Below, piece by piece: positions 1-64,000 of a stretch of DNA of 64,000 bases. Both the position numbers and the translations under genes were made by a program. Within the stretch, counting starts at the first letter, position 1. Each line of letters opens with the position of its first letter. Location: positions 940,391 through 1,004,390 of the forward strand of contig CAJNDT010000147.1 in assembly GCA_905221615.1 (NCBI GenBank), written 5' to 3'. The stretch comes from Symbiodinium sp. CCMP2592. Its lineage: Eukaryota > Sar > Dinophyceae > Suessiales > Symbiodiniaceae. Under the pieces are notes generated by a model that searched no databases, was not told where the DNA came from, and saw only the letters and a program-made list of their open reading frames with translations.

Positions 1-64
1 CGGATAGCCTTCTTGCCCTACAGAGCCGGCAAGTATAGGATTCGTCTTGTTCAGCGCAGGGTCT

Positions 65-168
65 AAAGGGAACTCCAGAAAGTTGGAAGATGGATTAATG
101 GTAGGATCCCCTATAATTTACCTTAAAGGGGTTACGATAATGATATTCCAACTTTCTGGCTTCTACTA
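65..168. mobile_element. Palindromic MITE, family A
   Basis: About 104 bp. The arms CCAGAAAGTTGGAA and TTCCAACTTTCTGG face each other; one outer end reads AAAGGGAACT and the other AGTAGAAG, so the outermost bases are not symmetrical. Further copies lie at 622, 22398, 24788, 27644 and 56889, with a diverged subfamily (A') at 10207 and 36268. Too small to encode a transposase, so non-autonomous. Confidence 0.85.
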
Positions 169-312
169 TAGAGCACCAGTAAGGCTTAGCGTACGGTTTT
201 TCTTTAGCTGAAAAACCAGATCCTCATGGGACCGACACACCTCCGAGCCCCCTATGTACAGCAACTAGCTAGGCACAACTGGTTAAAGCGATATCCCCTG
301 ATGGAGCTGGAA

Positions 313-424
313 TCAATAGTTTGTGTTTGAGTACGCTTTCCGTGCTCTCAGTTTACAGCCAATATAGCCGTGATTGACAAGCTGCGAGATAATCATGAGA
401 GTTTGCATGACATCGGCTTTAAGG
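313..424 (-). other. Coding-like open segment
   Basis: A stop-free minus-strand stretch of about 36 codons that ends in TGA, with a mixed, protein-like composition (includes MQTLMIISQLVNHGYIG). No start codon or recognised family; an exon remnant is possible but chance cannot be excluded. Confidence 0.18.
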
Positions 425-444
425 TTGGTGGTGGATCTTGGGTT

Positions 445-600
445 TCCGTAAACCCCAAACTCAATACCCTAAACCCTTTAAGGCCAAAACCTAAAACCCT
501 ATACCCCAAGCCCTGAACCCTCAAACCCCAAACCCTAAACTTAATACCCTAAGGCCCTACAACTCAACAACCAAAAACCTATACCCTAGAAGCCCCAGCC
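445..600. repeat. Degenerate telomere-like tract (CCCTAAA)
   Basis: Runs of CCCTAAA, CCCCAAA and CCCTGAA variants with irregular spacing; C-rich strand on top. Confidence 0.85.
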
Positions 601-621
601 CCAAACCCTGAAACTCTATAT

Positions 622-740
622 ACTAGAAGCCAGAAAGTTGGAACATGGATATAGGAGGATTAGTGATTAGTGCTAGGATCCCTTATACTTTACCTTAAGG
701 CCATGAGGATAATGATGTTCCAACTTTCTGGCTTCTACTG
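622..740. mobile_element. MITE family A
   Basis: Arms AGAAGCCAGAAAGTTGGAA and its complement are intact; this copy is about 15 bp longer than usual in the middle. Confidence 0.85.
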
Positions 741-782
741 TATAGGCCAATAGGGCTGAGGCTTAGGATTCTGAGGTCTTGT

Positions 783-905
783 GCTTGAAGGCTCATGGGA
801 CTTAGTAAGTAAGGTTATAAGTAGGATATAATTAGAATAACCCCACTTAGGGGACTTATAACCCCAATTATAACCTACTTACTAAGTCCCATGATCCTCT
901 AAGTG
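783..905. mobile_element. MITE family G (subtype 2)
   Basis: Palindrome of about 120 bp: CTTGAAGGCTCATGGG on the left, CCCATGATCCTCTAAG on the right, with ACTTAGTAAGTAAGG facing CCTACTTACTAAGT inside. A near-identical copy lies at 48183. Confidence 0.85.
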
Positions 906-954
906 GGGATGGGAGTCTCGGGGCTCCGGGGAGTGCTCTGCACACAAAAGAAAG

Positions 955-1435
955 TATCTGCCATGATACAAAACCCGCAACCCCCAAGCCTAAACCCTAA
1001 AACCCGAAGCCCCTCGAGGAACGTGCAAAGCCCCGAAGAGGGTTTGGGATCGTGTCTTTAGCATTTTAGGGCTTAGGGGTTTTGACACTCCGTTAAACGA
1101 ACCTCCTATATAATGTTACTTCCTAACTCCCCCCCCGAAAGATGTCATCAAACCAACCTTCCAGCCGATAATCAAAAAGTGATCCTATCCAGATCCAAAA
1201 CACACGTCCCTGCAAACCCGATACCCTTAACTTTTAACACCAAAACCCGAAAACCTAACCCTCAAACCCTAAACCTTAAACCAAAAATCCTAGCCCCAGA
1301 ACCCTAACCCCAAAACGCTAACCCCAAAGCCCGAAACCCAAAACTCTAAACCCCAACCCCTAAACCCAAAAACCAAAACCCTAAGCCCACAACCCTAAAC
1401 CCTAACTCCAAAACCCCAAAACCCAAAACCCTAAG
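955..1435. repeat. Degenerate telomere-like tract
   Basis: C-rich heptamer variants (CCCTAAA, CCCCAAA, CCCGAAA), densest from 1185 to 1435. The stretch 1020-1180 is more degenerate and holds nothing else recognisable. Confidence 0.8.
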
Positions 1436-1513
1436 CAGTGCCTCTGACCCGAGGAGTTCGGAGAGCTGTGCAATGCCACTCACCTGGGGGAGTCGGGGTT
1501 TCGAAAGCTACTT

Positions 1514-1687
1514 GGGAGTGTGTACCGTTAAAGGGATCCGACTAGGCTCCCTTACACGGGATCTATAAGGGTTCTATAGAGGGTTTAGGGTTTCCGATAA
1601 TTAGGGGTACCTTATTTGGGGGTCCTTATAATAACGATCCTGCTATTTAGGGTAGTGTATTAGGGTCGCCTATCTTTGGAATCTCCC
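1514..1687. mobile_element. MITE family B split by a class X insert
   Basis: Family B has arms GGGAGTTTCCGAAAATTAGG. The left end GGGAGT is followed by GTGTACC (a shortened copy of the arm), then an X insert at about 1527-1590 ending in TTTAGGG, then TTTCCGATAATTAGGGGTAC and the rest of the element. The duplication here is partly eroded. Confidence 0.6.
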
Positions 1688-1719
1688 AAAGCAATCCCAA
1701 AAAACGTAAACCCAAGACA

Positions 1720-1917
1720 TCAAGCCCCTTCAAGACAGGTCTTCCTGCAGGAGTTGCAGTTGGAGATCTTTGTCGGCTCCTCAGAGAGTTTCATGGCTCT
1801 ACGACAGGGATTCATGAAGGTTTTCTTGTTGAGATGGCGACCAGAGAAACTTAAAACATGATCAGGAATGCAGAGGAGTCGCAGTCCCAAACAAATTCGT
1901 CCTGAGCCAGGATAAAA
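1720..1917 (-). other. Coding-like segment with a Cys cluster
   Basis: Open minus-strand frame ending NCNSCRKTCLEGA then stop; it contains SFSGRHLNKK and PCRRAMKLSEEP upstream. It lies directly downstream, on the same strand, of the broken coding region at 2007-2617, separated by a CCCTAAA tract (1918-2006), so it may be a further piece of that gene. No family recognised. A plus-strand frame over the same bases is also open. Confidence 0.25.
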
Positions 1918-2006
1918 TACACAAAACCCTAAGCCCCAAGTCTCCCCAAACTCCCAAAACCCTAAACCCGTAAACCCCAAAAGCCTAAACTCTAAAAACC
2001 CCAAAC

Positions 2007-2617
2007 CTCCTCCGGCTCGAGATCATGGAAAGCTTCAGTCAGCCTCTTTTGGCTCTTGTCACATTGTGAGCACGGTTTAGGGTTTAGGGTTCCGAAAGAA
2101 AAGAAGACCAAGGATTGGCTCGCCGGACTTTCTGCTTGCCAGTGCCCACACCTCCTTCTGCATCCGCATCCTCTGCCGGTGGACCCAGCAAATCCAATCG
2201 GCTCAGAGCATTCGATCGACAGATCCACTCAGCACTCAGTGTTTCCAAAGAAGGCTTTTTCTACTATTTGCTTAAGAAACCACCAAAAAATTAAAAAAAA
2301 CGAAATCCCTATATTACCCCCATAAGGAATATATTTTTTATTTTTTTTGGATTCTTAAGCAAATAGTAGTTTTCGTTTGTACACCACGGAGCACAGTCAG
2401 TCGGCGAGTGCTGGCGTGCCGGGCCTCCACGGCCGAGATGTTCATTGCGAACCTGCTTGCCAAACACTGGAGCACAGCTCGACAGTCGGCTGACTGCAAT
2501 GCTGGCTCATCTGGGTACTTCTCCAGAATGGCTTTTGCCAGCGGGTCAAGGACACACGGGGGAGATCTTGCAACATTGTAGTTGTTGTCCAGGCATCCGA
2601 AGAGCTGGACGGGATAG
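2007..2617 (-). pseudogene. Coding region split by a MITE and telomere repeats
   Basis: Minus-strand coding signal in three pieces. From 2616 to 2370 the frame is open for about 82 codons (includes LDPLAKAILEKYPDEPALQ and CLASRFAMNISAVEARHAS). It is then cut by MITE L (2261-2369). Removing L plus one copy of its TTTT duplicate joins the frames exactly, and reading continues through SLETLSAEWICRSNALSRL, GPPAEDADAEGG and ANPWSSF to a stop inside a short CCCTAAA tract (2073-2093). Beyond the tract, 2007-2072 is again open (CSQCDKSQKRLTEAFHDLEP), though joining it needs an intron or an indel. Both outer edges abut telomere-like repeats. No start codon is present and I do not recognise the family. 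It is either exons of one gene or a dead fragment; the in-frame L site argues it was coding when L inserted. Confidence 0.55.
2261..2369. mobile_element. MITE family L, in a coding region
   Basis: 109 bp with termini CTACTATTTGCTTAAGAA and CTTAAGCAAATAGTAG. It is flanked by TTTT on both sides (2257-2260 and 2370-2373), a 4-bp target-site duplication. The second copy (4556-4660) is flanked by ATTA. Confidence 0.85.
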
Positions 2618-2675
2618 CCCCCAAACCCTAAACCCTAAACACCCTAAACCCTAAACACCCTAAACCCTAAACCAC
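2618..2675. repeat. Telomere-like tract
   Basis: Tandem ACCCTAAACCCTAAAC units that begin exactly where the coding signal of 2007-2617 stops. Confidence 0.8.
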
Positions 2676-2956
2676 AGCGGCCTATTCAGAAGCATCAGGG
2701 TCAGGGGTCATAGGGCAAACTCCAGCACTCAATCACTCAGAGAGATCCTTACCTAAAGCAGTTTGCTATTATTCAAGGGTTCTTTCCTAGAAGGGATTTA
2801 TGCAATTTCATAGGGGTTTACGGGCGATATGGGGGACTGCAGTATGCACAGCAAGGGACCCAGAAAACCGACAAGCTAAACTCCTTAACCTCCGAAACCC
2901 CGTCGTCCACCCAAATCCTTGACCAGGCCGTCGGGGTTTCTAGCAGACCATACTTC

Positions 2957-3005
2957 CTAGACCTAAGAGTAAAACGGGGTGCCCCTTTTGGTTTAAAAGA
3001 GGCTT
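2957..3005. mobile_element. MITE family M, partial
   Basis: CTAGACCTAAGAGTAA followed by the family-M interior GGTGCCC; the right half is missing. 2680-2956 holds no recognisable feature. Confidence 0.5.
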
Positions 3006-3189
3006 GCAAGGGAACCTGAACCCTAAAACCAGATCTGCCTTTAGCCCAAGAAGGACCCGAAGTCCCTTCATAAGAGAATACCTGAACACTGACTGTTGAA
3101 GGCCCAAAAATGTTATAAGTTTCCTATTCTTTGGGCCTGAGAGCCTTTGAAAATAAGTCCTGGTAGAGCCTGAGAGCCAAGGCCCGTGA

Positions 3190-3500
3190 AACCCTAAAAC
3201 CCCAAATTCATAGAACCCTAAAACCTGAACTCTACTCTAAACCCTAAACCCTAAACCCTGAACCCTAAACCCTAAACCCTAAACCCTGAACCCTAAACCC
3301 CTAAACCCTAAACCCTGAACCCTAAACCCTAAACCCTGAACCCTGAACCCTAAACCCTAAACCCTAAAACCCCAAATTCCTAGAACCCTAAAACCTGAAC
3401 TCTAAACCGCAAGACTGAACCCGAAATCCTAAAACCTCATACCCTATAACCCTGAACCCTGAATCCTAAAACCTGAACTCTAAACCCCAACACTGGATCG
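3190..3500. repeat. Telomere-like tract, about 300 bp
   Basis: CCCTAAA and CCCTGAA heptamers, many perfect between 3235 and 3365, with a repeated longer block containing CCCCAAATTC at about 3201 and 3370. Confidence 0.9.
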
Positions 3501-3679
3501 TCCAACTTGGATCCCGCGCCCAGTGCGAAATGAAGGCGCCAGGGCCCACCTCCAGTTTAAGGCTTAAGGTCTAGATGTTCTTGGTTTTGAGCTCATTTTT
3601 CCGCTAAACCATTTTTTTTTGAGCTCCTTTTCTCCGTCGCCTGAATAGGGTCCCGAGAGGCCTCACGGCCAGGAAATGA

Positions 3680-3955
3680 GCTAAACCTTAGGGTTTAGGG
3701 TTTCAGGTTTAGGGTTTAAGGTTTAGGGTTGGGGTGAGCGATCGGAGGTGTATGTCCTCTTTCATGGAATCCTTCCAGGGTTCTTAAATGGCTTCCTTTA
3801 GGGTCTCTATGAGGGGTCCTTTCGACACCGGGTTTTGGAGATATACCTTAAACCCCGAAAACGTCACAAGAAATGAACTCCACAAGTTCATCTCAAGCTA
3901 CCTAAACCCAGGCCCTGAATCCTAAACCCTAAACCCTGAATCCTAAACCCTAAAC
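3680..3955. repeat. Scattered telomere-like patches
   Basis: G-rich TTTAGGG variants at 3685-3735 and C-rich CCCTAAA at 3903-3955. The sequence between them, and 3505-3680, has no recognised feature. Confidence 0.6.
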
Positions 3956-3956
3956 A

Positions 3957-4125
3957 AAGGGGCCTCCTTGCTTAGAGTGCCTTCGGTGAGGTTGGCTTTG
4001 CTTGCGAAGCAACAGATTGACTGAACATACTTGTTAACGTGTCTAGAGGCTCCAGGACAAGTAGCCAAATACGGTAGTGCAACTTTAAGGGTCCTCGGAG
4101 TCTTGTTTATCTGTATATGTGTACG
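3957..4125 (-). other. Coding-like open segment
   Basis: Open minus-strand frame including ATCPGASRHVNKYVQS and FASKANLTEGTLSKEA before a stop in the telomere-like tract. No family recognised. Confidence 0.18.
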
Positions 4126-4231
4126 TATATGCACAGCTTGCGGGCTTAGGGTTGAGGGTACAGGGTTTAGTGTCTCGGTAATGTAGGGGCCACCCAAAAA
4201 GCAATTTAGGTAATTTTTAAGGCTTCTGTAT

Positions 4232-4331
4232 TCCCAGACCCCCGGAAGTAGATCCCTTAATGGGGGATTCCTATAAAGTACCCTTAGTAGTATAGGGCCC
4301 CAAATTAGGGGTAGATCCTCCCGGGGGTCTG
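4232..4331. mobile_element. MITE family T, copy 1
   Basis: 100-bp palindrome with arms CAGACCCCCGG and CCGGGGGTCTG. Its right flank CATTATGAG is the empty-site counterpart of the site where L sits beside copy 2. Confidence 0.75.
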
Positions 4332-4344
4332 CATTATGAGTATT

Positions 4345-4425
4345 ACCTTAACCCCACGTAACCTACCTTTTTAAGGACTTATATAAAGAAATCATATTAG
4401 GGAACCCTGAAAAACGCAGGTTCCT
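4345..4425. mobile_element. MITE family I, diverged
   Basis: TTAACCCCACGTAACCTACC on the left and a decayed CAGGTTCC on the right; resembles the copy at 30571. Confidence 0.4.
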
Positions 4426-4439
4426 TAGGGTCCAGGTAG

Positions 4440-4550
4440 GGCTTCTGTATTATGAAGTAGATCCCCTAATTTGGGGCCCTCTACTACAAAGGGTACTGTA
4501 TAGGAACCCCCCATTAGGGGATCTACTTTTTGGATCCTCCCGGGGGTCTG
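4440..4550. mobile_element. MITE family T, copy 2
   Basis: Same interior as copy 1 in inverted orientation (GTAGATCCCCTAATTTGG) and the same right arm CCGGGGGTCTG. Confidence 0.7.
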
Positions 4551-4555
4551 TATTA

Positions 4556-4660
4556 CTACTATTTGCTTAAGAGCCCCCAAAAAATAAAAAATATATTCCT
4601 TATGGGGGTAATATAGGGATTATTATTTTTATTTTTGGTGGTTCCTTAAGCAAATAGTAG
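4556..4660. mobile_element. MITE family L, copy 2
   Basis: 105 bp, termini CTACTATTTGCTTAAG and CTTAAGCAAATAGTAG, flanked by ATTA on both sides (4552-4555, 4661-4664). The related unoccupied sequence at 4332 (CTGCATTATGAG) carries a single ATTA. Confidence 0.85.
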
Positions 4661-4714
4661 ATTATGAGTCATAGCGACTGTTGGGGGTATCGGCCTTGGA
4701 GCTAAGGGAGACGA

Positions 4715-4815
4715 CAGGTTGAGGGTTTAGGATTTTAGGGTTTAGGGGTTTAGGGCTTTAGGGCTTTAGGGTTTAGGGCTTTAGGGTTTAAGGCTTTAGG
4801 GTTTAGGGCTTTTGC
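4715..4815. repeat. Telomere-like tract (TTTAGGG)
   Basis: TTTAGGG alternating with GCTTTAGGG variants; G-rich strand on top. Confidence 0.85.
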
Positions 4816-4855
4816 TTTATGTGAAGGGGTGACCTGTTGGACTATACAGGACTCA

Positions 4856-5030
4856 TATGGGAGTTTTCGAAAATTAAGGGTACCTTTAAAGGGATTCCTG
4901 AACTATAAGGGTTCTATAGGTTTAGGGCTTCCGAGAATTAGGGGTACATTGTTTTGCGGGGTCCTTATAAGAAGGATCCTACTATGTAATGCGCTTTAGC
5001 AGGGCCCCCTATTTTCGGAAACTCCCATAT
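4856..5030. mobile_element. MITE family B split by a class X insert
   Basis: TATGGGAG and CTCCCATA ends, flanked by TA. The left arm (4864-4883) is followed by a 44-bp insert (4884-4927) that starts CTTTAAAGGGATT and ends TTTAGGG. The arm is then repeated at 4928-4947 (16 of 20 bases identical). Confidence 0.75.
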
Positions 5031-5104
5031 CTCGATGAATAAGACGAATCCTTGTTCAACCTTTGCTGCAATATGTGTCCGGTTCCTTTGTCTACCCTAC
5101 ATAG

Positions 5105-5150
5105 TATAACACCCTAAACCCTAAACCTCTAAACCCCTAACCCTTAACCC
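5105..5150. repeat. Telomere-like tract
   Basis: CCCTAAACCCTAAACC units that abut the coding-like block to the right. Confidence 0.75.
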
Positions 5151-5151
5151 C

Positions 5152-5464
5152 ACAGCCAAGACATCAGATCGGTACCCATGCTCACGCGCCTTTTTGTCAA
5201 CCGGCAACAGATACAAGAGTGTTTCGAAAACTTCCGGACACCCAACAACCTTGTATGACCTTGTGAAGAGAAGCTCGGAATAAGGGATGCCTGCTTTTCG
5301 GAAACGACCATCCGAATAGCGCCTTTTTAGTTCGCAATACTTGAATCATCGGTTACTGGAATACACTCCACAGGTATGTCACATGTCACGTGTCCTGGAT
5401 CAGCCCTCGTCTTCTGAGATAGCAGACTTCCTTGACACTCTTTCATCCAACTGGAGTATTGAAC
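5152..5464 (-). pseudogene. Frameshifted coding-like block
   Basis: A possible acceptor TTGATTAG|G precedes an open minus-strand frame (QYSSWMKECQGSLLSQKTR, GHVTCDIPVECIPVTDD). A one-base shift near 5346 leads into a second open frame of about 60 codons (YCELKRRYSDGRFRKAG, YSELLFTRSYKVVGCPEVF, LYLLPVDKKAREHGYRSD), which runs into the CCCTAAA tract. Unrecognised. The frameshift suggests a decayed fragment, but an intron junction could also explain it; a plus-strand frame overlaps the first part. Confidence 0.35.
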
Positions 5465-5643
5465 CTAATCAATCCCAAAACCGTACTCTACCTACTAACG
5501 GCCTGGATGCACAAAATATCTTGAAGGATCTGGGAGTAAACCCCAGACCCTCATACCCAGATCCCGAAACCCCGTGTGCTAAGGCATATTGAAGGATCTG
5601 GGACCCCCAAATGCTTCCCTTCAGATAACGCCGTAGGGTATAG

Positions 5644-5769
5644 CTGGAGGGTTTGCAGTACATGGTTCCAGACTGTTTTTTACCCTATGAGTTCTTACAG
5701 TGGCATCTTACATGTGCTTGCTATGACTTGAAGCCTGGCGCACATTCGTTCATGAAACAAAAGGTATAG
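5644..5769 (+). other. Coding-like segment with a possible donor
   Basis: Open frame after TAG, including MVPDCFLPYEFLQWHLTC and YDLKPGAHSFMKQK, ending AAG|GTATAG, which could be a 5' splice site. No family recognised. Confidence 0.25.
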
Positions 5770-6056
5770 ACAGCATAGAGGTCTCTGCATGCACATCTTC
5801 TTACCTGCAATAGAATATCTCGAGAGAATCACCTGTGAAATTATCACTGACCTGAAACCAAAACCCTAAACACTACACCCTGACGCGACGACCCCATCTG
5901 AAGGAACTAGGCGTCCGGCATGCAAACTCTACCCGAAGAGACTGAGAAGAGCCCGCCGGGCCCTTAAACGAAAGCAAATGATATGGTTTAAGGCTTAAGG
6001 TCTAGGGCTGCGCCCAAAGATCTAGAAACCTTAAACCCTAATATACTCCCCACTAT

Positions 6057-6122
6057 AAGGGGGTTTCCGAAAATAGGGGACCCTAACTTAAATAGTAGAC
6101 CCCTGTTTTCGGAAACCACCCA
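6057..6122. mobile_element. MITE family B, internally deleted
   Basis: Both arms (GGTTTCCGAAAATAGGGG and CTGTTTTCGGAAACC) are present, but the centre is shortened to give 66 bp instead of about 103. Confidence 0.75.
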
Positions 6123-6274
6123 TAAGAATGACGTTCAGAATCTTAGGCACGTTGGGGGTTGAGTACCCAAGCCCGAAAAGGGCTAACCTCCTCAAGTATG
6201 GTAGGATTCTACACATCCCGAGAGGTTAAAGGCTACTTCAACTCGGCTACGAAGTCCCCTACTTTACCCTAAAC

Positions 6275-6345
6275 CCTAATAGATCCCTTATGGATCCCTT
6301 GAAGGATCCCTTATAGTATCTTTAAGGAAGCCATTAAAGGTTACC
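6275..6345. repeat. Class X sequence without a clear host element
   Basis: CCCTAAACCCTAATAGATCC followed by repeated GGATCCCTT/ATAG motifs and CTTTAAGG: the complement of the inserts seen in split MITEs. Confidence 0.45.
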
Positions 6346-6356
6346 TTTAGCAACTA

Positions 6357-6451
6357 AAGAATTCAAACTCTGGCGGGACCTGCCAGTTCGCCTCTTTCGG
6401 GTCTGCATGGGAGGCAGCTTTCCCCGGTCCCACAGTGAAAAGTTCAGGAGG
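6357..6451 (+). other. Coding-like open segment
   Basis: About 31 open codons (KLWRDLPVRLFRVCMGG, SFPRSHSEKFRRL) ending at the G element. Unrecognised. Confidence 0.2.
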
Positions 6452-6728
6452 CTTACTTGGAGGTTCATGGGTAGTTATAGGGCCCCTTTGAAGGGGATCT
6501 AGGATTCTATAAGAGTATAGTTTGGAGTTTAGGGCTTACTTGGAGGTTCATGGGTAGTTGTAGGGTACCTTTAACGGGGATCTATAGGGATTCTATAAGG
6601 GTATAGTATAGGGTTTAGCGCTACATGGATGTTCAGGGGCAGTTATAAGTAGGGTTATAAGTCCCAGGGCTATAAGCATACTTCCCTTACTTATAACCCC
6701 ACTTATAGCTGCCTATGAACCTCGAAGT
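6452..6728. mobile_element. MITE family G with two successive X inserts
   Basis: The left end (CTTACTTGGAGGTTCATG...) occurs three times: 6452-6479, 6535-6562 (27 of 28 identical) and 6620-6647 (diverged). Between them are two telomere-like inserts (6480-6534 and 6563-6619), each holding GGGGATCTA and ending near GTTTAG. The rest of G follows, ending ATGAACCTCGAAG. Confidence 0.75.
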
Positions 6729-6729
6729 C

Positions 6730-6990
6730 GGATTGGGGGTTCAGGTTTCAGAGCTTTGGGCTTGGGAAACCGGGTTCAGGGCTTTGGCATCAGGGTTTAG
6801 GTTTGGGTCTAGGGTTTAGGGTTACATTCCTTTGGGTTCCATGCTCGATGCATGCGTCACAAAGCCCAACCTGAACCCTAAACCTTAAACCCCGAAACCC
6901 TAAATCCTAGACCCTAAACCCTAAACCCCTAAACCCCTAAACCCTAAATCCTAAACCCTGAGCCCCTAAACCCTAAACCCTAAATCTTAA
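6730..6990. repeat. Telomere-like tracts
   Basis: G-rich variants at 6730-6830 and C-rich CCCTAAA units at 6880-6990, so orientation flips across about 50 bp. Confidence 0.7.
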
Positions 6991-7195
6991 ACATGAGCAT
7001 CATAGAGTCCCCCGATCCTAGCATTACACTATCCGATGCCCCAGGAACTACTCAATACGTGCAGTGAGCCCTTGGGGCAGTGCAATTAAGAACCCAGAGG
7101 GTCCATATCTACCTATATCTACATCTGCATCTTTATTAAATCTTTCTTCCTCTTAAACATATATAATTTTACAATATATAAATATATATACATAT

Positions 7196-7950
<755 letters not shown>

Positions 7951-8084
7951 ATATATATATATATATATATACATACACATGTAAGTAAGTTACCATTGCG
8001 GAAGGAGGCCCCAAATGACCGTTGTTGTCATTCTTTTGGGGGTGCCTAATGCGATAGTTTTAGCAATACATGGACCAGTTTGGT

Positions 8085-8220
8085 AATATGCCTCCTGTGG
8101 GTTCTTTTCTCTACTGTGGACCCTTGAGGCACTGCAATGTAAGAAGCGATGCAAGAGAAACCCCTGGAAAAAGACGCCAAAGGGCAAGCCAAGCAAAAGA
8201 TTCCGGCGCAAACGACGGTT
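8085..8220 (+). other. Coding-like, basic segment
   Basis: Open plus frame LLWTLEALQCKKRCKRNPW then KKTPKGKPSKRFRRKRR. The minus strand is open too (7990-8211), so strand and even coding status are uncertain. Confidence 0.18.
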
Positions 8221-8221
8221 G

Positions 8222-8335
8222 AGGCTAAGGGCTTGATTAGGGCTTGGGGGTTTAGGATTTAGGGGTTCAGGCTGTAGCGTTTAGGGCTTAGGGCCTTTAG
8301 GGATTTATGGATTAAACGTTTAGAGCTTGACGGTG
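8222..8335. repeat. Degenerate telomere-like tract
   Basis: G-rich TTTAGGG/GGGCTTAGGG variants. Confidence 0.65.
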
Positions 8336-8439
8336 TAGGGTCCTCATCACAAAACTCACCAAACAATCATCTAGGAGGCTACCTGTATTGACACTAATTG
8401 GTATGTTTGCCTCTTGTCGTGTGTAAATAACTTTACAGG

Positions 8440-8819
8440 TATCTAGCGATCTATCCTTCTATGTGTCTACAGCTCCATCCTGCTATCAATCCACCCTACC
8501 ATCGTCTATCCGTCTTCCGGCCTATCTACCTGTCTATCTCTTGCCTTCAATCAACCTACCTGCCTATCGATCTGTCTGTCCATTTATCTGTCTGTCCACC
8601 TACTGTTTGTAGATCTGCTTATCTACCTACGTAGCCAATTTGATCGTCTCGAACAAAACCTGCTAATCTGCAACTAATCTGCACTGTCTATCTGGCCATC
8701 GTCTATCGACCCAAATTTCTACACAAGCTATTATAACTGCTATCTACCTATCACCTGTCTAAGTCTATCTAATCTAGCTAGCTAGAGATCAATTTCCACT
8801 CTCTCTCTCTCTCTCACTT

Positions 8820-8852
<33 letters not shown>

Positions 8853-8900
8853 TTCTGTCTCTCTCTCTGTCTCTCTGTCTGTCTGTCCGTCCGTGCGCCC
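8440..8900. repeat. Pyrimidine-rich simple repeats
   Basis: Degenerate CTAT/CTGT tetranucleotides from 8440 to 8780, then (CT)n and CTGT runs to about 8910. Confidence 0.85.
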
Positions 8901-9109
8901 GTCTGTCCGTCTCTGTCTTGCTGTCTATGTACCCATCCTTGTGTGTACATACGTACAAGCATATATGTCTTATTTCGCTGCGCAGTCTTCTCGCCAACTT
9001 ACTAATTAATGTAGGCACCAGATTAAGAAACCTTGGCCCTATAACCCCAATTATAGTAGGATTCATATAAGGAACCCAAGTAAAGTCCCGGGGTTCCTTA
9101 GTCAGGTTC

Positions 9110-9319
9110 CTATATTAATGAGGTGTTGATGTGTTGCTGGGCTTCGCATATTTCGACCTGCATTTGTGAGCTGGTGCCTTGCCCATACTGCAAGGTGGTC
9201 TCGTCGATCCAAATGTGGTCGACCGTACGAAGCTAAGGTGACAAGATCACGTCAATGGCACCACGAAGCCAGTAGACGGCAAGTGAGTACATGTGCTGTG
9301 GCGGACCATGTAATGCCGG
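9110..9319 (-). pseudogene. Coding remnant with one internal stop
   Basis: Reading the minus strand from 9319, about 69 codons are open except for one TAG: ALHGPPQHMYSLAVYWLRG, AIDVILSP, stop, then LRTVDHIWIDETTLQYGQG and SSQMQVEICEAQQHINTS, ending in TAG. GAG to TAG would explain the break. Its upstream edge is the tip of MITE F (GTTAAG|GCCCC, an AG that could be an acceptor). Another open minus segment (9586-9660, VHLQMSMFVFYIDGQNLKL) lies upstream of that element. Family not recognised. Confidence 0.35.
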
Positions 9320-9442
9320 GGCCTTAACAGTTTGAATAGGTTTTTTGGGCCCATTATGCTATACTTATAAAAAGGACCCACCCCCCCTCCCCCCCCCCCC
9401 AAAAAAAAAAAAAATAGTGTAGGTAGATATTAAGGCCCCTAT
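9317..9442. mobile_element. MITE family F
   Basis: Termini GGGGCCTTAACAG and TATTAAGGCCCCTA, with poly-C/poly-A expansion in the middle. F is the commonest family here. Confidence 0.75.
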
Positions 9443-9702
9443 ATGAAGGCTTCAAGGTTTTGGTGTCGGGGGCTAAGGGTCAGGGTTCACGGGAATGAGT
9501 ACTTCGGGTCAAGCTACAGATGCTGCATGTAGCTGCCCTGAACACTAAACCGGTGGCCTTGGCATCTGCCTTCTAAGCAGATCAGAAACGCAGCTTGAGA
9601 TTCTGGCCATCAATGTAGAACACAAACATAGACATTTGCAAATGCACACAGTCGCAATTCAGAGGCACGACTGATGGCTAGTTGTAGACCAGTAGTGCAA
9701 AG

Positions 9703-9918
9703 ATGCTAGGAAGAGTGATACCTTCAAAGACGGTACTGCCTGACTGGTTGCTTCAAAAGCTAGCCATACTTGTTGCTGTAGTTCTCACTGCAATCTTAAG
9801 CGGCACAACGGCACAACCTCCATCAACGTCCTCATTTCAATTCCAGAAACCTTCGTCGTCTAAACCTACACGCACCCCGACAGACTCGATATCCGGGTCC
9901 CAAGCCCTTGAACCCTAA
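9703..9918 (+). CDS. Short ORF with a hydrophobic N-terminus
   Basis: 71 codons from an ATG. Residues about 15-38 (LLQKLAILVAVVLTAIL) look like a signal anchor or signal peptide, followed by a Ser/Thr/Pro-rich tail. The end runs into telomere-like sequence, so the 3' boundary may not be real. Family unknown; the first exon of a secreted or membrane protein is one reading. Confidence 0.3.
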   Translation: MLGRVIPSKTVLPDWLLQKLAILVAVVLTAILSGTTAQPPSTSSFQFQKPSSSKPTRTPTDSISGSQALEP

Positions 9919-9964
9919 ACGTTAAACAGCTCATCCCCATATTGCTTTCTGGGTGTCCTAATTG

Positions 9965-10200
9965 TAGCTCTACAATAATCAACCCCAAACCCAAAGCCCC
10001 CAAACCCTCAAACCTAAACCCTCAACCCTAAACCCGTCAAACCTAAACCCGCAACCCTAAAGTCCCCAGACCTCACTTCTACCGTCTGTTCTGGTCGTGG
10101 CGCAGTTTCGGACTGTTGGCCGATCCAGGCGAAGGGGAATCCGTGTGTGGCTCGACACCCGTATGGTTTAGGGTGTAGGGGCTTTGGGTTTAGGGTTTAG
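9965..10200. repeat. Telomere-like tracts with orientation switch
   Basis: C-rich at 9965-10065 and G-rich at 10165-10200, flanking a GC-richer block (10070-10160) that is open in more than one frame and left unassigned. Confidence 0.65.
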
Positions 10201-10206
10201 GGATGG

Positions 10207-10321
10207 TTTACAGCACACCCCAACAAGTTGGAAACCGGATTAAGGCAAATAGTGCTGGGATTCCCTATACATTACTCTCAAGGACTAAGGCTGTTGGGTT
10301 TCCAACTGTTGGGCTTCTACT
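10207..10321. mobile_element. MITE family A' (diverged)
   Basis: Arms CAACAAGTTGGAAACC and GGTTTCCAACTGTTGGGC; the interior matches the copy at 36268. Confidence 0.7.
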
Positions 10322-10445
10322 TTGGGGTTTAGGTGTTTTGGCGTTTAGGCTAGGTAATTCAGGGTTTAGCTTGGGGGTTTCGGGTTTAGGGATTAGGCTT
10401 TGGGGTTTGCTGGTTTAGGGCTTAGCAATTACGGTTCGGGGTTTG
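10322..10445. repeat. Degenerate telomere-like tract
   Basis: G-rich TTTAGG/TTTGGGG variants. Confidence 0.6.
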
Positions 10446-10468
10446 CTTTTCTTGGATGGTCTCGGTCT

Positions 10469-10557
10469 TACCTGTAGCCGAAGAGACCTACCTTCTTAGG
10501 GTTCCTCATTATGATTTCTATATCCTCAAAACGGTAGGTTTTTTCGGCTACAGGTAG
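10469..10557. mobile_element. MITE family I
   Basis: TACCTGTAGCCGAA...TTCGGCTACAGGTA palindrome, with inner arms ACCTACC and GGTAGGT; TA at both ends. Confidence 0.8.
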
Positions 10558-10694
10558 GGGTTATGGTTTGGGATTTAGGGTTTGGCGTTTTTGTGAAACT
10601 CCACAAAGCGCTTTGGAGGTTGAGGATATCAGTTTATAGAGGGAGTCGGCGTGGAGAATGGGGGCCTGCCAGCCTTCGGTGGGAGGGTTTCGGG

Positions 10695-10803
10695 CCCAGA
10701 CCTTCCAAAATCTCTTAATTAAGGAATATACCTTAATTCATATTTGGGATCCTATTATAATTTAAGGTATATTCCTTAATTAAGGGATTTTGGGAGGTCT
10801 GGG
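10695..10803. mobile_element. MITE family E
   Basis: CCCAGACCTTCCAAAATC arm with inner TTAATTAAGGAATATACC, mirrored on the right. One of the best conserved families here. Confidence 0.88.
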
Positions 10804-11082
10804 GAGCTTGAGCCAAGCGTAAGGTTTGAGGGTTGAGGGCGCAGGTTACTCCAATGCATAGACGACAAGTAGTGCACCCTTCATGATATAGGAACCTGTG
10901 TAACAAAGATATACCCCAAAACCCTAGCCTAACTATAGATATATGAGCCGCTTTCTATGATTCTAGAGCAGTAGGCCTATCATATAGGTAAGAGAAGCTC
11001 CTAGAATGCTGCATGTTACTATGCCCCAGGACTTAGACTGTGACAAACAATAAGCAGCCCGAGGTTCCTTGATAAAGATCCA

Positions 11083-11171
11083 TCAAAGGGGAAAAGGAGG
11101 GACCCTTAATGAGGACCCCTAGCCTATAATGGGCTATATAATGGGTATATAATATAATAGCTATATTACCC
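11083..11171. mobile_element. MITE family H, one half
   Basis: Matches the right half of the complete element at 40573 (GGGGAAAAGGAGGGACCC) and ends in the TA-rich centre. Confidence 0.6.
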
Positions 11172-11296
11172 TCTCTCTCGTACGCTCTGTTGAATGCCCA
11201 AAAACCGTCACGGATTCCCAACCTCCCCATCTGAAAACTCAGGAGAGGCAAACTGTCATGTGCCCCGCAGCATCCCTTGCTTCCGAATCTGGTATA

Positions 11297-11324
11297 TCGT
11301 TGATATATATATATATATATATAT
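11297..11324. repeat. (AT)n
   Basis: Short TA dinucleotide run. 11325-11530 holds no recognised feature. Confidence 0.8.
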
Positions 11325-11529
11325 GGTACCCCCCCCCACAAAAACCCAAGGTTTCTATATGAGCTTTAGATACAAGCCTACTTACACTGGCCGATAGTCG
11401 TTGGTCTTTGGGGGGGCAGGGTGCCAATAACAACCCTGTTAAGGTGTAGGGACTAACATGCATGACACACCCCCCTTGTGGCTTTCATACAAGCCTGCAT
11501 ACAATAATCCTTATACCATTTCCTGATCC

Positions 11530-11690
11530 CAGGAGGCCTATTGAATTCAATAGGCCCTATTGAATTCAATAGGCCTTCTGGATTGAAGATTGAAGATTGA
11601 AGATGCCCTGGAAAAGTTTCCTGGGAGATCTTCAATCTTCAATCCGGGAGGCCTATTGAGTTCAATATGCCCTATTGAACTCAATAGGGT
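11530..11690. repeat. Compound palindrome cluster
   Basis: CCTATTGAATTCAATAGG, itself a palindrome, occurs at 11537-11554 and 11556-11573. Two relatives follow on the far side (11652-11688). Between them GGATTGAAGATTGAAG faces CTTCAATCTTCAATCC around a loop of about 25 bases. Single copy in the window and unlike the 100-bp MITEs. Confidence 0.75.
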
Positions 11691-11829
11691 TTATGTTGAA
11701 ATCGATCATGAGGGCCGTACGTAGAAGTGTGAAAATTGGGTTCAGGGGGTCAAAGTCTACCGCTGCGTTTGCGTACTTTTGGAGTACACGCATATGGTTT
11801 TAAGGGCTATGAAGAGAAAGTCATCAACT

Positions 11830-13030
11830 AAACATATGATACTACCTTTAAGCTTCCCGGAACGTATTCTATTGAATTACGCCCAGCTTAAATTTAGATA
11901 ACACTACTAGTTTTATGCAACAAATGCAGTTGGAATACTAAGAATATAATCGAGGGCTCAACCTATCGAACTGTATACTACTGAGGTATCAAAGGCACAT
12001 ACTTTAACGTCCATGTAGCTAGCAATCTATGCATGAATGTATATGTTCGATTCAATTATTGGAAAGACTACTAAATGCACCGTATATTATAATACTTAGA
12101 ACTGATTTGACATAAGTAAATAAACACTCCGCCTAAATAGGTCCGAGGATCTGGCCTATCCAGCTGTTTGCGTACTTGTGAAAATAATATTCTACAGCTA
12201 AATACTAAGCTACATCTTCATATAAGTATAACGTTGTCCCTACTGGCACTACTGTGAATATATTGCTTTCTGAGTTCTAATCGGCAGACAACAAACCCTC
12301 TATGCTATTCTTATATTTAAATCTGACGATTGTGAACTCAACAAGCCCTATGCTTGAATTGATCGCAGTCAGTAATCCGTATAAGTATGTCATTATCCCT
12401 GGGTGTAGTGATATCATATGAAGCATTATAAATATAGCTTTCTGTCTGTTCGTGTTAACTGACAAAGCACTTCATGAACAGGCTGTTTGGCTCCTATTCA
12501 AAAGTGTAGCTTCCAAGGTTCTACTATACTGCTTCTATTAAGCAGCTATCTGGGTAAATCGCAACAAGGAATCTCAAGCCATATTATTAACAATTAGCAG
12601 TTAACAGACCCTGTAAATTCGATTGTATAACCAATTGCTGAGTACTTAACCTTATTTTTCCAAGAATGAAATGGTGCATGCTAAATGGTAACACCGAGGT
12701 CTTATACTTAATCGGCATGTTTAAACTATAAGACTATATGCTTGATATCTCAAACATATAGTCTAAGAATACATGTCTTTGTAGGGCCACATCTGTAGTA
12801 ATTAACAAACCCCGGAAGTTCAATTCTATATTGAGCTGGCAGATAGTTAACCTTTTCTTTTCGCATACAATAAATGGTACACACTAAACGATGGCATCGA
12901 GGTACTATGCTTGGTAGGTGTTTTTAAACGTTACAAGTAGCTTGATTTCTTAAAACCAATAGTATAAGAATAAATGTGTTTGTGGGGTTGACCACATACT
13001 ACAACTGAAGCTAATAAAGCACACGGCATG
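11830..13030. repeat. Diverged ~200-bp tandem satellite, AT-rich
   Basis: Best seen by comparing 12605-12790 with 12806-12990: ATGGTGCATGCTAAA/ATGGTACACACTAAA, CACCGAGGT/CATCGAGGT and GTTTAAAC/TTTTAAAC recur about 202 bp apart. Earlier monomers with similar landmarks (CAAGCCCTAT, GGCCTATCC) are spaced about 190-200 bp. No TTTAGGG tract or MITE lies inside, unlike all surrounding sequence. Confidence 0.65.
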
Positions 13031-13299
13031 GGGCGAGTTTTCCACACGAAGTAAGCCGTCAACAGAATATGGCACTTGAATGGAAAACGTTTTGATCGTG
13101 ATCGCGCTTAGAATGGCTCTAGGCGAGAAAACCCAAACACACAATACCAACAAACAACGAAAAATACCACCAAAAACAAAAAACACTACCAAAAAAACAT
13201 TATTTCAGTACTCTTCCAGAATAGCATTAGAATTCTACATGAATGGGAGCACCCACCAATGCTCTTATCTGAAAACCTTGGTCTTTTTTTGGGGGGGGG

Positions 13300-13409
13300 G
13301 GTAGCATACATATAGATATGTATATATATATATATATATATGTGGATAAGTATGTATGTACATACATGAGCATATATATATATATATATATGTATGTACA
13401 TACATGAGC

Positions 13410-13442
<33 letters not shown>

Positions 13443-13460
13443 TCGAGAGAGACAAAGAGG

Positions 13461-13491
<31 letters not shown>

Positions 13492-13500
13492 TGTGTGTGT
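13300..13500. repeat. Compound microsatellite
   Basis: (TA)n blocks alternating with GTATGTACATACATGAGC, which appears twice, then (CA)n, (GA)n and (GT)n. Frames across it are artefacts. Confidence 0.9.
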
Positions 13501-13604
13501 TAAGAGCTACAAGTGTTGGCATTTGATAGGAGTTTGATTTAAGGCTCGGGATTGGTAGCTGACGTTCGGAATTGCCGGGATTCAATGTTGGATTTGTGGG
13601 TGTA

Positions 13605-14100
13605 GGGTTTAGTTCAGGTTTAAGGGTGTAGGATTTAGGGTCTAGGCGTATTTGGTGTAGGATTTAGGTAAGATTTAGGGTTTAGGGACGCTCGATATCA
13701 GTTTTGCATGTTGCCTGAGAGCGGCGCCCATCAAACAACCTCTACGCCTGACCCTGAACCCTAAACCCGTACTAGACCTTAAACCCCAAGCCCCAAACCC
13801 TCGAGGATTTGAAAGGCAGCTTGGGGCAGAAATATGCAAACTTGCCTGGTTGCCATCTTGGACTTGAAACCTTCGCTGCTGCCGCACTTCAAAGCAGCTT
13901 TTCGGCCGATATGAGGATTAAGGTTTGGGGTTTCGGGGCGTAGGGCTAGCAAACACGGAGTCAGGCTAGGGGTTTAGAGTTCAGGGCTGATTTTGAGCAT
14001 CAAACGATGCATCTGGGGTGTTTAAACTTTACCATCAACCGGTAATCAGCCTGAGCCCGAAACCCCAAACACTCAAGCCTAAAAACTTAAATCCTGGATC
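13605..14100. repeat. Degenerate telomere-like patches
   Basis: TTTAGGG variants at 13605-13690 and 13905-13985, and CCCTAAA/CCCCAAA at 13745-13800 and 14055-14085. The blocks between are open in several frames and not assigned. Confidence 0.55.
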
Positions 14101-14274
14101 GAAAAAACCCTGGTGCGCCCCAAGACATGTAAACAACTTCCTAAGCCCCCAGTTCTTGAAAAGCTCTTTCTTTTTCCATTCCGCTTAGGTTTGGCGGGTG
14201 CAAGCCGTAAACCCTCAATCCAACACCCACCACCACACGACAGGGAGGGGGGAAGAGTGTTAAACACCAAACCC

Positions 14275-14365
14275 GAAACCCACCACAGCACACCACACCA
14301 CACCACACGGGGGGAGAGGGGGGCTTAAATAACCCCAAACCCAACACCACACCACAAGGAGACGA
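14275..14365. repeat. (CCACA)n-like low-complexity run
   Basis: CACCACACCACACCACACGG and similar. Sequence to 14520 is C/G-rich with no clear gene. Confidence 0.7.
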
Positions 14366-14524
14366 CGTCACACCGACGACCACACCGAAGGGAGGGCCCG
14401 GGCACGAGGCCACCCACAGCCCCACGGGGGCCGCGGCGGCTGCACCACACCCAGGCGAAGCAAGCATACTTGGGGGCAAAGGGAGGTACCCCTGAGAGGG
14501 AGGGGTTGGGGAGGGCAACACGAC

Positions 14525-14915
14525 ACCATAGATGCATGTATGTGTGTGTGTATATAAATATGTGTATATATATATATATACACACATAGATGCATGTATG
14601 TATAGTTTGTATGTGTTCAAGTATATACGTATGTATGCATGCATGCATATATATGTGCATGTGCACGTGGAAGTGGATGTGTTTATGTACGAATATGCAG
14701 ACGCATATGCATTCACACATACACAGACACACAGATATCAGTTAGACATACATGTACAAATACACATACATGTATATGCACATGTCAATGTGTGTATATA
14801 TAAATATCGATATATATATATATATATATATATATGATTATGTACATGCTTATCTATATCTTTGTGTAGAGGTATATGTATAGGTATTTGTATATGTATG
14901 TATGCTGGCTGCCAA
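14525..14915. repeat. (TGTA)n/(TA)n microsatellite
   Basis: ATGTATGTGTG-type repeats passing into a pure TA run at about 14805-14835. Frames here are low-complexity artefacts. Confidence 0.9.
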
Positions 14916-14979
14916 GAAATACTAATTTGGGTTCACCTATAATAACCTTCAGGACATGTAAAACCACACTAAAAATCTC

Positions 14980-15235
14980 AACTCGGCCCCTAAACCCCAA
15001 CCCAAGCCCCAAACCTACTATATACCATCAACCCTACACCCTAAAGCCTACCACCCCTTCACATGAAGCAAAAACCCTAAACCCTAAACCCTAAAGCCCT
15101 AGAAACCCTGAAGCCCTAAACCCTAAAGCCCTAAACCCTAAACACTAAAGGCCTAAACCCTAAAGCCCTAGAAACCCTGAAGCCCTAAACCCTAAAGCCC
15201 TAAAGCCCTAAAGCCTAAAGTCTTAAACCCTACAC
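14980..15235. repeat. Telomere-like tract with a 69-bp higher-order unit
   Basis: CTAAAGCCCTAGAAACCCTG occurs at about 15091 and again at 15160, so a block of CCCTAAA variants has itself been duplicated in tandem. Confidence 0.8.
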
Positions 15236-15344
15236 TATATTGAACTTAGCAACAATGATAATTTTAGCTGTTTCTTAGGGATTGTAATAACCACAAATAA
15301 AAATTTTGTTTCTGAGTACCCCTAAGTACACGCAAACAAACACA

Positions 15345-15425
15345 CATCTGGCAGCAGGTTGCAAGTCGGGTCGAATCAAGGCGTCAAAGAGCGGCTGTGT
15401 CTAGTCTCAGTGCTGAAGGCTTAGG
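15345..15425 (+). other. Coding-like open segment
   Basis: About 27 open codons (IWQQVASRVESRRQRAAV) between two telomere-like tracts. Unrecognised. Confidence 0.2.
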
Positions 15426-15560
15426 GGTCAGGGGTTTAGGGGTTCAGGGGTTTAGGATTCAGGGGATTAGGGTTGAGGGTTTAGGGGTAGGGTTCAGGAG
15501 ATTGAGGTTCAGGGGTTTAGGGTTTAGGGGTTTAGGGTGGTTAGTTTAGGGTAGGGTTTG
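15420..15560. repeat. Telomere-like tract (G-rich)
   Basis: TTTAGGGG, TTCAGGGG and TTTAGGG variants. Confidence 0.8.
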
Positions 15561-15574
15561 GGGGAGGGGGGGTG

Positions 15575-15931
15575 ATAGTACACTACATAATTAACAAGAA
15601 ACCCTCAGCTGGCCTTCTGCCCACAACATCCGAGTGGCTGCGTGTAAAGGAGGGAAAGAGAGAAAGAACGAGAGCGAGAGAGAGTCAGAGAGAGGAGACA
15701 GACAGACCACGTGAGGGAGAAGTCGTAGCGAAATCCAAACTTGAACTTGAACCCTACATCTCTAAACTCCACAGCCAAACTCTGACCCTGAGTGGCGACA
15801 AGAACGTAGTTCAAGCGTGCGTTGTGGCTGCTTTGTTTGTGTGCCTTGTATCCGTCCTGGAGAATGTACGGACGAAGGTTTTCGGCAGTACAGAGTCAGA
15901 CTTTGGGACTTGGGTTCTGGGAGTAATGTAG
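15575..15931 (+). other. Open frame, 119 codons, no ATG near its start
   Basis: Open from the telomere tract to TAG. It contains a GA-rich low-complexity stretch (15645-15715) and, near its end, a hydrophobic segment (VVQACVVAALFVCLVSVL). The only Met is the last residue, so it could only be an internal or terminal exon. Confidence 0.22.
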
Positions 15932-16038
15932 TGGCCTTAATATTAAGAATCGCTGTTTTTTAAGCCTACTATCATGTATAGTAAATAATAGGAATAAGGA
16001 ACCCCCCAGAATAGCACAGGTAACTATTTAGGCCCCTT
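15931..16038. mobile_element. MITE family F
   Basis: GTGGCCTTAATATTAAG and CTATTTAGGCCCC arms, diverged. Confidence 0.65.
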
Positions 16039-16132
16039 ACAGTACTGCCGTGGATGTAGGTTTCAAGATTCAACAAGGCTTTGGGGGATGGGACGGCGGT
16101 TTGTGCAAACGTCAAGTGCTTTTGCTGGTGCC

Positions 16133-16248
16133 CTAAACCCTAAACTAAACCCTAAACCCGAAACCCTAAACCCTAAACCCTAAAACCTAAACTAAACCCT
16201 AAACCCTAAACCCTAAACTAAACCCTAAACCCTAAACCCTAAACCCAG
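16133..16248. repeat. Telomere-like tract (CCCTAAA)
   Basis: Nearly pure CCCTAAA with regular AAACTAAACCC slips. Confidence 0.93.
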
Positions 16249-16290
16249 ATTCATCTCAAGGCGACCTTGTCCACCACTCAGTTGCTATCT

Positions 16291-16358
16291 GGGAGTTTCC
16301 GAAAATTAGGGGTAATTTAGGGTACTATATTAGGGTCCCCTATTTTCGGAAACGCCCA
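16291..16358. mobile_element. MITE family B, internally deleted
   Basis: Both arms present (GGGAGTTTCCGAAAATTAGG and TATTTTCGGAAACGCCC), only 68 bp long. Confidence 0.75.
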
Positions 16359-16361
16359 TCT

Positions 16362-17095
16362 CGTGTCAGAGGCTTGATGGTTTCAGACGACATGCTTCTT
16401 TGGACATCCGGAAACAGGCATGGTATGACGATGAGGGACGGCCTCAATAATTAGAACACGGTTGGGGGGTATATTATGCAATGGTTACTGTAAGGAAACC
16501 CAAAAAATTGTATATAGGTACTTGGTGAATGCACTCACCACGCATCTGATCGGAAAGCCCTCTCTAATCGGATTGGAGCATGCCATAGTTGGGCAGCGGT
16601 GGTCTAAACCCATGAGCCTGAAGCCCTACGCCTAAAGCCTAAAGCCTAAACTCCAAAGTCTACACCCTTTCAAACCCTAAACCCCTACTCCAATTAAGCC
16701 GCACTCAGATGCAAGTCTGTGAAACAGGAGAGGCGAGCTTTGCGAAAGGATCAACGAAGGTGGCAGTCTTCCGACCCCGGGGAACCACTTTGGAATGTTT
16801 CCTGGTTTCAGGCTTGGGGTTTGGGAATTAGGGTGTAGGATTGAAGAATTCAGAAGTTATTGGGGTTCTTTGCACGTTTAGTTGTCCTTGGTTTAGGCTG
16901 TTTGTGGATTGGTTAAGAATGTGTTCTTAGGCTACTGTATGGGTGCCTGTAACGGTACTCAAAGGGCTATTGTCAGGGTACCTACCCGAGTCCGACCGGA
17001 GAAACAGCTACATCTGGCGCTGCAACGGGTATTGCTGGAGTTGATAGCTGCATTTTGGCATTGGAGTAGGGAAACCCGAAACCCTAAACCCTAAG
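16362..17095 (+). other. Series of coding-like plus-strand segments
   Basis: Open pieces on one strand: 16362-16443 (CQRLDGFRRHASLDIRKQA), 16530-16610 (ALTTHLIGKPSLIGLEHAI), 16684-16810 (MQVCETGEASFAKGSTKVAV, then FRPRGTTLECFLV) and 16909-17095 (YCMGACNGTQRAIVRVP, LHLALQRVLLELIAAFWHW). A MITE F remnant separates the first two. They could be exons of one gene; no family is recognised and no splice pair is certain. Confidence 0.3.
16438..16520. mobile_element. MITE family F, degraded
   Basis: GGCCTCAATAATTAGAAC on the left; the right arm is lost. It directly follows an open reading segment. Confidence 0.5.
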
Positions 17096-17099
17096 TGCA

Positions 17100-17440
17100 G
17101 CAAGTCTGCATGTCGTTTTTCGACTACTGCTCGTCTATATAAGGCAGATGATCGGCTTAGGAAGCGTTGGCTGGTGGGTGTAGTGTTTCGTGTCTTGGGT
17201 TTCAAGACACCTTGTCGGGGTCTGCTACGACCTGTCTGCCCTTCCGCCGCCTACGAGATTGGCAACTTTTGCAAAACCTCACAAGAGTCTTCTGCATATT
17301 AAGGGAAGATTCTTGTGAGCTGAAAATCGCAACCAGCGCCGGAGGCGGCCACAAAGCTGCTGGGATATTGGGCATGGGTTTAGAGTTTCCGTATCGGGTG
17401 TGAACGGTTCGAGGAAATGAGTTCGAAGGCCCCCCCCACC
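17100..17440. other. Block open in several frames
   Basis: 17160-17400 is open for 40-75 codons in all three plus frames and one minus frame (17202-17465). It is probably genic in origin but the frame cannot be chosen by eye. Confidence 0.25.
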
Positions 17441-17473
17441 CTGTAATAGTGACTATAAGGATCATATTAGGAT

Positions 17474-17583
17474 CCTATTCTGGGCTTTTAAGTAACCAGG
17501 GAGAAAAAAGTATAAACTTTTATTTCATAAGGGTTCCTTTAGGAAAAAAGTATTAAAGTATGGTACTCCAAAGCCCAGTATTG
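17474..17583. mobile_element. Palindromic element, family U (single copy)
   Basis: CTGGGCTTTTAAGTAACC on the left faces GGTACTCCAAAGCCCAG on the right, with an AT-rich centre. Confidence 0.55.
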
Positions 17584-17722
17584 TATTCCTTTATACAACT
17601 ATTACAGGGTTGGGGGGGGGCCTTCTAAGAAATGAGGCTCAGCGGTTCAGGCTCTTGGAGTTGAGGGCTTTCAGGGTTTAGGACGCAAGGGGCTTCGGTT
17701 TCCAGGCTTGCAGGGTCTAATA

Positions 17723-17824
17723 TAGGGGCCTTAATAATTAGAACAGGGTTTTGGGGCCCAATATACTATAATTATAATAAGGAACCCCCAAAATAGTATT
17801 GGTAATTATTTAAGCCCCTATAGT
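17723..17824. mobile_element. MITE family F
   Basis: TAGGGGCCTTAATAATTAG and TAATTATTTAAGCCCCTA arms; the best family reference copy. Confidence 0.85.
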
Positions 17825-17907
17825 AGGGCTCAGGCTTCATATTCGCTTTTGGGTTTGAATGGTCCAGGCTGTAGGCCGGCTCAGGGTGTAGGGTTTCAAG
17901 GTTGGAC

Positions 17908-18055
17908 AGGATACACTGAGCTCGTGGCCTTCATAACACGAGACATCGGCAGAGCCATTCCGGAAAGTCAAACGGTACCTCGGTACCTGCTGCAACGTTC
18001 TACGTTGCAAGCTTTGCTGCTCGCATACTTCTCGTCAAATTCGTGTCGCCTGTAA
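17908..18055 (+). other. Coding-like open segment
   Basis: 48 open codons to TAA: TELVAFITRDIGRAIPESQ, then VPRYLLQRSTLQALLLAYF. No start codon or recognised family. Confidence 0.3.
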
Positions 18056-18064
18056 TGCCCCGAT

Positions 18065-18168
18065 ATGGGAGTTTGCGCGACCCTAAGATAGCACCCTGAG
18101 TAGTAGGATCCTTATTATAAGGACCCCAAGTTAAATAAGGCAACCCTAATTTTCGGAAACTCCCATAT
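18065..18168. mobile_element. MITE family B
   Basis: TATGGGAGTTT...GGAAACTCCCATA, TA on both sides; the left arm has lost CCGAAAATTAGG. Confidence 0.75.
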
Positions 18169-18282
18169 CCCACACCCGAAACCCTGAACTCACATAATCC
18201 AAGGCTGCAGCCCCCCAAACTCCCAAAACCATAACTGGATTGTAGTTTTGGGGCTCTGGAAAGTACCTATGAATAGGTACCT

Positions 18283-18612
18283 CTATAGGAACCATAAACG
18301 GACATGAACAAGTCTCTCAAATTCCCACCTAGATAAACAAAACTTCGAAGTAATTACAGGATGCGCAAGAGAGCACTGACACCGAACATACGAACCCATA
18401 AGCTCCCCCAGGTTGCACCTTTCGTCGCTTCCAACATAGCATAGTTTTGCGTGACCGGTTTTCCCTGCCCATGAACCTCCAAGGGCCTCCACGTACGAGC
18501 GAGAGGGGGTCCGATAACCAAAGAAAACCACAAACATCGCGCAAACTGAAGATAGTGTCGGATCAGCACCGTAGTGCAAATTCAGCCTGTTTGAGGCGCA
18601 GTGATCATACAG
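18283..18612 (-). other. Open frame of about 110 codons
   Basis: No ATG near the 5' end; Cys-containing, with no recognisable motif (RTPSRSYVEALGGSWAGK, CQCSLAHPVITSKFCLSRW). Two other minus frames are also open for about 70 codons here, so the assignment is weak. Confidence 0.25.
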
Positions 18613-18642
18613 CAATATAGTATAGTAAATAATAAGAATAAA

Positions 18643-19050
18643 AATGGCGCGAAGTCCCTGAAATATGCTGCGGTTATGTCAAGGAGGAAGGGTGAAGCGG
18701 CAACGCTTATTACTCAAACCTCCTTCTCGTAGGCTGTAATCCAGACAGTCCATATATACTTCTGTGCCCCAAAAGACCATCCTTATGATCCTTATGATGG
18801 CTTTTGGGACCGAACTCCATACTCATTCCATAATACTTACTCTATATGGACCCTTAGCCAGAGCGGGGGTGGCGGGCGAGTGGGGGGGGGGGGGGAGGCG
18901 CGAAATGGGCGGATCTCCGGGGCGTTGTCATTGTCTTGACATGCTTTTGTCATTGTGATTCTTGTGTCCTGCTTGTTGTGGATTTTGTGTCGGTGCCGAA
19001 TTCAAAGCCCCTTGTCAAGTTTGTGTGATGGTGACCTCCTGTGCCATGGT
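18643..19050. other. No clear gene
   Basis: A short open plus segment at 18643-18728 (KYAAVMSRRKGEAATLITQ), a poly-G run at about 18883-18896, and unassigned sequence. Confidence 0.3.
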
Positions 19051-19056
19051 GGGATC

Positions 19057-19170
19057 TTGGGTTCACTTGTAGTTATAAGTGGGGATAGAAGTCCCCTAAT
19101 ATGCGTCATAAGTATAGTTATATATAGCTTACTTATAACCCCACTTATCACTACCCATGAAACTCCAGGT
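19057..19170. mobile_element. MITE family G
   Basis: AGTTATAAGTGGGG and CCCCACTTATCACTACCCAT arms; outer left end diverged. Confidence 0.75.
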
Positions 19171-19335
19171 GCACTTAGTAGAAGCCAGATTATGAGATGA
19201 AACTACCAACTGACAAAATCAGATAATTAAATCAGAAGAGGATAGGGTTTAAGCTTTAGGGTTGAGGGGTTGGGGCCGCTTTGGCTTGCCAGGAGTTTTG
19301 GATGATAAGACTAATAATAAGTAGTAGCATCAATA

Positions 19336-19498
19336 TTGGATGACATTAAAGGTATAAAGCCCCGAAAGTCTCTCAAGGCTATGTTCTCCCACAGAGACAG
19401 TTTTAGGAGGAGCTATCGGGGGATACTGGTACCAATTATTTCGATGCGTTTGTTACTAGTACAAGCAGTCAGGCAGCAGCATCAGCTTTTCTCACAAC
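19336..19498 (+). other. Coding-like open segment
   Basis: Open frame (PRKSLKAMFSHRDSFRRSY, RGILVPIISMRLLLVQAV) that runs into MITE B. The in-frame start would be TTG, so only an exon is possible. Confidence 0.2.
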
Positions 19499-19499
19499 A

Positions 19500-19602
19500 C
19501 ATGGGAGTTTCCACAGGGGACCCTCATAAAGTGCCTTAAATAGTGGATGCTTATTATAACGACCCCATAACAAGGGTACCCGAGATTTTCGGAAACTCCC
19601 AC
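19500..19602. mobile_element. MITE family B
   Basis: GGGAGTTTCC left arm (shortened) and TTTTCGGAAACTCCC right arm. Confidence 0.75.
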
Positions 19603-19608
19603 ATAGAG

Positions 19609-19692
19609 ATGGCAGCCCAGGCAGAGACTAGCAAGAGCTTGGCAAGCGGAAACCTGACCCCTAAATACACCACCGATCCTACACCTAGACCC
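19609..19692 (+). other. Short ATG frame
   Basis: MAAQAETSKSLASGNLTPK followed by telomere-like sequence; AGAGATGG is a fair start context. A 5' coding piece is possible. Confidence 0.2.
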
Positions 19693-19697
19693 TAAAC

Positions 19698-19913
19698 CTA
19701 CACCATGAACAATACGTGAGATCTCACAATCTTCCTTGAGTTTCTAAGGGTGCAACTCCCGCAAGTACTGCTGTATACACTACATTCAAAAACCTGGTTA
19801 CGGAGTCCTACGGTAAGGCTGTCAGCTCCGTCCGTGACATCCTGAACCCCAGGCCCAAGCTCCGGTGCATGCCAGTGTTTGTGTGGGAGGGCAGCTGCCT
19901 GTGATTCCGGCAC
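19698..19913 (-). CDS. Unrecognised 71-residue ORF
   Basis: Starts at an ATG (MPESQAAALPHKHWHAPEL) and continues through VTDGADSLTVGLRNQVFEC and a Cys pair (STCGSC). It is bounded upstream by a TTTAGGG tract. Soluble-looking, no recognised domain. Confidence 0.33.
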   Translation of the reverse strand: MPESQAAALPHKHWHAPELGPGVQDVTDGADSLTVGLRNQVFECSVYSSTCGSCTLRNSRKIVRSHVLFMV

Positions 19914-19917
19914 ATAG

Positions 19918-19982
19918 GAGTTTAGGGTTTAGGGTTTAGGGGGTTAGGGTTTAGGGTTTAGGGGTTTAGGGTTTAGGGTTGC
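19918..19982. repeat. Telomere tract (TTTAGGG)
   Basis: Nearly perfect heptamers with two GGGG slips. Confidence 0.92.
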
Positions 19983-20519
19983 AGCTTAACCCATGCTAAA
20001 GCTCTAACACAATCACATTCCATACGCCCTAAATCCTAAGCCCCTGAACCCCGAGCCTCGAAACCACAAAGGGTGGTGGAATGCTCTTTGGGCATAGCCA
20101 TAGCTGTAGACACTGTAAGCTTCAGAAATCAAGGAAAACTAACAGTCACCTAGGGTTTTGGGGGTTTAGGGTAGAATCTATATTGTTAGGGTTCAGGGTC
20201 TACTTGAATTGGGCTTAGTTTTGGCGCTGGAGGGCATTGGAGTGTTGGGTTCCAAATTCTTAAGCTGCCTCCCACCCTGAGCCAGGGCAGAGAAACGATG
20301 CGGTGTCTGCGTGGAAATGAGAAGACCCATTGCAGGGTCTGCGGCCTCTCTGGGATCTAGAGAGTTAGGCGCCTTAGTAAAGATTAGTACTTGGGAGCAT
20401 GGTTTAAGGGTATGTTAGACCATGGTTAGACAGGAACCACAAGCGAATTCTGCTATGATTACAATTATTGACATTCAGATCCCAGACCAAGCCGGGTTTA
20501 GGCGTGTGCAAGACTGTTA

Positions 20520-20570
20520 TTGTAAGGTTTAGGGTTTAGAGGTTAGGGTTTCAGGGTACTAGGGTTTCTG
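20520..20570. repeat. Telomere-like tract
   Basis: TTTAGGGTTTAGAGGTTAGG variants ending at a coding-like block. Confidence 0.7.
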
Positions 20571-20732
20571 CCAGAGCCCCAACGTACTTACGCTCAGCAA
20601 GAAGCATACAGCAAGCTTCTTGTGGTCTCGATTCATACTTTGTGGGAGCTTCGAAAAACTGCTCAGACCGGGGTGGACCTGGTAGAAACCTTAAGTTACA
20701 GAATCTTGAATACACAGACTAATAATGTAGGA
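20560..20732 (+). other. Coding-like segment, about 57 codons
   Basis: Open frame QRTYAQQEAYSKLLVVSIH, LWELRKTAQTGVDLVETLS, YRILNTQTNNVGT then TAG. No ATG inside, so an exon or a fragment; family unrecognised. Confidence 0.33.
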
Positions 20733-20769
20733 ACCTAGTTCAGAAACCTTAGGCCTTTATTTGGGTTCT

Positions 20770-20882
20770 CTCTCTTCTCCAATAACTAGGCCCAAACAAA
20801 GTTCAACCTTTTTAAGCTAGACCAAATATATGAAGCCAAAAAGTTTAAAGTTCTCCAATAGGCTAAGTAAGTTCTTTAGAAT
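20770..20882. mobile_element. Diverged family J-like palindrome
   Basis: CCAATAACTAGG, GTTCAACCTTTTTAAG and AAAAAGTTTAAAGTTC, ending CCAATAGGCTAAG, resemble J arms. Confidence 0.4.
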
Positions 20883-20991
20883 CCTACTTTGGGGTTGCTT
20901 CCTGCATTATTTGGAAGCCCGGAACCTGAACAACGTTGTGCGGCAACCCAAGGCGCAAGTCCAGGGTTTGCACATGAGGGCTTATTCGGTT

Positions 20992-21113
20992 TAGGGTTTA
21001 GGGTTTTAGGGTTTGGGGTTTTAGGGTTTAGGGTTTTAGGGTTTGGGGTTTTAGGGTTTAGGGTTTAGGGTTTTAGGGTTTGGGGTTTTAGGGTTTAGGG
21101 TTTAGGGTTGTTT
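20992..21113. repeat. Telomere tract with a 30-bp higher-order unit
   Basis: Two heptamers, one octamer and one TTTGGGG variant repeat as a unit of 30, 30 and then 37 bp. Confidence 0.9.
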
Positions 21114-21114
21114 A

Positions 21115-21390
21115 TTGCTCAGGGCTTTGGGTTCAGGGCTCAGGTTGAAGTTAGCGCTTGAGATTCGAGGTTTTTGGGCTTCTGTCTCAAGCGTGCACAG
21201 TATAAGGTTTCATTCGGATGGTTTTGGGATAGCCACGTCGGACTGGAGTGGGAGTCAGGCCAAGAAAACGAGTGCCGGACCCAGCAGTGTACGCAAGACG
21301 GGGGTGCACATCGCGGCAAGATGCATGGAGTGCTCCTGAAGATGGCGCCTTTGAACCAGATCCGAAGCAAAAAAGTAGAAAACTCTTGAA
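21115..21390. other. Block open in several frames
   Basis: Two plus frames (21115-21339 and 21174-21389) and one minus frame (21140-21370) are each open for about 70 codons. Coding origin is likely but frame and strand are unresolved. Confidence 0.25.
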
Positions 21391-21475
21391 CAGGACCTTT
21401 ATCTTAATTAGTCAAAACCTTAATGAAACCCTAGAAAAAGTCCTTGTGCAGAACTCTAAACCCTAAACCCCCCCC

Positions 21476-21682
21476 AACACGTCAGAACACCGGAGTCCCT
21501 CATCCATGAACCCCAGATCCCCATTATCGGAAACGGATTCTCGATGAAACATAGCGCTGGCGATGGCTGGTGTCTATATATGTCAAGATAGCAGGCCGCA
21601 AAAAACAGACTGGAGTTTCGGGGTGTGCTTGCAGCATTTGTATGGCGAAGACTATAGAGGGATGCCATTCCAACCCCTAAAC
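21476..21682 (-). other. Coding-like segment
   Basis: Open minus frame GMASLYSLRHTNAASTPR, FFAACYLDIYRHQPSPAL, FIENPFPIMGIWGSWMRD. Unrecognised; lies between telomere-like edges. Confidence 0.28.
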
Positions 21683-21756
21683 CTAAGGGTCCAGGTACGG
21701 AAATAGTAGGTTTAGGCCCCACAAGCCTTGAATGGTTTCGGGTACCGAAATGCCTA

Positions 21757-21985
21757 CTAGTTGGGTACTCTGACCGTCTGGGTAAATGACCTCAGGGTAA
21801 GGGCCAAATTCTGGAACACCCACAGTATGTCAAGGCTTAAAGCGTCCCCGACATGGCTCCAAAGGGCGGACGACGCCGGAACGACAGTAGGTCGGACAGC
21901 CTCAGAGAAGAATCTGTAGGGTCTTACAAGGTTGCATATACCGGGATATGGTTCTTGAAAAAGCTTCTGGATCAAGGTAGTTAGG
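21757..21985 (-). other. Coding-like segment, about 76 codons
   Basis: Open from the edge of MITE E to a stop: LTTLIQKLFQEPYPGICNL, YRFFSEAVRPTVVPASSAL, WSHVGDALSLDILWVFQNL. No ATG apart from bases belonging to the MITE, so an exon or fragment. Confidence 0.35.
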
Positions 21986-22102
21986 CCCAGACCTTCCAAA
22001 ATCCCTTAATTAAGGAATATATACCTTAAATTATAATAGGACCCCAAATATGAATTAAGGTATATTCCTTAATTAAATTAAGGGATTTTTGGAAGGTCTG
22101 GG
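21986..22102. mobile_element. MITE family E with an 8-bp flanking repeat
   Basis: CCCAGACCTTCC and GGAAGGTCTGGG termini. TAGTTAGG stands immediately on both sides, which looks like an 8-bp target duplication. Confidence 0.88.
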
Positions 22103-22244
22103 TAGTTAGGGTTTGGGTGTGCGAGGTTCAGGGTATAGGGCCAGGACTGCAAGTTTCGAATCAAGGGGGTCGTTCGGGATTCTGGGCTTAGGGTAGACCC
22201 CCTACCCTTAATCTGAACTGATGCACATCAACCAAAAGCCCAAC

Positions 22245-22341
22245 ATTTGATGATGTAAACCCTGCATCACCTTAAGGACCCGAAACTATGAGAATTCTGC
22301 TATATTCCTTATTGGGTAGTGCTGGATTTCTGTCATCATCC
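22245..22341. mobile_element. MITE family D, diverged
   Basis: TTTGATGATGTAAACCCTGC and GTGCTGGATTTCTGTCATCA arms; interior ACCTTAAGGACCC as in other D copies. Confidence 0.7.
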
Positions 22342-22397
22342 GAGGCAAGCCCCAAACCCTGCAAACCAAGAAGCGCCATAACCCCCGAAACCCTTAC

Positions 22398-22500
22398 AGT
22401 AGAAGCCAGAAAGTTGGAATATCATTATCGTAACCCCTTTAAGGTAATTTATAGGGGATCCTACCATAAATCCATATTCCAACTTTCTGGGGTTCCCTTT
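22398..22500. mobile_element. MITE family A
   Basis: AGTAGAAGCCAGAAAG and CTTTCTGGGGTTCCCTTT ends; 103 bp. Confidence 0.88.
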
Positions 22501-22577
22501 AGGCCTTACACCTGTGAGTCCCAAACAGCCCGAGGAGCCCTGAACATGAAACACAGAAGCTCTTGCAAACGCTCATG

Positions 22578-22690
22578 TAGGGGCCTAAAGACTTACCAAT
22601 CCCATTTTGGTGGTTCCTTATCATATTATTTCTATTGTATAATCTAACCCCCCCCAAAAAAAACAAAAAATGAATTATTCAGGCCCCTGT
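22578..22690. mobile_element. MITE family F, diverged
   Basis: TAGGGGCCTAAAGACTTA and GAATTATTCAGGCCCCT arms, poly-C/A centre. Confidence 0.6.
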
Positions 22691-22812
22691 AGTAGGCTCG
22701 GTTAGGTGCCCCGACGAGAGTGGTCCCTCAGGGACGGGTCTGCAACTTTTCCGCGAAGAACTGAGCAGCTAGGCTTCGGGTCATCGAAGGAAAAGGCCTC
22801 TACAGATTACAT

Positions 22813-22924
22813 ATGGGTGGTTGTCAAAATTAGGGCCCCCGTTTTTGGGTAATTACCCTAAATATTAGGTGTCGTGTTATAATAAGGACCCAAAAAGGGA
22901 CCATGATTTTGACAACCACCCATA
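22813..22924. mobile_element. MITE family C
   Basis: TGGGTGGTTGTCAAAAT arm mirrored by ATTTTGACAACCAC; interior CTAAATATTAGGTG. It directly abuts a D copy. Confidence 0.85.
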
Positions 22925-23028
22925 TGTTGATGACATAAATCCTGTATTACCTTAAGGACCCTAGACTATGGGATTTTGATGGTATATTCCTTATTATGGG
23001 TAGTGCAGGATTTATATCATCAACCGTA
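22924..23028. mobile_element. MITE family D
   Basis: GTTGATGACATAAATCCTG and CAGGATTTATATCATCAAC arms. Confidence 0.88.
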
Positions 23029-23121
23029 TCAGCAACCCATCTGAATGTTCCATATTAATATAGTGTTACATACATACATCCATTCATGCATGCGTGTATG
23101 CATACATGTGTACATACATAA

Positions 23122-23412
23122 ATGCATGCCTCTGTGAATGCATGCCTCGATCGTAGCATGCTGCCTAAAGCAACGATGGAAAGCTCAAGCCATCACACGG
23201 AAAACTTTACTACGGCGATTTCTGTCACTGGAAAACGGAAATCTGCAATACACGCACATACAGAGTTTTTGCACAGTATTCAAACCATGCACCTAACTAT
23301 GCGGAATCCTAAAACTCTACAGTCGACAACCCTCGTTATATGTTTTCCTAAGTCCGACAGCCGAAACCTTCAGGAATACAACTTTCAAGCATGCCCTGTT
23401 CCGCTTTATTAA
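23122..23412 (+). CDS. Unrecognised 96-residue ORF
   Basis: ATG start within an ATGCATGC-rich stretch, TAA stop. His/Thr/Ser-rich (MESSSHHTENFTTAISV, KRKSAIHAHTEFLHSIQTM). No domain recognised; the N-terminal dozen residues derive from the simple repeat. Confidence 0.28.
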   Translation: MHASVNACLDRSMLPKATMESSSHHTENFTTAISVTGKRKSAIHAHTEFLHSIQTMHLTMRNPKTLQSTTLVICFPKSDSRNLQEYNFQACPVPLY

Positions 23413-23461
23413 CGCATGCACACTACTGACCCTTCCAGACAGAATCACGCACTTGTGCCCT

Positions 23462-23496
23462 CGGCCGAACCCACCCCCCCCCCCCCCCCCCCCCCC
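23462..23496. repeat. Poly-C run
   Basis: About 33 C residues with one interruption; length may be unreliable in any assembly. Confidence 0.9.
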
Positions 23497-23698
23497 AAAC
23501 GGCGAAGCCTAAGCTTACGCCCTACCCAAACCCAACCTCAAAACTCAATCCTCATATCTTAATAACTCGAAAATCGAAACCCAAAGCCCTTAACTCCTAA
23601 ACAACTGAGGCCCCTGAAACCCTAAACCCCCTAAACCCCAAATACTAACTAAACCTTAAACTCCGAACCTCTTCCAGCTTTCAAGAAAGGGTTTTGGG

Positions 23699-23778
23699 TA
23701 CTCACGTCTCCGGGAAGGCGCCTGCGTCATCGCTTCGAGTTGCTGTGCAAGCTCTGCTTCCAGAGCCTGCAGCCGGTT
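23699..23778 (-). other. Probable exon end with a GTGAGT donor
   Basis: Minus frame RLQALEAELAQQLEAMTQA, PSRRR, a heptad-like coiled coil, ends at GGAGAC|GTGAGTACC, a textbook 5' splice site. Upstream it abuts a TTTAGGG tract. Family not assignable from 26 codons. Confidence 0.38.
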
Positions 23779-23905
23779 TAGGGCTTAGGGTCTAGGGATT
23801 AGGGTTTAGTGCTTAGGGTTCAGGGTTTAGGGTTCAGGGTAAACCCTAAATCCCTAAACCCCTAAACCCTAAACCCTAAACCCTAGGGATTAGGGTTTAG
23901 GGACA
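23774..23905. repeat. Telomere repeats with two orientation switches
   Basis: G-rich up to about 23839, then AGGGTAAACCCT, C-rich to about 23883, then CCCTAGGG and G-rich again. The first junction is head-to-head, as in a telomere-telomere fusion. Confidence 0.85.
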
Positions 23906-24150
23906 GGTCTTTGGGAGGGTTAAACTTGAGGGTTTCACGGTTTCTGGATCTTCGAAGCGGTTGGGATGTGGGGTTTAAGGTTTCAGCGTTGTGAGCTTCA
24001 GGGTTTAGGAGTTTAGGGCTTTATGGTTTAATTCGGCTTAGGGTCCATAGGGCTTTAGGGTGTAAGGGTTTCAGGGTTTAAGGTTTCGAGTGGTTTAGGG
24101 TTTCAAGGGTTCAGGATTACAGGGCTTAGGGCTTAGCTTGACGGTGTTAG
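23905..24150. repeat. Degenerate telomere-like tract
   Basis: G-rich TTTAGGG/TTTCAGGG variants with increasing decay. Confidence 0.65.
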
Positions 24151-24205
24151 GATTCAAGGGTGCTTGGTGAAGGATTTGCTCCATGTTGACGAAGCACTTC
24201 TCATT

Positions 24206-24268
24206 TCCAAGGGTAAAAGGAGGGACCCCTGATAAGGACCCCTAGGCATATACCCTTAATATGGCTAT
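24206..24268. mobile_element. MITE family H, left half
   Basis: CCAAGGGTAAAAGGAGGG then AAGGACCCCTAGG as in the full copy at 40573; the right half is absent. Confidence 0.65.
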
Positions 24269-24395
24269 TAAAAGCCCTAAACTCTGAACCCCAAGCTCTA
24301 TAAGCCCTAAACTCTGAACCCTAAACCCCTATCCCCCAATGGATTCCTCCGCAGATGCACACTTAAACACGGTGGGACTCCCTGCTTCGCAAAGC

Positions 24396-24680
24396 TACTT
24401 GGAGGTTCATGGGTATAGTTATAAAGGTTCCTTAAGGTCTCTTTGAAGGGATCTATAGGGGTTTAGGGTTTAGGGTTTTAAGGTCTAGGGTGGTTATAAG
24501 TAGGGTTATATAAGTCCCTTAGATATAACCCCACTTATAACTACCCAGACCTTCCAAAATCCCTTAATTAAGGAATATGCCTTCATTCATATTTGGGATC
24601 CCATTATATAATTTAATAGGTATTATTCCTTAAATTATAGGGATTTTGGGAAGGTCTGGGAACCAATGAACCTCCAGGTA
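24396..24680. mobile_element. MITE family G with an X insert and a nested MITE E
   Basis: Left end TACTTGGAGGTTCATGGG. After TATAGTTATAA comes an X/TTTAGGG insert (about 24425-24490), then GGTTATAAG resumes G. The right arm is cut in ACTACCC by MITE E (24544-24660) and finishes AATGAACCTCCAGGTA. Confidence 0.75.
24544..24660. mobile_element. MITE family E nested in G
   Basis: CCCAGACCTTCC...GGAAGGTCTGGG inside the right arm of G; E is therefore the younger insertion here. Confidence 0.82.
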
Positions 24681-24787
24681 CGCGCGCAATCACGGTGTGA
24701 CTCAAGGGTTGAGCAGCAAAGGCTGAGGGTGCACCTGGACCCTAAGGGGGTTCAGGGTTTTTTGGGTTCAGGGTTTAGAGGACCCTA

Positions 24788-24858
24788 CAGTAGAAGCCAG
24801 AAAGTTGGAATATGATTATCCTAAGCCCTCTATGGTAAATTATAAGGTATCCTACCCT
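24788..24858. mobile_element. MITE family A, right arm missing
   Basis: AGTAGAAGCCAGAAAGTTGG then interior to ATCCTACC; it breaks off before the right arm. Confidence 0.7.
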
Positions 24859-24875
24859 GAAACCTTAGAGGACCC

Positions 24876-24991
24876 TACTTGGAGGCCCTGTTGACTTAGT
24901 AAGTCTACTTAGTATCCCCTAGAAACCCCATTATAATCCCCATAACCCACCTTACTAACCCTACTTACTAAGTCAAAAGGGCCTCCAAGTA
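24876..24991. mobile_element. MITE family G (subtype 3)
   Basis: TACTTGGAGGCCC...GGGCCTCCAAGTA, inner GACTTAGTAAG/CTTACTAAGTC; TA at both ends. Confidence 0.82.
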
Positions 24992-25009
24992 AGGGGGTTC
25001 AGGGTATTT

Positions 25010-25100
25010 TGGGTTCAGGGTTTATAGGGGTTTAGGGTGTAGGGCTCAGGGTTTAGGTTTTAGGGTTTAGGGTTTCAGGGTTTTAGGGTTGGGGTATAGA
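25010..25100. repeat. Telomere-like tract
   Basis: G-rich TTTAGGG and TTCAGGG units. Confidence 0.75.
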
Positions 25101-25316
25101 CTGGACCCTAAAGCGGCTCCTTGGATGATTTCGTTATGTAAGTCCTTAAACAGGAAAGTTATTTAGGGTCTAGGCAGCGTTTAGCTCCATTCTTGATAGC
25201 TTTGTTTCTGATGAAACGACCCCTACCTGTGGCCCCAAACCCTACAAAATAGTAGGTTATGACCCCTTAATTAGAGGGTAGAACCCTTAAAACCATAGGG
25301 TTTCGGATCCCCAGGT

Positions 25317-25375
25317 ATAGACCTCAGAGTAACCTAGGAATAAGGAGGGCGACCTGGCCTACTCGGGGTCCTAGA
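25317..25375. mobile_element. MITE family M, internally deleted
   Basis: TAGACCTCAGAGTAACC and GGCCTACTCGGGGTCCTAG arms with a short middle. Confidence 0.6.
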
Positions 25376-25378
25376 CCC

Positions 25379-25485
25379 TCAGACCTTCCAAAATCCCTTA
25401 ATTAAGGAATATACCTTAAATTATAATAGGATCCCAAATATGAATTAAGGTATATTCCTTAATTAAGGGATTTTGGAAGGTCTGG
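25379..25485. mobile_element. MITE family E
   Basis: AGACCTTCCAAAATCCC and complement; GACCCTC stands on both sides (7-8 bp flanking repeat). Confidence 0.88.
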
Positions 25486-25634
25486 ACCCTCATCTCAAAA
25501 TGGGTACTTCTGAAACCAGGGTCTAGACAGCAATCCGAGGCAGAGGAACGACTAAGAAATAGAGATTTTGAGGTTTAGGGTATAAACCTTATAGGTTCTA
25601 GGGCTTAGGGTCGTGGATGGTTTGGGAAAAGGGC

Positions 25635-25880
25635 TTATTGGAGCTTCTTCTGCGACTGCGTGAAGGTGTGGCAGGCTTGATGATAAAGCTGCTCCTTGAG
25701 CTCTTGGCACAACTCAGGTTTGTAGAGCTCTTGTCCGGCTCGTAGAAGTGCGCCCAAGCATGAGGCATCTACTCCAGGACTCTGGCGGCTTGCGTGCTGG
25801 CCGTGATTGCGACGACTGGCTGCTCGAGGAACGGCTCCACGGACGACCATCGGGATGCCTTTCCGGCTGCTGCTAACCTC
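25635..25880 (-). CDS. Coding-like block with an acceptor-like edge
   Basis: Minus frame, open for about 80 codons after GTTAGCAG, a possible 3' splice site. It contains an ATG (MVVRGAVPRAASRRNHG) and a helical, Leu/Glu-rich end (LGALLRAGQELYKPELCQE, QLYHQACHTFTQSQKKLQ) before the stop. It looks like the last exon of an unknown protein. Confidence 0.38.
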   Translation of the reverse strand, partial: EVSSSRKGIPMVVRGAVPRAASRRNHGQHASRQSPGVDASCLGALLRAGQELYKPELCQELKEQLYHQACHTFTQSQKKLQ

Positions 25881-25894
25881 AGAACCTTTCTACA

Positions 25895-25996
25895 TGGGTG
25901 GTTGTCAAAATCACGGTCCCTTTTTGGATCCCTATTATAGTACGGCACCTAATATTTAGGGTCCCCCCAAAATACCATAATTTTGACAACCACCCA
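25895..25996. mobile_element. MITE family C
   Basis: TGGGTGGTTGTCAAAATC and TTTTGACAACCACCCA arms. Confidence 0.85.
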
Positions 25997-26059
25997 AATG
26001 AACCCGAGACAATCAATGGTTTGAGCTCGATATAACCGAAAGCCATGCATGATCTTTGG

Positions 26060-26108
26060 AAGCATCTAAGCCCTAAACCCTAAACCCTAAACCCTAAACC
26101 CTAAACCG
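26060..26108. repeat. Telomere tract (CCCTAAA)
   Basis: Five perfect heptamers followed by a variant. Confidence 0.9.
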
Positions 26109-26227
26109 TGGCATCCAAGAATTGAAACCGGAAAGCCAAGGGCAGCAAAAAAGTACCTACTGACTCGAGCCCAGAGCTGAACCATGAACCTTCCAGCCCA
26201 GCAATCACGACAGAGTAAAGTGCATAC

Positions 26228-26333
26228 TACTGTTGATGACATAAATCCTGCATTACCTTAAGGACCCTAAACTATGGGAATTATGGTATATTTCTTATTA
26301 TGGGTCATGCAGGATTTATATCATCAACCGTAT
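26228..26333. mobile_element. MITE family D
   Basis: TACTGTTGATGACATAAATC and GATTTATATCATCAACCGTA ends. Confidence 0.88.
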
Positions 26334-26619
26334 TTGGGCACACTGACCCTTAGGGGGAGGGTCCCTTGCCAAGAGGGTCTAGAGTGCAGGGTTTCGGCTC
26401 TGTAGACAGTAGAATGAGGGCTTGCGGTTCCGAAAAGGCTGCTTGTTGCAAGACCAACACCAAGCTTGAAACAAGTACAACACATTGACGAATTCAACAA
26501 CATATGCCACAGCACCCCAAACCTGAAACCAAGAAGCCCTCAACCCTCACCCCGAACACCCCAACGATGGGGCCTTGATAGCCAGACTAAAGTTTGGGGG
26601 GGTATCTTATACCTTAGAT

Positions 26620-26770
26620 ACATATAAATACCGACTGCACAGAATGATTCTTCTGACCGTTTGAACTGTACACAGAATGATGCAGCTGCGACACATCAGC
26701 AGGAGCTGGCATAGGTGGAACAACCTGAAAAGCAGGTCCCCACTCGACAAGACATGATCAGTCTAGTCGG
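26620..26770 (-). other. Coding-like Pro/Gln-rich segment
   Basis: Open minus frame CLVEWGPAFQVVPPMPAP, DVSQLHHSVYSSNGQKNHS. The composition suggests a disordered linker. No start or family. Confidence 0.25.
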
Positions 26771-26871
26771 CTCGAGCTTACTATTTAAAGCTCCTAAGGG
26801 TTTGTAGGATTTTGAATACTAAGCGATGTACACTGATCACGATCTAGAAATTATGCTTAGAGAGTACTACT

Positions 26872-26872
<1 letters not shown>

Positions 26873-26915
<43 letters not shown>

Positions 26916-26940
26916 CGCACACTCACACACACACACACAA
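26873..26940. repeat. (CA)n microsatellite
   Basis: ACACAC run with a few G interruptions. Confidence 0.95.
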
Positions 26941-26944
26941 TGCT

Positions 26945-27640
26945 GAGACTCATCTACCTAGTTGTTCAGCAACTAAGGGTAAACGAAAGGTTCACAGAAG
27001 GATTATATAAAGGCTACCTGCTCTACTACTAAGAATAGGCTCGATGAGCCCTTATAACTCGGCCTATTACCTGCTTAGTGATTCCCCTGACCCTGCACGT
27101 AGGGCTAGATGGTTCCAGCTTGGATTTAGGTGCGCTTTCTGATTTTAGAACCGGGCTTGATTGCAGACTTCGTCAGGTGGCACTAGAGTCACTAGAGCCT
27201 TTTGGCTTCTTAGACCGGTAACCAAAAACACGCTCGTAAGCCCCCATGCTCTGCATACTGATGAGGTTTGCGGGATGAGGAGTTTTAGGGCCAGATGGCA
27301 GGCGTGTCGGGGTCGGGGTTCAGGGCCTTACAGCCTTAATTCGGAGTTGAAGATTAATTGAGCTTTCGGGTCTAGGTGGAGATGATATTTACCACGTTAT
27401 CGGAATGCAGACGACTATGCGTGACACCGGAACCCAGCGGAAAGAACTATCCTGCCTGACTCGGAAAATTTTGCCGCACCCTGGGGCAAAGGCGAGATGG
27501 TCAGGAAGTGTAGAGTGTAGGCTGCAAGGTGTGTTAAAGCTTCCAGGTGTGGTGCTTTCGGTTTAGATCCCTTGAGGTCTTGATGTTTCCAGCTTCTTGC
27601 GTTTAGTATTTGGGCTAAGTGGTAACCCCCTCTACTCCGT
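26945..27640. other. No recognised repeat or gene
   Basis: Unique-looking sequence; an open plus frame at 27161-27361 lacks an ATG and is not convincing. Confidence 0.3.
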
Positions 27641-27643
27641 ACG

Positions 27644-27744
27644 GTAGAAGCCAGAAAGTTGGAATATCATTATCGTATCACCTTTAAGGTAATTCATAGG
27701 GGATCCTACCATTAATCCATATTCCAACTTTCTGGAGTTCCCTG
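27644..27744. mobile_element. MITE family A
   Basis: GTAGAAGCCAGAAAGTTGG and CCAACTTTCTGGAGTTCCC ends. Confidence 0.88.
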
Positions 27745-28133
27745 TATGTGGTGATTCGCTTCGGGGTTTATAGGGCTCGAACTTAAGGGCTTCTTTTCCG
27801 TAAGGCTTGCGACAACTGCGAGCTTTGGATTTTACTGTCTAGGGTCTAGGGTTTCAGGGTTTTGGGGTTAGTAGGGTTTCAGGGTTTAGGGTTTTCCGGG
27901 GGTTCCGGAGTACAGCTTGGGGATTGTATGGGCATCCCTACTAATTAAGGACTAAGGCTACTGTTAAAGCTTGAATTAGGTGTTCCATCAAGGGTTCCAG
28001 TAAGGGATTGGGAATCGGGCTGTTTAGGTGTTCAGGGCTTCGGCTAAAGTCTCCAGTTCAGTCCATTGTAATTAGCTAACTTTCAGCTAGAACCCTATAC
28101 TGAAAAAATCAAAAGCGCCTCTGAAGGCTTAAT

Positions 28134-28238
28134 ACAGGGGCCTTAATAATTAACTAGAACAGGGTTTTGGGGCCCGTTATACTATATCGTTATAATAAGG
28201 AACCCCCCAATAGTATTGGTAATTATTTAGCCCCTATA
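28134..28238. mobile_element. MITE family F
   Basis: AGGGGCCTTAATAATTA and GTAATTATTTAGCCCCTA arms. Confidence 0.82.
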
Positions 28239-28319
28239 TTATCGAACTTCGGCGAAGGCGCATGACAAAGCTGTCCGAAGGTCGGGGGATAGAAAACCCA
28301 GGAAAGCCTCCTCCACTCC

Positions 28320-28435
28320 TCTCGCCCAACCCTCAATCCTAAAGTTTAAACCCTGAAATCTGAACTTTAGACCCCATACCCTATAAGCTTTAAACCCTAA
28401 ACCCCGAACTCTAAACCCTAAATCCTAAACCCTAA
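28320..28435. repeat. Degenerate telomere-like tract
   Basis: CCCTAAA/CCCTGAA/CTTTAAACCC variants. Confidence 0.75.
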
Positions 28436-28913
28436 CCGAGTCGAATTAGCTGTGTTGGCCTCGCTTGGTTTGCCGGATATCTCCGGGCTTCAGAAGCGCC
28501 ACCCCAAAAACGATCAAGCCGAAATCCTGAACCCTCTTCACCTGGCCCCGTTGATCTGACTAACCTCTTTAGGTTTTTTTGTTAAGCTCCTTTTTTCCAG
28601 GGGGCGGTTCCAGGGTTTAGGCGGGTTTAGGGTTTAGGGTTTTGGTTTCCTGCCTAGCTGAACTACGAAAGAGTGAACACTTGGAATGCACCCTTTTATG
28701 AGGCTTGCGATGTCGAATTGCTGGTTGTTTCGAGGCTTCCGTTTCTGACACCTATGCTGACCTGCTCAAATCCTGAACCCTACACTGTGCCAAAATTGTA
28801 TCCCACACCCTGTCCCATGAGAGGCCTGTGCGGGATTTGTGCTTGTACGAATGGAGCATATCCTTGGCAGATAGCTCTGGCCCCAAAGCATTTGGAGCTC
28901 GGGGTATGGATCG

Positions 28914-29020
28914 CGAAGGGTCCAAAGGACCAAGGCAACAGGAACGTGAGATAAAGATCATAGCTATGGGTAGGTAAATGTTGGGAGTTCACATGATTGT
29001 TTGGTACTTGGACCCTTGTA
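28914..29020. mobile_element. MITE family N, diverged
   Basis: AAGGGTCCAAAGGACCAAGG on the left and GGTACTTGGACCCTTG on the right. Confidence 0.6.
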
Positions 29021-29109
29021 GGGCTTGACAAGGTCGGCGGTCGTTGTGACAACTGGCGCTCTCTCCAGCCGCCTCTTGTTCTCCCTGAACCTACTCCCAT
29101 AACTGGGTG

Positions 29110-29480
29110 TCGGCTCTATTTAGGGTCTTATACTGTATGATATGATATGTTGTATTATGTCACATGTTGGTATATCGTTCTGTGTTTCGTTTGGTATTCT
29201 ATTCTATACAACACTATTCTGTTCCAATACAACCAGAAGCATTGCGATCAGCATTACTGTTAGTATGTTTAGAAGTATTGTTATTATCACTGTTACTGAT
29301 TATTGATTGCTATTGCTAGTGTTACCATTCTCGTTATTGCCATTCTTGCTGATTCAATTGCAATAACTCAAGCATATTTGCAATAATACGAACTACTAGT
29401 ATTAATGATGACAATTATTGTTGTTCCTAGCCTTCTGCTTGTTATCATTAATTAGTAACATTATCCCTCTAACAGAAACA
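29110..29480. repeat. AT-rich degenerate simple sequence
   Basis: ATTGTTATTATCACTGTTAC-like degenerate triplets and GTATGATATG motifs. Confidence 0.6.
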
Positions 29481-29489
29481 AAACAAAGT

Positions 29490-30565
29490 AACATCCTAGG
29501 TCGGTGCTTCTGCTAGGAGACCCTGCACTGCTTGACGGACGCAGACGGCTCAGACTGGGACAACACCAATTGTTAAAGCCCTAGTATGGAAGGCCTTCAT
29601 CTGCTTGGGTGCTTGGGCCATGTAGATACTTATTTAAAATGCTCTCCCAGAATAAGGAATACAATAAGGATGCAAGATGATTGCGGGCCTAAACCAGAGC
29701 AGGGTCAGTAATCAGGCATCTATATCCAACCCTAAATTCTGCCCCGTAAACCCCTAAACCCCAAAGCCCTAAATCCTAAAACCCTCAAGCCCCAGTGTTT
29801 TGGTGGCGCTGTAGTGGCTTTTCACCGAATCAATAACGATAGGTAATTAAGAAACATCTTGCGGTAGTGTTGTAAAAGCCGAAATAGTAGAGCAAACAAT
29901 AACTCTCATCCGCCCCAATCAGAGCAGAACCTGCAACCAAAACTTAAACGCTTAGCGCCACACCCGATGCAGACAAGTTCTACTGTGCTAGGTGTCTAGT
30001 ATTTCCGTATTATGGGGCCGTTGCTTGGACTAAAGTGGGGTTGATCCAATAGTTGCCCGGTAACCTACACGCGAAGATTTGGCTTTGGGCACAGGGATAT
30101 CGGCCTCAACACGACCTGGTAAAGTGATAAAGCACTGCTTCCCACTGGGGCGTGCACTTGCCGCCTGGACATCAACCTCCCAGTCGCATGGTATGAGCCG
30201 AAATAATGATCACAAAACCCAATCACCCAATACCGGAAAAAAAAAAAAACAAAAAAACGTTAGCCGAACCCTTCCACCAGTATCACAATCCTTGAACATA
30301 AACCCAAGACCCTGAACCCTAAACAACCCACTGCAAGCCCTAACCCCGATGCAAGAAACCTCCATCTTCAAACCCCCAAACCAAAAGCCCTTCCCAGACC
30401 CTTGAAAGAATCTCAAAAAGGAATGCCCCCCCCTGGTGACAAAGCAAAGCTACTTCAAGTTAGCTTAAGTTTGGACAAGCCTTTTTTTGTTGCGGGCCTG
30501 GGCTACGCCAGAAGCGTCCGAATGGCTTTAAATGTAACTGGAGCACCTCTGAACCTGATGCTCTG
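29490..30565. other. Mostly unassigned
   Basis: A few CCCTAAA patches (29745-29790, 30300-30345). Open plus frames at 30079-30315 and 30402-30584 have no ATG near their start and are left unassigned. Confidence 0.3.
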
Positions 30566-30570
30566 TCTGT

Positions 30571-30671
30571 TGAACCTACCTTAACCCCGAAGAACCTACC
30601 TTTTTGGGGCTCCTTATTATGATTTCCATATATACTATAAGTCCCAAAAAAGGTAGGTTATTCCGGGTTCA
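30571..30671. mobile_element. MITE family I
   Basis: TGAACCTACCTTAACCCCG and CGGGTTCA outer ends, inner AACCTACCTTTTTGGGG mirrored by CCCAAAAAAGGTAGGTT. Confidence 0.72.
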
Positions 30672-30683
30672 TACACCGTACTG

Positions 30684-30730
30684 TAGGGGCCGGAATAGTT
30701 ACCTATGCTGTTTTGGGGGTTCGTTATCCT
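30684..30730. mobile_element. MITE family F, left half only
   Basis: TAGGGGCCGGAATAGTTACC then GTTTTGGGGGTTCG; the right arm is absent. Confidence 0.5.
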
Positions 30731-31062
30731 CGAATCCCAGCTCTGAAGCCCTAAGCTAAACCCGATCCGGAAACCCCTAAAGCTTAGACAGGCGCGATAC
30801 CAAGCAAAGACCTGGTCTAGGTTCTACAATGTGGCCTCTTTAAAGTTACATACTTGTAACCACGATTTTGCAATGGCATATGACTTGAACAACACATAAA
30901 GTCTACAACAAATGTATTCTTTAAGTCAAAGGCTTACAACTCCACGGCTCAGAGACACCATGTGTCGAGGCATCTGAAGCGTTTCTTGTTTTTTATGGGG
31001 GGGCCTCCGGGTGTACTTTAGAACTTTAGAGTATATATAAGTTGGGTTTAGGGCTTGATGGT

Positions 31063-31278
31063 TTAGGGGCCTGCCTGGTGTTCGTGCCCTTCAGGGGCAG
31101 TCTGCGCAGGGCTTATGGTTTCGGGGGTTTGCGAAAAAAAACACACGGATCCCACGAATAAGTATATGTCGCGGCGGTTTGAGTAGTCTGATGTAGCGCC
31201 TTGAGGATCGTTTCGCGTTGCCTTCGAATACTTTCTTTTCAGCACGCAACCCGAAAAAAAAAAAAAACTAACACCCAA
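31063..31278 (-). other. Coding-like segment
   Basis: Open minus frame including CVLKRKYSKATRNDPQGAT and DYSNRRDIYLFVGSVCFF. A poly-A run (31254-31266) lies at its 5' edge. Unrecognised. Confidence 0.25.
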
Positions 31279-31851
31279 ACGCTTTCCGGCAGTCCCTAAC
31301 AGCCCGAAGGCTGAGAGCTCTCAACCCTAGAATCCACCAAAGAAACCAAAGCCCAAACCCACCCCGAACCCTAGAACCCCAAAGCCCTAGCCTTCCCTGA
31401 AACCATGCCACGAACGCTATAGAACTCTCATTTCGAAAAAAAACCTGGACCCTACCCCCTAAGCACAAACACCATGAACCCTATGAATGCTCAGGCCTCT
31501 TCCAGAGAGATTGGCGGCGGCAATATTGCACCACCCGAGCTTACCTAGACAGTGAGGACGATTTTGAGGTTCAGGGCTTACGGCTTAGGGGTTTTGGGTT
31601 TTGGGTTAGGGTACTATCAGGGTACTGGCTAGATTCTCGGCGAACAAGCGGGTCAACCAATCTAGCCAGCTCGTGGGCTCTGGCTGTACATGAGACAGGA
31701 AACTTCACTGAGTCAAAACTGAACCCCAATACCCAAACCCTAACACCCTGAAGCGCTTGAACCCGAACCCAATCCATTTCAAGTACCCCTAAATGCTGAA
31801 CCCTCAGGCCATGGAAACTCAACCCAAGACCCTAACCTCGAGCCCGGGCAG

Positions 31852-32049
31852 TTGTACTTTGGCTGTGCTGGTTGCACCTACCAGTCTTCGGAGATGACAC
31901 CCAAGGTAGATCCTACCCGCGTGATATCGCAGGATTTAATTACCAGGGTTCACGATGCGATACACGCTGTCTTTCTTGACCTCACTGTTCAGACCCCTGG
32001 TGGGATCCTGCCTGACCTGTGCAGAGAGCTCACGAAAAGATATTCTTGA
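31852..32049 (+). CDS. Coding-like block, 65 codons
   Basis: Begins in a telomere-like edge and reads YFGCAGCTYQSSEMTPKVD, ISQDLITRVHDAIHAVFLD, GGILPDLCRELTKRYS then TGA. The amphipathic composition is convincing but the in-frame start is TTG, so an exon. A minus frame (31936-32127) is also open. Confidence 0.36.
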   Translation: MYFGCAGCTYQSSEMTPKVDPTRVISQDLITRVHDAIHAVFLDLTVQTPGGILPDLCRELTKRYS

Positions 32050-32059
32050 ACGCTGCACA

Positions 32060-32630
32060 AAAACCTCTGACACAACAGAAGAAGGCCTCGCGCAATCCTG
32101 CGAATCTCGGAAATGAGACGATAACATCCTACATGATCCCGGGGAATCAAAATGCGATGGCTCTTTCTAGAAGCTCCTAATTCTAAACCCTCAACCCCAT
32201 CGACGCCTCCACACCTGGTGGTATGAAGCTGCTTTGCCTGAGGCTTTAGGCATTACTTAAGTTCGTAATTAGCTACCATTGATGAAATAATTACCCTAGT
32301 TTCACGAAATGCAATGGAGACTCTGGGTAGGGTCAAGGGCTTCTCTCTTGGATCGTGCAATACGTTGAGACCCTATGGCGTAGCGAGTGTCGTGACTCTC
32401 TGTGCCCCCCAAGACCCCGAAACCCTAATCCCCGGAATGCCCAACTGATGCCATGAAATCAACCCCAAAGCCTTAGTCTCGTTTTTCTAAAACCAGAGAA
32501 CCCCCATACCCTGTACACCAAAAACTATGCTATGTTGTGCCCATGAGAGAGAACCCTAGACAATGTCGCCCAATCCCTGCCCTGACTAGGCCGAAAAAGG
32601 TGTGTGGAGAGAAGCCTTGCCCTCCTTCCT
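32060..32630. other. No recognised feature
   Basis: Unique-looking sequence with isolated CCCTAA hexamers only. Confidence 0.3.
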
Positions 32631-32633
32631 AAT

Positions 32634-32739
32634 GTAGGCGCCTTAATAATTACAATAGGGGTTTGGGGCCCATTATACTATAGTTATAGTTTTAATAAGG
32701 AACCCCCCAAATAGAATAGGTAATTATCATAATTAATCA
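32634..32739. mobile_element. MITE family F, right tip lost
   Basis: TAGGCGCCTTAATAATTAC on the left; the right side reaches GGTAATTATCATAATTA without the GGCCCCTA tip. Confidence 0.65.
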
Positions 32740-32800
32740 CCGAACCCCGCGGTTTAGGGTTTTTAGATTTAGCCTGAATTAGGAATATTGAATCAGGCTC

Positions 32801-32966
32801 CTAGTTCTCCAGTATCCTACGAAAACCGGACAAAAGGTTAAGCTTTCAGTTTAGGGTTTAGGGTTTAGGGTTTAGGGACGAAAACCGGACAAAAGGTTAA
32901 GCTTTCAGCTTATGCAGGGATTATACTTCCCCACAAAGGTTAAAGGGCACCTACTCTCCTGCTAAG
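32801..32966. mobile_element. MITE family J split by four telomere repeats
   Basis: Family J runs from TAGTTGTCCAGTATCC to CCTACTCTACTACTAAG, with inner AGGTTAACCTTT mirrored by AAAGGTTAAAGG. Here 31 bp of the element (32819-32849, starting ACGAAAACCGGAC) is repeated perfectly at 32878-32908, with 28 bp of pure TTTAGGG between. Confidence 0.82.
32850..32877 (+). repeat. (TTTAGGG)4 insert with 31-bp flanking duplication
   Basis: Exactly four perfect TTTAGGG units. Perfect 31-bp direct repeats on both sides mark this as a discrete insertion event, not a decayed array. It is the cleanest example of the class in the window. Confidence 0.95.
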
Positions 32967-32969
32967 GGT

Positions 32970-33510
32970 TTCAACTTGAAGTTGAATTCTGCTCACTGAT
33001 CTGTCGGAGCGGTCGTTGGCTATGTGATCCTTAACCTACAACATGCGTACAAGAGTTGATAGTAAACCCGAAACCCTGAACCGCTAAGAACCTACCACGA
33101 AGTAGGTTATGTTGGTTTGACGCAGCTCGGAAGCCAGAACCGAAGTCTGGCCCCAGGCTTGTGTAGCCACAATGACTAGGATAGGATTGGGGTTCAGGCT
33201 TCAGGGTTCACTATTCAAAGCCCTATTGTACTCTCGGCTCTAAGGGCTTGTCAGGCTTGAATAGTGCCTGTAAAGCTAAACAGTGCTTTTTCAAACAGTG
33301 GCAGAGGCAATGTAAAGAATAATCAGAATATGGAATCCTATAAGGAATACCACTAAGTTCAGGCCTCTACTTGCCTGACTTCTGAACCCTCCGAAAAGCT
33401 AAGCTTTTTGCCTCCTTATTATAGTTCATATAGAAGCCCAACAAGTTAAAGTCCTAAGAGCCAACCAGAAGAACGCCAGGCCTATGATACTTCAAGACCA
33501 GCATTCCAGC
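32970..33510. other. Mostly unassigned
   Basis: Fragments of I-like (33085-33115) and J-like (33290-33465) palindromes; no gene seen. Confidence 0.3.
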
Positions 33511-33515
33511 AGTGT

Positions 33516-33618
33516 AGGAGTTTCCGAAACAGGGGACCCTAATATAGTGCCCTACATAGTAGGATCCTTTTTATAAGGACCCCCCAAATAAGGTACCCCT
33601 ATTTTCGGAAACTCCCAT
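33516..33618. mobile_element. MITE family B
   Basis: GGAGTTTCCGAAACAGGGG and CTATTTTCGGAAACTCCC arms; centre AGGATCC. Confidence 0.88.
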
Positions 33619-33790
33619 GTGGTGCCAACAACTTCGGCTTCGTGGGAGAATCAGTGAGCTCGGGTTTGTTTAGGGCTTGGGGCTTTTATGGTTTAGGGTA
33701 CAGTGTACGCCAAACAGCTTCATTAGGGATGTCTATGGTTTGTGGAGAAAAGCCTAAACCACCCAGGAGGGTAAACCCCCTAAACTAAGC

Positions 33791-34000
33791 CTAAACAATC
33801 CCAAACAGCTTGCCTCGGTAGGGCAGCGTCCGGAAAATACGCCTGGCTCGATCCTGACGTTTGACATCAGGACGTGGAGATAAAGGTTTATCGTAGTTTA
33901 AGGCTCCAGGGTTTTGAACCCTGTGCTGTCTCTGTGTGTGTGTGCGCGTAATATAGGAGCCTGAGTTTATTGGACTGGGCTTTTTTGGTATATCATTCAC
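33791..34000 (-). CDS. Unrecognised 69-residue ORF
   Basis: ATG start (MNDIPKKPSPINSGSYITR); basic, Arg-rich toward the C-terminus (DVKRQDRARRIFRTLPYRG). No domain recognised. It ends in telomere-like sequence. Confidence 0.28.
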   Translation of the reverse strand: MNDIPKKPSPINSGSYITRTHTQRQHRVQNPGALNYDKPLSPRPDVKRQDRARRIFRTLPYRGKLFGIV

Positions 34001-34199
34001 TCATACTTGTACTTAAGGGTCAATATGAATAGCTGTAATCACTCGGTCCCCTAAACCCTAAACCCTGCTTTCTGTTGCTACCGGATCGTAAGTTCGACAC
34101 GGCCGCAGGGCGATGATGGGCGATGTTCAACTGTTCAACTCAGGATTTCGGGGCTCGGGGCTAGGGTCTAGGGTCAGGGCGTTGGTTTTGATTAAGGAA

Positions 34200-34275
34200 T
34201 ATAGCGAGGGCTCCTTTAAGGGGTCCTTTAAGGGATCTACAAGGTGTAGGGTTTAGGGTTTAGGGAAGCCTAAAG
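34200..34275 (+). repeat. Class X plus TTTAGGG, host unclear
   Basis: CTCCTTTAAGGGGTCCTTTA, AGGGATCTACAAGG then GTTTAGGGTTTAGGG: the same order (X then heptamers) as in the split MITEs. Confidence 0.6.
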
Positions 34276-34310
34276 GGTTTAGGGTTTAGGTTTGGGATCG
34301 GGTTCAGAGA

Positions 34311-34413
34311 TGGGTAGTTGTCAAAATTATGGCCCCTTTCTGGGTACCCTAAATGTTAGGTGCCGTATTATAATCAGGATCCAAAAAGGGACACTAATTT
34401 TGACAACCACCCA
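34311..34413. mobile_element. MITE family C
   Basis: TGGGTAGTTGTCAAAATT and AATTTTGACAACCACCCA. Confidence 0.87.
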
Positions 34414-34484
34414 AGCTCGGAGCATAGTTCAGGGCTTGGCTAGGATTTAGAGTTGTCACGTTCAGGGATCTCCCTACTTTGTCG

Positions 34485-34590
34485 GGCATCATGGGGACCT
34501 AAAGGTTAACCTTTTTGGTTATATAGGGATTTCATAGGGACTATACTACCCCAAAAAAGGTTAAAGGTTACCTACTCTACTATATACTAG
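34485..34590. mobile_element. MITE family J
   Basis: AAAGGTTAACCTTTTTGG and CCAAAAAAGGTTAAAGGTTA; the outer left end is diverged. Confidence 0.7.
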
Positions 34591-34687
34591 GTTTCGGCTC
34601 TGGTCCAGGGAGCAAAAACAGCGAAGAATCCTGTCCTTTCGGGGACTGGGGGCCTTCATATTTGGAGTAGGCTTCCTTTAATTACAG

Positions 34688-34792
34688 TACGGTTGATGAT
34701 ATAAATCCTGCATTACCCATAATCAGGAATATAACATAAATTCCATAGTTTAGGGTCCTTAAGGTAATGCAGGATTTATATCATCAACAGTA
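34688..34792. mobile_element. MITE family D
   Basis: TACGGTTGATGATATAAATC and GATTTATATCATCAACAGTA; interior inverted relative to most copies. Confidence 0.88.
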
Positions 34793-34799
34793 TCATTAT

Positions 34800-35310
34800 A
34801 ATTAGGAGCCCTAAGGAATAATGCTGGGAATAATTCTGGCCGCTATAGTATTTCTCCCGAAACATAGCCGGCATTAGTGCTGTCCGAAACCCAAGAGGTA
34901 CCTTGCACCCCTAGAATTGGTAGTCTAAGGTTTAGGGTTTCCGAGCCTTGGGCTGCGAGTGCGGCTGGGGGAATTTTCTTGAAGCAGGAGGCCGTAGTTA
35001 TCCGAATGGGGTTCTGCGTTGCCTGTCATTTGGGCTGACCAGGGCTTTGGGGCTCAGCTTCTGGGGCCTCCAACCTTGCACAACTGCAAACTTACGGACA
35101 GTAACGGTACAGAGTTCAGACCTTTATGTTATCAAGGTTGTCGGAATGTAAGTATTCTCTGACTCCCTTACCCAAGCACAGGTGACTACGCCACATACTC
35201 TTGGTAGGTTAACGGCAAGATGCCTCCATCTATCAATGTAGCTATCTACCTATCTATCCAGCTGAGATTCTTTCTATCTATCTACTTGTTAAGGGTTTCG
35301 GTTTAGTAGC
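34800..35310. other. Mostly unassigned
   Basis: An open plus frame at 34948-35151 without ATG, and a short CTAT-type simple repeat at 35230-35285. Confidence 0.3.
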
Positions 35311-35311
35311 C

Positions 35312-35470
35312 CCTAAAACCTCAATCTTTGAAGGCCTGCGACCATCCGTGGATCAGCCGAAGGATTTGGCAGCTTCCGAAGATATTCCAGCAAGCGTGCC
35401 TCAGACACCATACTCTCGGAGACTTCATAGTTACAATAGGATTTCGGCGTATATCATAGTATATGTATAA
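35312..35470 (+). other. Coding-like segment, about 52 codons
   Basis: Open frame SIFEGLRPSVDQPKDLAAS, EDIPASVPQTPYSRRLHSY before TAA, acidic/Pro-rich and soluble-looking. No ATG, so an exon piece at most; family unknown. Confidence 0.32.
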
Positions 35471-35925
35471 CTGTATAACGGCTTAACCAAACAATGTACC
35501 CTGCACCATACAATGCTTGTCACTCTTGTTACCATGGTCTTGTCGTATTTGTGCCATCAACAGGCATTATAGGCTTTCTGACTCGGAGTGCAGTGCTAAG
35601 TAATGGACATTGAGAGCTGTGGCGAATTTGGGGGGAAGCCCTGCAAAGTCGTCACAGAGTTCTCGGGGTTCCTTCGTGTGGGTATTGCATAAAACTCACA
35701 AAAGCATTGCTTGAACTATACTGGCATGTGCAATAAAAAACAGTCTGTACCCCCTGCATCCCATTCGAACCCAACACCGCATCCCGACCCAACATGTAAC
35801 ATACTTAGGGGCCTTAATGTTTACAATAGTGTTCTGGGATGTGAAACGTCCCAACAAACTGCAAACCCTAAATGACTTGAAGCCTATTGAAACCCACTAG
35901 GCCCCATATTATGAAGATTTCCGGA
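35471..35925. other. No recognised gene
   Basis: Contains only a MITE F left-end fragment (35809-35840, GGGGCCTTAATGTTTAC). Confidence 0.3.
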
Positions 35926-35930
35926 AACCC

Positions 35931-36044
35931 TACTTGGAGGTTCATGGGTACTTATAAAGTGGGTTATAAGTAAGGTATCTAAACATATAGCCCTTATTAG
36001 GGGACTTATAACCCCACGTATAACTACCCATGAACCTCCAAGTA
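35931..36044. mobile_element. MITE family G
   Basis: TACTTGGAGGTTCATGGG and CCCATGAACCTCCAAGTA ends; a complete copy flanked by TA. Confidence 0.9.
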
Positions 36045-36097
36045 TAACATCACCCGACATGGCTTGAACCATTGACCGCAAAGCGTCCGAACCCAGA

Positions 36098-36160
36098 AAA
36101 ACCCTAAACCCTAAACCCTAAACCCTAAAAACCGTAAAACCCTAAACACGACCCTAAACC
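36098..36160. repeat. Telomere tract (CCCTAAA)
   Basis: Four perfect heptamers then variants; abuts the coding-like block that follows. Confidence 0.85.
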
Positions 36161-36161
36161 C

Positions 36162-36272
36162 GAAAAGGAAACTCCAACCATGGAGTTTTGTGTCTGCCAA
36201 GCCACCCGTGCCAGAGGTTCGAGGCTACCCCACCTGTGAGGAGAAGCTGGGCCGGTGCGTTATTGAATACAG
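36162..36272 (+). other. Coding-like segment cut by MITE A'
   Basis: KLQPWSFVSAKPPVPEVRG, YPTCEEKLGRCVIEY runs open into the left tip of the A' element at 36268. Unrecognised. Confidence 0.3.
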
Positions 36273-36384
36273 TAGAAGCCCAAAAATTGGAAACCCAATA
36301 GCCTCAATCCTTAAGAGTAATGTATAAGGAATCACAGCACTAGTTGGCCTGAATCCGGTTTCCAACTTTATGGGGATTACTGTA
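36268..36384. mobile_element. MITE family A'
   Basis: TACAGTAGAAGCCC...GGGGATTACTGTA; inner arms ATTGGAAACC/GGTTTCCAAC. TA at both ends. Confidence 0.75.
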
Positions 36385-36888
36385 GGGGAAGTTGGACATA
36401 GTTTAGGTTTTAGGGTTTGGGGTTTTGGGTGAGGGTTTTTGGGGGATGAGCCCTATTCCCAAAACCTTGATCCTTCCAAATCTCAGGGGCTTAAAGCGAT
36501 TGAGGGATTTCGCACAATATAGGCTCTTGAAGACTTCATGCAGGGTATTGAGATTAGGGCTTAGGCTTGACGGCCTCGGGTTTACATGGCTCTTCTTATG
36601 CAAGACCATTTGGGTAAGAAAGATCGAAGCTCACGCTATGGTGCCTGGCAGGCTTGCTCAACGCAGGGCTTTGGGTTTAGCATATACCTTAACCCCACCA
36701 AAACCTACCGATAAGCACCCTTAGGGGGGGTAGGGGGCCCTATATAATACCTAAAATAAGGACTCAATAAGTTTTTTTTATGGAAGTATAGTCCCCTACC
36801 CCCTCCCCCCTACACCCCTATGGGTCCCTATGAATTGCATCTCTAAACTGACAAAGATCCTGAATCTGCACGCCTGAGCCTTACCCTA

Positions 36889-36988
36889 ACCCTAAGGGTC
36901 CAAAGGACCCAATAAATAACAAGGTACTTGGGTTGGGATAGTAGTTATGGAGGTTAACATGATTATTGGGTACTTGGACCCTTAGGGT
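36889..36988. mobile_element. MITE family N
   Basis: CCTAAGGGTCCAAAGGACCC and GGTACTTGGACCCTTAGG; interior TAGTTATGGAGGTTA. Confidence 0.8.
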
Positions 36989-37100
36989 AAGGGTCCCTGT
37001 ACCCAACCAAATAGGATATACTTTGGCCTTAAAGCAGTCCCTATGTGAGTACTTTGGGGCCAAAGTATAGACTATTTGCGTACATGGACCCCAATGGTTA
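36989..37100. mobile_element. Palindromic element, family O
   Basis: GTCCCTGTACCCAACCAAAT and ATTTGCGTACATGGACCCC ends, inner ACTTTGGCC/GGCCAAAGT. Related to 47938-48060. Confidence 0.55.
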
Positions 37101-37174
37101 ACCCTGAATGCAACTGGCAGATTCAGCTTAAAGGAGATAAGGGGACCTAAAAAGGAGCCCACACCGAAGTAATG

Positions 37175-37273
37175 TAGGGGCCTTGACAGTTAGAACAAGC
37201 TTTTGGGGGGGTTCCTTGTTTTCATTATAGTACAACATACCCCAAACCCTATTCTAATTATTAAGGCCCCTAC
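37175..37273. mobile_element. MITE family F
   Basis: TAGGGGCCTTGACAGTTAG and CTAATTATTAAGGCCCCTA. Confidence 0.82.
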
Positions 37274-37550
37274 ATCATACTTCTTACCATAACCCACACT
37301 GCAAGTAGGCAACAAACACCCATACAAAGTAACCCATTCTCTGGACGAAGTCCTGAAAACTCCAACCCAAACGCTTAATTAGGATTTAGGGCTTACGGTG
37401 TAGTGCCTAGGCTTTGAAGCCTGCAACCTCCTTAAACCCTAAACCCTAAACCCTAGACTAAACCGAAGCCGCCTCCCGAAACCCGAACCGCGCGAAGCCC
37501 AAGCTCTGATTCGTATTCTCTGACACAGAAGCTGCAAAGACCCTGGCTTG
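37274..37550. other. Mostly unassigned
   Basis: A short CCCTAAA patch at 37434-37458; nothing else recognised. Confidence 0.3.
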
Positions 37551-37552
37551 CC

Positions 37553-37663
37553 TCTACTTATCAAGGTTCATTGTTAGTGATAAGTAGGGTTATAAGTCCC
37601 CCAATAGGGGTTATAAGTATAGTTACCTTACTTATCACCCCACTTATAGTTACCCATGCTTGG
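37553..37663. mobile_element. MITE family G
   Basis: AGTGATAAGTAGGGTTATAA faces TTATCACCCCACTTATAG; outer tips diverged. Confidence 0.75.
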
Positions 37664-37757
37664 GCACTGAATAGATCAAACTGAATCCTCAGGGTCTCTG
37701 CACCCTTGGTATGTCCCCTGAAGGTTTGCAGACCAAGATTCCTCTGATGAGGGCTTT

Positions 37758-37862
37758 ATAGGAGTTTTCGAAAATAGGGGACCCTAAGTTAGCACCCTGA
37801 ATAATAGGATCCTTATCATAAGGACCCCAAAAAAGGTACCCCTAATTTTCGGAGACTCCCTT
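37758..37862. mobile_element. MITE family B
   Basis: AGGAGTTTTCGAAAATAGGG and CCTAATTTTCGGAGACTCC; TTATAGGAG also follows the right end, a short flanking repeat. Confidence 0.85.
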
Positions 37863-38186
37863 ATAGGAGTTTAAAGCTCTACCGGAGTCTTACGGGATTG
37901 TGCACTTGGGCAGCATGTTCTTTGGCCTTGAAGGCTTTCCTGTACAAGGACTTTAAGGACGACATGTAGACTATGCAGGTAAAGCCCCCGAAGCTTGAAA
38001 GATTCCACATTCACGCCAGAGTGCTTCTTTGATTCTGGTCTGAGGGCTTAGCAGGCGGGCTTCACATAAACACCCAAGCCGAAAATCATAAAGCAACAAA
38101 CCAGCAACCCCAAACCCAAAGCCCTCATGAACAATGGAAATTCTGTGAACTCCAGAAACCCTAAACCTTGACCGGTAAGCTTTCCG

Positions 38187-38340
38187 TCAACTTGTTTTGG
38201 GGTAGTGCAAGATTTCGCTGAGAAGCCGTGACACCCTCAAGCCTTGTTCACAGCAACTCTCTTCTTGCATGAATGGGAGGGCCTCTGCAGCATCATGATG
38301 CTCTGCTCTATCATGGCACAGTCCTTGCAGCAGATGGCTA
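38187..38340 (-). other. Coding-like segment
   Basis: Minus frame HLLQGLCHDRAEHHDAAEA, FMQEESCCEQGLRVSRLLS ends in a stop. A plus frame (38273-38494, with ATG) overlaps it, so strand is uncertain. Confidence 0.25.
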
Positions 38341-38639
38341 TCTACTTTCGGGCTCACGGCACTTGGCACACACCATTCTGTCTGGTGTATCGAACTTTGT
38401 ACACACAAACCATACAGGATTAATTACCTGGTCCCCGGCAAACAGAAGGGGACCTTATCCTCGACACACGACATCACAACAAGAAACGGTTTAGGGTTTA
38501 GGGACACTCTGAACTAGACGCTAGCCGAGGCCCCCGTTGCGTAGGCACCAAGAATCCAAACCCACTCACATAAGCAAAGGAAGAAGACCCATCTTTGCTT
38601 GTGGTCCTTTCCTTATTGGCCATTCGGGAAAGAACCCCG

Positions 38640-38780
38640 CACCTAAAACCCTAAACCCCAAACCCTACGCCCCAAACCCTATACATAAACCCTAACCCTA
38701 AACCCCCAAACCCTCAACCCCAAACCCTAAGACAAAACCCCATATATAAACCCTAACCCTAAACCCTAAACCCTCAATCA
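38640..38780. repeat. Telomere-like tract
   Basis: CCCTAAA/CCCCAAA with ATATATAAACCC variants repeated twice. Confidence 0.8.
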
Positions 38781-39090
38781 GGGGCTGTTGCAGCTCCTGG
38801 GAGAGTTGTCGTCGTCGCTGCATCCAAGGATCCTGGTCGTCCAGGTTCAGGGTTCGGGGTTTCGAGTTTTTTGTGCTAAGCGTGTAGGGTTTATAGAGTT
38901 TTGGGTTTACGGTTTGAGTTTAGGCTTTAGGGCTTAGCTTGTTTTGTGTATTTTTGCTTTTTTGGGGCGCCCTTTTCGAGTCTGCACACGGCACCTAAAC
39001 CCTAAACCCTAAACCGAGCAGTTTGTCAACTATTCGTCGCCATTGTTGAGGACTTACGATTCAGGGTTAAGGGTTTAGGAGCGGTCTCCA
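38780..39090. other. Degenerate G-rich telomere-like sequence
   Basis: Scattered TTTAGGG-like motifs and one CCCTAAA triplet at 38996-39014; no gene seen. Confidence 0.4.
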
Positions 39091-39092
39091 AT

Positions 39093-39201
39093 CCCAGACC
39101 TTCCAAAATCCCTTAATTAAGGAATATACCTTAATTCATATTTGGGATCCTATTATAATTTAAGGTATATTCCTTAATTAAGGGATTTTGGAAGGTCTGG
39201 G
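39093..39201. mobile_element. MITE family E
   Basis: CCCAGACCTTCCAAAATCCC and its complement, 109 bp, near-perfect palindrome. Confidence 0.9.
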
Positions 39202-39504
39202 ATGTTCTTTGTTCCTGGTTTTGCATTATGCCTGCTTCTGTTTATCTTGCGTTTCTGGGTTTGCGCTTATGATTCCATTTCAGAAGATGTTTGTGTGTCT
39301 TGCTTTACTCAAAAATTCTATATGTATATACTACAGTTGGGCAATTGGGTCCAAAACGACCCAGCATTATAGCAGTTTGGGGGACCTAATTCCATCATAG
39401 TAGTACATATGTACCCTCCAATTTACCGGTTTCCAATGTTCCTTGCTTCTGTGGTTTGGTTGTTCTTGCTTGTCGTTGGGTTGGAGGGTTGGGTCTTGCG
39501 GGTG

Positions 39505-39570
39505 TATGTACAGAGATGGATGGATGGGTGGATGGATCGATGGATGGATGGATGGATCTATGGATGGAGT
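39505..39570. repeat. (GGAT)n microsatellite
   Basis: GATGGATGGATGG repeats with minor variants. Confidence 0.9.
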
Positions 39571-40340
39571 TTAGGGCTGCGGTTTGTAGAATGCCCCCTC
39601 CCTGTGCAAGGATTTCAGTAAAGAATACAGTAGGCCAAGTGATCACATGTGGACGAGCCCCCAAGCCCCACCCTTCAAGACCAGATGTGGGCCCATGGTG
39701 ACAGAGAACTGCAAACGAATAGACTAAAAGATGATGGCGACTTAAATGCGGGCCGGAAGCACAATGCTCCAAACAAGCCCCCATAAAACCGCTACAAGTA
39801 GAACCCGATGAATACTCAGTAATAGGTCTCGTCTAGTTCCGGATTTCTGCGCGCAAACTTGACCTTTGGATACATGGCCCACTGCTCACTGGGATCCCGG
39901 GTTTCGGGTGTAGAGCCCTGGTTCTACACGACAAACAAGAGTCACCATTTAAAGTCTGTAACGTACAGCTTGTATTGTGCCTGCTAGGGTTGACTATAAA
40001 CGTATAGATGACTCCATGATCAGACTGGGATTTCAACAGTGTGTTTACTAGCGTTACATGCGGGAACCTGAAGGAACAGTATATATGATTGTTGGCGCAG
40101 GCTTTGGGGGGCTAGGGTTTAGGGATCTCCAAACCCAATCCTTGAAGCCGTAAGCCTCATCAATCCAAAGTAGTATGCCGAAGCCTCTCACCCGCGATCC
40201 CAAACGTGTTTCTGCCAACCTGCGACCTCTCGACCTGCTGCATGCCCACACCACACAGCCTAATGTAGGGCCCACAATAATTCGAATCGGCTTTCTGGTA
40301 GCTGCTCTAGCATTAGAAATTTCTTAGGGTTAAGGTGATT
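39571..40340. other. No convincing gene
   Basis: Several 60-130-codon frames overlap on both strands without clear coding character. An F-like fragment lies at 40263-40300. Confidence 0.3.
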
Positions 40341-40466
40341 TTTACACACTGTTCAACATGCTTTTCTTGTGGACACCTTGTTGTCAATGCAGGACAGTTG
40401 GGGCGCCCTTAGAGTGTCCCCAAACGATGCTATATGTCCTAAACCCTAGACTATACCAAACCAAAA

Positions 40467-40469
<3 letters not shown>

Positions 40470-40508
<39 letters not shown>

Positions 40509-40525
40509 ATATATGTATATGTATG

Positions 40526-40572
<47 letters not shown>
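40470..40572. repeat. (TA)n/(TATG)n microsatellite
   Basis: Pure TA with GTATGTATA interruptions, ending at the first base of MITE H. Confidence 0.95.
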
Positions 40573-40574
<2 letters not shown>

Positions 40575-40702
40575 AAGGGTAAAAGGAGGGACCCTTAATA
40601 AGGACCCCTAGGTATATACCCTTACTATAGCTCTTATATACCCATTATATAGCCCATTATAGGGTATGGGTCCCCATTAAGGGTCCCTCCTTTTCCCCTT
40701 TG
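40573..40702. mobile_element. MITE family H, complete
   Basis: CCAAGGGTAAAAGGAGGG and CCCTCCTTTTCCCCTTTG ends, 130 bp, TA-rich centre (TATATACCC/GGGTAT). Confidence 0.82.
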
Positions 40703-41020
40703 ACTATAAACCGTAAACTCTAAACTTATAAACCCTAAACCCCAAACCTAAACCCTAAACCCTAAACTGCCGTAAACCCTCTCAGTCCGAAGCCCTGAAC
40801 CCTGCAAAACGGCTGAGACCCCTGCACTGGATTCGCTGCTTGCATTTTGAGCGCTAAGCGCGAGACCCTGAGCGAGCTAAGCTGTAGAAGTCTAGGGGTT
40901 AGGGGTTCTGTAGGGGTCAGCGGTTGTTGAAAGCTTCCGGAATTATTGAACTCCGTGGCTATACGACGGAACTAAGCGAGCTTTCTGACAGGCTTTGACG
41001 TGCCGGGGGGCGGCAAGGTC
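40703..41020. other. Telomere-like patch and unassigned sequence
   Basis: CCCTAAA variants at 40705-40770; the remainder has no recognised feature. Confidence 0.45.
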
Positions 41021-41025
41021 ACCCC

Positions 41026-41352
41026 TCAATTCATGGGCTGCAACTGTTTCAACAAGCCGTAGACATGGTGCTGTCGTTGTTCAGGGTGGCAAATCTTCTT
41101 GGGGGCTGTGACTTGGGAGATTCCAGGTGCAAGTGCTAGTGTGTGGAGTTGAGGGCAGAGCTTTGAGGGCCCCGTGCACCGCGTCGCTACCGTTCCTTCT
41201 GCATTACTGTATTCGTATTCCCCATGTTCTAATACATGATGTACCTGCTTCAACACGTATGCCTTCAGGTGCAAGAGCCAGGATGCATGCCGGCGGTATC
41301 TCGGGAACAGCCCAGGCGGCTCATCGTTCTGGTCCCCCCTAGAACCTACACC
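41026..41352 (-). CDS. Coding block of about 108 codons
   Basis: Open minus frame from the edge of MITE J to TGA: DQNDEPPGLFPRYRRHASW, LHLKAYVLKQVHHVLEHGE, YEYSNAEGTVATRC, then KICHPEQRQHHVYGLLKQL and QPMN at the C-terminus. There is no ATG until the final Met-Asn, so this would be a terminal exon with the start upstream, beyond the J element. His-rich; no family recognised. Length and composition make it one of the better coding calls. Confidence 0.48.
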   Translation of the reverse strand, partial: GVGSRGDQNDEPPGLFPRYRRHASWLLHLKAYVLKQVHHVLEHGEYEYSNAEGTVATRCTGPSKLCPQLHTLALAPGISQVTAPKKICHPEQRQHHVYGLLKQLQPMN

Positions 41353-41442
41353 TAGTTGTCCAGTATCCTAGGCTTACTCAAGGTTAACCTTTGGGATCAT
41401 ATACTTAGGCGTTATCACACCCCAGAAAGGACAAAGGTTAGC
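41352..41442. mobile_element. MITE family J
   Basis: TAGTTGTCCAGTATCCTAGG then AAGGTTAACCTTTGG; the right arm is degraded (AAAGGTTAGC). Confidence 0.65.
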
Positions 41443-41444
41443 TT

Positions 41445-41760
41445 GGGAGTGGTGCACATGGTGCAGGTGGAATCGAATGCGTTGTGTCTGTGTCTGGCTG
41501 TGGTACATTTGCCCTTCTTCGCTGTGCGCAGCGGGATGAAAGCTGTGCCTCTTGAAGATACCACTCGTGCTACAATGCTGGGTCTCGGCGCTCCTACTAA
41601 GAAACCTCAACCCTAAAACCCTCATGTACAGCAGCCGACTCTCGACCAAAACCCAAACCAAAGTCTACAAGGCTTCATCCAGGGCAGGTTCTTTCTGTAA
41701 CACCCGTGTGGAACCACTTACAGAGACTGCTGAGGAAGCCCCACTTCGGAGAACCAAATG
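41445..41760 (+). other. Coding-like stretch, frame uncertain
   Basis: One plus frame to 41616 (SLGVVHMVQVESNALCLCL, RSGMKAVPLEDTTRATMLG) and another to 41764 (CNTRVEPLTETAEEAPLRR) are open; a minus frame (41374-41661) competes. Confidence 0.22.
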
Positions 41761-41774
41761 TTGAAAAGCTGAAA

Positions 41775-41930
41775 TTGCCCTCGACCCTAAGACTGTAAAC
41801 CCCTGAACCGTGAACCCCAAAACCCAGAACCCCAAAATCCGAAAACCCTAAACGGAAAGACTGCAACACGTATTACAACCCTAAACCCCTATAACCTCGA
41901 AACCCAAAACCCAAAGTCATAAATCCTCCA
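41775..41930. repeat. Degenerate telomere-like tract
   Basis: CCCTAAA, CCCCAAA and CCCGAAA variants. Confidence 0.65.
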
Positions 41931-42082
41931 GTGAGTTGTCCTTTAAGCCCTTCGAAAAATGATTTACTATTGTGGTTCTCTACAACATAGTAGGTGAAAT
42001 CCAAGAAGATCGCAAAGGACAACCCAGTCCAGGACTGTGGCCGGCCCCTGGTGTGCGTGTTGTGCCTCGGCTCTTTGAGATT

Positions 42083-42184
42083 TGGGGTGTTGTCAAAATT
42101 AGGGTCCTTTTTGGGTCGCGATTGTAGTACGGCACCTAATATTTAGGGCACCCAAAAAGGGGCCCCAATTTTGACAGCTACCCA
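42083..42184. mobile_element. MITE family C
   Basis: TGGGGTGTTGTCAAAATTAG and CAATTTTGACAGCTACCCA. Confidence 0.82.
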
Positions 42185-42399
42185 TTTAAGGCTCGTTTAA
42201 GGGGTTTTAGGGCTTTCAGGGTTTAGGTTGGGATTGTCGGGTGTTCTGAAGATGTTGGGTTCCTTGTCCAATCCTTCATTCGAAGGATCCGACTGTATTG
42301 CACTGGGGCTTTACATTATGGTCCCTCATATTCTGAAGCTTCGATTCGTACCTTTAGGGTTTGGGTGAATGGAGGGCTTTCCTATTCACGGCTTCAGGT

Positions 42400-42762
42400 T
42401 CAGGCGCTCGCCGTGCGTGCGTTATCAAACAGAGATGAGTAGATTATTGGGGGTTTACAATTATATGTTACTGATACTGGGACCAAGTGAACAGAAATAT
42501 CATTATCATTAAAATTACTAAATTCTGTTCGTTCAGATCCCAAAGTTGGCAGAGAGAGAGTTTTCATGAACAAGCAGGCGCGCGATTTAGGATTTGCACG
42601 TGCCTTAGGACTCGATTTTGCGGTGCACGGCTCGGAGTCGAAACTCTTTTCCAAAGATAACATAACAACTCGAACATCAGGCAAACTAAAGACAAGGAAA
42701 AGGATAGGCACAACACAGTAAGAAACAACAGCAGCTAGCCCGTGCAGGGGCCATGTTCCTAT
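42400..42762 (-). CDS. Open frame with a hydrophobic segment
   Basis: About 120 codons open after a TAG. The first third is hydrophobic (LAAVVSYCVVPILFLVFSL), consistent with one membrane span. The rest is polar (KSSPKARANPKSRACLFMK, TEFSNFNDNDISVHLVPVS) and ends in TARTASA-like residues before the stop. Met codons occur only after the hydrophobic part. Unrecognised. Confidence 0.35.
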   Translation of the reverse strand: MGTWPLHGLAAVVSYCVVPILFLVFSLPDVRVVMLSLEKSFDSEPCTAKSSPKARANPKSRACLFMKTLSLPTLGSERTEFSNFNDNDISVHLVPVSVTYNCKPPIIYSSLFDNARTASA

Positions 42763-42790
42763 CTAGCAGGGCTTCCCATATGGGTAATCA

Positions 42791-42890
42791 TAGTTGTCCA
42801 GTAATAAAATGAAAATAAACGTTAACCTTTGGGGTCATACACGGAGCATACTACCCAAAAAAGTTAAACGCTACCTACTCTGCTACTAAG
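42791..42890. mobile_element. MITE family J
   Basis: TAGTTGTCCAGTAATAAAAT and CTACCTACTCTGCTACTAAG ends. Confidence 0.78.
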
Positions 42891-43069
42891 TGATGTGAGA
42901 GCAAAGTATATTCTGAAATGTACACATGGGCTTTCAGAGGATGGATCGCGGCATGTGCTCAGTGTTGCCTTAAGGGATACTAGGCTCCCCAGTGTCCCCG
43001 TAGAAAGCAGGAGACCCTGGTCCTTGCATCCAGTTTTAGTAGGGGAACCCTAAGCCCAAACCCCGAACT

Positions 43070-43180
43070 CTAGACCTAAGAGTAGTCTAGGAATGAAAAG
43101 GGTGCCCTTGTTGGTGAAAATGGAGTTATAAGGGAACCTGAACCCTTAAAAAGGGAATAAGGGCCTACTCTGGGTCCTAG
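43070..43180. mobile_element. MITE family M with a 4-bp duplication
   Basis: CTAGACCTAAGAGTAG and CCTACTCTGGGTCCTAG ends; AACT on both sides (43066-43069, 43181-43184). Confidence 0.82.
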
Positions 43181-43441
43181 AACTCTAAACCCTGAAGCGA
43201 ATAGAAGGGGAAAAGGGTACTACTGGGGAACCCAAAGCCCCAGCTGCCCTTCGTGGAAGTCAGCTTGGACTTAGGGTTCAAGGTTTTGGGTTTCGGATTC
43301 AAGGTTTGCATGTGCGTTGGCTTTGTCTTGGCTTTCTGACCTAAACCGCTAAACACTGAACCCGGAGCCCGAACCCTAAACCATAAACTGGGAACCTTAA
43401 TATGTAGATTTGCCTTGGAACCGAAAACAAAACGAACTACA

Positions 43442-43633
43442 ATGGAGACTATAGAAATCATTTCGGATTTCGAGTTTGGGGGACCTCTTCGTGATTCTCA
43501 TTCTAGCATCGGAGTCCGAAATTTGATAATACTATCAGCCCTCGTGGCCCGAAGATATGGCCCATGTATATCATCCACAATGTCTATTCAGGTGCATAAG
43601 GTTCCTTCATGGGGAGTGCAGCTTCCTTTTTAA
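43442..43633 (+). CDS. Unrecognised 63-residue ORF
   Basis: ATG start METIEIISDFEFGGPLRDS, then GVRNLIILSALVARRYGPC and HKVPSWGVQLPF, stop TAA. Balanced composition; it lies just left of MITE J. It could be a small protein or a first exon. Confidence 0.38.
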   Translation: METIEIISDFEFGGPLRDSHSSIGVRNLIILSALVARRYGPCISSTMSIQVHKVPSWGVQLPF

Positions 43634-43642
43634 GCATGAAAC

Positions 43643-43752
43643 TTACTTGTCCAGTATCCTGGGGAACTATAAGGGGGTAGCCTTCGGGGGCATGTCCGAC
43701 TTTGGAGGGATGATCGTACCCAAGAAAGGTTAAAGGTTACCTACTCTACTAC
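43643..43752. mobile_element. MITE family J
   Basis: ACTTGTCCAGTATCCTGG and AAGGTTAAAGGTTACC, CTACTCTACTAC end. Confidence 0.75.
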
Positions 43753-43785
43753 CCTGAACCCTAAACTCTAAACCCTACTGCTACT

Positions 43786-43893
43786 GCTGTTGATGATATA
43801 AATAAAACCTGCATTACCTGAAAGACCCTAAACTCTGGGATTTATGGTATATTCCTTATTTTGGGTAATGCAGGATTCATATCACGAACCGTA
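43786..43893. mobile_element. MITE family D
   Basis: TGCTGTTGATGATATAAATA left, GATTCATATCACGAACCGTA right; slightly decayed. Confidence 0.82.
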
Positions 43894-43969
43894 CGAGGGA
43901 AAGCTCCATGCCAGGGTTGTCGTCGAGCCTTGAAGCCTGCTTTGTCTCTACATCGAAAACTTCAATGAA

Positions 43970-44035
43970 GTTTTAGGGGTTTAGGGTTTAAGGTTTGGGG
44001 TTTAGGCTAAGGGTTTATTTAGGGTTTAGGGAGGA
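43970..44035. repeat. Telomere-like tract
   Basis: TTTAGGG and TTTAGGGG units. Confidence 0.8.
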
Positions 44036-44139
44036 CCTTCATCTGCCGTAGAGGAAGCCATGGCCCTAAACTCCGAGCCCCATACCCTCAAGTAGTCATA
44101 CACGATAAGACATTTACTTTAGAATCCGTTCTGTTACGT

Positions 44140-44225
44140 TGCACTTCATTACTTCTCTTGAATTACATTATACTATACTTCTTACACTATTATACTATAC
44201 TTCATTACTTCGTTATACTTCCGTA
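44140..44225. repeat. TTACTATACT-type simple sequence
   Basis: CATTACTTC/TATACTATACTTC motifs repeat irregularly. 44226-44370 has no recognised feature. Confidence 0.6.
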
Positions 44226-44369
44226 AAATGTAGCCCACTTCTGGTGCAACCAGGGCTTCGAGGCGGAAAAGCGCCGTAACCCGTAACGACCCGAGGCCGA
44301 AAGCCGAAGAGCGAAAAAAATAAGTACCCGAAGCAACCCTCGGCCAAAAGAAGCCGCCTGTTCGGGACG

Positions 44370-44475
44370 TAGGGTTTAGGTTTTAGGAGGGTTTAGGATG
44401 GTCTAGGAGGGTTTTGGAAGGGTTTAGGAGGGTTTAGGAGGGCTTAGGAGGGTTTAGGAGGGTTTAGGGTTAGGG
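44370..44475. repeat. Variant tract, (GGTTTAGGAG)n
   Basis: A ten-base variant, GGTTTAGGAG, repeats about seven times, unlike the usual heptamer. Confidence 0.85.
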
Positions 44476-44489
44476 CTTAGATCAAGCCA

Positions 44490-44640
44490 AAGATGCCAGC
44501 TGGTCGAAAGATTGGCTTTGACTCTGCATCTGCGCTAACCTCACCTGCAGAAAAAGCGGCGAGTTCAGTCCGTCAGTTACACCGCTGTCTGCTTTATACC
44601 CCTCTAAACCCTAAACCCCTAAACCTTGAACCCTGAACCC
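44490..44640 (+). CDS. Short ATG frame
   Basis: MPAGRKIGFDSASALTSPA, EKAASSVRQLHRCLLY, continuing into CCCTAAA-derived residues to TGA. Good ATG context (AAGATGCC); the 3' part is probably not genuine coding. Confidence 0.28.
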
Positions 44641-44662
44641 TAAACCCCTAAACCCTAAACCC
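44590..44662. repeat. Telomere-like tract
   Basis: CCCCTAAACCCTAAACC units. Confidence 0.85.
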
Positions 44663-45078
44663 AAGGGACTGCAGCCCCGAAGCACAAAGAGCTCTGAAAG
44701 GGTCTCATGCCTTCAGTCTAAGTGTGTCGGAAATGACGTTCTACACTCCCGATGCCCCCAGAATCCAAAAGCCATGAATTAAGCAACATACAGTACCTTA
44801 CACCAAATATCAATCACTACCAAGGCTTCCGGAGTAGTGCGTGAGTGAGCGGTTTGGGAGTCAAGTGTTACCGGGAGAGGCCCCCTTTCCCTTCCCTCCG
44901 GGCCTGGAGATCTTGCAAGACCTTGTACGCCATGTCCTGTATTGATATTGTTTGGGGCTTAGGCGCTAAACCCCAATACCGTAATTTAGGACCTAAACCT
45001 TGCCACGCTGCCGAGTCCCGATCCTTTCTCAGGTGACATCCCTCATACGGGGGCTTAATTATGAAAAGTGCTGTAACA

Positions 45079-45175
45079 TAGGGGTCTTAATAACTAGACT
45101 TGGGTTTTGGGGGTTCCTTTTTATGATTGTAGTATATTTTTCCCCCAAACCGTATTGTAATTATTATGGCCCCTA
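45079..45175. mobile_element. MITE family F
   Basis: TAGGGGTCTTAATAACTAG and GTAATTATTATGGCCCCTA. Confidence 0.8.
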
Positions 45176-45304
45176 AACCCTAAACCCTAAACCGGGGGCC
45201 CCTACTTTACACCACAGCTTCACTCGATCGCGGAGGTTGGGGTTGGGGACCTGGTTTTAGACGGATCTAGTCCCCTTGTGAAGTTCAGGCCGAACCTCTA
45301 AAAG

Positions 45305-45371
45305 GGTTTATAGGGTTTAGGGTTTAGGGGTTTAGGGTTTAGGGGTTTAGGGTTTAGGGGTTTAGGGGTTT
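45305..45371. repeat. Telomere tract on the 3' side of the long ORF
   Basis: TTTAGGG/TTTAGGGG units, ending five bases before the stop codon of the ORF at 45377. Confidence 0.9.
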
Positions 45372-45376
45372 CTTTT

Positions 45377-46540
45377 TTAAGCCTGACGTACCAGTTCATC
45401 ACCAAACTGTGACAAAGGCTTGAGCCATTTTGCTTGGCTGTGGTTCTTGCAAACAGGACGTTCGCCCGAATTCAGCATCTCCTTGAGATTCCAGTCGGGC
45501 AGCACTTCAGCCACCAAATCGCGCAACATTTTGTTGCCTGGCCTAGCATCGCAAAGTGCGGCTAGGTTTTCGAATTTCTTCAACACGCCGAAATGCTTGT
45601 CAATCTTCTCGATACAGTCACGCTTCAGCATGTCGTTCCACGTGCAGATCATCTTCATACTCGCTGGGTCGTACTCGTGTGCTGCAGCCAGTACATCGCA
45701 AACCGCGCACCAGCTATTCAGCGCAACGACCCATACCAGATCCGTGTGAGCGCTGTAACCATTCAACTTTTTCGCAGCACTGTTTGGCAGATTTCCCGAC
45801 CAGTTTGTGCTGCTGATCGGCGCTTTGATCCTACTCTTGGTCGTCCTCTTCACCTCTTTCATGACTGGGATCTCTTTGTCTACCCATTCCATGTAATCCA
45901 AGCTCATGCTCTCACCTAGCGCCTTGTGCAACTTACTTCCTGGTTGTGCTCTCGGTGGCCTCTTTGGCGCCCTTGGCAACCAACATGCTACGCCGCAAGC
46001 GCCACATGTGTGTTTTGCGTCAAGTCCTTCTTTCTCTCGCATCCGCATCACTTTCTGAAAGTGCTGCCAGTGTGCCCAGCATGAGCTCATTGCCGCATCT
46101 GAGCGACACGTCGCCCATTCAGCTGGTTTCAAATCTGTCAGGTAGTCCGGATCTACTCCGCCACCGTTGATCGCAGCTGGTGCCACCAGATAGGAAACCG
46201 GAACTTTGTGAATTTCTTGAGCACTCTCTTTCTCCTGACTCACACGTTTCCGCGATTTGTTGCTCGATGAAGTGCTGCTCGAGATCTCCGATGTCGTACT
46301 TGCATCACTCAGCCTCTTGATGTCTCTCTCGAGATGTTCCTCTTTGACTGAGATTGATGCCCAGTACCCTACACATACTCGCAAGTAGCACCTCATGCTC
46401 TGCGGGCTCGCTCCTCTGCGCTGCATTGCTGAAGCCATTGCCACCATCGCGGTTGCACCACTGATCGGATCTCTGTAAGGCGCATTCTGTGGTGTGCTGA
46501 TGACACACGCTGCAATCATCCTGCTTATAGCGAACCACAT
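45377..46540 (-). CDS. Unrecognised 387-residue protein
   Basis: The longest credible frame in the window. It is open from a TGA at 46577-46579; the first ATG is at 46540 (MWFAISRMIAACV), giving 387 residues; starting earlier would need GTG (399). Numbering from the GTG: Ser-rich linker 97-106 followed by basic KSRKR (107-111, a possible nuclear signal); Cys cluster HTCGACGVAC (189-198); a second CxxC at 290-293 (WCAVC); a third Cys/His pair near 376-379. The spacing could bind zinc but matches no family I can name. C-terminal third is helical and charged. No introns are evident, and TTTAGGG tracts in the same orientation abut both sides. A-rich bases follow the stop (TAAAAAAG), so a retrocopy is one possibility. 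Not recognised; coding status judged from length, composition and lack of low complexity. Confidence 0.68.
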   Translation of the reverse strand: MWFAISRMIAACVISTPQNAPYRDPISGATAMVAMASAMQRRGASPQSMRCYLRVCVGYWASISVKEEHLERDIKRLSDASTTSEISSSTSSSNKSRKRVSQEKESAQEIHKVPVSYLVAPAAINGGGVDPDYLTDLKPAEWATCRSDAAMSSCWAHWQHFQKVMRMREKEGLDAKHTCGACGVACWLPRAPKRPPRAQPGSKLHKALGESMSLDYMEWVDKEIPVMKEVKRTTKSRIKAPISSTNWSGNLPNSAAKKLNGYSAHTDLVWVVALNSWCAVCDVLAAAHEYDPASMKMICTWNDMLKRDCIEKIDKHFGVLKKFENLAALCDARPGNKMLRDLVAEVLPDWNLKEMLNSGERPVCKNHSQAKWLKPLSQFGDELVRQA

Positions 46541-46579
46541 GTCTCGCCGCTTTCGGATGTGTGCACCCGTAGCCACTCA

Positions 46580-46648
46580 GGGGTTTAGGGTTTAGGGTTT
46601 TAGGGTTTAGGGTTTAGGGTTATGGTTTAGGGTCTAGGGTTTAGGGTT
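46580..46648. repeat. Telomere tract on the 5' side of the long ORF
   Basis: TTTAGGG units starting within a few bases of the upstream stop of the ORF; same orientation as the tract at 45305. Confidence 0.92.
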
Positions 46649-46759
46649 CGTTTATCTGTTAAAGGGACTCCCTGTTGGTATAGAAAGGAAGTTGACAAGC
46701 TTCGGCTTCCAAAATGATTAACGCTTGTGGCTCCAAGTAGCCAAACGGAAATATACTTA

Positions 46760-46863
46760 TTACCTGTAGTCTCCATTGTAGTTCTTGCTTTGGCTTAACC
46801 AAATATATAATTAGGATCCTGTAAAGTAACCCCAAAAAGGAACTACAGTGGATACTACAGGTA
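46760..46863. mobile_element. MITE family P
   Basis: TACCTGTAGTCTCCATTG faces CAGTGGATACTACAGGTA; TA at both ends. One arm recurs at 48427-48447. Confidence 0.78.
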
Positions 46864-46864
46864 G

Positions 46865-46990
46865 AAGTTCGACCCAAATATTCTGAATAGCCGCTTACGC
46901 CTTGAGTGACTTGAGACACGGTGTCCTCTGACTCGTTGGTGGCTCCGGTCTGGGTCCTCTCCAAGGCAATCCGATAAAACTCACACCCCG
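46865..46990 (-). other. Coding-like segment
   Basis: Minus frame ERTQTGATNESEDTVSQVT, QGVSGYSEYLG runs into MITE P. Unrecognised. Confidence 0.2.
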
Positions 46991-47125
46991 AAACCCGAAC
47001 GCTGCAAGCACTTAATCCTCTACCCTGAGACTTAACATAACCTGAAAACCCTTAACACTAGTCTATATCTTTCCAAAGCACGAGCCCTATACCCCAAACT
47101 GGGAACTTAAAGCAAGTCACCCTAT

Positions 47126-47127
<2 letters not shown>

Positions 47128-47160
<33 letters not shown>

Positions 47161-47169
47161 ACTGCTACG

Positions 47170-47205
<36 letters not shown>

Positions 47206-47245
47206 GCTGCTTCTACTGCAACTGCAACTGCTACGGTTCCTGCTG
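47128..47245. repeat. (CTG)n/(CTA)n microsatellite
   Basis: CTG repeats followed by CTA repeats and CTGCAACTGC variants. Poly-Leu/Ser frames here are artefacts. Confidence 0.95.
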
Positions 47246-47930
47246 CTCCTCCTACTATTGCTCCGACAGAGAAGAGCTCCTAGCCCCAAAACCCTGGAAG
47301 AAAAGCTTGGGGTTAAGGGTTCCCCCCTCAGCAAAAATCGGAGGCTGTATGCCCCAAGCTTGGGCATTGCAAGGCAGATTCTGGTGAGCTCTGAAATCGT
47401 ATGTACTCCGGCCCCAAAGGCACCAAATACTAAGCCAGTTAAAAAGCCCCATACCCCTCAATTAAGGAACGCTCCGTGTTCCGAAGGCTTAGATGTTAAT
47501 GCTGTAAGGATGACGGTTTCGGGTTTGGAGTTTAGGGTTCTGGACTCGTGTACGCCGCCGTGGGCAAGGGGTTAAGGTTGCAGTGTCAGGGGCTATGAGG
47601 TTTAACACTCAGGTGTTAAAGGTGGGGTTTGGCACTGCGTTAATTGCACGAGCCCAATACACTCAACAGCCTGTAGTCAAGAAATACTCCTAAAAACAAG
47701 GTAGGAAAACCTACGTGAGTTGTATATTTACACCATCAGCAATTACAATACCCTGATAGATCTCTGAAAGGGGCCCTTCCAAGGAAAGCTTGAAGGAACC
47801 AAGCGGTTTTGCTTGCTTATCAGGGATATTGCCTCTCCGTTCTTTTCGCAGTTGAGATTGGGGTTTGGGGGTGAGGGCTCAGAACCTGAAAAGCATTCCA
47901 ACGTCACAAAACCTTTATATACACAACCCT
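47246..47930. other. Unassigned sequence
   Basis: A plus frame continues from the microsatellite to 47575 (RRLYAPSLGIARQILVSSE) but its start is in the repeat; nothing else recognised. Confidence 0.25.
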
Positions 47931-47937
47931 AACCCTG

Positions 47938-48060
47938 TATGAGTGTCCGTGTACCAAAGTAGTACATAGTCTGACCCCAGCGTAACTATAAAGGGACGAC
48001 TTTCGGGCCAAAGTACATCTCATCTGAATACTTGGACTGTCAGGGTAGGCCCACCCACAA
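47938..48060. mobile_element. Palindromic element, family O, diverged
   Basis: GTCCGTGTACCAAAGTAG and GGCCAAAGTACATCTC with ACTTGGACTGTCAGGG end; related to 36989. Confidence 0.45.
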
Positions 48061-48182
48061 ACAGACTCAACCGTTATGGATCGTAAACCCTAAAACCAGG
48101 TCACTACAAACCCAAATCAGAAAACCTGAGGGTGGCAGGCCTGACTGACTGACCTGCTGTGCTCTGTCGTAAATCCGAAGCA

Positions 48183-48402
48183 TACTTGAAGGCTCATGGG
48201 ACTTAGTAAGGTTTTATAAGTAGGATATAATTAGGATAACCCCACTTAGGGGACTTATAACCCCAATTATAACCTACTTACTAAGTCCCATGATCCTCTA
48301 AGTAGACCCTAAACCCTAAACCCCATAGATCCCTTTAAGGAACCCTATAGATCCCTTTAAGGAGCCCTTTAAAGGAACCTAAGCCTCACGATCCTCTGAA
48401 TA
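48183..48402. mobile_element. MITE family G (subtype 2) with an X insert at its right end
   Basis: TACTTGAAGGCTCATGGG ... CCCATGATCCTCTAAGTA (to 48304), then an 82-bp insert (48305-48386) starting GACCCTAAACCC and containing GATCCCTTTAAGG twice. The element tip then repeats as CACGATCCTCTGAATA (48387-48402; 13 of 16 identical). Confidence 0.75.
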
Positions 48403-48459
48403 ATGTTGGTCAATCAGAGCCGGGACCTACAATGGAGACTACAGGTAGGGCTCCGCTTG

Positions 48460-48584
48460 CGCACGTACTGTAATAATAGTAATAAGAGTAATAATAGTAA
48501 TAGTAATAACAATAATAATCGTAATAATAATAGTAGTAATAATAATAACAATAATAATAACAATAATAGTAATAATAAGAGTAA

Positions 48585-48643
<59 letters not shown>

Positions 48644-48915
48644 ATAATAATAGTAGTAATAATAAAGATAATAATAATAATAGTAATAATAATAATAATA
48701 GTTATAATAATAGTGAAAATAATAATCGTAATAATAGTAATAATAGGAATAATAGTAATAGTACTAATAGTAGTAATAAGAATAAGTAAGAATAGTAATA
48801 ATAATAATGTTAATAATAAACATAGTAATAACAGTAATAATAATGATAACAATAATAGCAATATGTACAGTAATAATAATAATAATAGTAATAATAGTAG
48901 TAATTGTCATAATAT
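48460..48915. repeat. (AAT)n/(AGT)n microsatellite
   Basis: AATAGT/AATAAT triplets with a pure (AGT)n core at about 48585-48640. Poly-Asn/Ser/Thr frames are artefacts. A family P arm lies directly to the left. Confidence 0.96.
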
Positions 48916-49159
48916 AGGGGTCTCCTATACCCGGTTCTGCAGGGCGTTCTCGGGGGGTCGGGTAAGGCCACTCCCCTACTCAATTGGCACCCGAGTTACT
49001 GTGTCGCACACTCCGGCAATAGGATTGCGGCTTCGGGTTTGCTGCGTAGGTGTTCAGCAGCCACCTTTTAATTAGTGCGGTGTCCCAGCAGCGAAAAACG
49101 AGCTAGTGTAGACTAGAATGTCAACACTGCTGCACAGAACAAACTGAGGCCCTTATAAT

Positions 49160-49435
49160 ATGCCGATCGCCATAAACTCAGACAGTGCATACAAGGATTT
49201 TTGCCAGGCCTGGGTGGATCCATCGCCATCACCCCCGGCTCGGGCACCGATGTCCTGGTTTAGAAGTCGGTTTAGTGGTTTGGGGGCTAGGACTGGGATT
49301 ATAGTAGGCTACAAGGATCCCTCCAAAGGCTACAAGGATCCCTCCAACAACCAACATCTACACTCACCAGCTATATTGACCAGACAAGACGTGCGGTATG
49401 CAAGCAAATCTGTTTCGTTCGATATTCTACTATAG
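49160..49435 (+). CDS. Unrecognised 91-residue ORF with an internal duplication
   Basis: ATG start MPIAINSDSAYKDFCQAWV. A Pro/Ser patch follows, then GYKDPSKGYKDPS, encoded by two perfect 18-bp repeats (about 49306-49347), and a tail ILTRQDVRYASKSVSFDIL. Stop TAG. No domain recognised; balanced composition supports coding. Confidence 0.36.
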   Translation: MPIAINSDSAYKDFCQAWVDPSPSPPARAPMSWFRSRFSGLGARTGIIVGYKDPSKGYKDPSNNQHLHSPAILTRQDVRYASKSVSFDILL

Positions 49436-49439
49436 CCTG

Positions 49440-49820
49440 CACTGGATGACCAGTATTGTGGCCATGGAGCAACTAGGTAACCCAAAACCCTACAGTACAT
49501 GCCCCAAAACGTTCAACTCGAAACTCCCAGGGCAACCATGTGATATGATTTCAGTGCGCAATAGATGATGCAGAACCTCGAAACCACAAGGCCTTGAACA
49601 TCTGAAAAGCGAAAGCAGCAAACAAAACATCACCAAACAGACTCTGAAGAAACACCACAAATACCAACAAAACCCCCCCCTTAATTATAATTCGAAGCCT
49701 AAGCACGCCTTTAAGACTACCTGGGTGTCGAAGTTTTGGGGACAAAGGCCTGCAGGCTTCGCACTTTCATAAAGGGCCCCGACAAAAAGCTGGCTCTTGG
49801 GTCCAGGGTTTGGGGGCGTC
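49440..49820. other. No recognised feature
   Basis: Low repeat content; overlapping weak frames only. Confidence 0.3.
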
Positions 49821-49827
49821 TGAGAAG

Positions 49828-49932
49828 TACGGTTGATGATATAAATCCTGCACTACCTTAAGGACCCTAGACTATGGGATTAATGGTATATTCCTTCATA
49901 TGGGAAGTGCAGGATTTATATCATCAACAGTA
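49828..49932. mobile_element. MITE family D
   Basis: TACGGTTGATGATATAAATC and GATTTATATCATCAACAGTA. Confidence 0.9.
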
Positions 49933-50339
49933 TAACCTAGGCTCAAGTTAACTTTTCTCAAAAAGTGGCTGACGTCTAATGTCTGCAGGCGGCCAAGGAC
50001 AAAGGAACCACCGTTAAACGAAAAGTCTTGTACAGTTAGAACCCATGAACTACAACCCCGCATACAGCCCTACGCTGTAAACGGTGTCATTCTCAAACCT
50101 TTCGTAGCTACGACATGAGGCACCCATAGGTTGAAGCAGCCCCATAGAAGACCCACACCCTGAAACCTCCAACCCCAGAACCAAAGCCCGAGAAAATCCA
50201 TGCAAATCGCATCAGCCCGCTTGAAGCCCCTGCAAAAACTTGGTGACATGCTAACCTGGACATCAAAATCCGGTGGCAATAGGACCCTGCGTGTATGCGA
50301 TGTATGTTCGGCGCGTTTTGGTTCTTGGAACTTTAAACT

Positions 50340-51380
50340 TAAGCCCTAACAACTAAACCCTAAACCCTAAAGCCTCAACCCTGAACCCCTAAAACCTAAA
50401 CGCCTAAGCCCTAAACCCTAACTAAACCCCTGGGCCCTAAACTCCTGAAATCTAAACCCTAAACTCCCCCTCCCCCTAACGGCCGTAAGCCCTAAACCCT
50501 GAATAGCCCCACCAAATACCTTCTAATATACTATACATGCCCACTATTACTAGTTCATGGTCGGGATAGTATCAAAAATCTATACTTTAATTCCTTAGAG
50601 GGTTCAAGTACCCATTAAAATGTAAAAGGTTCCCCGACTATGACAAAGATTAAGGGGTAACCCGAAACCCTCAACTGTGAAACCCAAAACCCCCGAACCC
50701 CTAAATCCTAAACTCCTAAACCCAAACCCCCCAAACCCCTAAACCCTAAATGCTAAACTCCTAAACCGAAACCCCCGAACCTCTAGACCCTAAGCCCGAA
50801 ACTCCTAAACTCCTAAACCCTTAACCCCAAACTCCTAAACCCCAAACCCTGAGATAAAGAGCCCTTAACCCTTTATAGAACCCTTATAGATCCCTTGAAA
50901 GGAACCCCTACAGCCCTGAACTAAACCCCCAAATCCTAAACTCCTAAACCCCCAAACCCTATGAACCCTGAGCCCAGAGACCCCGAACCTCTAAATCCTA
51001 AACCCTGAACTACAGCCTCTAATATACCTTAAATGCCCACGATCAAGGGCTCTAAATCCTAAGCACTGACTTAAAATTGCCCTTAACCCTATAAACCCTA
51101 AATACCTATAGATAAACCCTGCAAGCCCTTAAACTTAAACCCTATAAACCGTGTAAACCTAAAATACCTATAGATAAATCCTATAAACCCAATAAGCCCC
51201 TATAAACCCTAAATACCTTTAGATAAACCCTATAAACCCTAAACCCTAAATACCTATTATAGATAAACCCTACAAACCCTATACACCCTTTAAACCCTTA
51301 AAAACCCCAAAACCACCAAAAACCCTTAAAGCGCCCTCAACACCCTATAAACCCCAAACGCCCCTATAAGCCCTTAAAGC
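50340..51380. repeat. Degenerate telomere-like array, about 1 kb
   Basis: The longest C-rich tract: CCCTAAA, CCTATAAACCC and CCTAAACTCC variants, with an X-like patch at 50857-50910 (CCCTTATAGATCCCTTGAAA) and a repeated AAATACCTATAGATAAACCC unit from 51090 to 51270. 50520-50650 is a non-telomeric break. Confidence 0.85.
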
Positions 51381-51479
51381 GCCCTCAAAAAAAGGCGCCT
51401 TCTCGGCCTTGGTGCCGGCCCAGCGCCTGGCGCGGCTCCTGAAGTGAAGAGATTGGTGCCCTCTTTTAAGGGTCCCTTT

Positions 51480-51985
51480 TTAAGGGGTCCCTAAGGTTTA
51501 GCGTTTAGGGATAAGGCAGTTTCGGGTTCAGGGGGTTTAGGGCTTAGGGGGTTTAGGGTTTAGGGGGTTGAGGGCTCTGGGATGTAGGGTTAGGGGTTTA
51601 GGGTTTGGGGGGTACCCCAATATCCCTTAATTAGGAAATATACCGTAGGATCCCTAGTATGACTTAAGGAACATTCCTTAATTGAGGAGGTTTAGTTTAG
51701 GGTTCAGGGCCGTTTCGGGTTAAGGGTTTATTTCTGGGTTTTGGCACCCAAAAAGGCATCAAAAACCAATAATGAGGAGTACTTGGAGCCTTGGGGGCAG
51801 TTGCTGTAGCGTTTGAGGCTTTAGGGCTTCATGGTCTATGGGTTTAGGGCTTTAGGGCTTGAGGGCTTAGCGTTTAGGGCGTTAGGACTTCAGGGTTTAG
51901 AGGTTTAGGGCTTTACGGTTTAATTCGGTTTAGGGTCTAGGGCTTTAGGGCTTAAGGGCTTAAGGGATTTAAGGTATGGGTGTGG
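51480..51985. repeat. Degenerate telomere-like array, G-rich
   Basis: Faces the preceding C-rich array across about 90 bp; TTTAGGG/GCTTTAGGG variants, interrupted by an E remnant and by 51725-51810. Confidence 0.8.
51613..51690. mobile_element. MITE family E, diverged and shortened
   Basis: CCAATATCCCTTAATTAGG and CATTCCTTAATTGAGG. Confidence 0.55.
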
Positions 51986-52051
51986 GGTTTAGGGGCTTTG
52001 GGTTTAAGAGCTGTCGATCCCGCCAGCTGTCGGCCCTCGTCTGGTACATTG

Positions 52052-52468
52052 CTAAAGGCCCTCAAAGCCGCAGCCAGGCGGAGGGACGACAGCCTCTTGT
52101 AGATGGGTCCACATGGGTCCCAACGAGCCTCGTGCCGCCTGGATCTTCTCGTCGGTAGCCAGAGAAGGAGTGCTCCGCTCCTGAACCTCCAGCTCGCCAC
52201 AAGCTCGCGCAAGGTCCTCGTCCAGCTTGGCACTGAGCGCGCGGACTCTCTGCACCAGTTGTTCCAGGTGAGAGCCCAGTGATACAGTCCATGCAGCCAG
52301 GGCGTCCTTGAGGGCCTGTTTGGCGCGAAGGTCCCCATCGACTCTTTTCGCAAGCTTGGACATAGCATTGGCATGTCTCTGAGCCAGCTGCTCCGCTGTA
52401 GCCTCGCCATCTCCGAGCGTCGGCCCGCGCCAGAGCTCGCTGGTAGCGCGAGCGCCAATTGCTTGCAA
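52052..52468 (-). CDS. Coiled-coil-like coding block, 138 codons
   Basis: GC-rich minus frame, strongly Ala/Leu/Glu/Gln-rich: ATAEQLAQRHANAMSKLAK, AKQALKDALAAWTVSLGSH, LEQLVQRVRALSAKLDEDL, CGELEVQERSTPSLATDEK. Heptad spacing of Leu/Ala suggests a coiled coil. No ATG at the edge (in-frame TTG; the first Met is about residue 36), so it is an internal exon or truncated copy. A second minus frame stays open past its stop (ALRAFSNVPDEGRQLAG), as if a one-base indel shifted the C-terminus. Telomere-like tracts flank both sides, as for the ORF at 45377. Confidence 0.5.
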   Translation of the reverse strand: MQAIGARATSELWRGPTLGDGEATAEQLAQRHANAMSKLAKRVDGDLRAKQALKDALAAWTVSLGSHLEQLVQRVRALSAKLDEDLARACGELEVQERSTPSLATDEKIQAARGSLGPMWTHLQEAVVPPPGCGFEGL

Positions 52469-52489
52469 GGGGTTGAGGGCTTGGTTGTA

Positions 52490-52570
52490 GCGGCTTGAAG
52501 GGCTGTAGGGTTTAAGGGCTCTAGGGTCTTAGGGTTTGAGGCTTTAGGGTCCAGAGCTTTAGGGCCGGTG
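52490..52570. repeat. Degenerate telomere-like tract
   Basis: GGGTTTAAGGG/TTTAGGG variants on the 5' side of the coiled-coil block. Confidence 0.65.
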
Positions 52571-52633
52571 GGAGCTCCTTGTCTATTGGTGTTCAAGGTA
52601 CTCCAACATCGTCAACCATGATGGCATTACTCC

Positions 52634-52792
52634 ATGGATAAAGAAATGATGTACCATCCGTGTCAGCACAAAGGCAAGGGGATAGTCGACACCAGGTGGC
52701 GTGGTGCATTGAGCAAGCTGGGGTTGTTGTTGCTAGTCGTGCCATTTCTGCTGATCCGGTTCTCTAGACAAGGGGCCGCAACTCGGAGGTGA
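52634..52792 (+). CDS. Short ORF with one predicted membrane span
   Basis: 52 residues from ATG: MDKEMMYHPCQHKGKGIVD, then a hydrophobic run LSKLGLLLLVVPFLLIRF bounded by Arg/Lys, and a short polar tail ending ATRR. Could be a single-pass peptide or a first exon (the stop overlaps GGTGATG, a possible donor). No family. Confidence 0.34.
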   Translation: MDKEMMYHPCQHKGKGIVDTRWRGALSKLGLLLLVVPFLLIRFSRQGAATRR

Positions 52793-52867
52793 TGGGTCAG
52801 TTGGCTTGAGCGGGTTTGGGTGTGGGGCTTATAGCCCTGGGAATCGACAAGGCTTGGAGCTTCGTGA

Positions 52868-53092
52868 TGCCATCTTTCGGTAACCTGTGTACTTCACGGC
52901 GAGTTCATCATCTTACAAAATGGTCACGATGGCCCCATGCATGGGGGTGACGCAGCAATGACAATCTATACTGAGATTCCCGAGAAGCGCAAAAAACACA
53001 CACAGACAGATGTTGAGTCTAAGTTTGTGAGGATGACTTGGGGTTTAGTATCTAGGATTTGTGAGCGCAAGCGGGAAGGATCAGGGGGCTAA
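52868..53092 (+). CDS. Coding block, 74 codons
   Basis: Open between TGA (52865) and TAA: HLSVTCVLHGEFIILQNGH, GPMHGGDAAMTIYTEIPEK, RKKHTQTDVESKFVRMTWG, LVSRICERKREGSGG. Internal Met at GPMHGG would give 46 residues. Same strand as the membrane ORF upstream, 75 bp apart; they may be exons of one gene, but the frame joins only through unproved splicing. Unrecognised. Confidence 0.42.
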   Translation, partial: CHLSVTCVLHGEFIILQNGHDGPMHGGDAAMTIYTEIPEKRKKHTQTDVESKFVRMTWGLVSRICERKREGSGG

Positions 53093-53221
53093 GTGCATAC
53101 AACTTGTGTGATTTAATGAAGCCCGTACGTGTATTAGGTACTCATCGGCCTGCTTCTGACAATGCTTACTCAGCTCCTGATACTTCAAGGAAGGCGACAT
53201 AAGGGATCCAAAAATCCAGCT
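53081..53221 (-). other. Coding-like segment, convergent
   Basis: 46 open codons after a possible acceptor GCTAG: IFGSLMSPSLKYQELSKHC, QKQADEYLIHVRASLNHTS. It overlaps the end of the plus-strand block by 12 bp. Unrecognised. Confidence 0.28.
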
Positions 53222-53413
53222 CTAGCATGCCCGGATAGCGCAGACCAAGAAGGGTTTAGGGTCTGGGTTTAGATCGTCCTCCTGCTATGCTGCCACGCCG
53301 GCTGCCCTGCGTGTAGGGGAAGCTTCTCCGTCTTCTGCAACTAGAGCCCTGAGCCTAATTGAACCCTCATAACCTACACCTGCACCCTAAACCCTTTCAG
53401 CCCTAATTAAACC

Positions 53414-53552
53414 CTAAACCTGAGAATTGTGAAATCTTCACGTCGCTTACAGGGTCACGTTTAAGGCCCAGAAAGTTTTCATTCAACAGAAGACCTGTTC
53501 GAAGAGGACCTCTGAAATATCAAGAAATAGTAGAGCAGCCATGATGGATGAT
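53414..53552 (+). other. Coding-like basic segment
   Basis: About 45 open codons: PENCEIFTSLTGSRLRPRK, FSFNRRPVRRGPLKYQEIV, stop TGA. Unrecognised. Confidence 0.26.
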
Positions 53553-53559
53553 GGAGCTG

Positions 53560-54005
53560 AGACCGCTACCATGCAAGCCGGAAAGCTTTAGGTAGTCCCA
53601 CACTTCATGCCCTGAATCTGCCTTAACCTACCTGTTTCTACATGTTTTGTAGCGCCCCTATTAATTCCATATTAAGGTGCATAATCAGAACCTACAGAAA
53701 GTGGGTGATGGTAGCAAGTATAACCCTAGAACCTATCGCCTAAAACTGCACACTGGCCACATCCCCGCCAGAAAGAGCCCCGAAGATGCAGGAGTCGATG
53801 TACCAAAACATCCACGAAGAAAACCGACGGTTTCGGGTTTAGGGTATAGGGTTTAGGGCCTACAACCCGAAGCCCCATGTGCCCTGGAAGCTAACATCCC
53901 GAAAACCACTGAACCCGAACACCACCTAGACCTGAAAGCTCCAAAGCCCGACCTGAAACTGCAAAGCCCGACACTCGGAACCTGAACTGAACCCTAAGGA
54001 GGACA
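53560..54005. other. Unassigned sequence with short telomere-like patches
   Basis: TTTAGGG variants at 53832-53858; a block at 53740-53830 is open in two plus frames. Confidence 0.3.
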
Positions 54006-54010
54006 GAAAT

Positions 54011-54216
54011 GGGAGGCTCCGAAAATTAGGGGTACCTGTTTTGGGATCCTTATGGAAAGGATCTTCTATTTAGGGTACTATATTTGGGTGGTTGTCAAAA
54101 TCATGGTCCGTTTTGGGGTCCCTAATATAGTATGGCACCTAATATGTAGGGTACCCAACAAGGGACCATAATTTCGACAACCACCCATGTGGGTCGCCTA
54201 TCTTCGGAAACTCCCA
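54011..54216. mobile_element. MITE family B containing a nested MITE C
   Basis: GGGAGGCTCCGAAAATTAGG and CTATCTTCGGAAACTCCC ends; the right half is interrupted by C at 54085-54187. Confidence 0.85.
54085..54187. mobile_element. MITE family C nested in B
   Basis: TGGGTGGTTGTCAAAATC and TTTCGACAACCACCCA inside TACTATATT/GGGTCGCC of B. Confidence 0.87.
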
Positions 54217-54329
54217 AATATGCCTGAGAAGAGCTCGGCCGGGTGTCACTCGACCTCGGCACGTGGATTCCAATTCGGAGCTGAACGGGGCTGATAAAGA
54301 GTTTTGGGAGATCGAGGGTTGGGGATTAC

Positions 54330-54529
54330 TACTGTTGATGATATAAATCCCTAGGGTTCCTTTAAAGGGACCTATAGGGATACCTTTAAGGGCTTCCTTT
54401 AAGGGATCTATAGGGTTTAGGCTCTAGGGTTGATGATATAAATCCTGCAGTACCTTAAGGACCCTAGACTATGGGATTTATGGTATATTCCTTATTATGG
54501 GTAGTGCAGGATTTATATCATCAACCGTA
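54330..54529. mobile_element. MITE family D split by a class X insert
   Basis: GTTGATGATATAAATCC is present twice, perfectly, at 54334-54350 and 54429-54445. Between is a 78-bp insert of repeated CTTTAAGGGATCTATAGGG-type sequence. The rest of D follows and ends CATCAACCGTA. Confidence 0.85.
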
Positions 54530-54619
54530 GGAGGGGCTTTTAAAGCCTTTGAAAAATATTAGTAGGTAAGATCCTCTTAAGCCCAAGAAGAGAAAATATA
54601 AAATGTCCCAAAGCCCTAC

Positions 54620-54740
54620 CTAGATTAGGGTTTGTAGGGTTTGGGGTTTATGGTTAGTGTTTAGGGTTTAGGGTTGATAGAGGCTGCGGGTTTGAAGGTT
54701 TAGGGATTAAGGTTTGGGTCGTTTGAGGATTGGGCTTTAG
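54620..54740. repeat. Degenerate telomere-like tract
   Basis: TTTAGGG, TTTGGGG and TTTATGG variants. 54748-54785 carries a family G subtype-2 fragment (ATCATGGGACTTAG). Confidence 0.6.
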
Positions 54741-54850
54741 CGCTTCCCTTGCACATGGTGGATCATGGGACTTAGAAATGAAAGCAAGGTTACTGGGGCT
54801 ACAAGACAAGTGATTAACGAAAGAGCTACCTAGTTCATAACCCTATATGC

Positions 54851-55061
54851 TACGGTTGATGATATAGATCCTGCTCTACCCATAGTCAGGAATATGCCAT
54901 AATGCCCGTAGTCTAGGGTCATTGACATAATCCAGGATTTATATGGGAGGTTGTCAAAATTGGGGTTCCTTTTTGGGTCCCTAATATAATGCGGCACCTA
55001 ATATTTAGGGTACCCCGAAAAGGGACCGTAATTTTGACAACCACCCGTATCATCAACCGTA
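54851..55061. mobile_element. MITE family D containing a nested MITE C
   Basis: TACGGTTGATGATATAGATC to ...CATCAACCGTA, split within GGATTTATATCATC by C (54944-55047). Confidence 0.87.
54944..55047. mobile_element. MITE family C nested in D, TA duplicated
   Basis: TGGGAGGTTGTCAAAATTG and AATTTTGACAACCACCCG. TA precedes and follows; removing C and one TA restores the D arm GGATTTATATCATC exactly, as in intact D copies. Confidence 0.9.
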
Positions 55062-55146
55062 TGTCCTATGATCCGGCCAGTCGCTTCCGGGAATGAAGGG
55101 TTCGGGCTTTGATGCTTTGGATTGATGCTTTGGGATCTGGTCCCCG

Positions 55147-55249
55147 GAGACTCCAATATCCCTTAATTAAGGAATATTCCTTAAATTATAGAAGGATCCC
55201 TAATATGATTTAAGGAAATACTCCTTAATCAAGGGATATTGGAGTCTCT
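55147..55249. mobile_element. MITE family E (subtype 2)
   Basis: GAGACTCCAATATCCC and GGGATATTGGAGTCTC arms; inner TTAATTAAGGAATATTCC. Confidence 0.87.
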
Positions 55250-55378
55250 TGCTCAGGGATTTGGGAAGTTCATTGGGTTCCGCAAGCATCCTAAGGGGTT
55301 TCTCAAGGCCTCGAGGCCTCGAAGGGCACAAGAATTTGGCACTCGGGCTCTGGGGGCTGAGGAGGACCGGTGGTAATT
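55246..55378 (+). other. Coding-like segment
   Basis: 44 open codons from the MITE edge: GFGKFIGFRKHPKGFLKAS, PRRAQEFGTRALGAEEDRW, stop TAA. Basic; unrecognised. Confidence 0.28.
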
Positions 55379-55379
55379 A

Positions 55380-55655
55380 AGGGTTTAGGGTTTAGGGTTT
55401 GGGTTTAATTGAATCCTTAGACCGACTGGAAATCCTCTGACAGCTCAGAGTGCCCCCCCCCCCAAAGCCCGGAACTCTAAGCCTAAAGGCCCAAAACCTG
55501 GCCCGCCGCCTCCCAAACACTACAACCTGATCCCTCCAGTACTGAAATTCACAACTAAACGCCGAAACCCCAAAGCCCAAAAGCACTGAAGCAGAAAACC
55601 CGTAAAGCATTAAAGCCCTACACTCAGCTGCAAAACCAAAAATCCCCTAAGCCCC
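55380..55655. other. Degenerate C-rich sequence
   Basis: Telomere-like CCCTAAA/CCCCAAAGCCC variants and a short poly-C; no gene seen. Confidence 0.4.
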
Positions 55656-55658
55656 AGA

Positions 55659-55808
55659 ATGTGGCAACAAAAAACCTACGCGAGTCAACAAATCCATCAG
55701 AGGCCGCCGGCTGCTTCATCACCTTCCATAGAGCGAGACGATGGCTTTTCATGGGATTCAGGGAGTCAGAGTCCGTTGCTTGGGGCAGGGGTTTGGGCTT
55801 GTGAGTGA
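55659..55808 (+). CDS. Short ORF, possible 5' exon
   Basis: ATG start MWQQKTYASQQIHQRPPAA, SSPSIERDDGFSWDSGSQS, PLLGAG. The last codons overlap CTT|GTGAGTGAGG, a good 5' splice site, so the exon may end at about 55800. Gln/Ser/Pro-rich; unrecognised. Confidence 0.34.
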   Translation: MWQQKTYASQQIHQRPPAASSPSIERDDGFSWDSGSQSPLLGAGVWACE

Positions 55809-56110
55809 GGATTAAAACTTGAGCTTTATTCAGGGTTTAGGGTATTGCAGGGCCTGTGGGTCTGTTTCTGGCTGCCGGCTGCAAATGGCTAGCTTTTGAT
55901 GGGTCGCAGCAAATTATCATATAATCATGGAGCGATGAACTAGTATTCTCTGGGGCTTTGTGCTACAGGTCAGGTAGGGTTCATGTTAGTCCTAGGGGTC
56001 GATTAGCTCTCCTCCTGCTCAAGATGCTTGCGGCGCGCTGCTTTGTCTGGAGGCCAAAGAGGTCGCAGGGAGCTTCATGAAGTGCTCCGTACGCTTTTCG
56101 ATGCGATGCT

Positions 56111-56216
56111 AGGGGGCCTTAATAATTGGAATAGGGTATTGGGGCCCATTATACTACATTATACTATAATTAAAGTAAGGAGCCCCAAAAATGTGATAGG
56201 TAATTATGTGGGCCCC
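56111..56216. mobile_element. MITE family F
   Basis: GGGGGCCTTAATAATTGG and GTAATTATGTGGGCCCC. Confidence 0.82.
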
Positions 56217-56217
56217 G

Positions 56218-56502
56218 ACAAAATCCGCGACAGCTTCTTGTAGTTGGTACAGCATGCACATGCGCACACACACACAAAGTACCAGATCAGTGTCCAGAGC
56301 ATGGCTTTCGAGACTTCAACCACCAGCCACTGTGTACATTCTAAGCTCCGACCCCCAGTCACCCCTGTATCACAAAACAAACACAAGAGCTGCAATGAGT
56401 CGAAACAGGGCATGGCATCCAGCCTCAGCTATACCCGCAACCGGGACTGACTCGGCTTCTTCGGGACTGCGACAGGCAAAGCACTCAACCCCCGTGCATT
56501 AA
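56218..56502 (+). other. Coding-like frame, about 95 codons
   Basis: Plus frame SVSRAWLSRLQPPATVYIL, RNRAWHPASAIPATGTDSA; a second plus frame (56244-56450, ATG) overlaps it with equal length. A short (AC)n lies near the start. Frame uncertain. Confidence 0.22.
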
Positions 56503-56514
56503 CATACTTGGAGA

Positions 56515-56620
56515 ATCATGGGTAGTTATAAGTGGGGTTTTAAGTCCCCTAATAGGGGTTATAAGAATAGTTACCTTGCTAATAACCCTAATTATAAAAC
56601 TACCCATGAACCTCAAAGTA
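56515..56620. mobile_element. MITE family G
   Basis: TACTTGGAGAATCATGGG and CCCATGAACCTCAAAGTA. Confidence 0.87.
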
Positions 56621-56761
56621 GGGTCCCAGCTGAATGGGGAAGTGCTTACTCTGGGGTCTCCATCAAGAACCAACTTTGGGCATGTCGGTGCACATTCGTA
56701 AACCGCATCAGGAGCAAGGTGCTACTCAACCTCTCTCCAGGTTGCTTTGACGCATTAATTA

Positions 56762-56873
56762 CTAGACCTAAGAGTAACCTAGGAATAAAAAGGGTGCCCT
56801 TTTTGGTTTAAAGAGGCCTATAAGGGAACCTGAACCCTAAAAAAAGGGAATAAGGGCCTACTCTATGTCCTAG
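56762..56873. mobile_element. MITE family M with a 4-bp duplication
   Basis: CTAGACCTAAGAGTAACC and GGCCTACTCTATGTCCTAG; ATTA on both sides (56758-56761, 56874-56877). Confidence 0.85.
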
Positions 56874-56888
56874 ATTAAGCATTAAAGA

Positions 56889-56989
56889 AAAAGCCAGAAA
56901 GTTGGAATATCATTATCGTAACCCCTTTAAGGCACATTATAGGGGATCCTACCATTAAACCATATTCCAACTTTCTGGAGTTCCCTTTA
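56889..56989. mobile_element. MITE family A
   Basis: AAGCCAGAAAGTTGGAATAT and CCAACTTTCTGGAGTTCCC. Confidence 0.87.
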
Positions 56990-56995
56990 ATTAAA

Positions 56996-57104
56996 GGTGG
57001 GATTTTGATTCCGATCATAATTGGGGATCGAGGTTGCAAGTGCGAAGCTACCAAGCAAAGAATCCTCCTCTCGCCGTCTCTGATCCAAGCCTTGCACCCT
57101 GAAG
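56996..57104 (+). other. Coding-like segment between two MITEs
   Basis: RWDFDSDHNWGSRLQVRSY, QAKNPPLAVSDPSLAP then TGA. Unrecognised; 36 codons. Confidence 0.26.
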
Positions 57105-57113
57105 TGTCTGTTT

Positions 57114-57191
57114 CCCAGACCTTCCAAAATCCCTTAATTAAGGAATATACCTTAAATTATAATAGGATCCCAAATATGAATTAAGGTATGT
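57114..57191. mobile_element. MITE family E, right arm missing
   Basis: CCCAGACCTTCCAAAATCCC through ATGAATTAAGGTATG, then abruptly unrelated sequence. Confidence 0.8.
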
Positions 57192-57194
57192 TCA

Positions 57195-57590
57195 GTAGAG
57201 GGAGGTGTTTCAAGCCAAATCATATGTGGACAATCAAACCTACTTAGATTGGCCCTTTCCAGTCTCTAAGAAAATATTCGTAAATAAGAACCTCGTAACC
57301 CCAGTAAGAATTATAAGATATCCTAAAGGCCTGCACTACTGACTCGCTGAGGCCGACAACTCAAAACACGCCGGGTTTTGGCTTTGGGCATCGGGTGCAG
57401 GTGCCGCGGGTTTACGGTATATGCTTATGAGTTCAGGGTCCAAGCTATTAAGGCGTAGGGTTTGGATATTTCGGGGCTACATCTGCAAGCCGTAGATGCA
57501 CGCGAGCAACAACTGTCGATGCCCTAGTCCTCAGAGCTTATAACTCTAAGGATACCGAGCGCCCGACAATTGCAAGGCTTAGGGTTTAGT
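57195..57590. other. No recognised feature
   Basis: Unique-looking; a weak telomere-like patch at 57570-57588. Confidence 0.3.
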
Positions 57591-57594
57591 GCAT

Positions 57595-57702
57595 ATGGAC
57601 TACGAGATTGGGATAGCAGCATTTGCCAATACTTGGGCTAGTACGGCTAGTAGTGGGGTGTACATGACTCTCAGGGACTCGGACCCACAGAAAAAGGGCT
57701 GA
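57595..57702 (+). other. Short ATG frame
   Basis: MDYEIGIAAFANTWASTAS, SGVYMTLRDSDPQKKG, stop TGA; ends six bases before MITE E. Balanced composition, 35 residues, unrecognised. Confidence 0.3.
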
Positions 57703-57707
57703 AGCTC

Positions 57708-57816
57708 CCCAGAGCTTCCAAATTCCCTTAATTAAGGAATATACCTTAAATTATAATGGGATCGCAAATATGAATTAAGGTATATTCCTTAATTAAAGGA
57801 TTTTGGAAGGTCTGGG
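57708..57816. mobile_element. MITE family E
   Basis: CCCAGAGCTTCCAAATTCCC and GATTTTGGAAGGTCTGGG. Confidence 0.87.
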
Positions 57817-57822
57817 TCCTTC

Positions 57823-57932
57823 TGAAGCCAACCTGCAAGCCCCTCTGAAGCACAAACCTCCGCAAAGTTCTACAGGCACAACCAGATCCCGACCTCCGAA
57901 CCCTACAAGCTCTACAGAGGAACTACTTTAAG
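57823..57932 (+). other. Coding-like Pro/Ser/Thr-rich segment
   Basis: EANLQAPLKHKPPQSSTGT, TRSRPPNPTSSTEELL then TAA; linker-like. It starts at the edge of MITE E. Confidence 0.25.
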
Positions 57933-57947
57933 GCCAAGGAATATTGA

Positions 57948-58124
57948 ATATACTATTGGGGCACATGGGCCCGAAACCCTGAAGAGCTCATCGAAGCCGA
58001 AGCTCTACATGACACTGTAGGATCTATACCAAGATGCCGAAAACCCGGGACCTTCCACTACCAAACTCCCAAAGCCCACAACCTACCAGTACGACCCTGT
58101 AATGGCTTCGCATCTGGGGTTTAA
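57948..58124 (+). CDS. Coding-like block, about 58 codons
   Basis: Open between TGA and TAA: YYWGTWARNPEELIEAEAL, HDTVGSIPRCRKPGTFHYQ, TPKAHNLPVRPCNGFASGV. No Met. MITE F begins six bases after the stop. Same strand as the two preceding segments, so possibly pieces of one gene separated by MITEs. Unrecognised. Confidence 0.36.
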   Translation: MYYWGTWARNPEELIEAEALHDTVGSIPRCRKPGTFHYQTPKAHNLPVRPCNGFASGV

Positions 58125-58129
58125 TAGAA

Positions 58130-58226
58130 GAGCCTTGATCATTAGAATAAGGTTTTGGGGTGTCATATACAATAATCATAATAAGGAACCCCCAAAACAG
58201 TATGGGTAGCGATTGAGGCCTTTTTT
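58130..58226. mobile_element. MITE family F
   Basis: AGAGCCTTGATCATTAGAAT and GCGATTGAGGCCTTTT; tips decayed. Confidence 0.68.
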
Positions 58227-58309
58227 TTGTTTAAGCCTCGGCGACCTCGTCCTGTATCGCTGAATAGCAAGCACTCCTAAACCCCAATCCTGAAACCCTA
58301 TAGCTTAGT

Positions 58310-58402
58310 TGCTGAGTTCACAAGCCCCCAAAAGTGCACACTTTCAGTTTTATAGTGGGTAATATTATCCCCAAAAGTGTAAAGTGTAACCACTCAGCTG
58401 CT
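58310..58402. mobile_element. J-like palindrome
   Basis: CTTAGTTGCTGAGTTCACA and AGTGTAACCACTCAGCTGCTAAG; AAAGTGCACACTTT motif in the arm. Confidence 0.6.
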
Positions 58403-58421
58403 AAGATAATGATCAGAAAAG

Positions 58422-58448
58422 GTGTGTGTGTGTGTGTGTGCGTGTGTT
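58422..58448. repeat. (TG)n
   Basis: GTGTGTGTGTGTGTGTGTGC run. Confidence 0.9.
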
Positions 58449-58564
58449 ATGAGATGATTCAAAATGAAGACTACAAGGGGACCGGCTGTACACTGAGACA
58501 AACCCTATAACAGGAACCCTCAAGAAGAACGATAAACTCCAGTGTCTGAAACAATACTACGTCA

Positions 58565-58669
58565 TACTGTTGATGATAAAAACCCTGCATTACCCATAAA
58601 AAGGAATACACCATAAATCCCTTAGTCTAGGCTCCTTAAGGTAGTGCAGGATTTATATCGTCAACAGTA
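58565..58669. mobile_element. MITE family D
   Basis: TACTGTTGATGATAAAAACC and GATTTATATCGTCAACAGTA. Confidence 0.87.
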
Positions 58670-58774
58670 TTATTGATGGGCTTCAAAAAACCCGCATTAC
58701 AGAACATGTAAAGACCCTTTCCCTTTAACAGAACCCTGTCGGAAGTACTAACGCCCCTATTGCAGGAATAGTAG

Positions 58775-59045
58775 CCCTTATGATTGCAGAACCTTTCTCC
58801 AGAAACTCTAACTCTGATACCCTCTTCTACCTCTTTAATGCCTCCCCTTTTTCGACCCCATCCCCCGGAAACCCTAAACCCTTCAACCCTATGTTAGCTC
58901 TTCCGGCCTCCCTTCCTTTAACCCTCAACCCTAAACCTACACCCTCAACCCTAAACCTACACCCTAAATCTAAACCCCAAACCCCTAAACCCTCAACCTA
59001 AACCCTAAACCCGAATAAACCCCAAGGCCTAAACCCTTTAGGGCG
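58775..59045. repeat. Telomere-like tract with a coding-like left edge
   Basis: CCCTAAA/CCCTCAA variants from 58865. 58780-58860 is an open plus segment (IAEPFSRNSNSDTLFYLFN) without ATG. Confidence 0.75.
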
Positions 59046-59169
59046 TCATTAGACACTAGCAACATCCGAAAAAAAAAAAAAAAAACTTTAGGAACCCCTC
59101 TGAGGGACCTGAGGCCGCTAGACTCCAAGAAGGCTCGCGCCGCGGGACTCAACTCTTCCACCTCCCCGA

Positions 59170-59560
59170 GGCTGATTTTCGAGGATTTAAGGTTTGGGGT
59201 TTAGGGTTTCAGAGGATTTAGGGGTTTAGAGGTTTAGGATTTTAGAGGATATAGGGGTTTAGAGGTTTAGGGTTGTAGAGGATTTAGGGGTTTAGAGGTT
59301 AAGGGTTGAAGGGTCTACAACGGTTTAGGGTTTAGGGTTGAGCGGTTTAGGGTTCAGAGTTCTAGGGTTGAGGGTGTAATGGGCTCAACATGCAACTCCT
59401 CTACATGCTTTGCTTGAGGGCCTTTATTTAGGGTTCAGGATAGGGAATGAGGGTTTAGGCTTTAGGACCTTAGAAGGGCTCTTTGAGGGTTTAGGGGTTT
59501 ATGGTATAGGACTGAGGGGTTCGATGAGGGTTTAGGGTTTAGGGGTTGAGGGTTTAGGAC
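59170..59560. repeat. Telomere-like tract with a ~42-bp unit
   Basis: GAGGATTTAGGGGTTTAGAGG recurs at about 59213, 59253 and 59278; G-rich, opposite to the tract at 58865 across a poly-A (about 59070-59086). Confidence 0.8.
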
Positions 59561-59569
59561 TGAAGGGCC

Positions 59570-59704
59570 AAGGGCCGAGGGGTTCTGCGGAAAGTGGCGA
59601 GGACCGCGGGCCATGACAGCAGAAACCTTGTTTGGAGGACCCCTGAAACAGGACCCTTTGTTTCAAAGCAGCAGCCCCACCCCCACTTCACCACTGTTAT
59701 ATAG
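59570..59704 (+). other. Coding-like basic segment
   Basis: KGRGVLRKVARTAGHDSRN, LVWRTPETGPFVSKQQPHP; runs into MITE D. Unrecognised. Confidence 0.23.
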
Positions 59705-59804
59705 TGATATAAATCCTGCATTGCCCATAATAAGGAATAAACGTACCATAATTCCCATAGTTTAGGGTCCTCAAGGTAATGCAGGGTTTATATCATCAAC
59801 AGTA
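59692..59804. mobile_element. MITE family D
   Basis: CACTGTTATATAGTGATATA (left end altered) and GTTTATATCATCAACAGTA. Confidence 0.78.
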
Positions 59805-60189
59805 TAGGAGTAACAGACCGGCCTGATGTGCAAACCGGCATAAATCTTTGGCCATGCACGTTCCGGTCTTGTGGAAGTCGCACATCCTGAATCGCACAGG
59901 GGCAGAAGGTTTACTTCAGGGCCTATGTAGGTCTAGGATTCAGGGTTCGAGAGCTTTTGGGCCTGACCTTCTGGGTTTATGAATGTTAGGTCCAGGCAGT
60001 CGGAACCAAAGGACTTCAACGTGAACCTAACCCAACCTCAACCAAACGTCCTTTCCGTGTAGGTGTAGAGTTTGAAAGCTCAATACGTCGACAACCAGCG
60101 GCAGTCATAAACCGTAAAAAGTGCTGAGCGTGCGAGTGTGTATACATATGTGTGTATCTTTTCTGATCTACATCTTCTTGCAATATACA

Positions 60190-60199
60190 TACAATACAC

Positions 60200-60287
<88 letters not shown>

Positions 60288-60311
60288 GTATATACATACA
60301 TACATATATAC

Positions 60312-60365
<54 letters not shown>

Positions 60366-60417
60366 GTAATAATAATAATAATAATCGGTGTATGTATATA
60401 CATATATATATATATAC

Positions 60418-60455
<38 letters not shown>

Positions 60456-60460
60456 TGTGT
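60190..60460. repeat. (TA)n-(AAT)n-(TA)n compound microsatellite
   Basis: About 80 bp of pure TA, then TACATACA, then about 70 bp of AAT, then TA again. All frames across it are artefacts. Confidence 0.97.
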
Positions 60461-60559
60461 ATTAATAATGCTGCAAGAGGAGGGATGCGGGACCCTTGAA
60501 GACCCAGAAAACCCCATATCAACTCTTCTAAATCGGTTTAGTCTTTAATGAGCCCCTAA

Positions 60560-60679
60560 TCATTGGGCCCTTGGGGCGCTGAGGAGAACCTTGCACAGCG
60601 AGCCCGACCTCGTCTTCATCAGCCCCGGGGCATGTCGAAGCTCGGTGCGATTGTGCGCATAGGGGCAGATGTCCATCTG
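60560..60679 (-). CDS. C-terminal exon of a CCCH zinc-finger protein
   Basis: Minus strand: a CCCCGTCAG acceptor precedes an open frame MDICPYAHNRTELRHAPG, LMKTRSGSLCKVLLSAPRA, Q, stop. DICPYAHNRTELR is the C-x3-H half of a C-x8-C-x5-C-x3-H finger with the usual trailing ELR; the following P-G-L-M-K-T-R and Cys resemble the linker leading to the next finger of tandem CCCH proteins. Such proteins bind RNA and are numerous in dinoflagellates. The upstream exon with the first two Cys was not found. It may be a truncated copy, since the second finger stops after one Cys. Confidence 0.55.
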   Translation of the reverse strand, partial: QMDICPYAHNRTELRHAPGLMKTRSGSLCKVLLSAPRAQ

Positions 60680-60689
60680 ACGGGGGCTT

Positions 60690-60750
60690 AAGGTTTCGGG
60701 CTTAGGCTTTAGAGGTTTAGGTCTTTAGGGGTTTAGGGTTTCGGGTGTAG
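60690..60750. repeat. Degenerate telomere-like tract
   Basis: TTTAGG/TTTAGGGG variants just upstream of the CCCH exon. Confidence 0.65.
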
Positions 60751-60759
60751 GCTCTCAGA

Positions 60760-61440
60760 AACCCAACATGTGTTCAAAGGCTTACGATGGATTTATGAAG
60801 GCCTGTTGAAGGCTTTATAGGGTGTTGAGACAAGGTTTTCTAGGATCCTTGATTAGGCAAAATCAGAGTTTCGATTATGGAATCCTTCACATGATGAGGC
60901 AACGGCATAGAGGTAGGGTTAAGGGTTTTGGGCTTAGCAGATGAGGGAAGCAGAGGGCCAGGGTTTGGGTTGAAAAAGGGGTCATGGCTTCTTTTCACAT
61001 TCCAAAGCTTTGGGACTTGGGGCAAGGGGATCAAGCATCTAATCCTCTTAGGATTTCAAAAGTAGTACAACCAGGGCATTAAGGATGTTTAAAGCCAGCT
61101 TGGCGATTGGTCGGTTTTTTGTGGAGTCTGGGCGCTTAGGGGCTAGGAGTTTGAGGTTCATGCCATACGGGTTCAGCGGCTTATGGAGATCATATGGCTT
61201 CATTATAGGGTTTAGGGTTTAGCGTTTACGGCTTCTAAGCTAATTTATCAAGTTCCTCAAACTGTTGTTTACCACATCAACGGCAAGGTCGCTCTCGGAT
61301 TAAGTTAGAGTTGAAAGGTGCTTCTGGGCTTGCATGCTTTTGCAAAATGGGATGGTGGGGCTCGGGGACTATATAGAGTTCAAGGCGTTGGGGTGAAGGG
61401 GCTTGCGCTGTTTGTGTGTCAACGGTAAGTTGACATATCA
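60760..61440. other. No recognised gene
   Basis: Degenerate G-rich patches (60910-60980, 61205-61230). A short open plus segment at 61238-61306 (IYQVPQTVVYHINGKVALG) is unsupported. Confidence 0.3.
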
Positions 61441-61445
61441 AGATT

Positions 61446-61535
61446 ATCCCTAAGACTCCAAGTATACAAATAGTACCTACTTTGGGGTCTAAAGTCTATA
61501 AATGCTACCTACTTTGGGCTATTTGGAGTCTTAGG
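61446..61535. mobile_element. Palindromic element, family R
   Basis: CCCTAAGACTCCAAGTA faces TATTTGGAGTCTTAGGG; GTACCTACTTTGGGG and CTACCTACTTTGGGC recur in the middle. Single copy. Confidence 0.65.
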
Positions 61536-61812
61536 GTACTGATTATTGCAGTGGCTAGAGCGGATGCTGAGCAGACTTACAAAGTCAAAAGAGCCTCGAA
61601 GTAGGGGTTCCACAAAGGGGGATAAATCTAAATTAGGGTGCCCAAGCGAAATGACACGGGAGTACCCTTTTGGGAAAGAGCTGAAACTTCAATGATTCCT
61701 CATGTCCGACTTTTCCGCTCAAATTCAAAATCTGATGGCGCCATACAGGCCATGAGCTGATACCAAGCTTGACATGATCACGCTAGACCATGCGTCCAGC
61801 TCTAGGTTGCAT

Positions 61813-61920
61813 ATGGAGTCTCCGAAAAAGGGAACCTTATATAGTACCCAAAATAGCAGGATCCATATTATAAGGATCCCAGAATGAGGTACGTGCCCCT
61901 AATTCTCGGAAACCCCCATA
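61813..61920. mobile_element. MITE family B
   Basis: TATGGAGTCTCCGAAAAAGG and TTCTCGGAAACCCCCATA; TA on both sides. Confidence 0.8.
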
Positions 61921-62102
61921 TGTCAACATCCAGCACGCACGCTATGCGGCTTCCCAGAGACTTGGTTCTTTGTAGGAACTACGACACTCTTGTGTCCGGA
62001 TCCCAAAAGGCGCCCAAACTAGGGGAACAAACCGTCCAATGGTCATCAAAGGTGCGGGGGGTTGGAGGAGGGGGGGGGGGGGTAGGGCTAAAGGTGAACT
62101 AA
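61920..62102 (+). CDS. Short ORF adjoining MITE B
   Basis: ATG just after the element: MSTSSTHAMRLPRDLVLCR, NYDTLVSGSQKAPKLGEQT, VQWSSKVR, then a poly-Gly run from a G-rich stretch (about 62071-62082) and stop. Unrecognised; the C-terminal Gly run is low complexity. Confidence 0.28.
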   Translation: MSTSSTHAMRLPRDLVLCRNYDTLVSGSQKAPKLGEQTVQWSSKVRGVGGGGGGVGLKVN

Positions 62103-62108
62103 GGATAT

Positions 62109-62237
62109 ATGCATCTATCTGACAGAGGGCTGTTGAGGACTTTGACAGGAGAGTTGGATTTAGGTCTTCTGCATGATCTGGCCAGGGGTCTTGTGGACGT
62201 CAGGAGCTGCACCACTGATTTGGGGTGTTATACATAA
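62109..62237 (+). CDS. Short 42-residue ORF
   Basis: ATG start MHLSDRGLLRTLTGELDLG, LLHDLARGLVDVRSCTTDL, ends in the TA-repeat. Leu-rich and amphipathic; a small protein or an exon. No family. Confidence 0.3.
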   Translation: MHLSDRGLLRTLTGELDLGLLHDLARGLVDVRSCTTDLGCYT

Positions 62238-62345
62238 ATAATATATATATATATATATACTATAAATATATATATATACATATATTTATGTAACTATATT
62301 TATTTATATATATATATATATGTATTTATATGTATACGTCTATAT
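62236..62345. repeat. (TA)n-rich microsatellite
   Basis: TATATATAT with TTTATGTA interruptions. Confidence 0.92.
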
Positions 62346-62417
62346 AGCGAGTCTTACAAGGGATTTCGGCTTTTCGGCTTTCTACATCCGGCAGGGGGCT
62401 GTATGGGCACTGGGGTC

Positions 62418-62600
62418 TTAAGTTTCGGAAGGTCTCCTGTACTCAAGGGTGTTACGGCTTTTTTCTGGCCTCAGTGCACTTGCCAGTTCGCAGCAACTCC
62501 GGGCAAATGGATGTCCTGCCGCAAATGTGGGACCGCGTGCTGAGGGCGGTGTGGGTTTAATAGGGGCTGAGGAACTAGTAAGACTGGTGTTTAGGGCTCC
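62418..62600 (-). other. Coding-like segment
   Basis: Minus frame open from MITE E: ALNTSLTSSSAPIKPTPPS, ARGPTFAAGHPFARSCCEL, ASALRPEKSRNTLEYRRPS, stop. Ala/Pro/Ser-rich; any Met before it belongs to the MITE. Unrecognised. Confidence 0.32.
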
Positions 62601-62610
62601 TTGATAGGTA

Positions 62611-62717
62611 CCCAGAGACTCCAATATCCCTTAATTAAGGAATATTCCTTAAATTATCGTAGGATCCCTAATATGATTTAAGGAATATTCCTTAATTGAA
62701 GGGTATTGGAGTCTCTT
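62611..62717. mobile_element. MITE family E (subtype 2)
   Basis: CCCAGAGACTCCAATATCCC and GGGTATTGGAGTCTCTTGG. Confidence 0.88.
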
Positions 62718-62723
62718 GGTATA

Positions 62724-62894
62724 ATGTGGGACCCTTCAAGAACGCTTCGGCGAAAAGTGCTGTCATCCTTCAACTCCACCACGTGGGCCGTGGCACTGCC
62801 TAGCAGCCCTAGGCGTCCCGCGTATGAGAACCAACTGGAATCGTATTTCATGAATATGAACAGAATACTACGAGATGGGCATGCAGTACACTAG
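62724..62894 (+). CDS. Unrecognised 56-residue ORF
   Basis: ATG seven bases after MITE E: MWDPSRTLRRKVLSSFNST, TWAVALPSSPRRPAYENQL, ESYFMNMNRILRDGHAVH, stop TAG. Balanced composition; could continue into the next ORF 16 bp downstream if spliced or frameshifted. Confidence 0.37.
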   Translation: MWDPSRTLRRKVLSSFNSTTWAVALPSSPRRPAYENQLESYFMNMNRILRDGHAVH

Positions 62895-62909
62895 AGACTA
62901 CAGGCAGCA

Positions 62910-63113
62910 ATGTATATACCGCTTCAACCTACTTGTGAAGAAGACGAGAAAATAGACCTACACTGCCCAGAAGATCGCCGAACGCGCACGTCTCTCCGAG
63001 AAAAGGCACCACAAAATCCTGTCCCAAGTATTCTGGCCGCAATATTGTACCGAGTGGTTGGGACAGACCCCACTGCTTGCATAGCAGAGCCCTTGGCGCC
63101 ACAAGACGAGTAA
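62910..63113 (+). CDS. Unrecognised 67-residue ORF
   Basis: ATG start MYIPLQPTCEEDEKIDLHC, PEDRRTRTSLREKAPQNPV, PSILAAILYRVVGTDPTAC, IAEPLAPQDE, stop TAA. Charged N-terminal half, hydrophobic middle. The opposite strand is also open (62924-63127), but this frame has the more natural composition. A family P-like tip (GAGACTACAGGCAG) lies just upstream. Confidence 0.38.
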   Translation: MYIPLQPTCEEDEKIDLHCPEDRRTRTSLREKAPQNPVPSILAAILYRVVGTDPTACIAEPLAPQDE

Positions 63114-63152
63114 GCTGGAAAGGACATGTTGTGCTCAGGATTCCAAAGACCT

Positions 63153-63245
63153 AACCCTAAGGGTCCAAAGGACCCAATACAGTAACAAGGTACTTGGGTT
63201 TGGCATAGTAGTTATGGAGGTTACTATTTTGGACCCTTAGGGTAA
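63153..63245. mobile_element. MITE family N
   Basis: CCCTAAGGGTCCAAAGGACC and TTTTGGACCCTTAGGG. Confidence 0.8.
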
Positions 63246-63284
63246 GCTTTAAACGGCAAGCCGAAGCTTGAATCCCGAACCCCT

Positions 63285-63395
63285 CAAACCCGAGTTGCTA
63301 CACCCTGAACCCGATTGCCTTGGCCCCTAAAACCCTAAGCCCTGAATCCTAAGTTTAAAAATCTAGGGTTTAGGGTTTAGGGTTTAGGATCCAAG
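63285..63395. repeat. Telomere-like patches, both orientations
   Basis: CCCTAA/CCCTGAA variants to 63345, then TTTAGGG x3 at 63366-63386. Confidence 0.75.
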
Positions 63396-63539
63396 TACCT
63401 AACCATACACTCTCCCAGTTACTAACCTACAAACTACTTTCCTAAATCCAAGTACCAAATTATCAGGTCCTTGTTAGAGCCCCTATAAAGCCTGATACAA
63501 TCGGTCCTACATCCTCTACCTAAACCAGATCCCAAGCCT

Positions 63540-63715
63540 AAGCTGCCTGAAACCCAAAACCCTGAATCCTACGTCCCCAACCCTAAACCCAAAACCCAAA
63601 AACCCTGAACCCTAAGTCCCCAACCCTAAACCCAAAAACCCAAAAACCCTGAATCCTAAGTCCTCAACCCTGAACCCAAAAACCCTGAATCCTAAGTCCC
63701 CAACCCAACCCTTAG
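63540..63715. repeat. Telomere-like tract with a ~45-bp higher-order unit
   Basis: CCCTGAATCCTAAGTCC/CCCAACCC blocks recur four times. Confidence 0.82.
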
Positions 63716-63944
63716 CTGCAAACTCTCCCGCTACAAGGTCCTTGTAAAATCTGGTGCGCTTCTTAGCTCCTTTCCAGGGAACATCAACGGGCCCACAGGC
63801 TAGGCCGGGTTTAAGGCTTTTTTCCGGGGGTTTAGGGTTTACGGCTTTAGGAACACTTTAGGATCTCGGTTTTAGGGATGAAGGCTTGGGATTCGGGCCG
63901 TTCAGATTACAAGGGTCCAAGGATCTACCTATAGGCTCCGATGT

Positions 63945-64000
63945 AGGGCTTTCCGAAAATAGGGTACCCTCATATGGTACTCTAAATAGTAGGATTCCTA
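63945..64000. mobile_element. MITE family B, cut by the window end
   Basis: GGGCTTTCCGAAAATAGGG then TACTCTAAATAGTAGGAT, matching the left half of other B copies. Confidence 0.78.

Follow-up and report, generated by a model that had tools for sequence, protein, structure and literature searches.

In plants, MULEs that have tandem (multiple) terminal inverted repeats (TIRs) carry extra copies of their tips, the origin of which is discussed as slippage or recombination (PMC3310237). In Pack-TIR gap filling and FoSTeST, foreign filler in a TIR element is attributed to template switching with microhomology, and multicopy cases are multiplied by transposition (PMC8277862). Vertebrate interstitial telomeric sequences are short arrays of telomeric repeats found where breaks occurred, a small number of them with duplications (PMC2246262, PMC8537989); at TERC-ITS loci a non-telomeric stretch, a piece of the telomerase RNA, comes before the repeats (PMC2246262). 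Each of these systems has a likeness in the split MITEs of Symbiodinium sp. CCMP2592 described here, which carry an additional tip copy at the element end, amplified with the element, and a foreign, telomere-like filler. These short elements also recall dinoflagellate introner elements, described as highly active in dinoflagellate genomes (PMC11453091).

The window, the whole stretch of 64,000 nucleotides that was analysed, contains six split MITE loci and a separate telomeric array, J. Unsplit members of the same families served as paralogous empty sites.

784..904, plus strand: G2 copy, intact and unsplit (reference)
1514..1687, plus strand: B-family split MITE; outer tip GGGAGT at 1514-1519, X-type stretch, TTTAGGG at 1584-1590, inner B element from 1590
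4859..5026, plus strand: B-family split MITE; outer tip from 4859, X to 4920, TTTAGGG at 4921-4927, inner tip from 4928
6454..6728, plus strand: G1-family split MITE; two successive X-telomere modules, with three tip copies at 6454, 6537 and 6622
22926..23028, plus strand: D copy, intact and unsplit (reference)
24396..24680, plus strand: G1-family split MITE; outer tip, X, two TTTAGGG at 24462-24475, inner tip
32819..32908, plus strand: J; perfect 31-bp direct repeat (32819-32849 and 32878-32908) around (TTTAGGG)4 (32850-32877)
48183..48402, minus strand: G2-family split MITE; full element at 48183-48304, CCCTAAACCCTAAA, X, outer tip copy from ~48379
54330..54529, plus strand: D-family split MITE; outer tip TACTGTTGATGATATAAATCC at 54330-54350, module at 54351-54428, inner element to 54529

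Read from the outside inward, a module comprises an outer partial tip of ~6-30 bp, absent or degenerate in some copies, a stretch referred to here as X, TTTAGGG repeats, and then the element again from its tip. X is built of GGG-ended units, for example CCTTTAAAGGG and ATCTATAGGG, and can form a tandem array. The elements are ~100-125 bp long and multi-copy, with TIRs found in D, B and M (at ≥70% coverage, a 253-kb sample holds 13 copies of D and 16 of B; M tips were read directly), as expected of MITEs. The target-site duplication is TA in D and G and 4 bp in B and M, as judged by eye in some copies, with several others not matching. In a 298-kb sample, 12 of 18 X sites lie, by reading, inside MITEs, 11 of these near tips.

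The initial annotation had counted eight split MITEs, all with the telomere-like insert in one polarity and seven with X first and TTTAGGG last. The inserts lie where stated and, by their sequences and self-BLAST, show the G-rich strand from the nearer outer tip inward; the count falls to six MITE loci, drawn from three tip families, and J, where a nearer tip is undefinable. The order X then TTTAGGG holds in the split copies read, and the D insert at 54330, which has no exact TTTAGGG, terminates in TTTAGGCTCTAGG. The duplication is perfect over 31 bp at J, and duplication of the tip is incomplete at two loci: the outer tip at 1514 is only ~6 bp long, and the inner tip at 24396 is not a full duplicate of the outer, 13 bp apparently having been deleted. 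Nested within the 24396 copy is another MITE (~24548-24660). The two units at the 6452 site are 84% alike over 116 bp (self-BLAST), so they are probably one event that was duplicated. The whole 4859 element is bounded by ATAT (4855-4858 and 5027-5030), modules similar to that of the 1514 copy occur in B at other fetched loci, and the 54330 module is 98.7% identical to that of D locus L048.

Scans of the window detected no tRNA and no Rfam family (0 matches at gathering scores). Eight window ORFs gave two weak Pfam matches, both in one ORF and below curated cut-offs (Apolipoprotein, E 0.0023; DUF6415, E 0.025), and one ORF searched against the PDB had no match. The genome contains 429 exact dinoflagellate spliced-leader 21-mers (control, 0). 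Telomere-like words are above chance (TTTAGGGTTTAGGG with ≤1 mismatch, 202 matches versus 0.11 in shuffles), and telomere-like bases make up ~16% of the sampled bases.

Junctions between telomere-like repeats and the tips of three families were counted across the whole 1.1-Gb genome holding the window. Inward-pointing TTTAGGG outnumbers CCCTAAA by 399 to 81 at the D tip, 4197 to 992 at the G tip and 396 to 103 at the B-type tip. This is a strong departure from the 50:50 against which the initial annotation had proposed to score polarity, and the rule is real and genome-wide, extending far beyond the window. Recurrent junctions are TTTAGGG joined directly to TTGATG, TTTAGGG..TACTTGG, and TTTAGGG joined directly to TTTCCGA, and in D and B the telomere repeat and the tip recurrently share a short overlap. 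Among the matches listed, fused telomere-tip junctions are mostly G-rich, and C-rich junctions mostly have an intact tip, like ordinary insertions: 58 of 100 C-rich G junctions listed (of 992) read CCCTAAACCC, TA, CTTGGAGG, and the start TAC followed by G or T is intact in 65 of 81 C-rich D cases. For the other D junction, the opposite-polarity pattern GATGATATAAATCCN{0,8}CCCTAAA has 56 matches, mostly normal element-interior variants; at least one overlapping pair among them (C3190) continues directly into CCCTAAA repeats.

These intact C-rich junctions indicate that insertion into telomere-like DNA is common, and plain nested insertion would hold that MITEs entered TA sites in such DNA, the splits being MITEs that adjoin it. 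It is a good account of the background. For the splits, it predicts equal polarity and is contradicted by the ratios above; it leaves both the outer partial tip and the homologous X unexplained, and is a highly improbable origin for the splits.

Inserts are homologous within families, most clearly in D and G1. Among 20 fetched D loci, 14 (13 distinct; L052 repeats L034) carry homologous X plus TTTAGGG, and 10 of the 20 (9 distinct) combine X with an outer tip that scores ≥18, the extra tip copy having multiplied with the element, as in tandem TIRs. Recurrent inserts fall into three tip subtypes among 20 fetched G loci. Across 38 module rows (shuffled baseline 0.52), identity is 0.81 for D-D and 0.79 for G1-G1, against between-group means of 0.63-0.72, and the nearest neighbour comes from the same tip group in 28 rows. 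X is similar across families above the shuffled baseline. Within-group identity in G2 (0.70), G3 (0.73) and B (0.64, one pair) is hardly or not above the across-group values, a point counting against the reading favoured below, as would regeneration of X from a single RNA template. Flanking duplications match by eye in five split copies (4859 and L082, ATAT; L085, AAAT; L077, ATAA; L083, GATG) and do not match in four other readable ones (L076, L081, L084 and the window copy at 1514). The initial annotation had named shared ancestry of the split copies as grounds for refuting its model, and such ancestry is borne out in large part, by the homologous D and G inserts and the five matching duplications, with the four mismatches standing apart. 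Split copies within a family probably share their inserts in large part by descent, and the eight cases are not eight independent telomerase events. In D, module identity does not track element identity (Mantel r 0.16, p 0.24, n = 14), which is expected if modules move between elements and is no proof of single descent.

Modules also occur at both ends of one element type. The D module is at the F end in 12 of 14 loci and at the R end in 2, with best cross-end matches of 0.88 and 0.89. The 48183 module sits at the opposite element end from that of L059, and the two interiors are 0.88 identical with one reversed and 0.58 otherwise. Polarity relative to the tip is the same whichever end carries the module. 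Placed ahead of M in six loci (L077, L079, L080, L081, L083 and L084) is X-TTTAGGG-TTTCCGAAAATTAGGGG, chimeric junctions between a B tip and M number 153 in the genome, and L062 has a G3-type module with 14 bp of G3 tip joined to a B element. The module has crossed between families together with a foreign tip fragment, the direction of donation being putative. Modules at both ends and cross-family transfer with a tip fragment resemble DNA copying, not telomerase action.

Our favoured explanation, which we hold to be probable, is that a telomere-like module with a set polarity was acquired on one or a few occasions, and that transposition and template switching guided by the tip then spread it. 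Telomere-like DNA would first have filled a break close to a tip, possibly through telomerase. Split copies would then transpose, and template switching or gene conversion would use the tip as a homologous guide, so that tip orientation, and hence module polarity, would be copied along; uniform polarity could arise in this way without repeated telomerase action. Copies that lack the outer tip (L064, L065, L071 and L080) are not explained by transposition of the split unit.

The initial annotation had instead proposed many independent breaks near MITE tips, each with its outer 3' end extended by telomerase and rejoined with duplication of the tip. This proposal fits the strong excess of inward G-rich repeats, seen in three families and at either end of one element type. 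It also fits the short run of bases shared where telomere repeat and tip meet in D and B, and the pure array of J inside its 31-bp duplication. Its independence does not hold up: apart from J, independent sites with independent junctions were not found, most junctions and inserts being common within families, and homologous X, foreign tip fragments and a chimeric junction that occurs 153 times indicate that existing modules were copied. X, moreover, differs from TTTAGGG, and duplications round telomere-like cores are not enriched. We consider repeated telomerase healing unlikely.

Telomeric inserts flanked by short duplications had seemed to form a genome-wide class, 23 of 382 cores scoring ≥24 against 0.73 for shuffled flank pairs (tandem array in L019 included). 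The class disappeared under a random-position control, with 12 of 354 at that score against 15.7 expected (L019 excluded). A strict filter left 7 duplication events, 3 with a telomeric insert, and a looser one 49, of which 11 have an insert more than half telomere-like. An in-sample scan for tip duplications, which missed four of the window copies (1514, 4859, 24396 and 48183), gave 41 events, many of them low-complexity or telomeric noise; about nine are, by reading, MITE tips with G-rich inserts, and L031 2263-2385, C-rich, is a possible exception.

J is an event separate from the MITE tip modules. It lacks X, and an inverted partner of its duplicated 31 bp was sought nearby and not found, so it is without the TIRs of a MITE and its nearer tip is undefinable. 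Its region had no match in a plasmid collection. It resembles the duplication class of vertebrate interstitial telomeric sequences (PMC2246262, PMC8537989).

A further possibility is that the module arose by reverse transcription of part of an RNA, which could be telomerase RNA, as at TERC-ITS loci, or a subtelomeric X-(UUUAGGG)n transcript, and that it was inserted at MITE ends with target duplication and later copied by transposition. In the split copies read, the G strand has X ahead of TTTAGGG, just as a piece of telomerase RNA stands ahead of the repeats at TERC-ITS loci (PMC2246262), and the cross-family resemblance of X exceeds the shuffled baseline. The tandem array of ~nine X units in L062 is unlike a unique RNA, and the concentration of X in MITEs, near their tips, also speaks against this origin, which we regard as improbable. 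It is likewise doubtful that, at ends cut at MITE termini, telomerase extended the flank side by copying a longer, X-containing RNA before the end was rejoined to the transposon, giving heritable polar modules that spread between transposon families; if so, telomerase activity would leave a lasting, amplifying mark in mobile DNA.

A non-coding module of nearly strict orientation is common to MITE families with different tips and multiplies with them. It offers a route by which transposons could disperse interstitial telomeric DNA, in place of repeated repair by telomerase. Polarity counts alone cannot prove telomerase action where copies share descent. Among the papers listed by searches of open-licence literature, with subscription journals mostly outside their scope, none was seen to describe MITEs with telomere-like modules at their tips.

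The known systems differ from the split MITEs in definable ways. Vertebrate interstitial telomeric sequences are described as single-locus insertions (PMC2246262, PMC8537989), whereas these modules lie in multi-copy elements with thousands of tip junctions. Breakpoints in the Pack-TIR study are skewed to the element interior (PMC8277862); here they are at the tip, and the filler is a small telomere-like module common to several families. Unlike the tandem TIRs of MULEs (PMC3310237), the extra tip here is only ~6-30 bp long, is set apart by a telomere-like module whose polarity is fixed, and is found in several MITE families that differ in their tips.

Split MITEs of the window carry, just inside a duplicated outer tip, a module comprising X, a stretch of GGG-ended units other than TTTAGGG, and TTTAGGG repeats. 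The insert positions given in the initial annotation and its reading of the TTTAGGG strand from the nearer outer tip into the element (G-rich inward) both agree with the window sequence. At locus J (32819–32908), (TTTAGGG)4 lies without X between perfect 31-bp repeats, for which no inverted partner was found nearby. The other six loci fall into three tip families:

D family: tips TAC[GT]GTTGATGATATAAATCC; TA duplications.
B family: tips GGGAGTTTCCGAAAAT; 4-bp duplications.
G family: tips of the TACTTGGAGG type.

Flanking the whole split B unit at 4859–5026 on either side is ATAT, and its outer partial tip is therefore a real element end. Across the genome, matching duplications enclose the module-bearing unit in five split copies, this one included. 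An (AAC)n microsatellite (746 bases, 97% matches) occupies 7196–7941.

The genome searched comprises 1,098,105,373 bases in 5383 contigs, with the window at G000:C147:940391-1004390. The 21-base dinoflagellate spliced leader is matched exactly 217 + 212 times, against 0 for the reversed pattern, and the genome was therefore treated as dinoflagellate nuclear. Exact (TTTAGGG)3 21-mers number 73,488 + 75,164, overlapping matches included, and 16.4% of bases in a 288-kb sample fall in words that differ from the repeat at no more than one position. Loci L034 and L052 are identical in sequence on contigs C34 and C812; part of the assembly is thus present in duplicate, and some genome matches are counted twice. 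Telomere-like DNA also occurs in other arrangements: a minisatellite-like array (L019, 2571–4540) in which a 47-bp unit (GGGTCTCGGCC...) alternates with ~200 bp of degenerate CCCTAAA repeats; ~2.5-kb tandem copies (L021, ~2100–9300), with a short (CCCTAAA)n tract linking two of them, whose sequence resembles a portion of a gene for ATP synthase subunit c; and 15–26-bp sequences directly repeated three times with differing, partly telomere-like fillers between (L001, 366–678; L030, 2015–2205). The idea that telomeric insertions with duplications form a general class was dropped, having failed its control. The dinoflagellate telomere repeat is described as TTTAGGG (PMC11453091).

The uniform insert polarity claimed in the initial annotation is real and striking, and is borne out by the whole-genome count proposed there, here of inward G-rich words versus C-rich words (CCCTAAA, the opposite polarity) preceding the tip: 399 versus 81 for D tips, 4197 versus 992 for G tips and 396 versus 103 for B-type tips. 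Reversed-pattern controls were all 0, except for 12 + 15 with the G-rich G pattern. Allowed gap widths were the same for both orientations in D and G; in B they were 0–9 for the C-rich and 0–4 for the G-rich pattern, which favours C-rich. Among 100 listed D G-rich matches, 90 are fused junctions without TAC, 6 have intact TAC[GT] and 4 are other, whereas 65 of the 81 D C-rich matches have a TAC[GT] end and the remaining 16, by eye, are mostly point variants. The 100 listed B G-rich matches comprise 54 TTTAGGG|[TC]TTCCGA junctions, 36 apparently intact tips and 10 others, and 93 of 100 listed B C-rich matches lie within two mismatches of intact GGGAG[TC]. The junction CCCTAAACCC|TA|CTTGGAGG, found in 58 of 100 listed G C-rich matches, is ordinary insertion at TA within telomere-like DNA. 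Fused junctions are therefore mostly G-rich inward, atop a background of ordinary insertions. A genome search for opposite-polarity inserts at the other D junction gave no clear class (56 matches, mostly interior variants), and the sole candidate exception in the sample scan is L031 (2263–2385), where a tip may be duplicated around a C-rich insert.

In D and G1 at least, the polar module recurs and its copies are homologous. Among fetched places, drawn non-randomly from the first 100 listed matches, X is present in 14 of 20 D places, 10 of them with a clear outer tip (13 and 9 distinct places, L052 duplicating L034). A typical D insert reads CTAGGGTTCCTTTAAAGGGATCTATAAGGGGTACCTTTAAGGG(C)TTCCTTTAAGGGATCTATAGGG, then usually 1–4 TTTAGGG-type repeats. 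The remaining six D places (L033, L036, L037, L038, L045, L051), four of which were chosen beforehand as non-fused junctions, are MITEs adjoining telomere-like DNA or other arrangements. Across the 20 fetched G places inserts recur in three tip subtypes; a pattern search found X in 14, inspection by eye added L059, L068 and, deeper inside, L072, and X is absent from L054, L063 and L066. Module identities were compared over 38 rows, before 14 'B' places were fetched and leaving out nine X-less places, L052 (repeat) and L070 (short). Within-group means are 0.81 for D, 0.79 for G1, 0.73 for G3 and 0.70 for G2, with single pairs giving 0.64 for B and 0.85 for tip group K; between-group values are 0.63–0.72 against a shuffled baseline of 0.52, and for 28 of the 38 modules the nearest neighbour belongs to the same group. 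Common descent is thus clear for D and G1 and weak for G2 and G3; by this sequence measure it is unsupported for B. G2 and B modules are barely or not closer within than between groups. Module and element divergence in D are uncorrelated (r 0.16, p 0.24).

The module occurs on either end of one element type. Of 14 distinct D modules, the window copy included, 12 share an end of the asymmetric interior; the other two (L041, L042) occupy the opposite end and find their best matches, at 0.88 and 0.89, among the 12. Two G2 elements, that of the window at 48183 and that of L059, carry it at opposite ends; their interiors are 0.88 identical with one reversed and 0.58 otherwise (0.95 reversed and 0.88 forward in the comparison with the unsplit copy 784–904).

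In some cases a foreign tip fragment accompanies the module. Six of the 14 'B' places are a separate family, M (CTAGGATGCCCAGTAG ... TACTGGGTATCCTAG), whose insert, X-TTTAGGG-TTTCCGA[AG]AATTAGGGG followed by M from its tip, is the module plus a fragment resembling a B tip. M flanks match in L077 (ATAA/ATAA) and L083 (GATG/GATG), differ in L081 and L084, and lie outside the fetched sequence in L079 and L080. This chimeric junction has 68 + 85 genome matches, so some of the 396 B-type junctions are M's. Read module-first, L062 has in its first ~210 bases a tandem array of ~nine X units (GGGTTCCTTAAAGGGATCTATA), ahead of two TTTAGGG, 14 bp of G3 tip and a B element whose identity to three reverse-oriented B copies is 0.75–0.81, over a baseline of 0.48; X can expand in minisatellite fashion. 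In L074 TTTAGGG repeats stand ahead of a B tip but X is missing; in L078 the modules are repeated. Within an X stretch of L010 (~9034–9100), between CTATAAGG repeats, is an AGTGCA/TGCACT-ended sequence suggestive of an insertion accompanied by an 8-bp duplication.

The initial annotation had explained the polarity by telomerase acting at breaks; the regularity stands, and most of the copies examined can be accounted for without repeated healing of this kind. A growing 3′ end probably enters a MITE from the flank, copies a short part of the tip and quits the template, the tips being able to pair as a hairpin; the module would then be copied from another split element, with synthesis resuming at the start of the recipient. 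Module orientation relative to the tip would be conserved because the tip itself guides the switch, and the product would be multiplied by transposition. Telomerase, a telomere-like transcript and the abundant telomere-like DNA are all possible sources of the first module. Copies whose outer tip is missing (L064, L065, L071, L080; it is short in L044, L067 and L084) are left unexplained by this mechanism and weigh against it, as do the low within-group likeness of G2 and B modules, X without TTTAGGG (K in L006; the element at L024, 7070–7153), K in L007, with one TTTAGGG within X, the C-rich insert of L031 and the failed control for a general class of duplicated insertions.

What is new is that the polar tip module is heritable and appears to have passed from family to family. 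Precedents for the mechanism come from Pack-TIRs, with their gap filling and FoSTeST (PMC8277862), and from tandem-TIR MULEs (PMC3310237).
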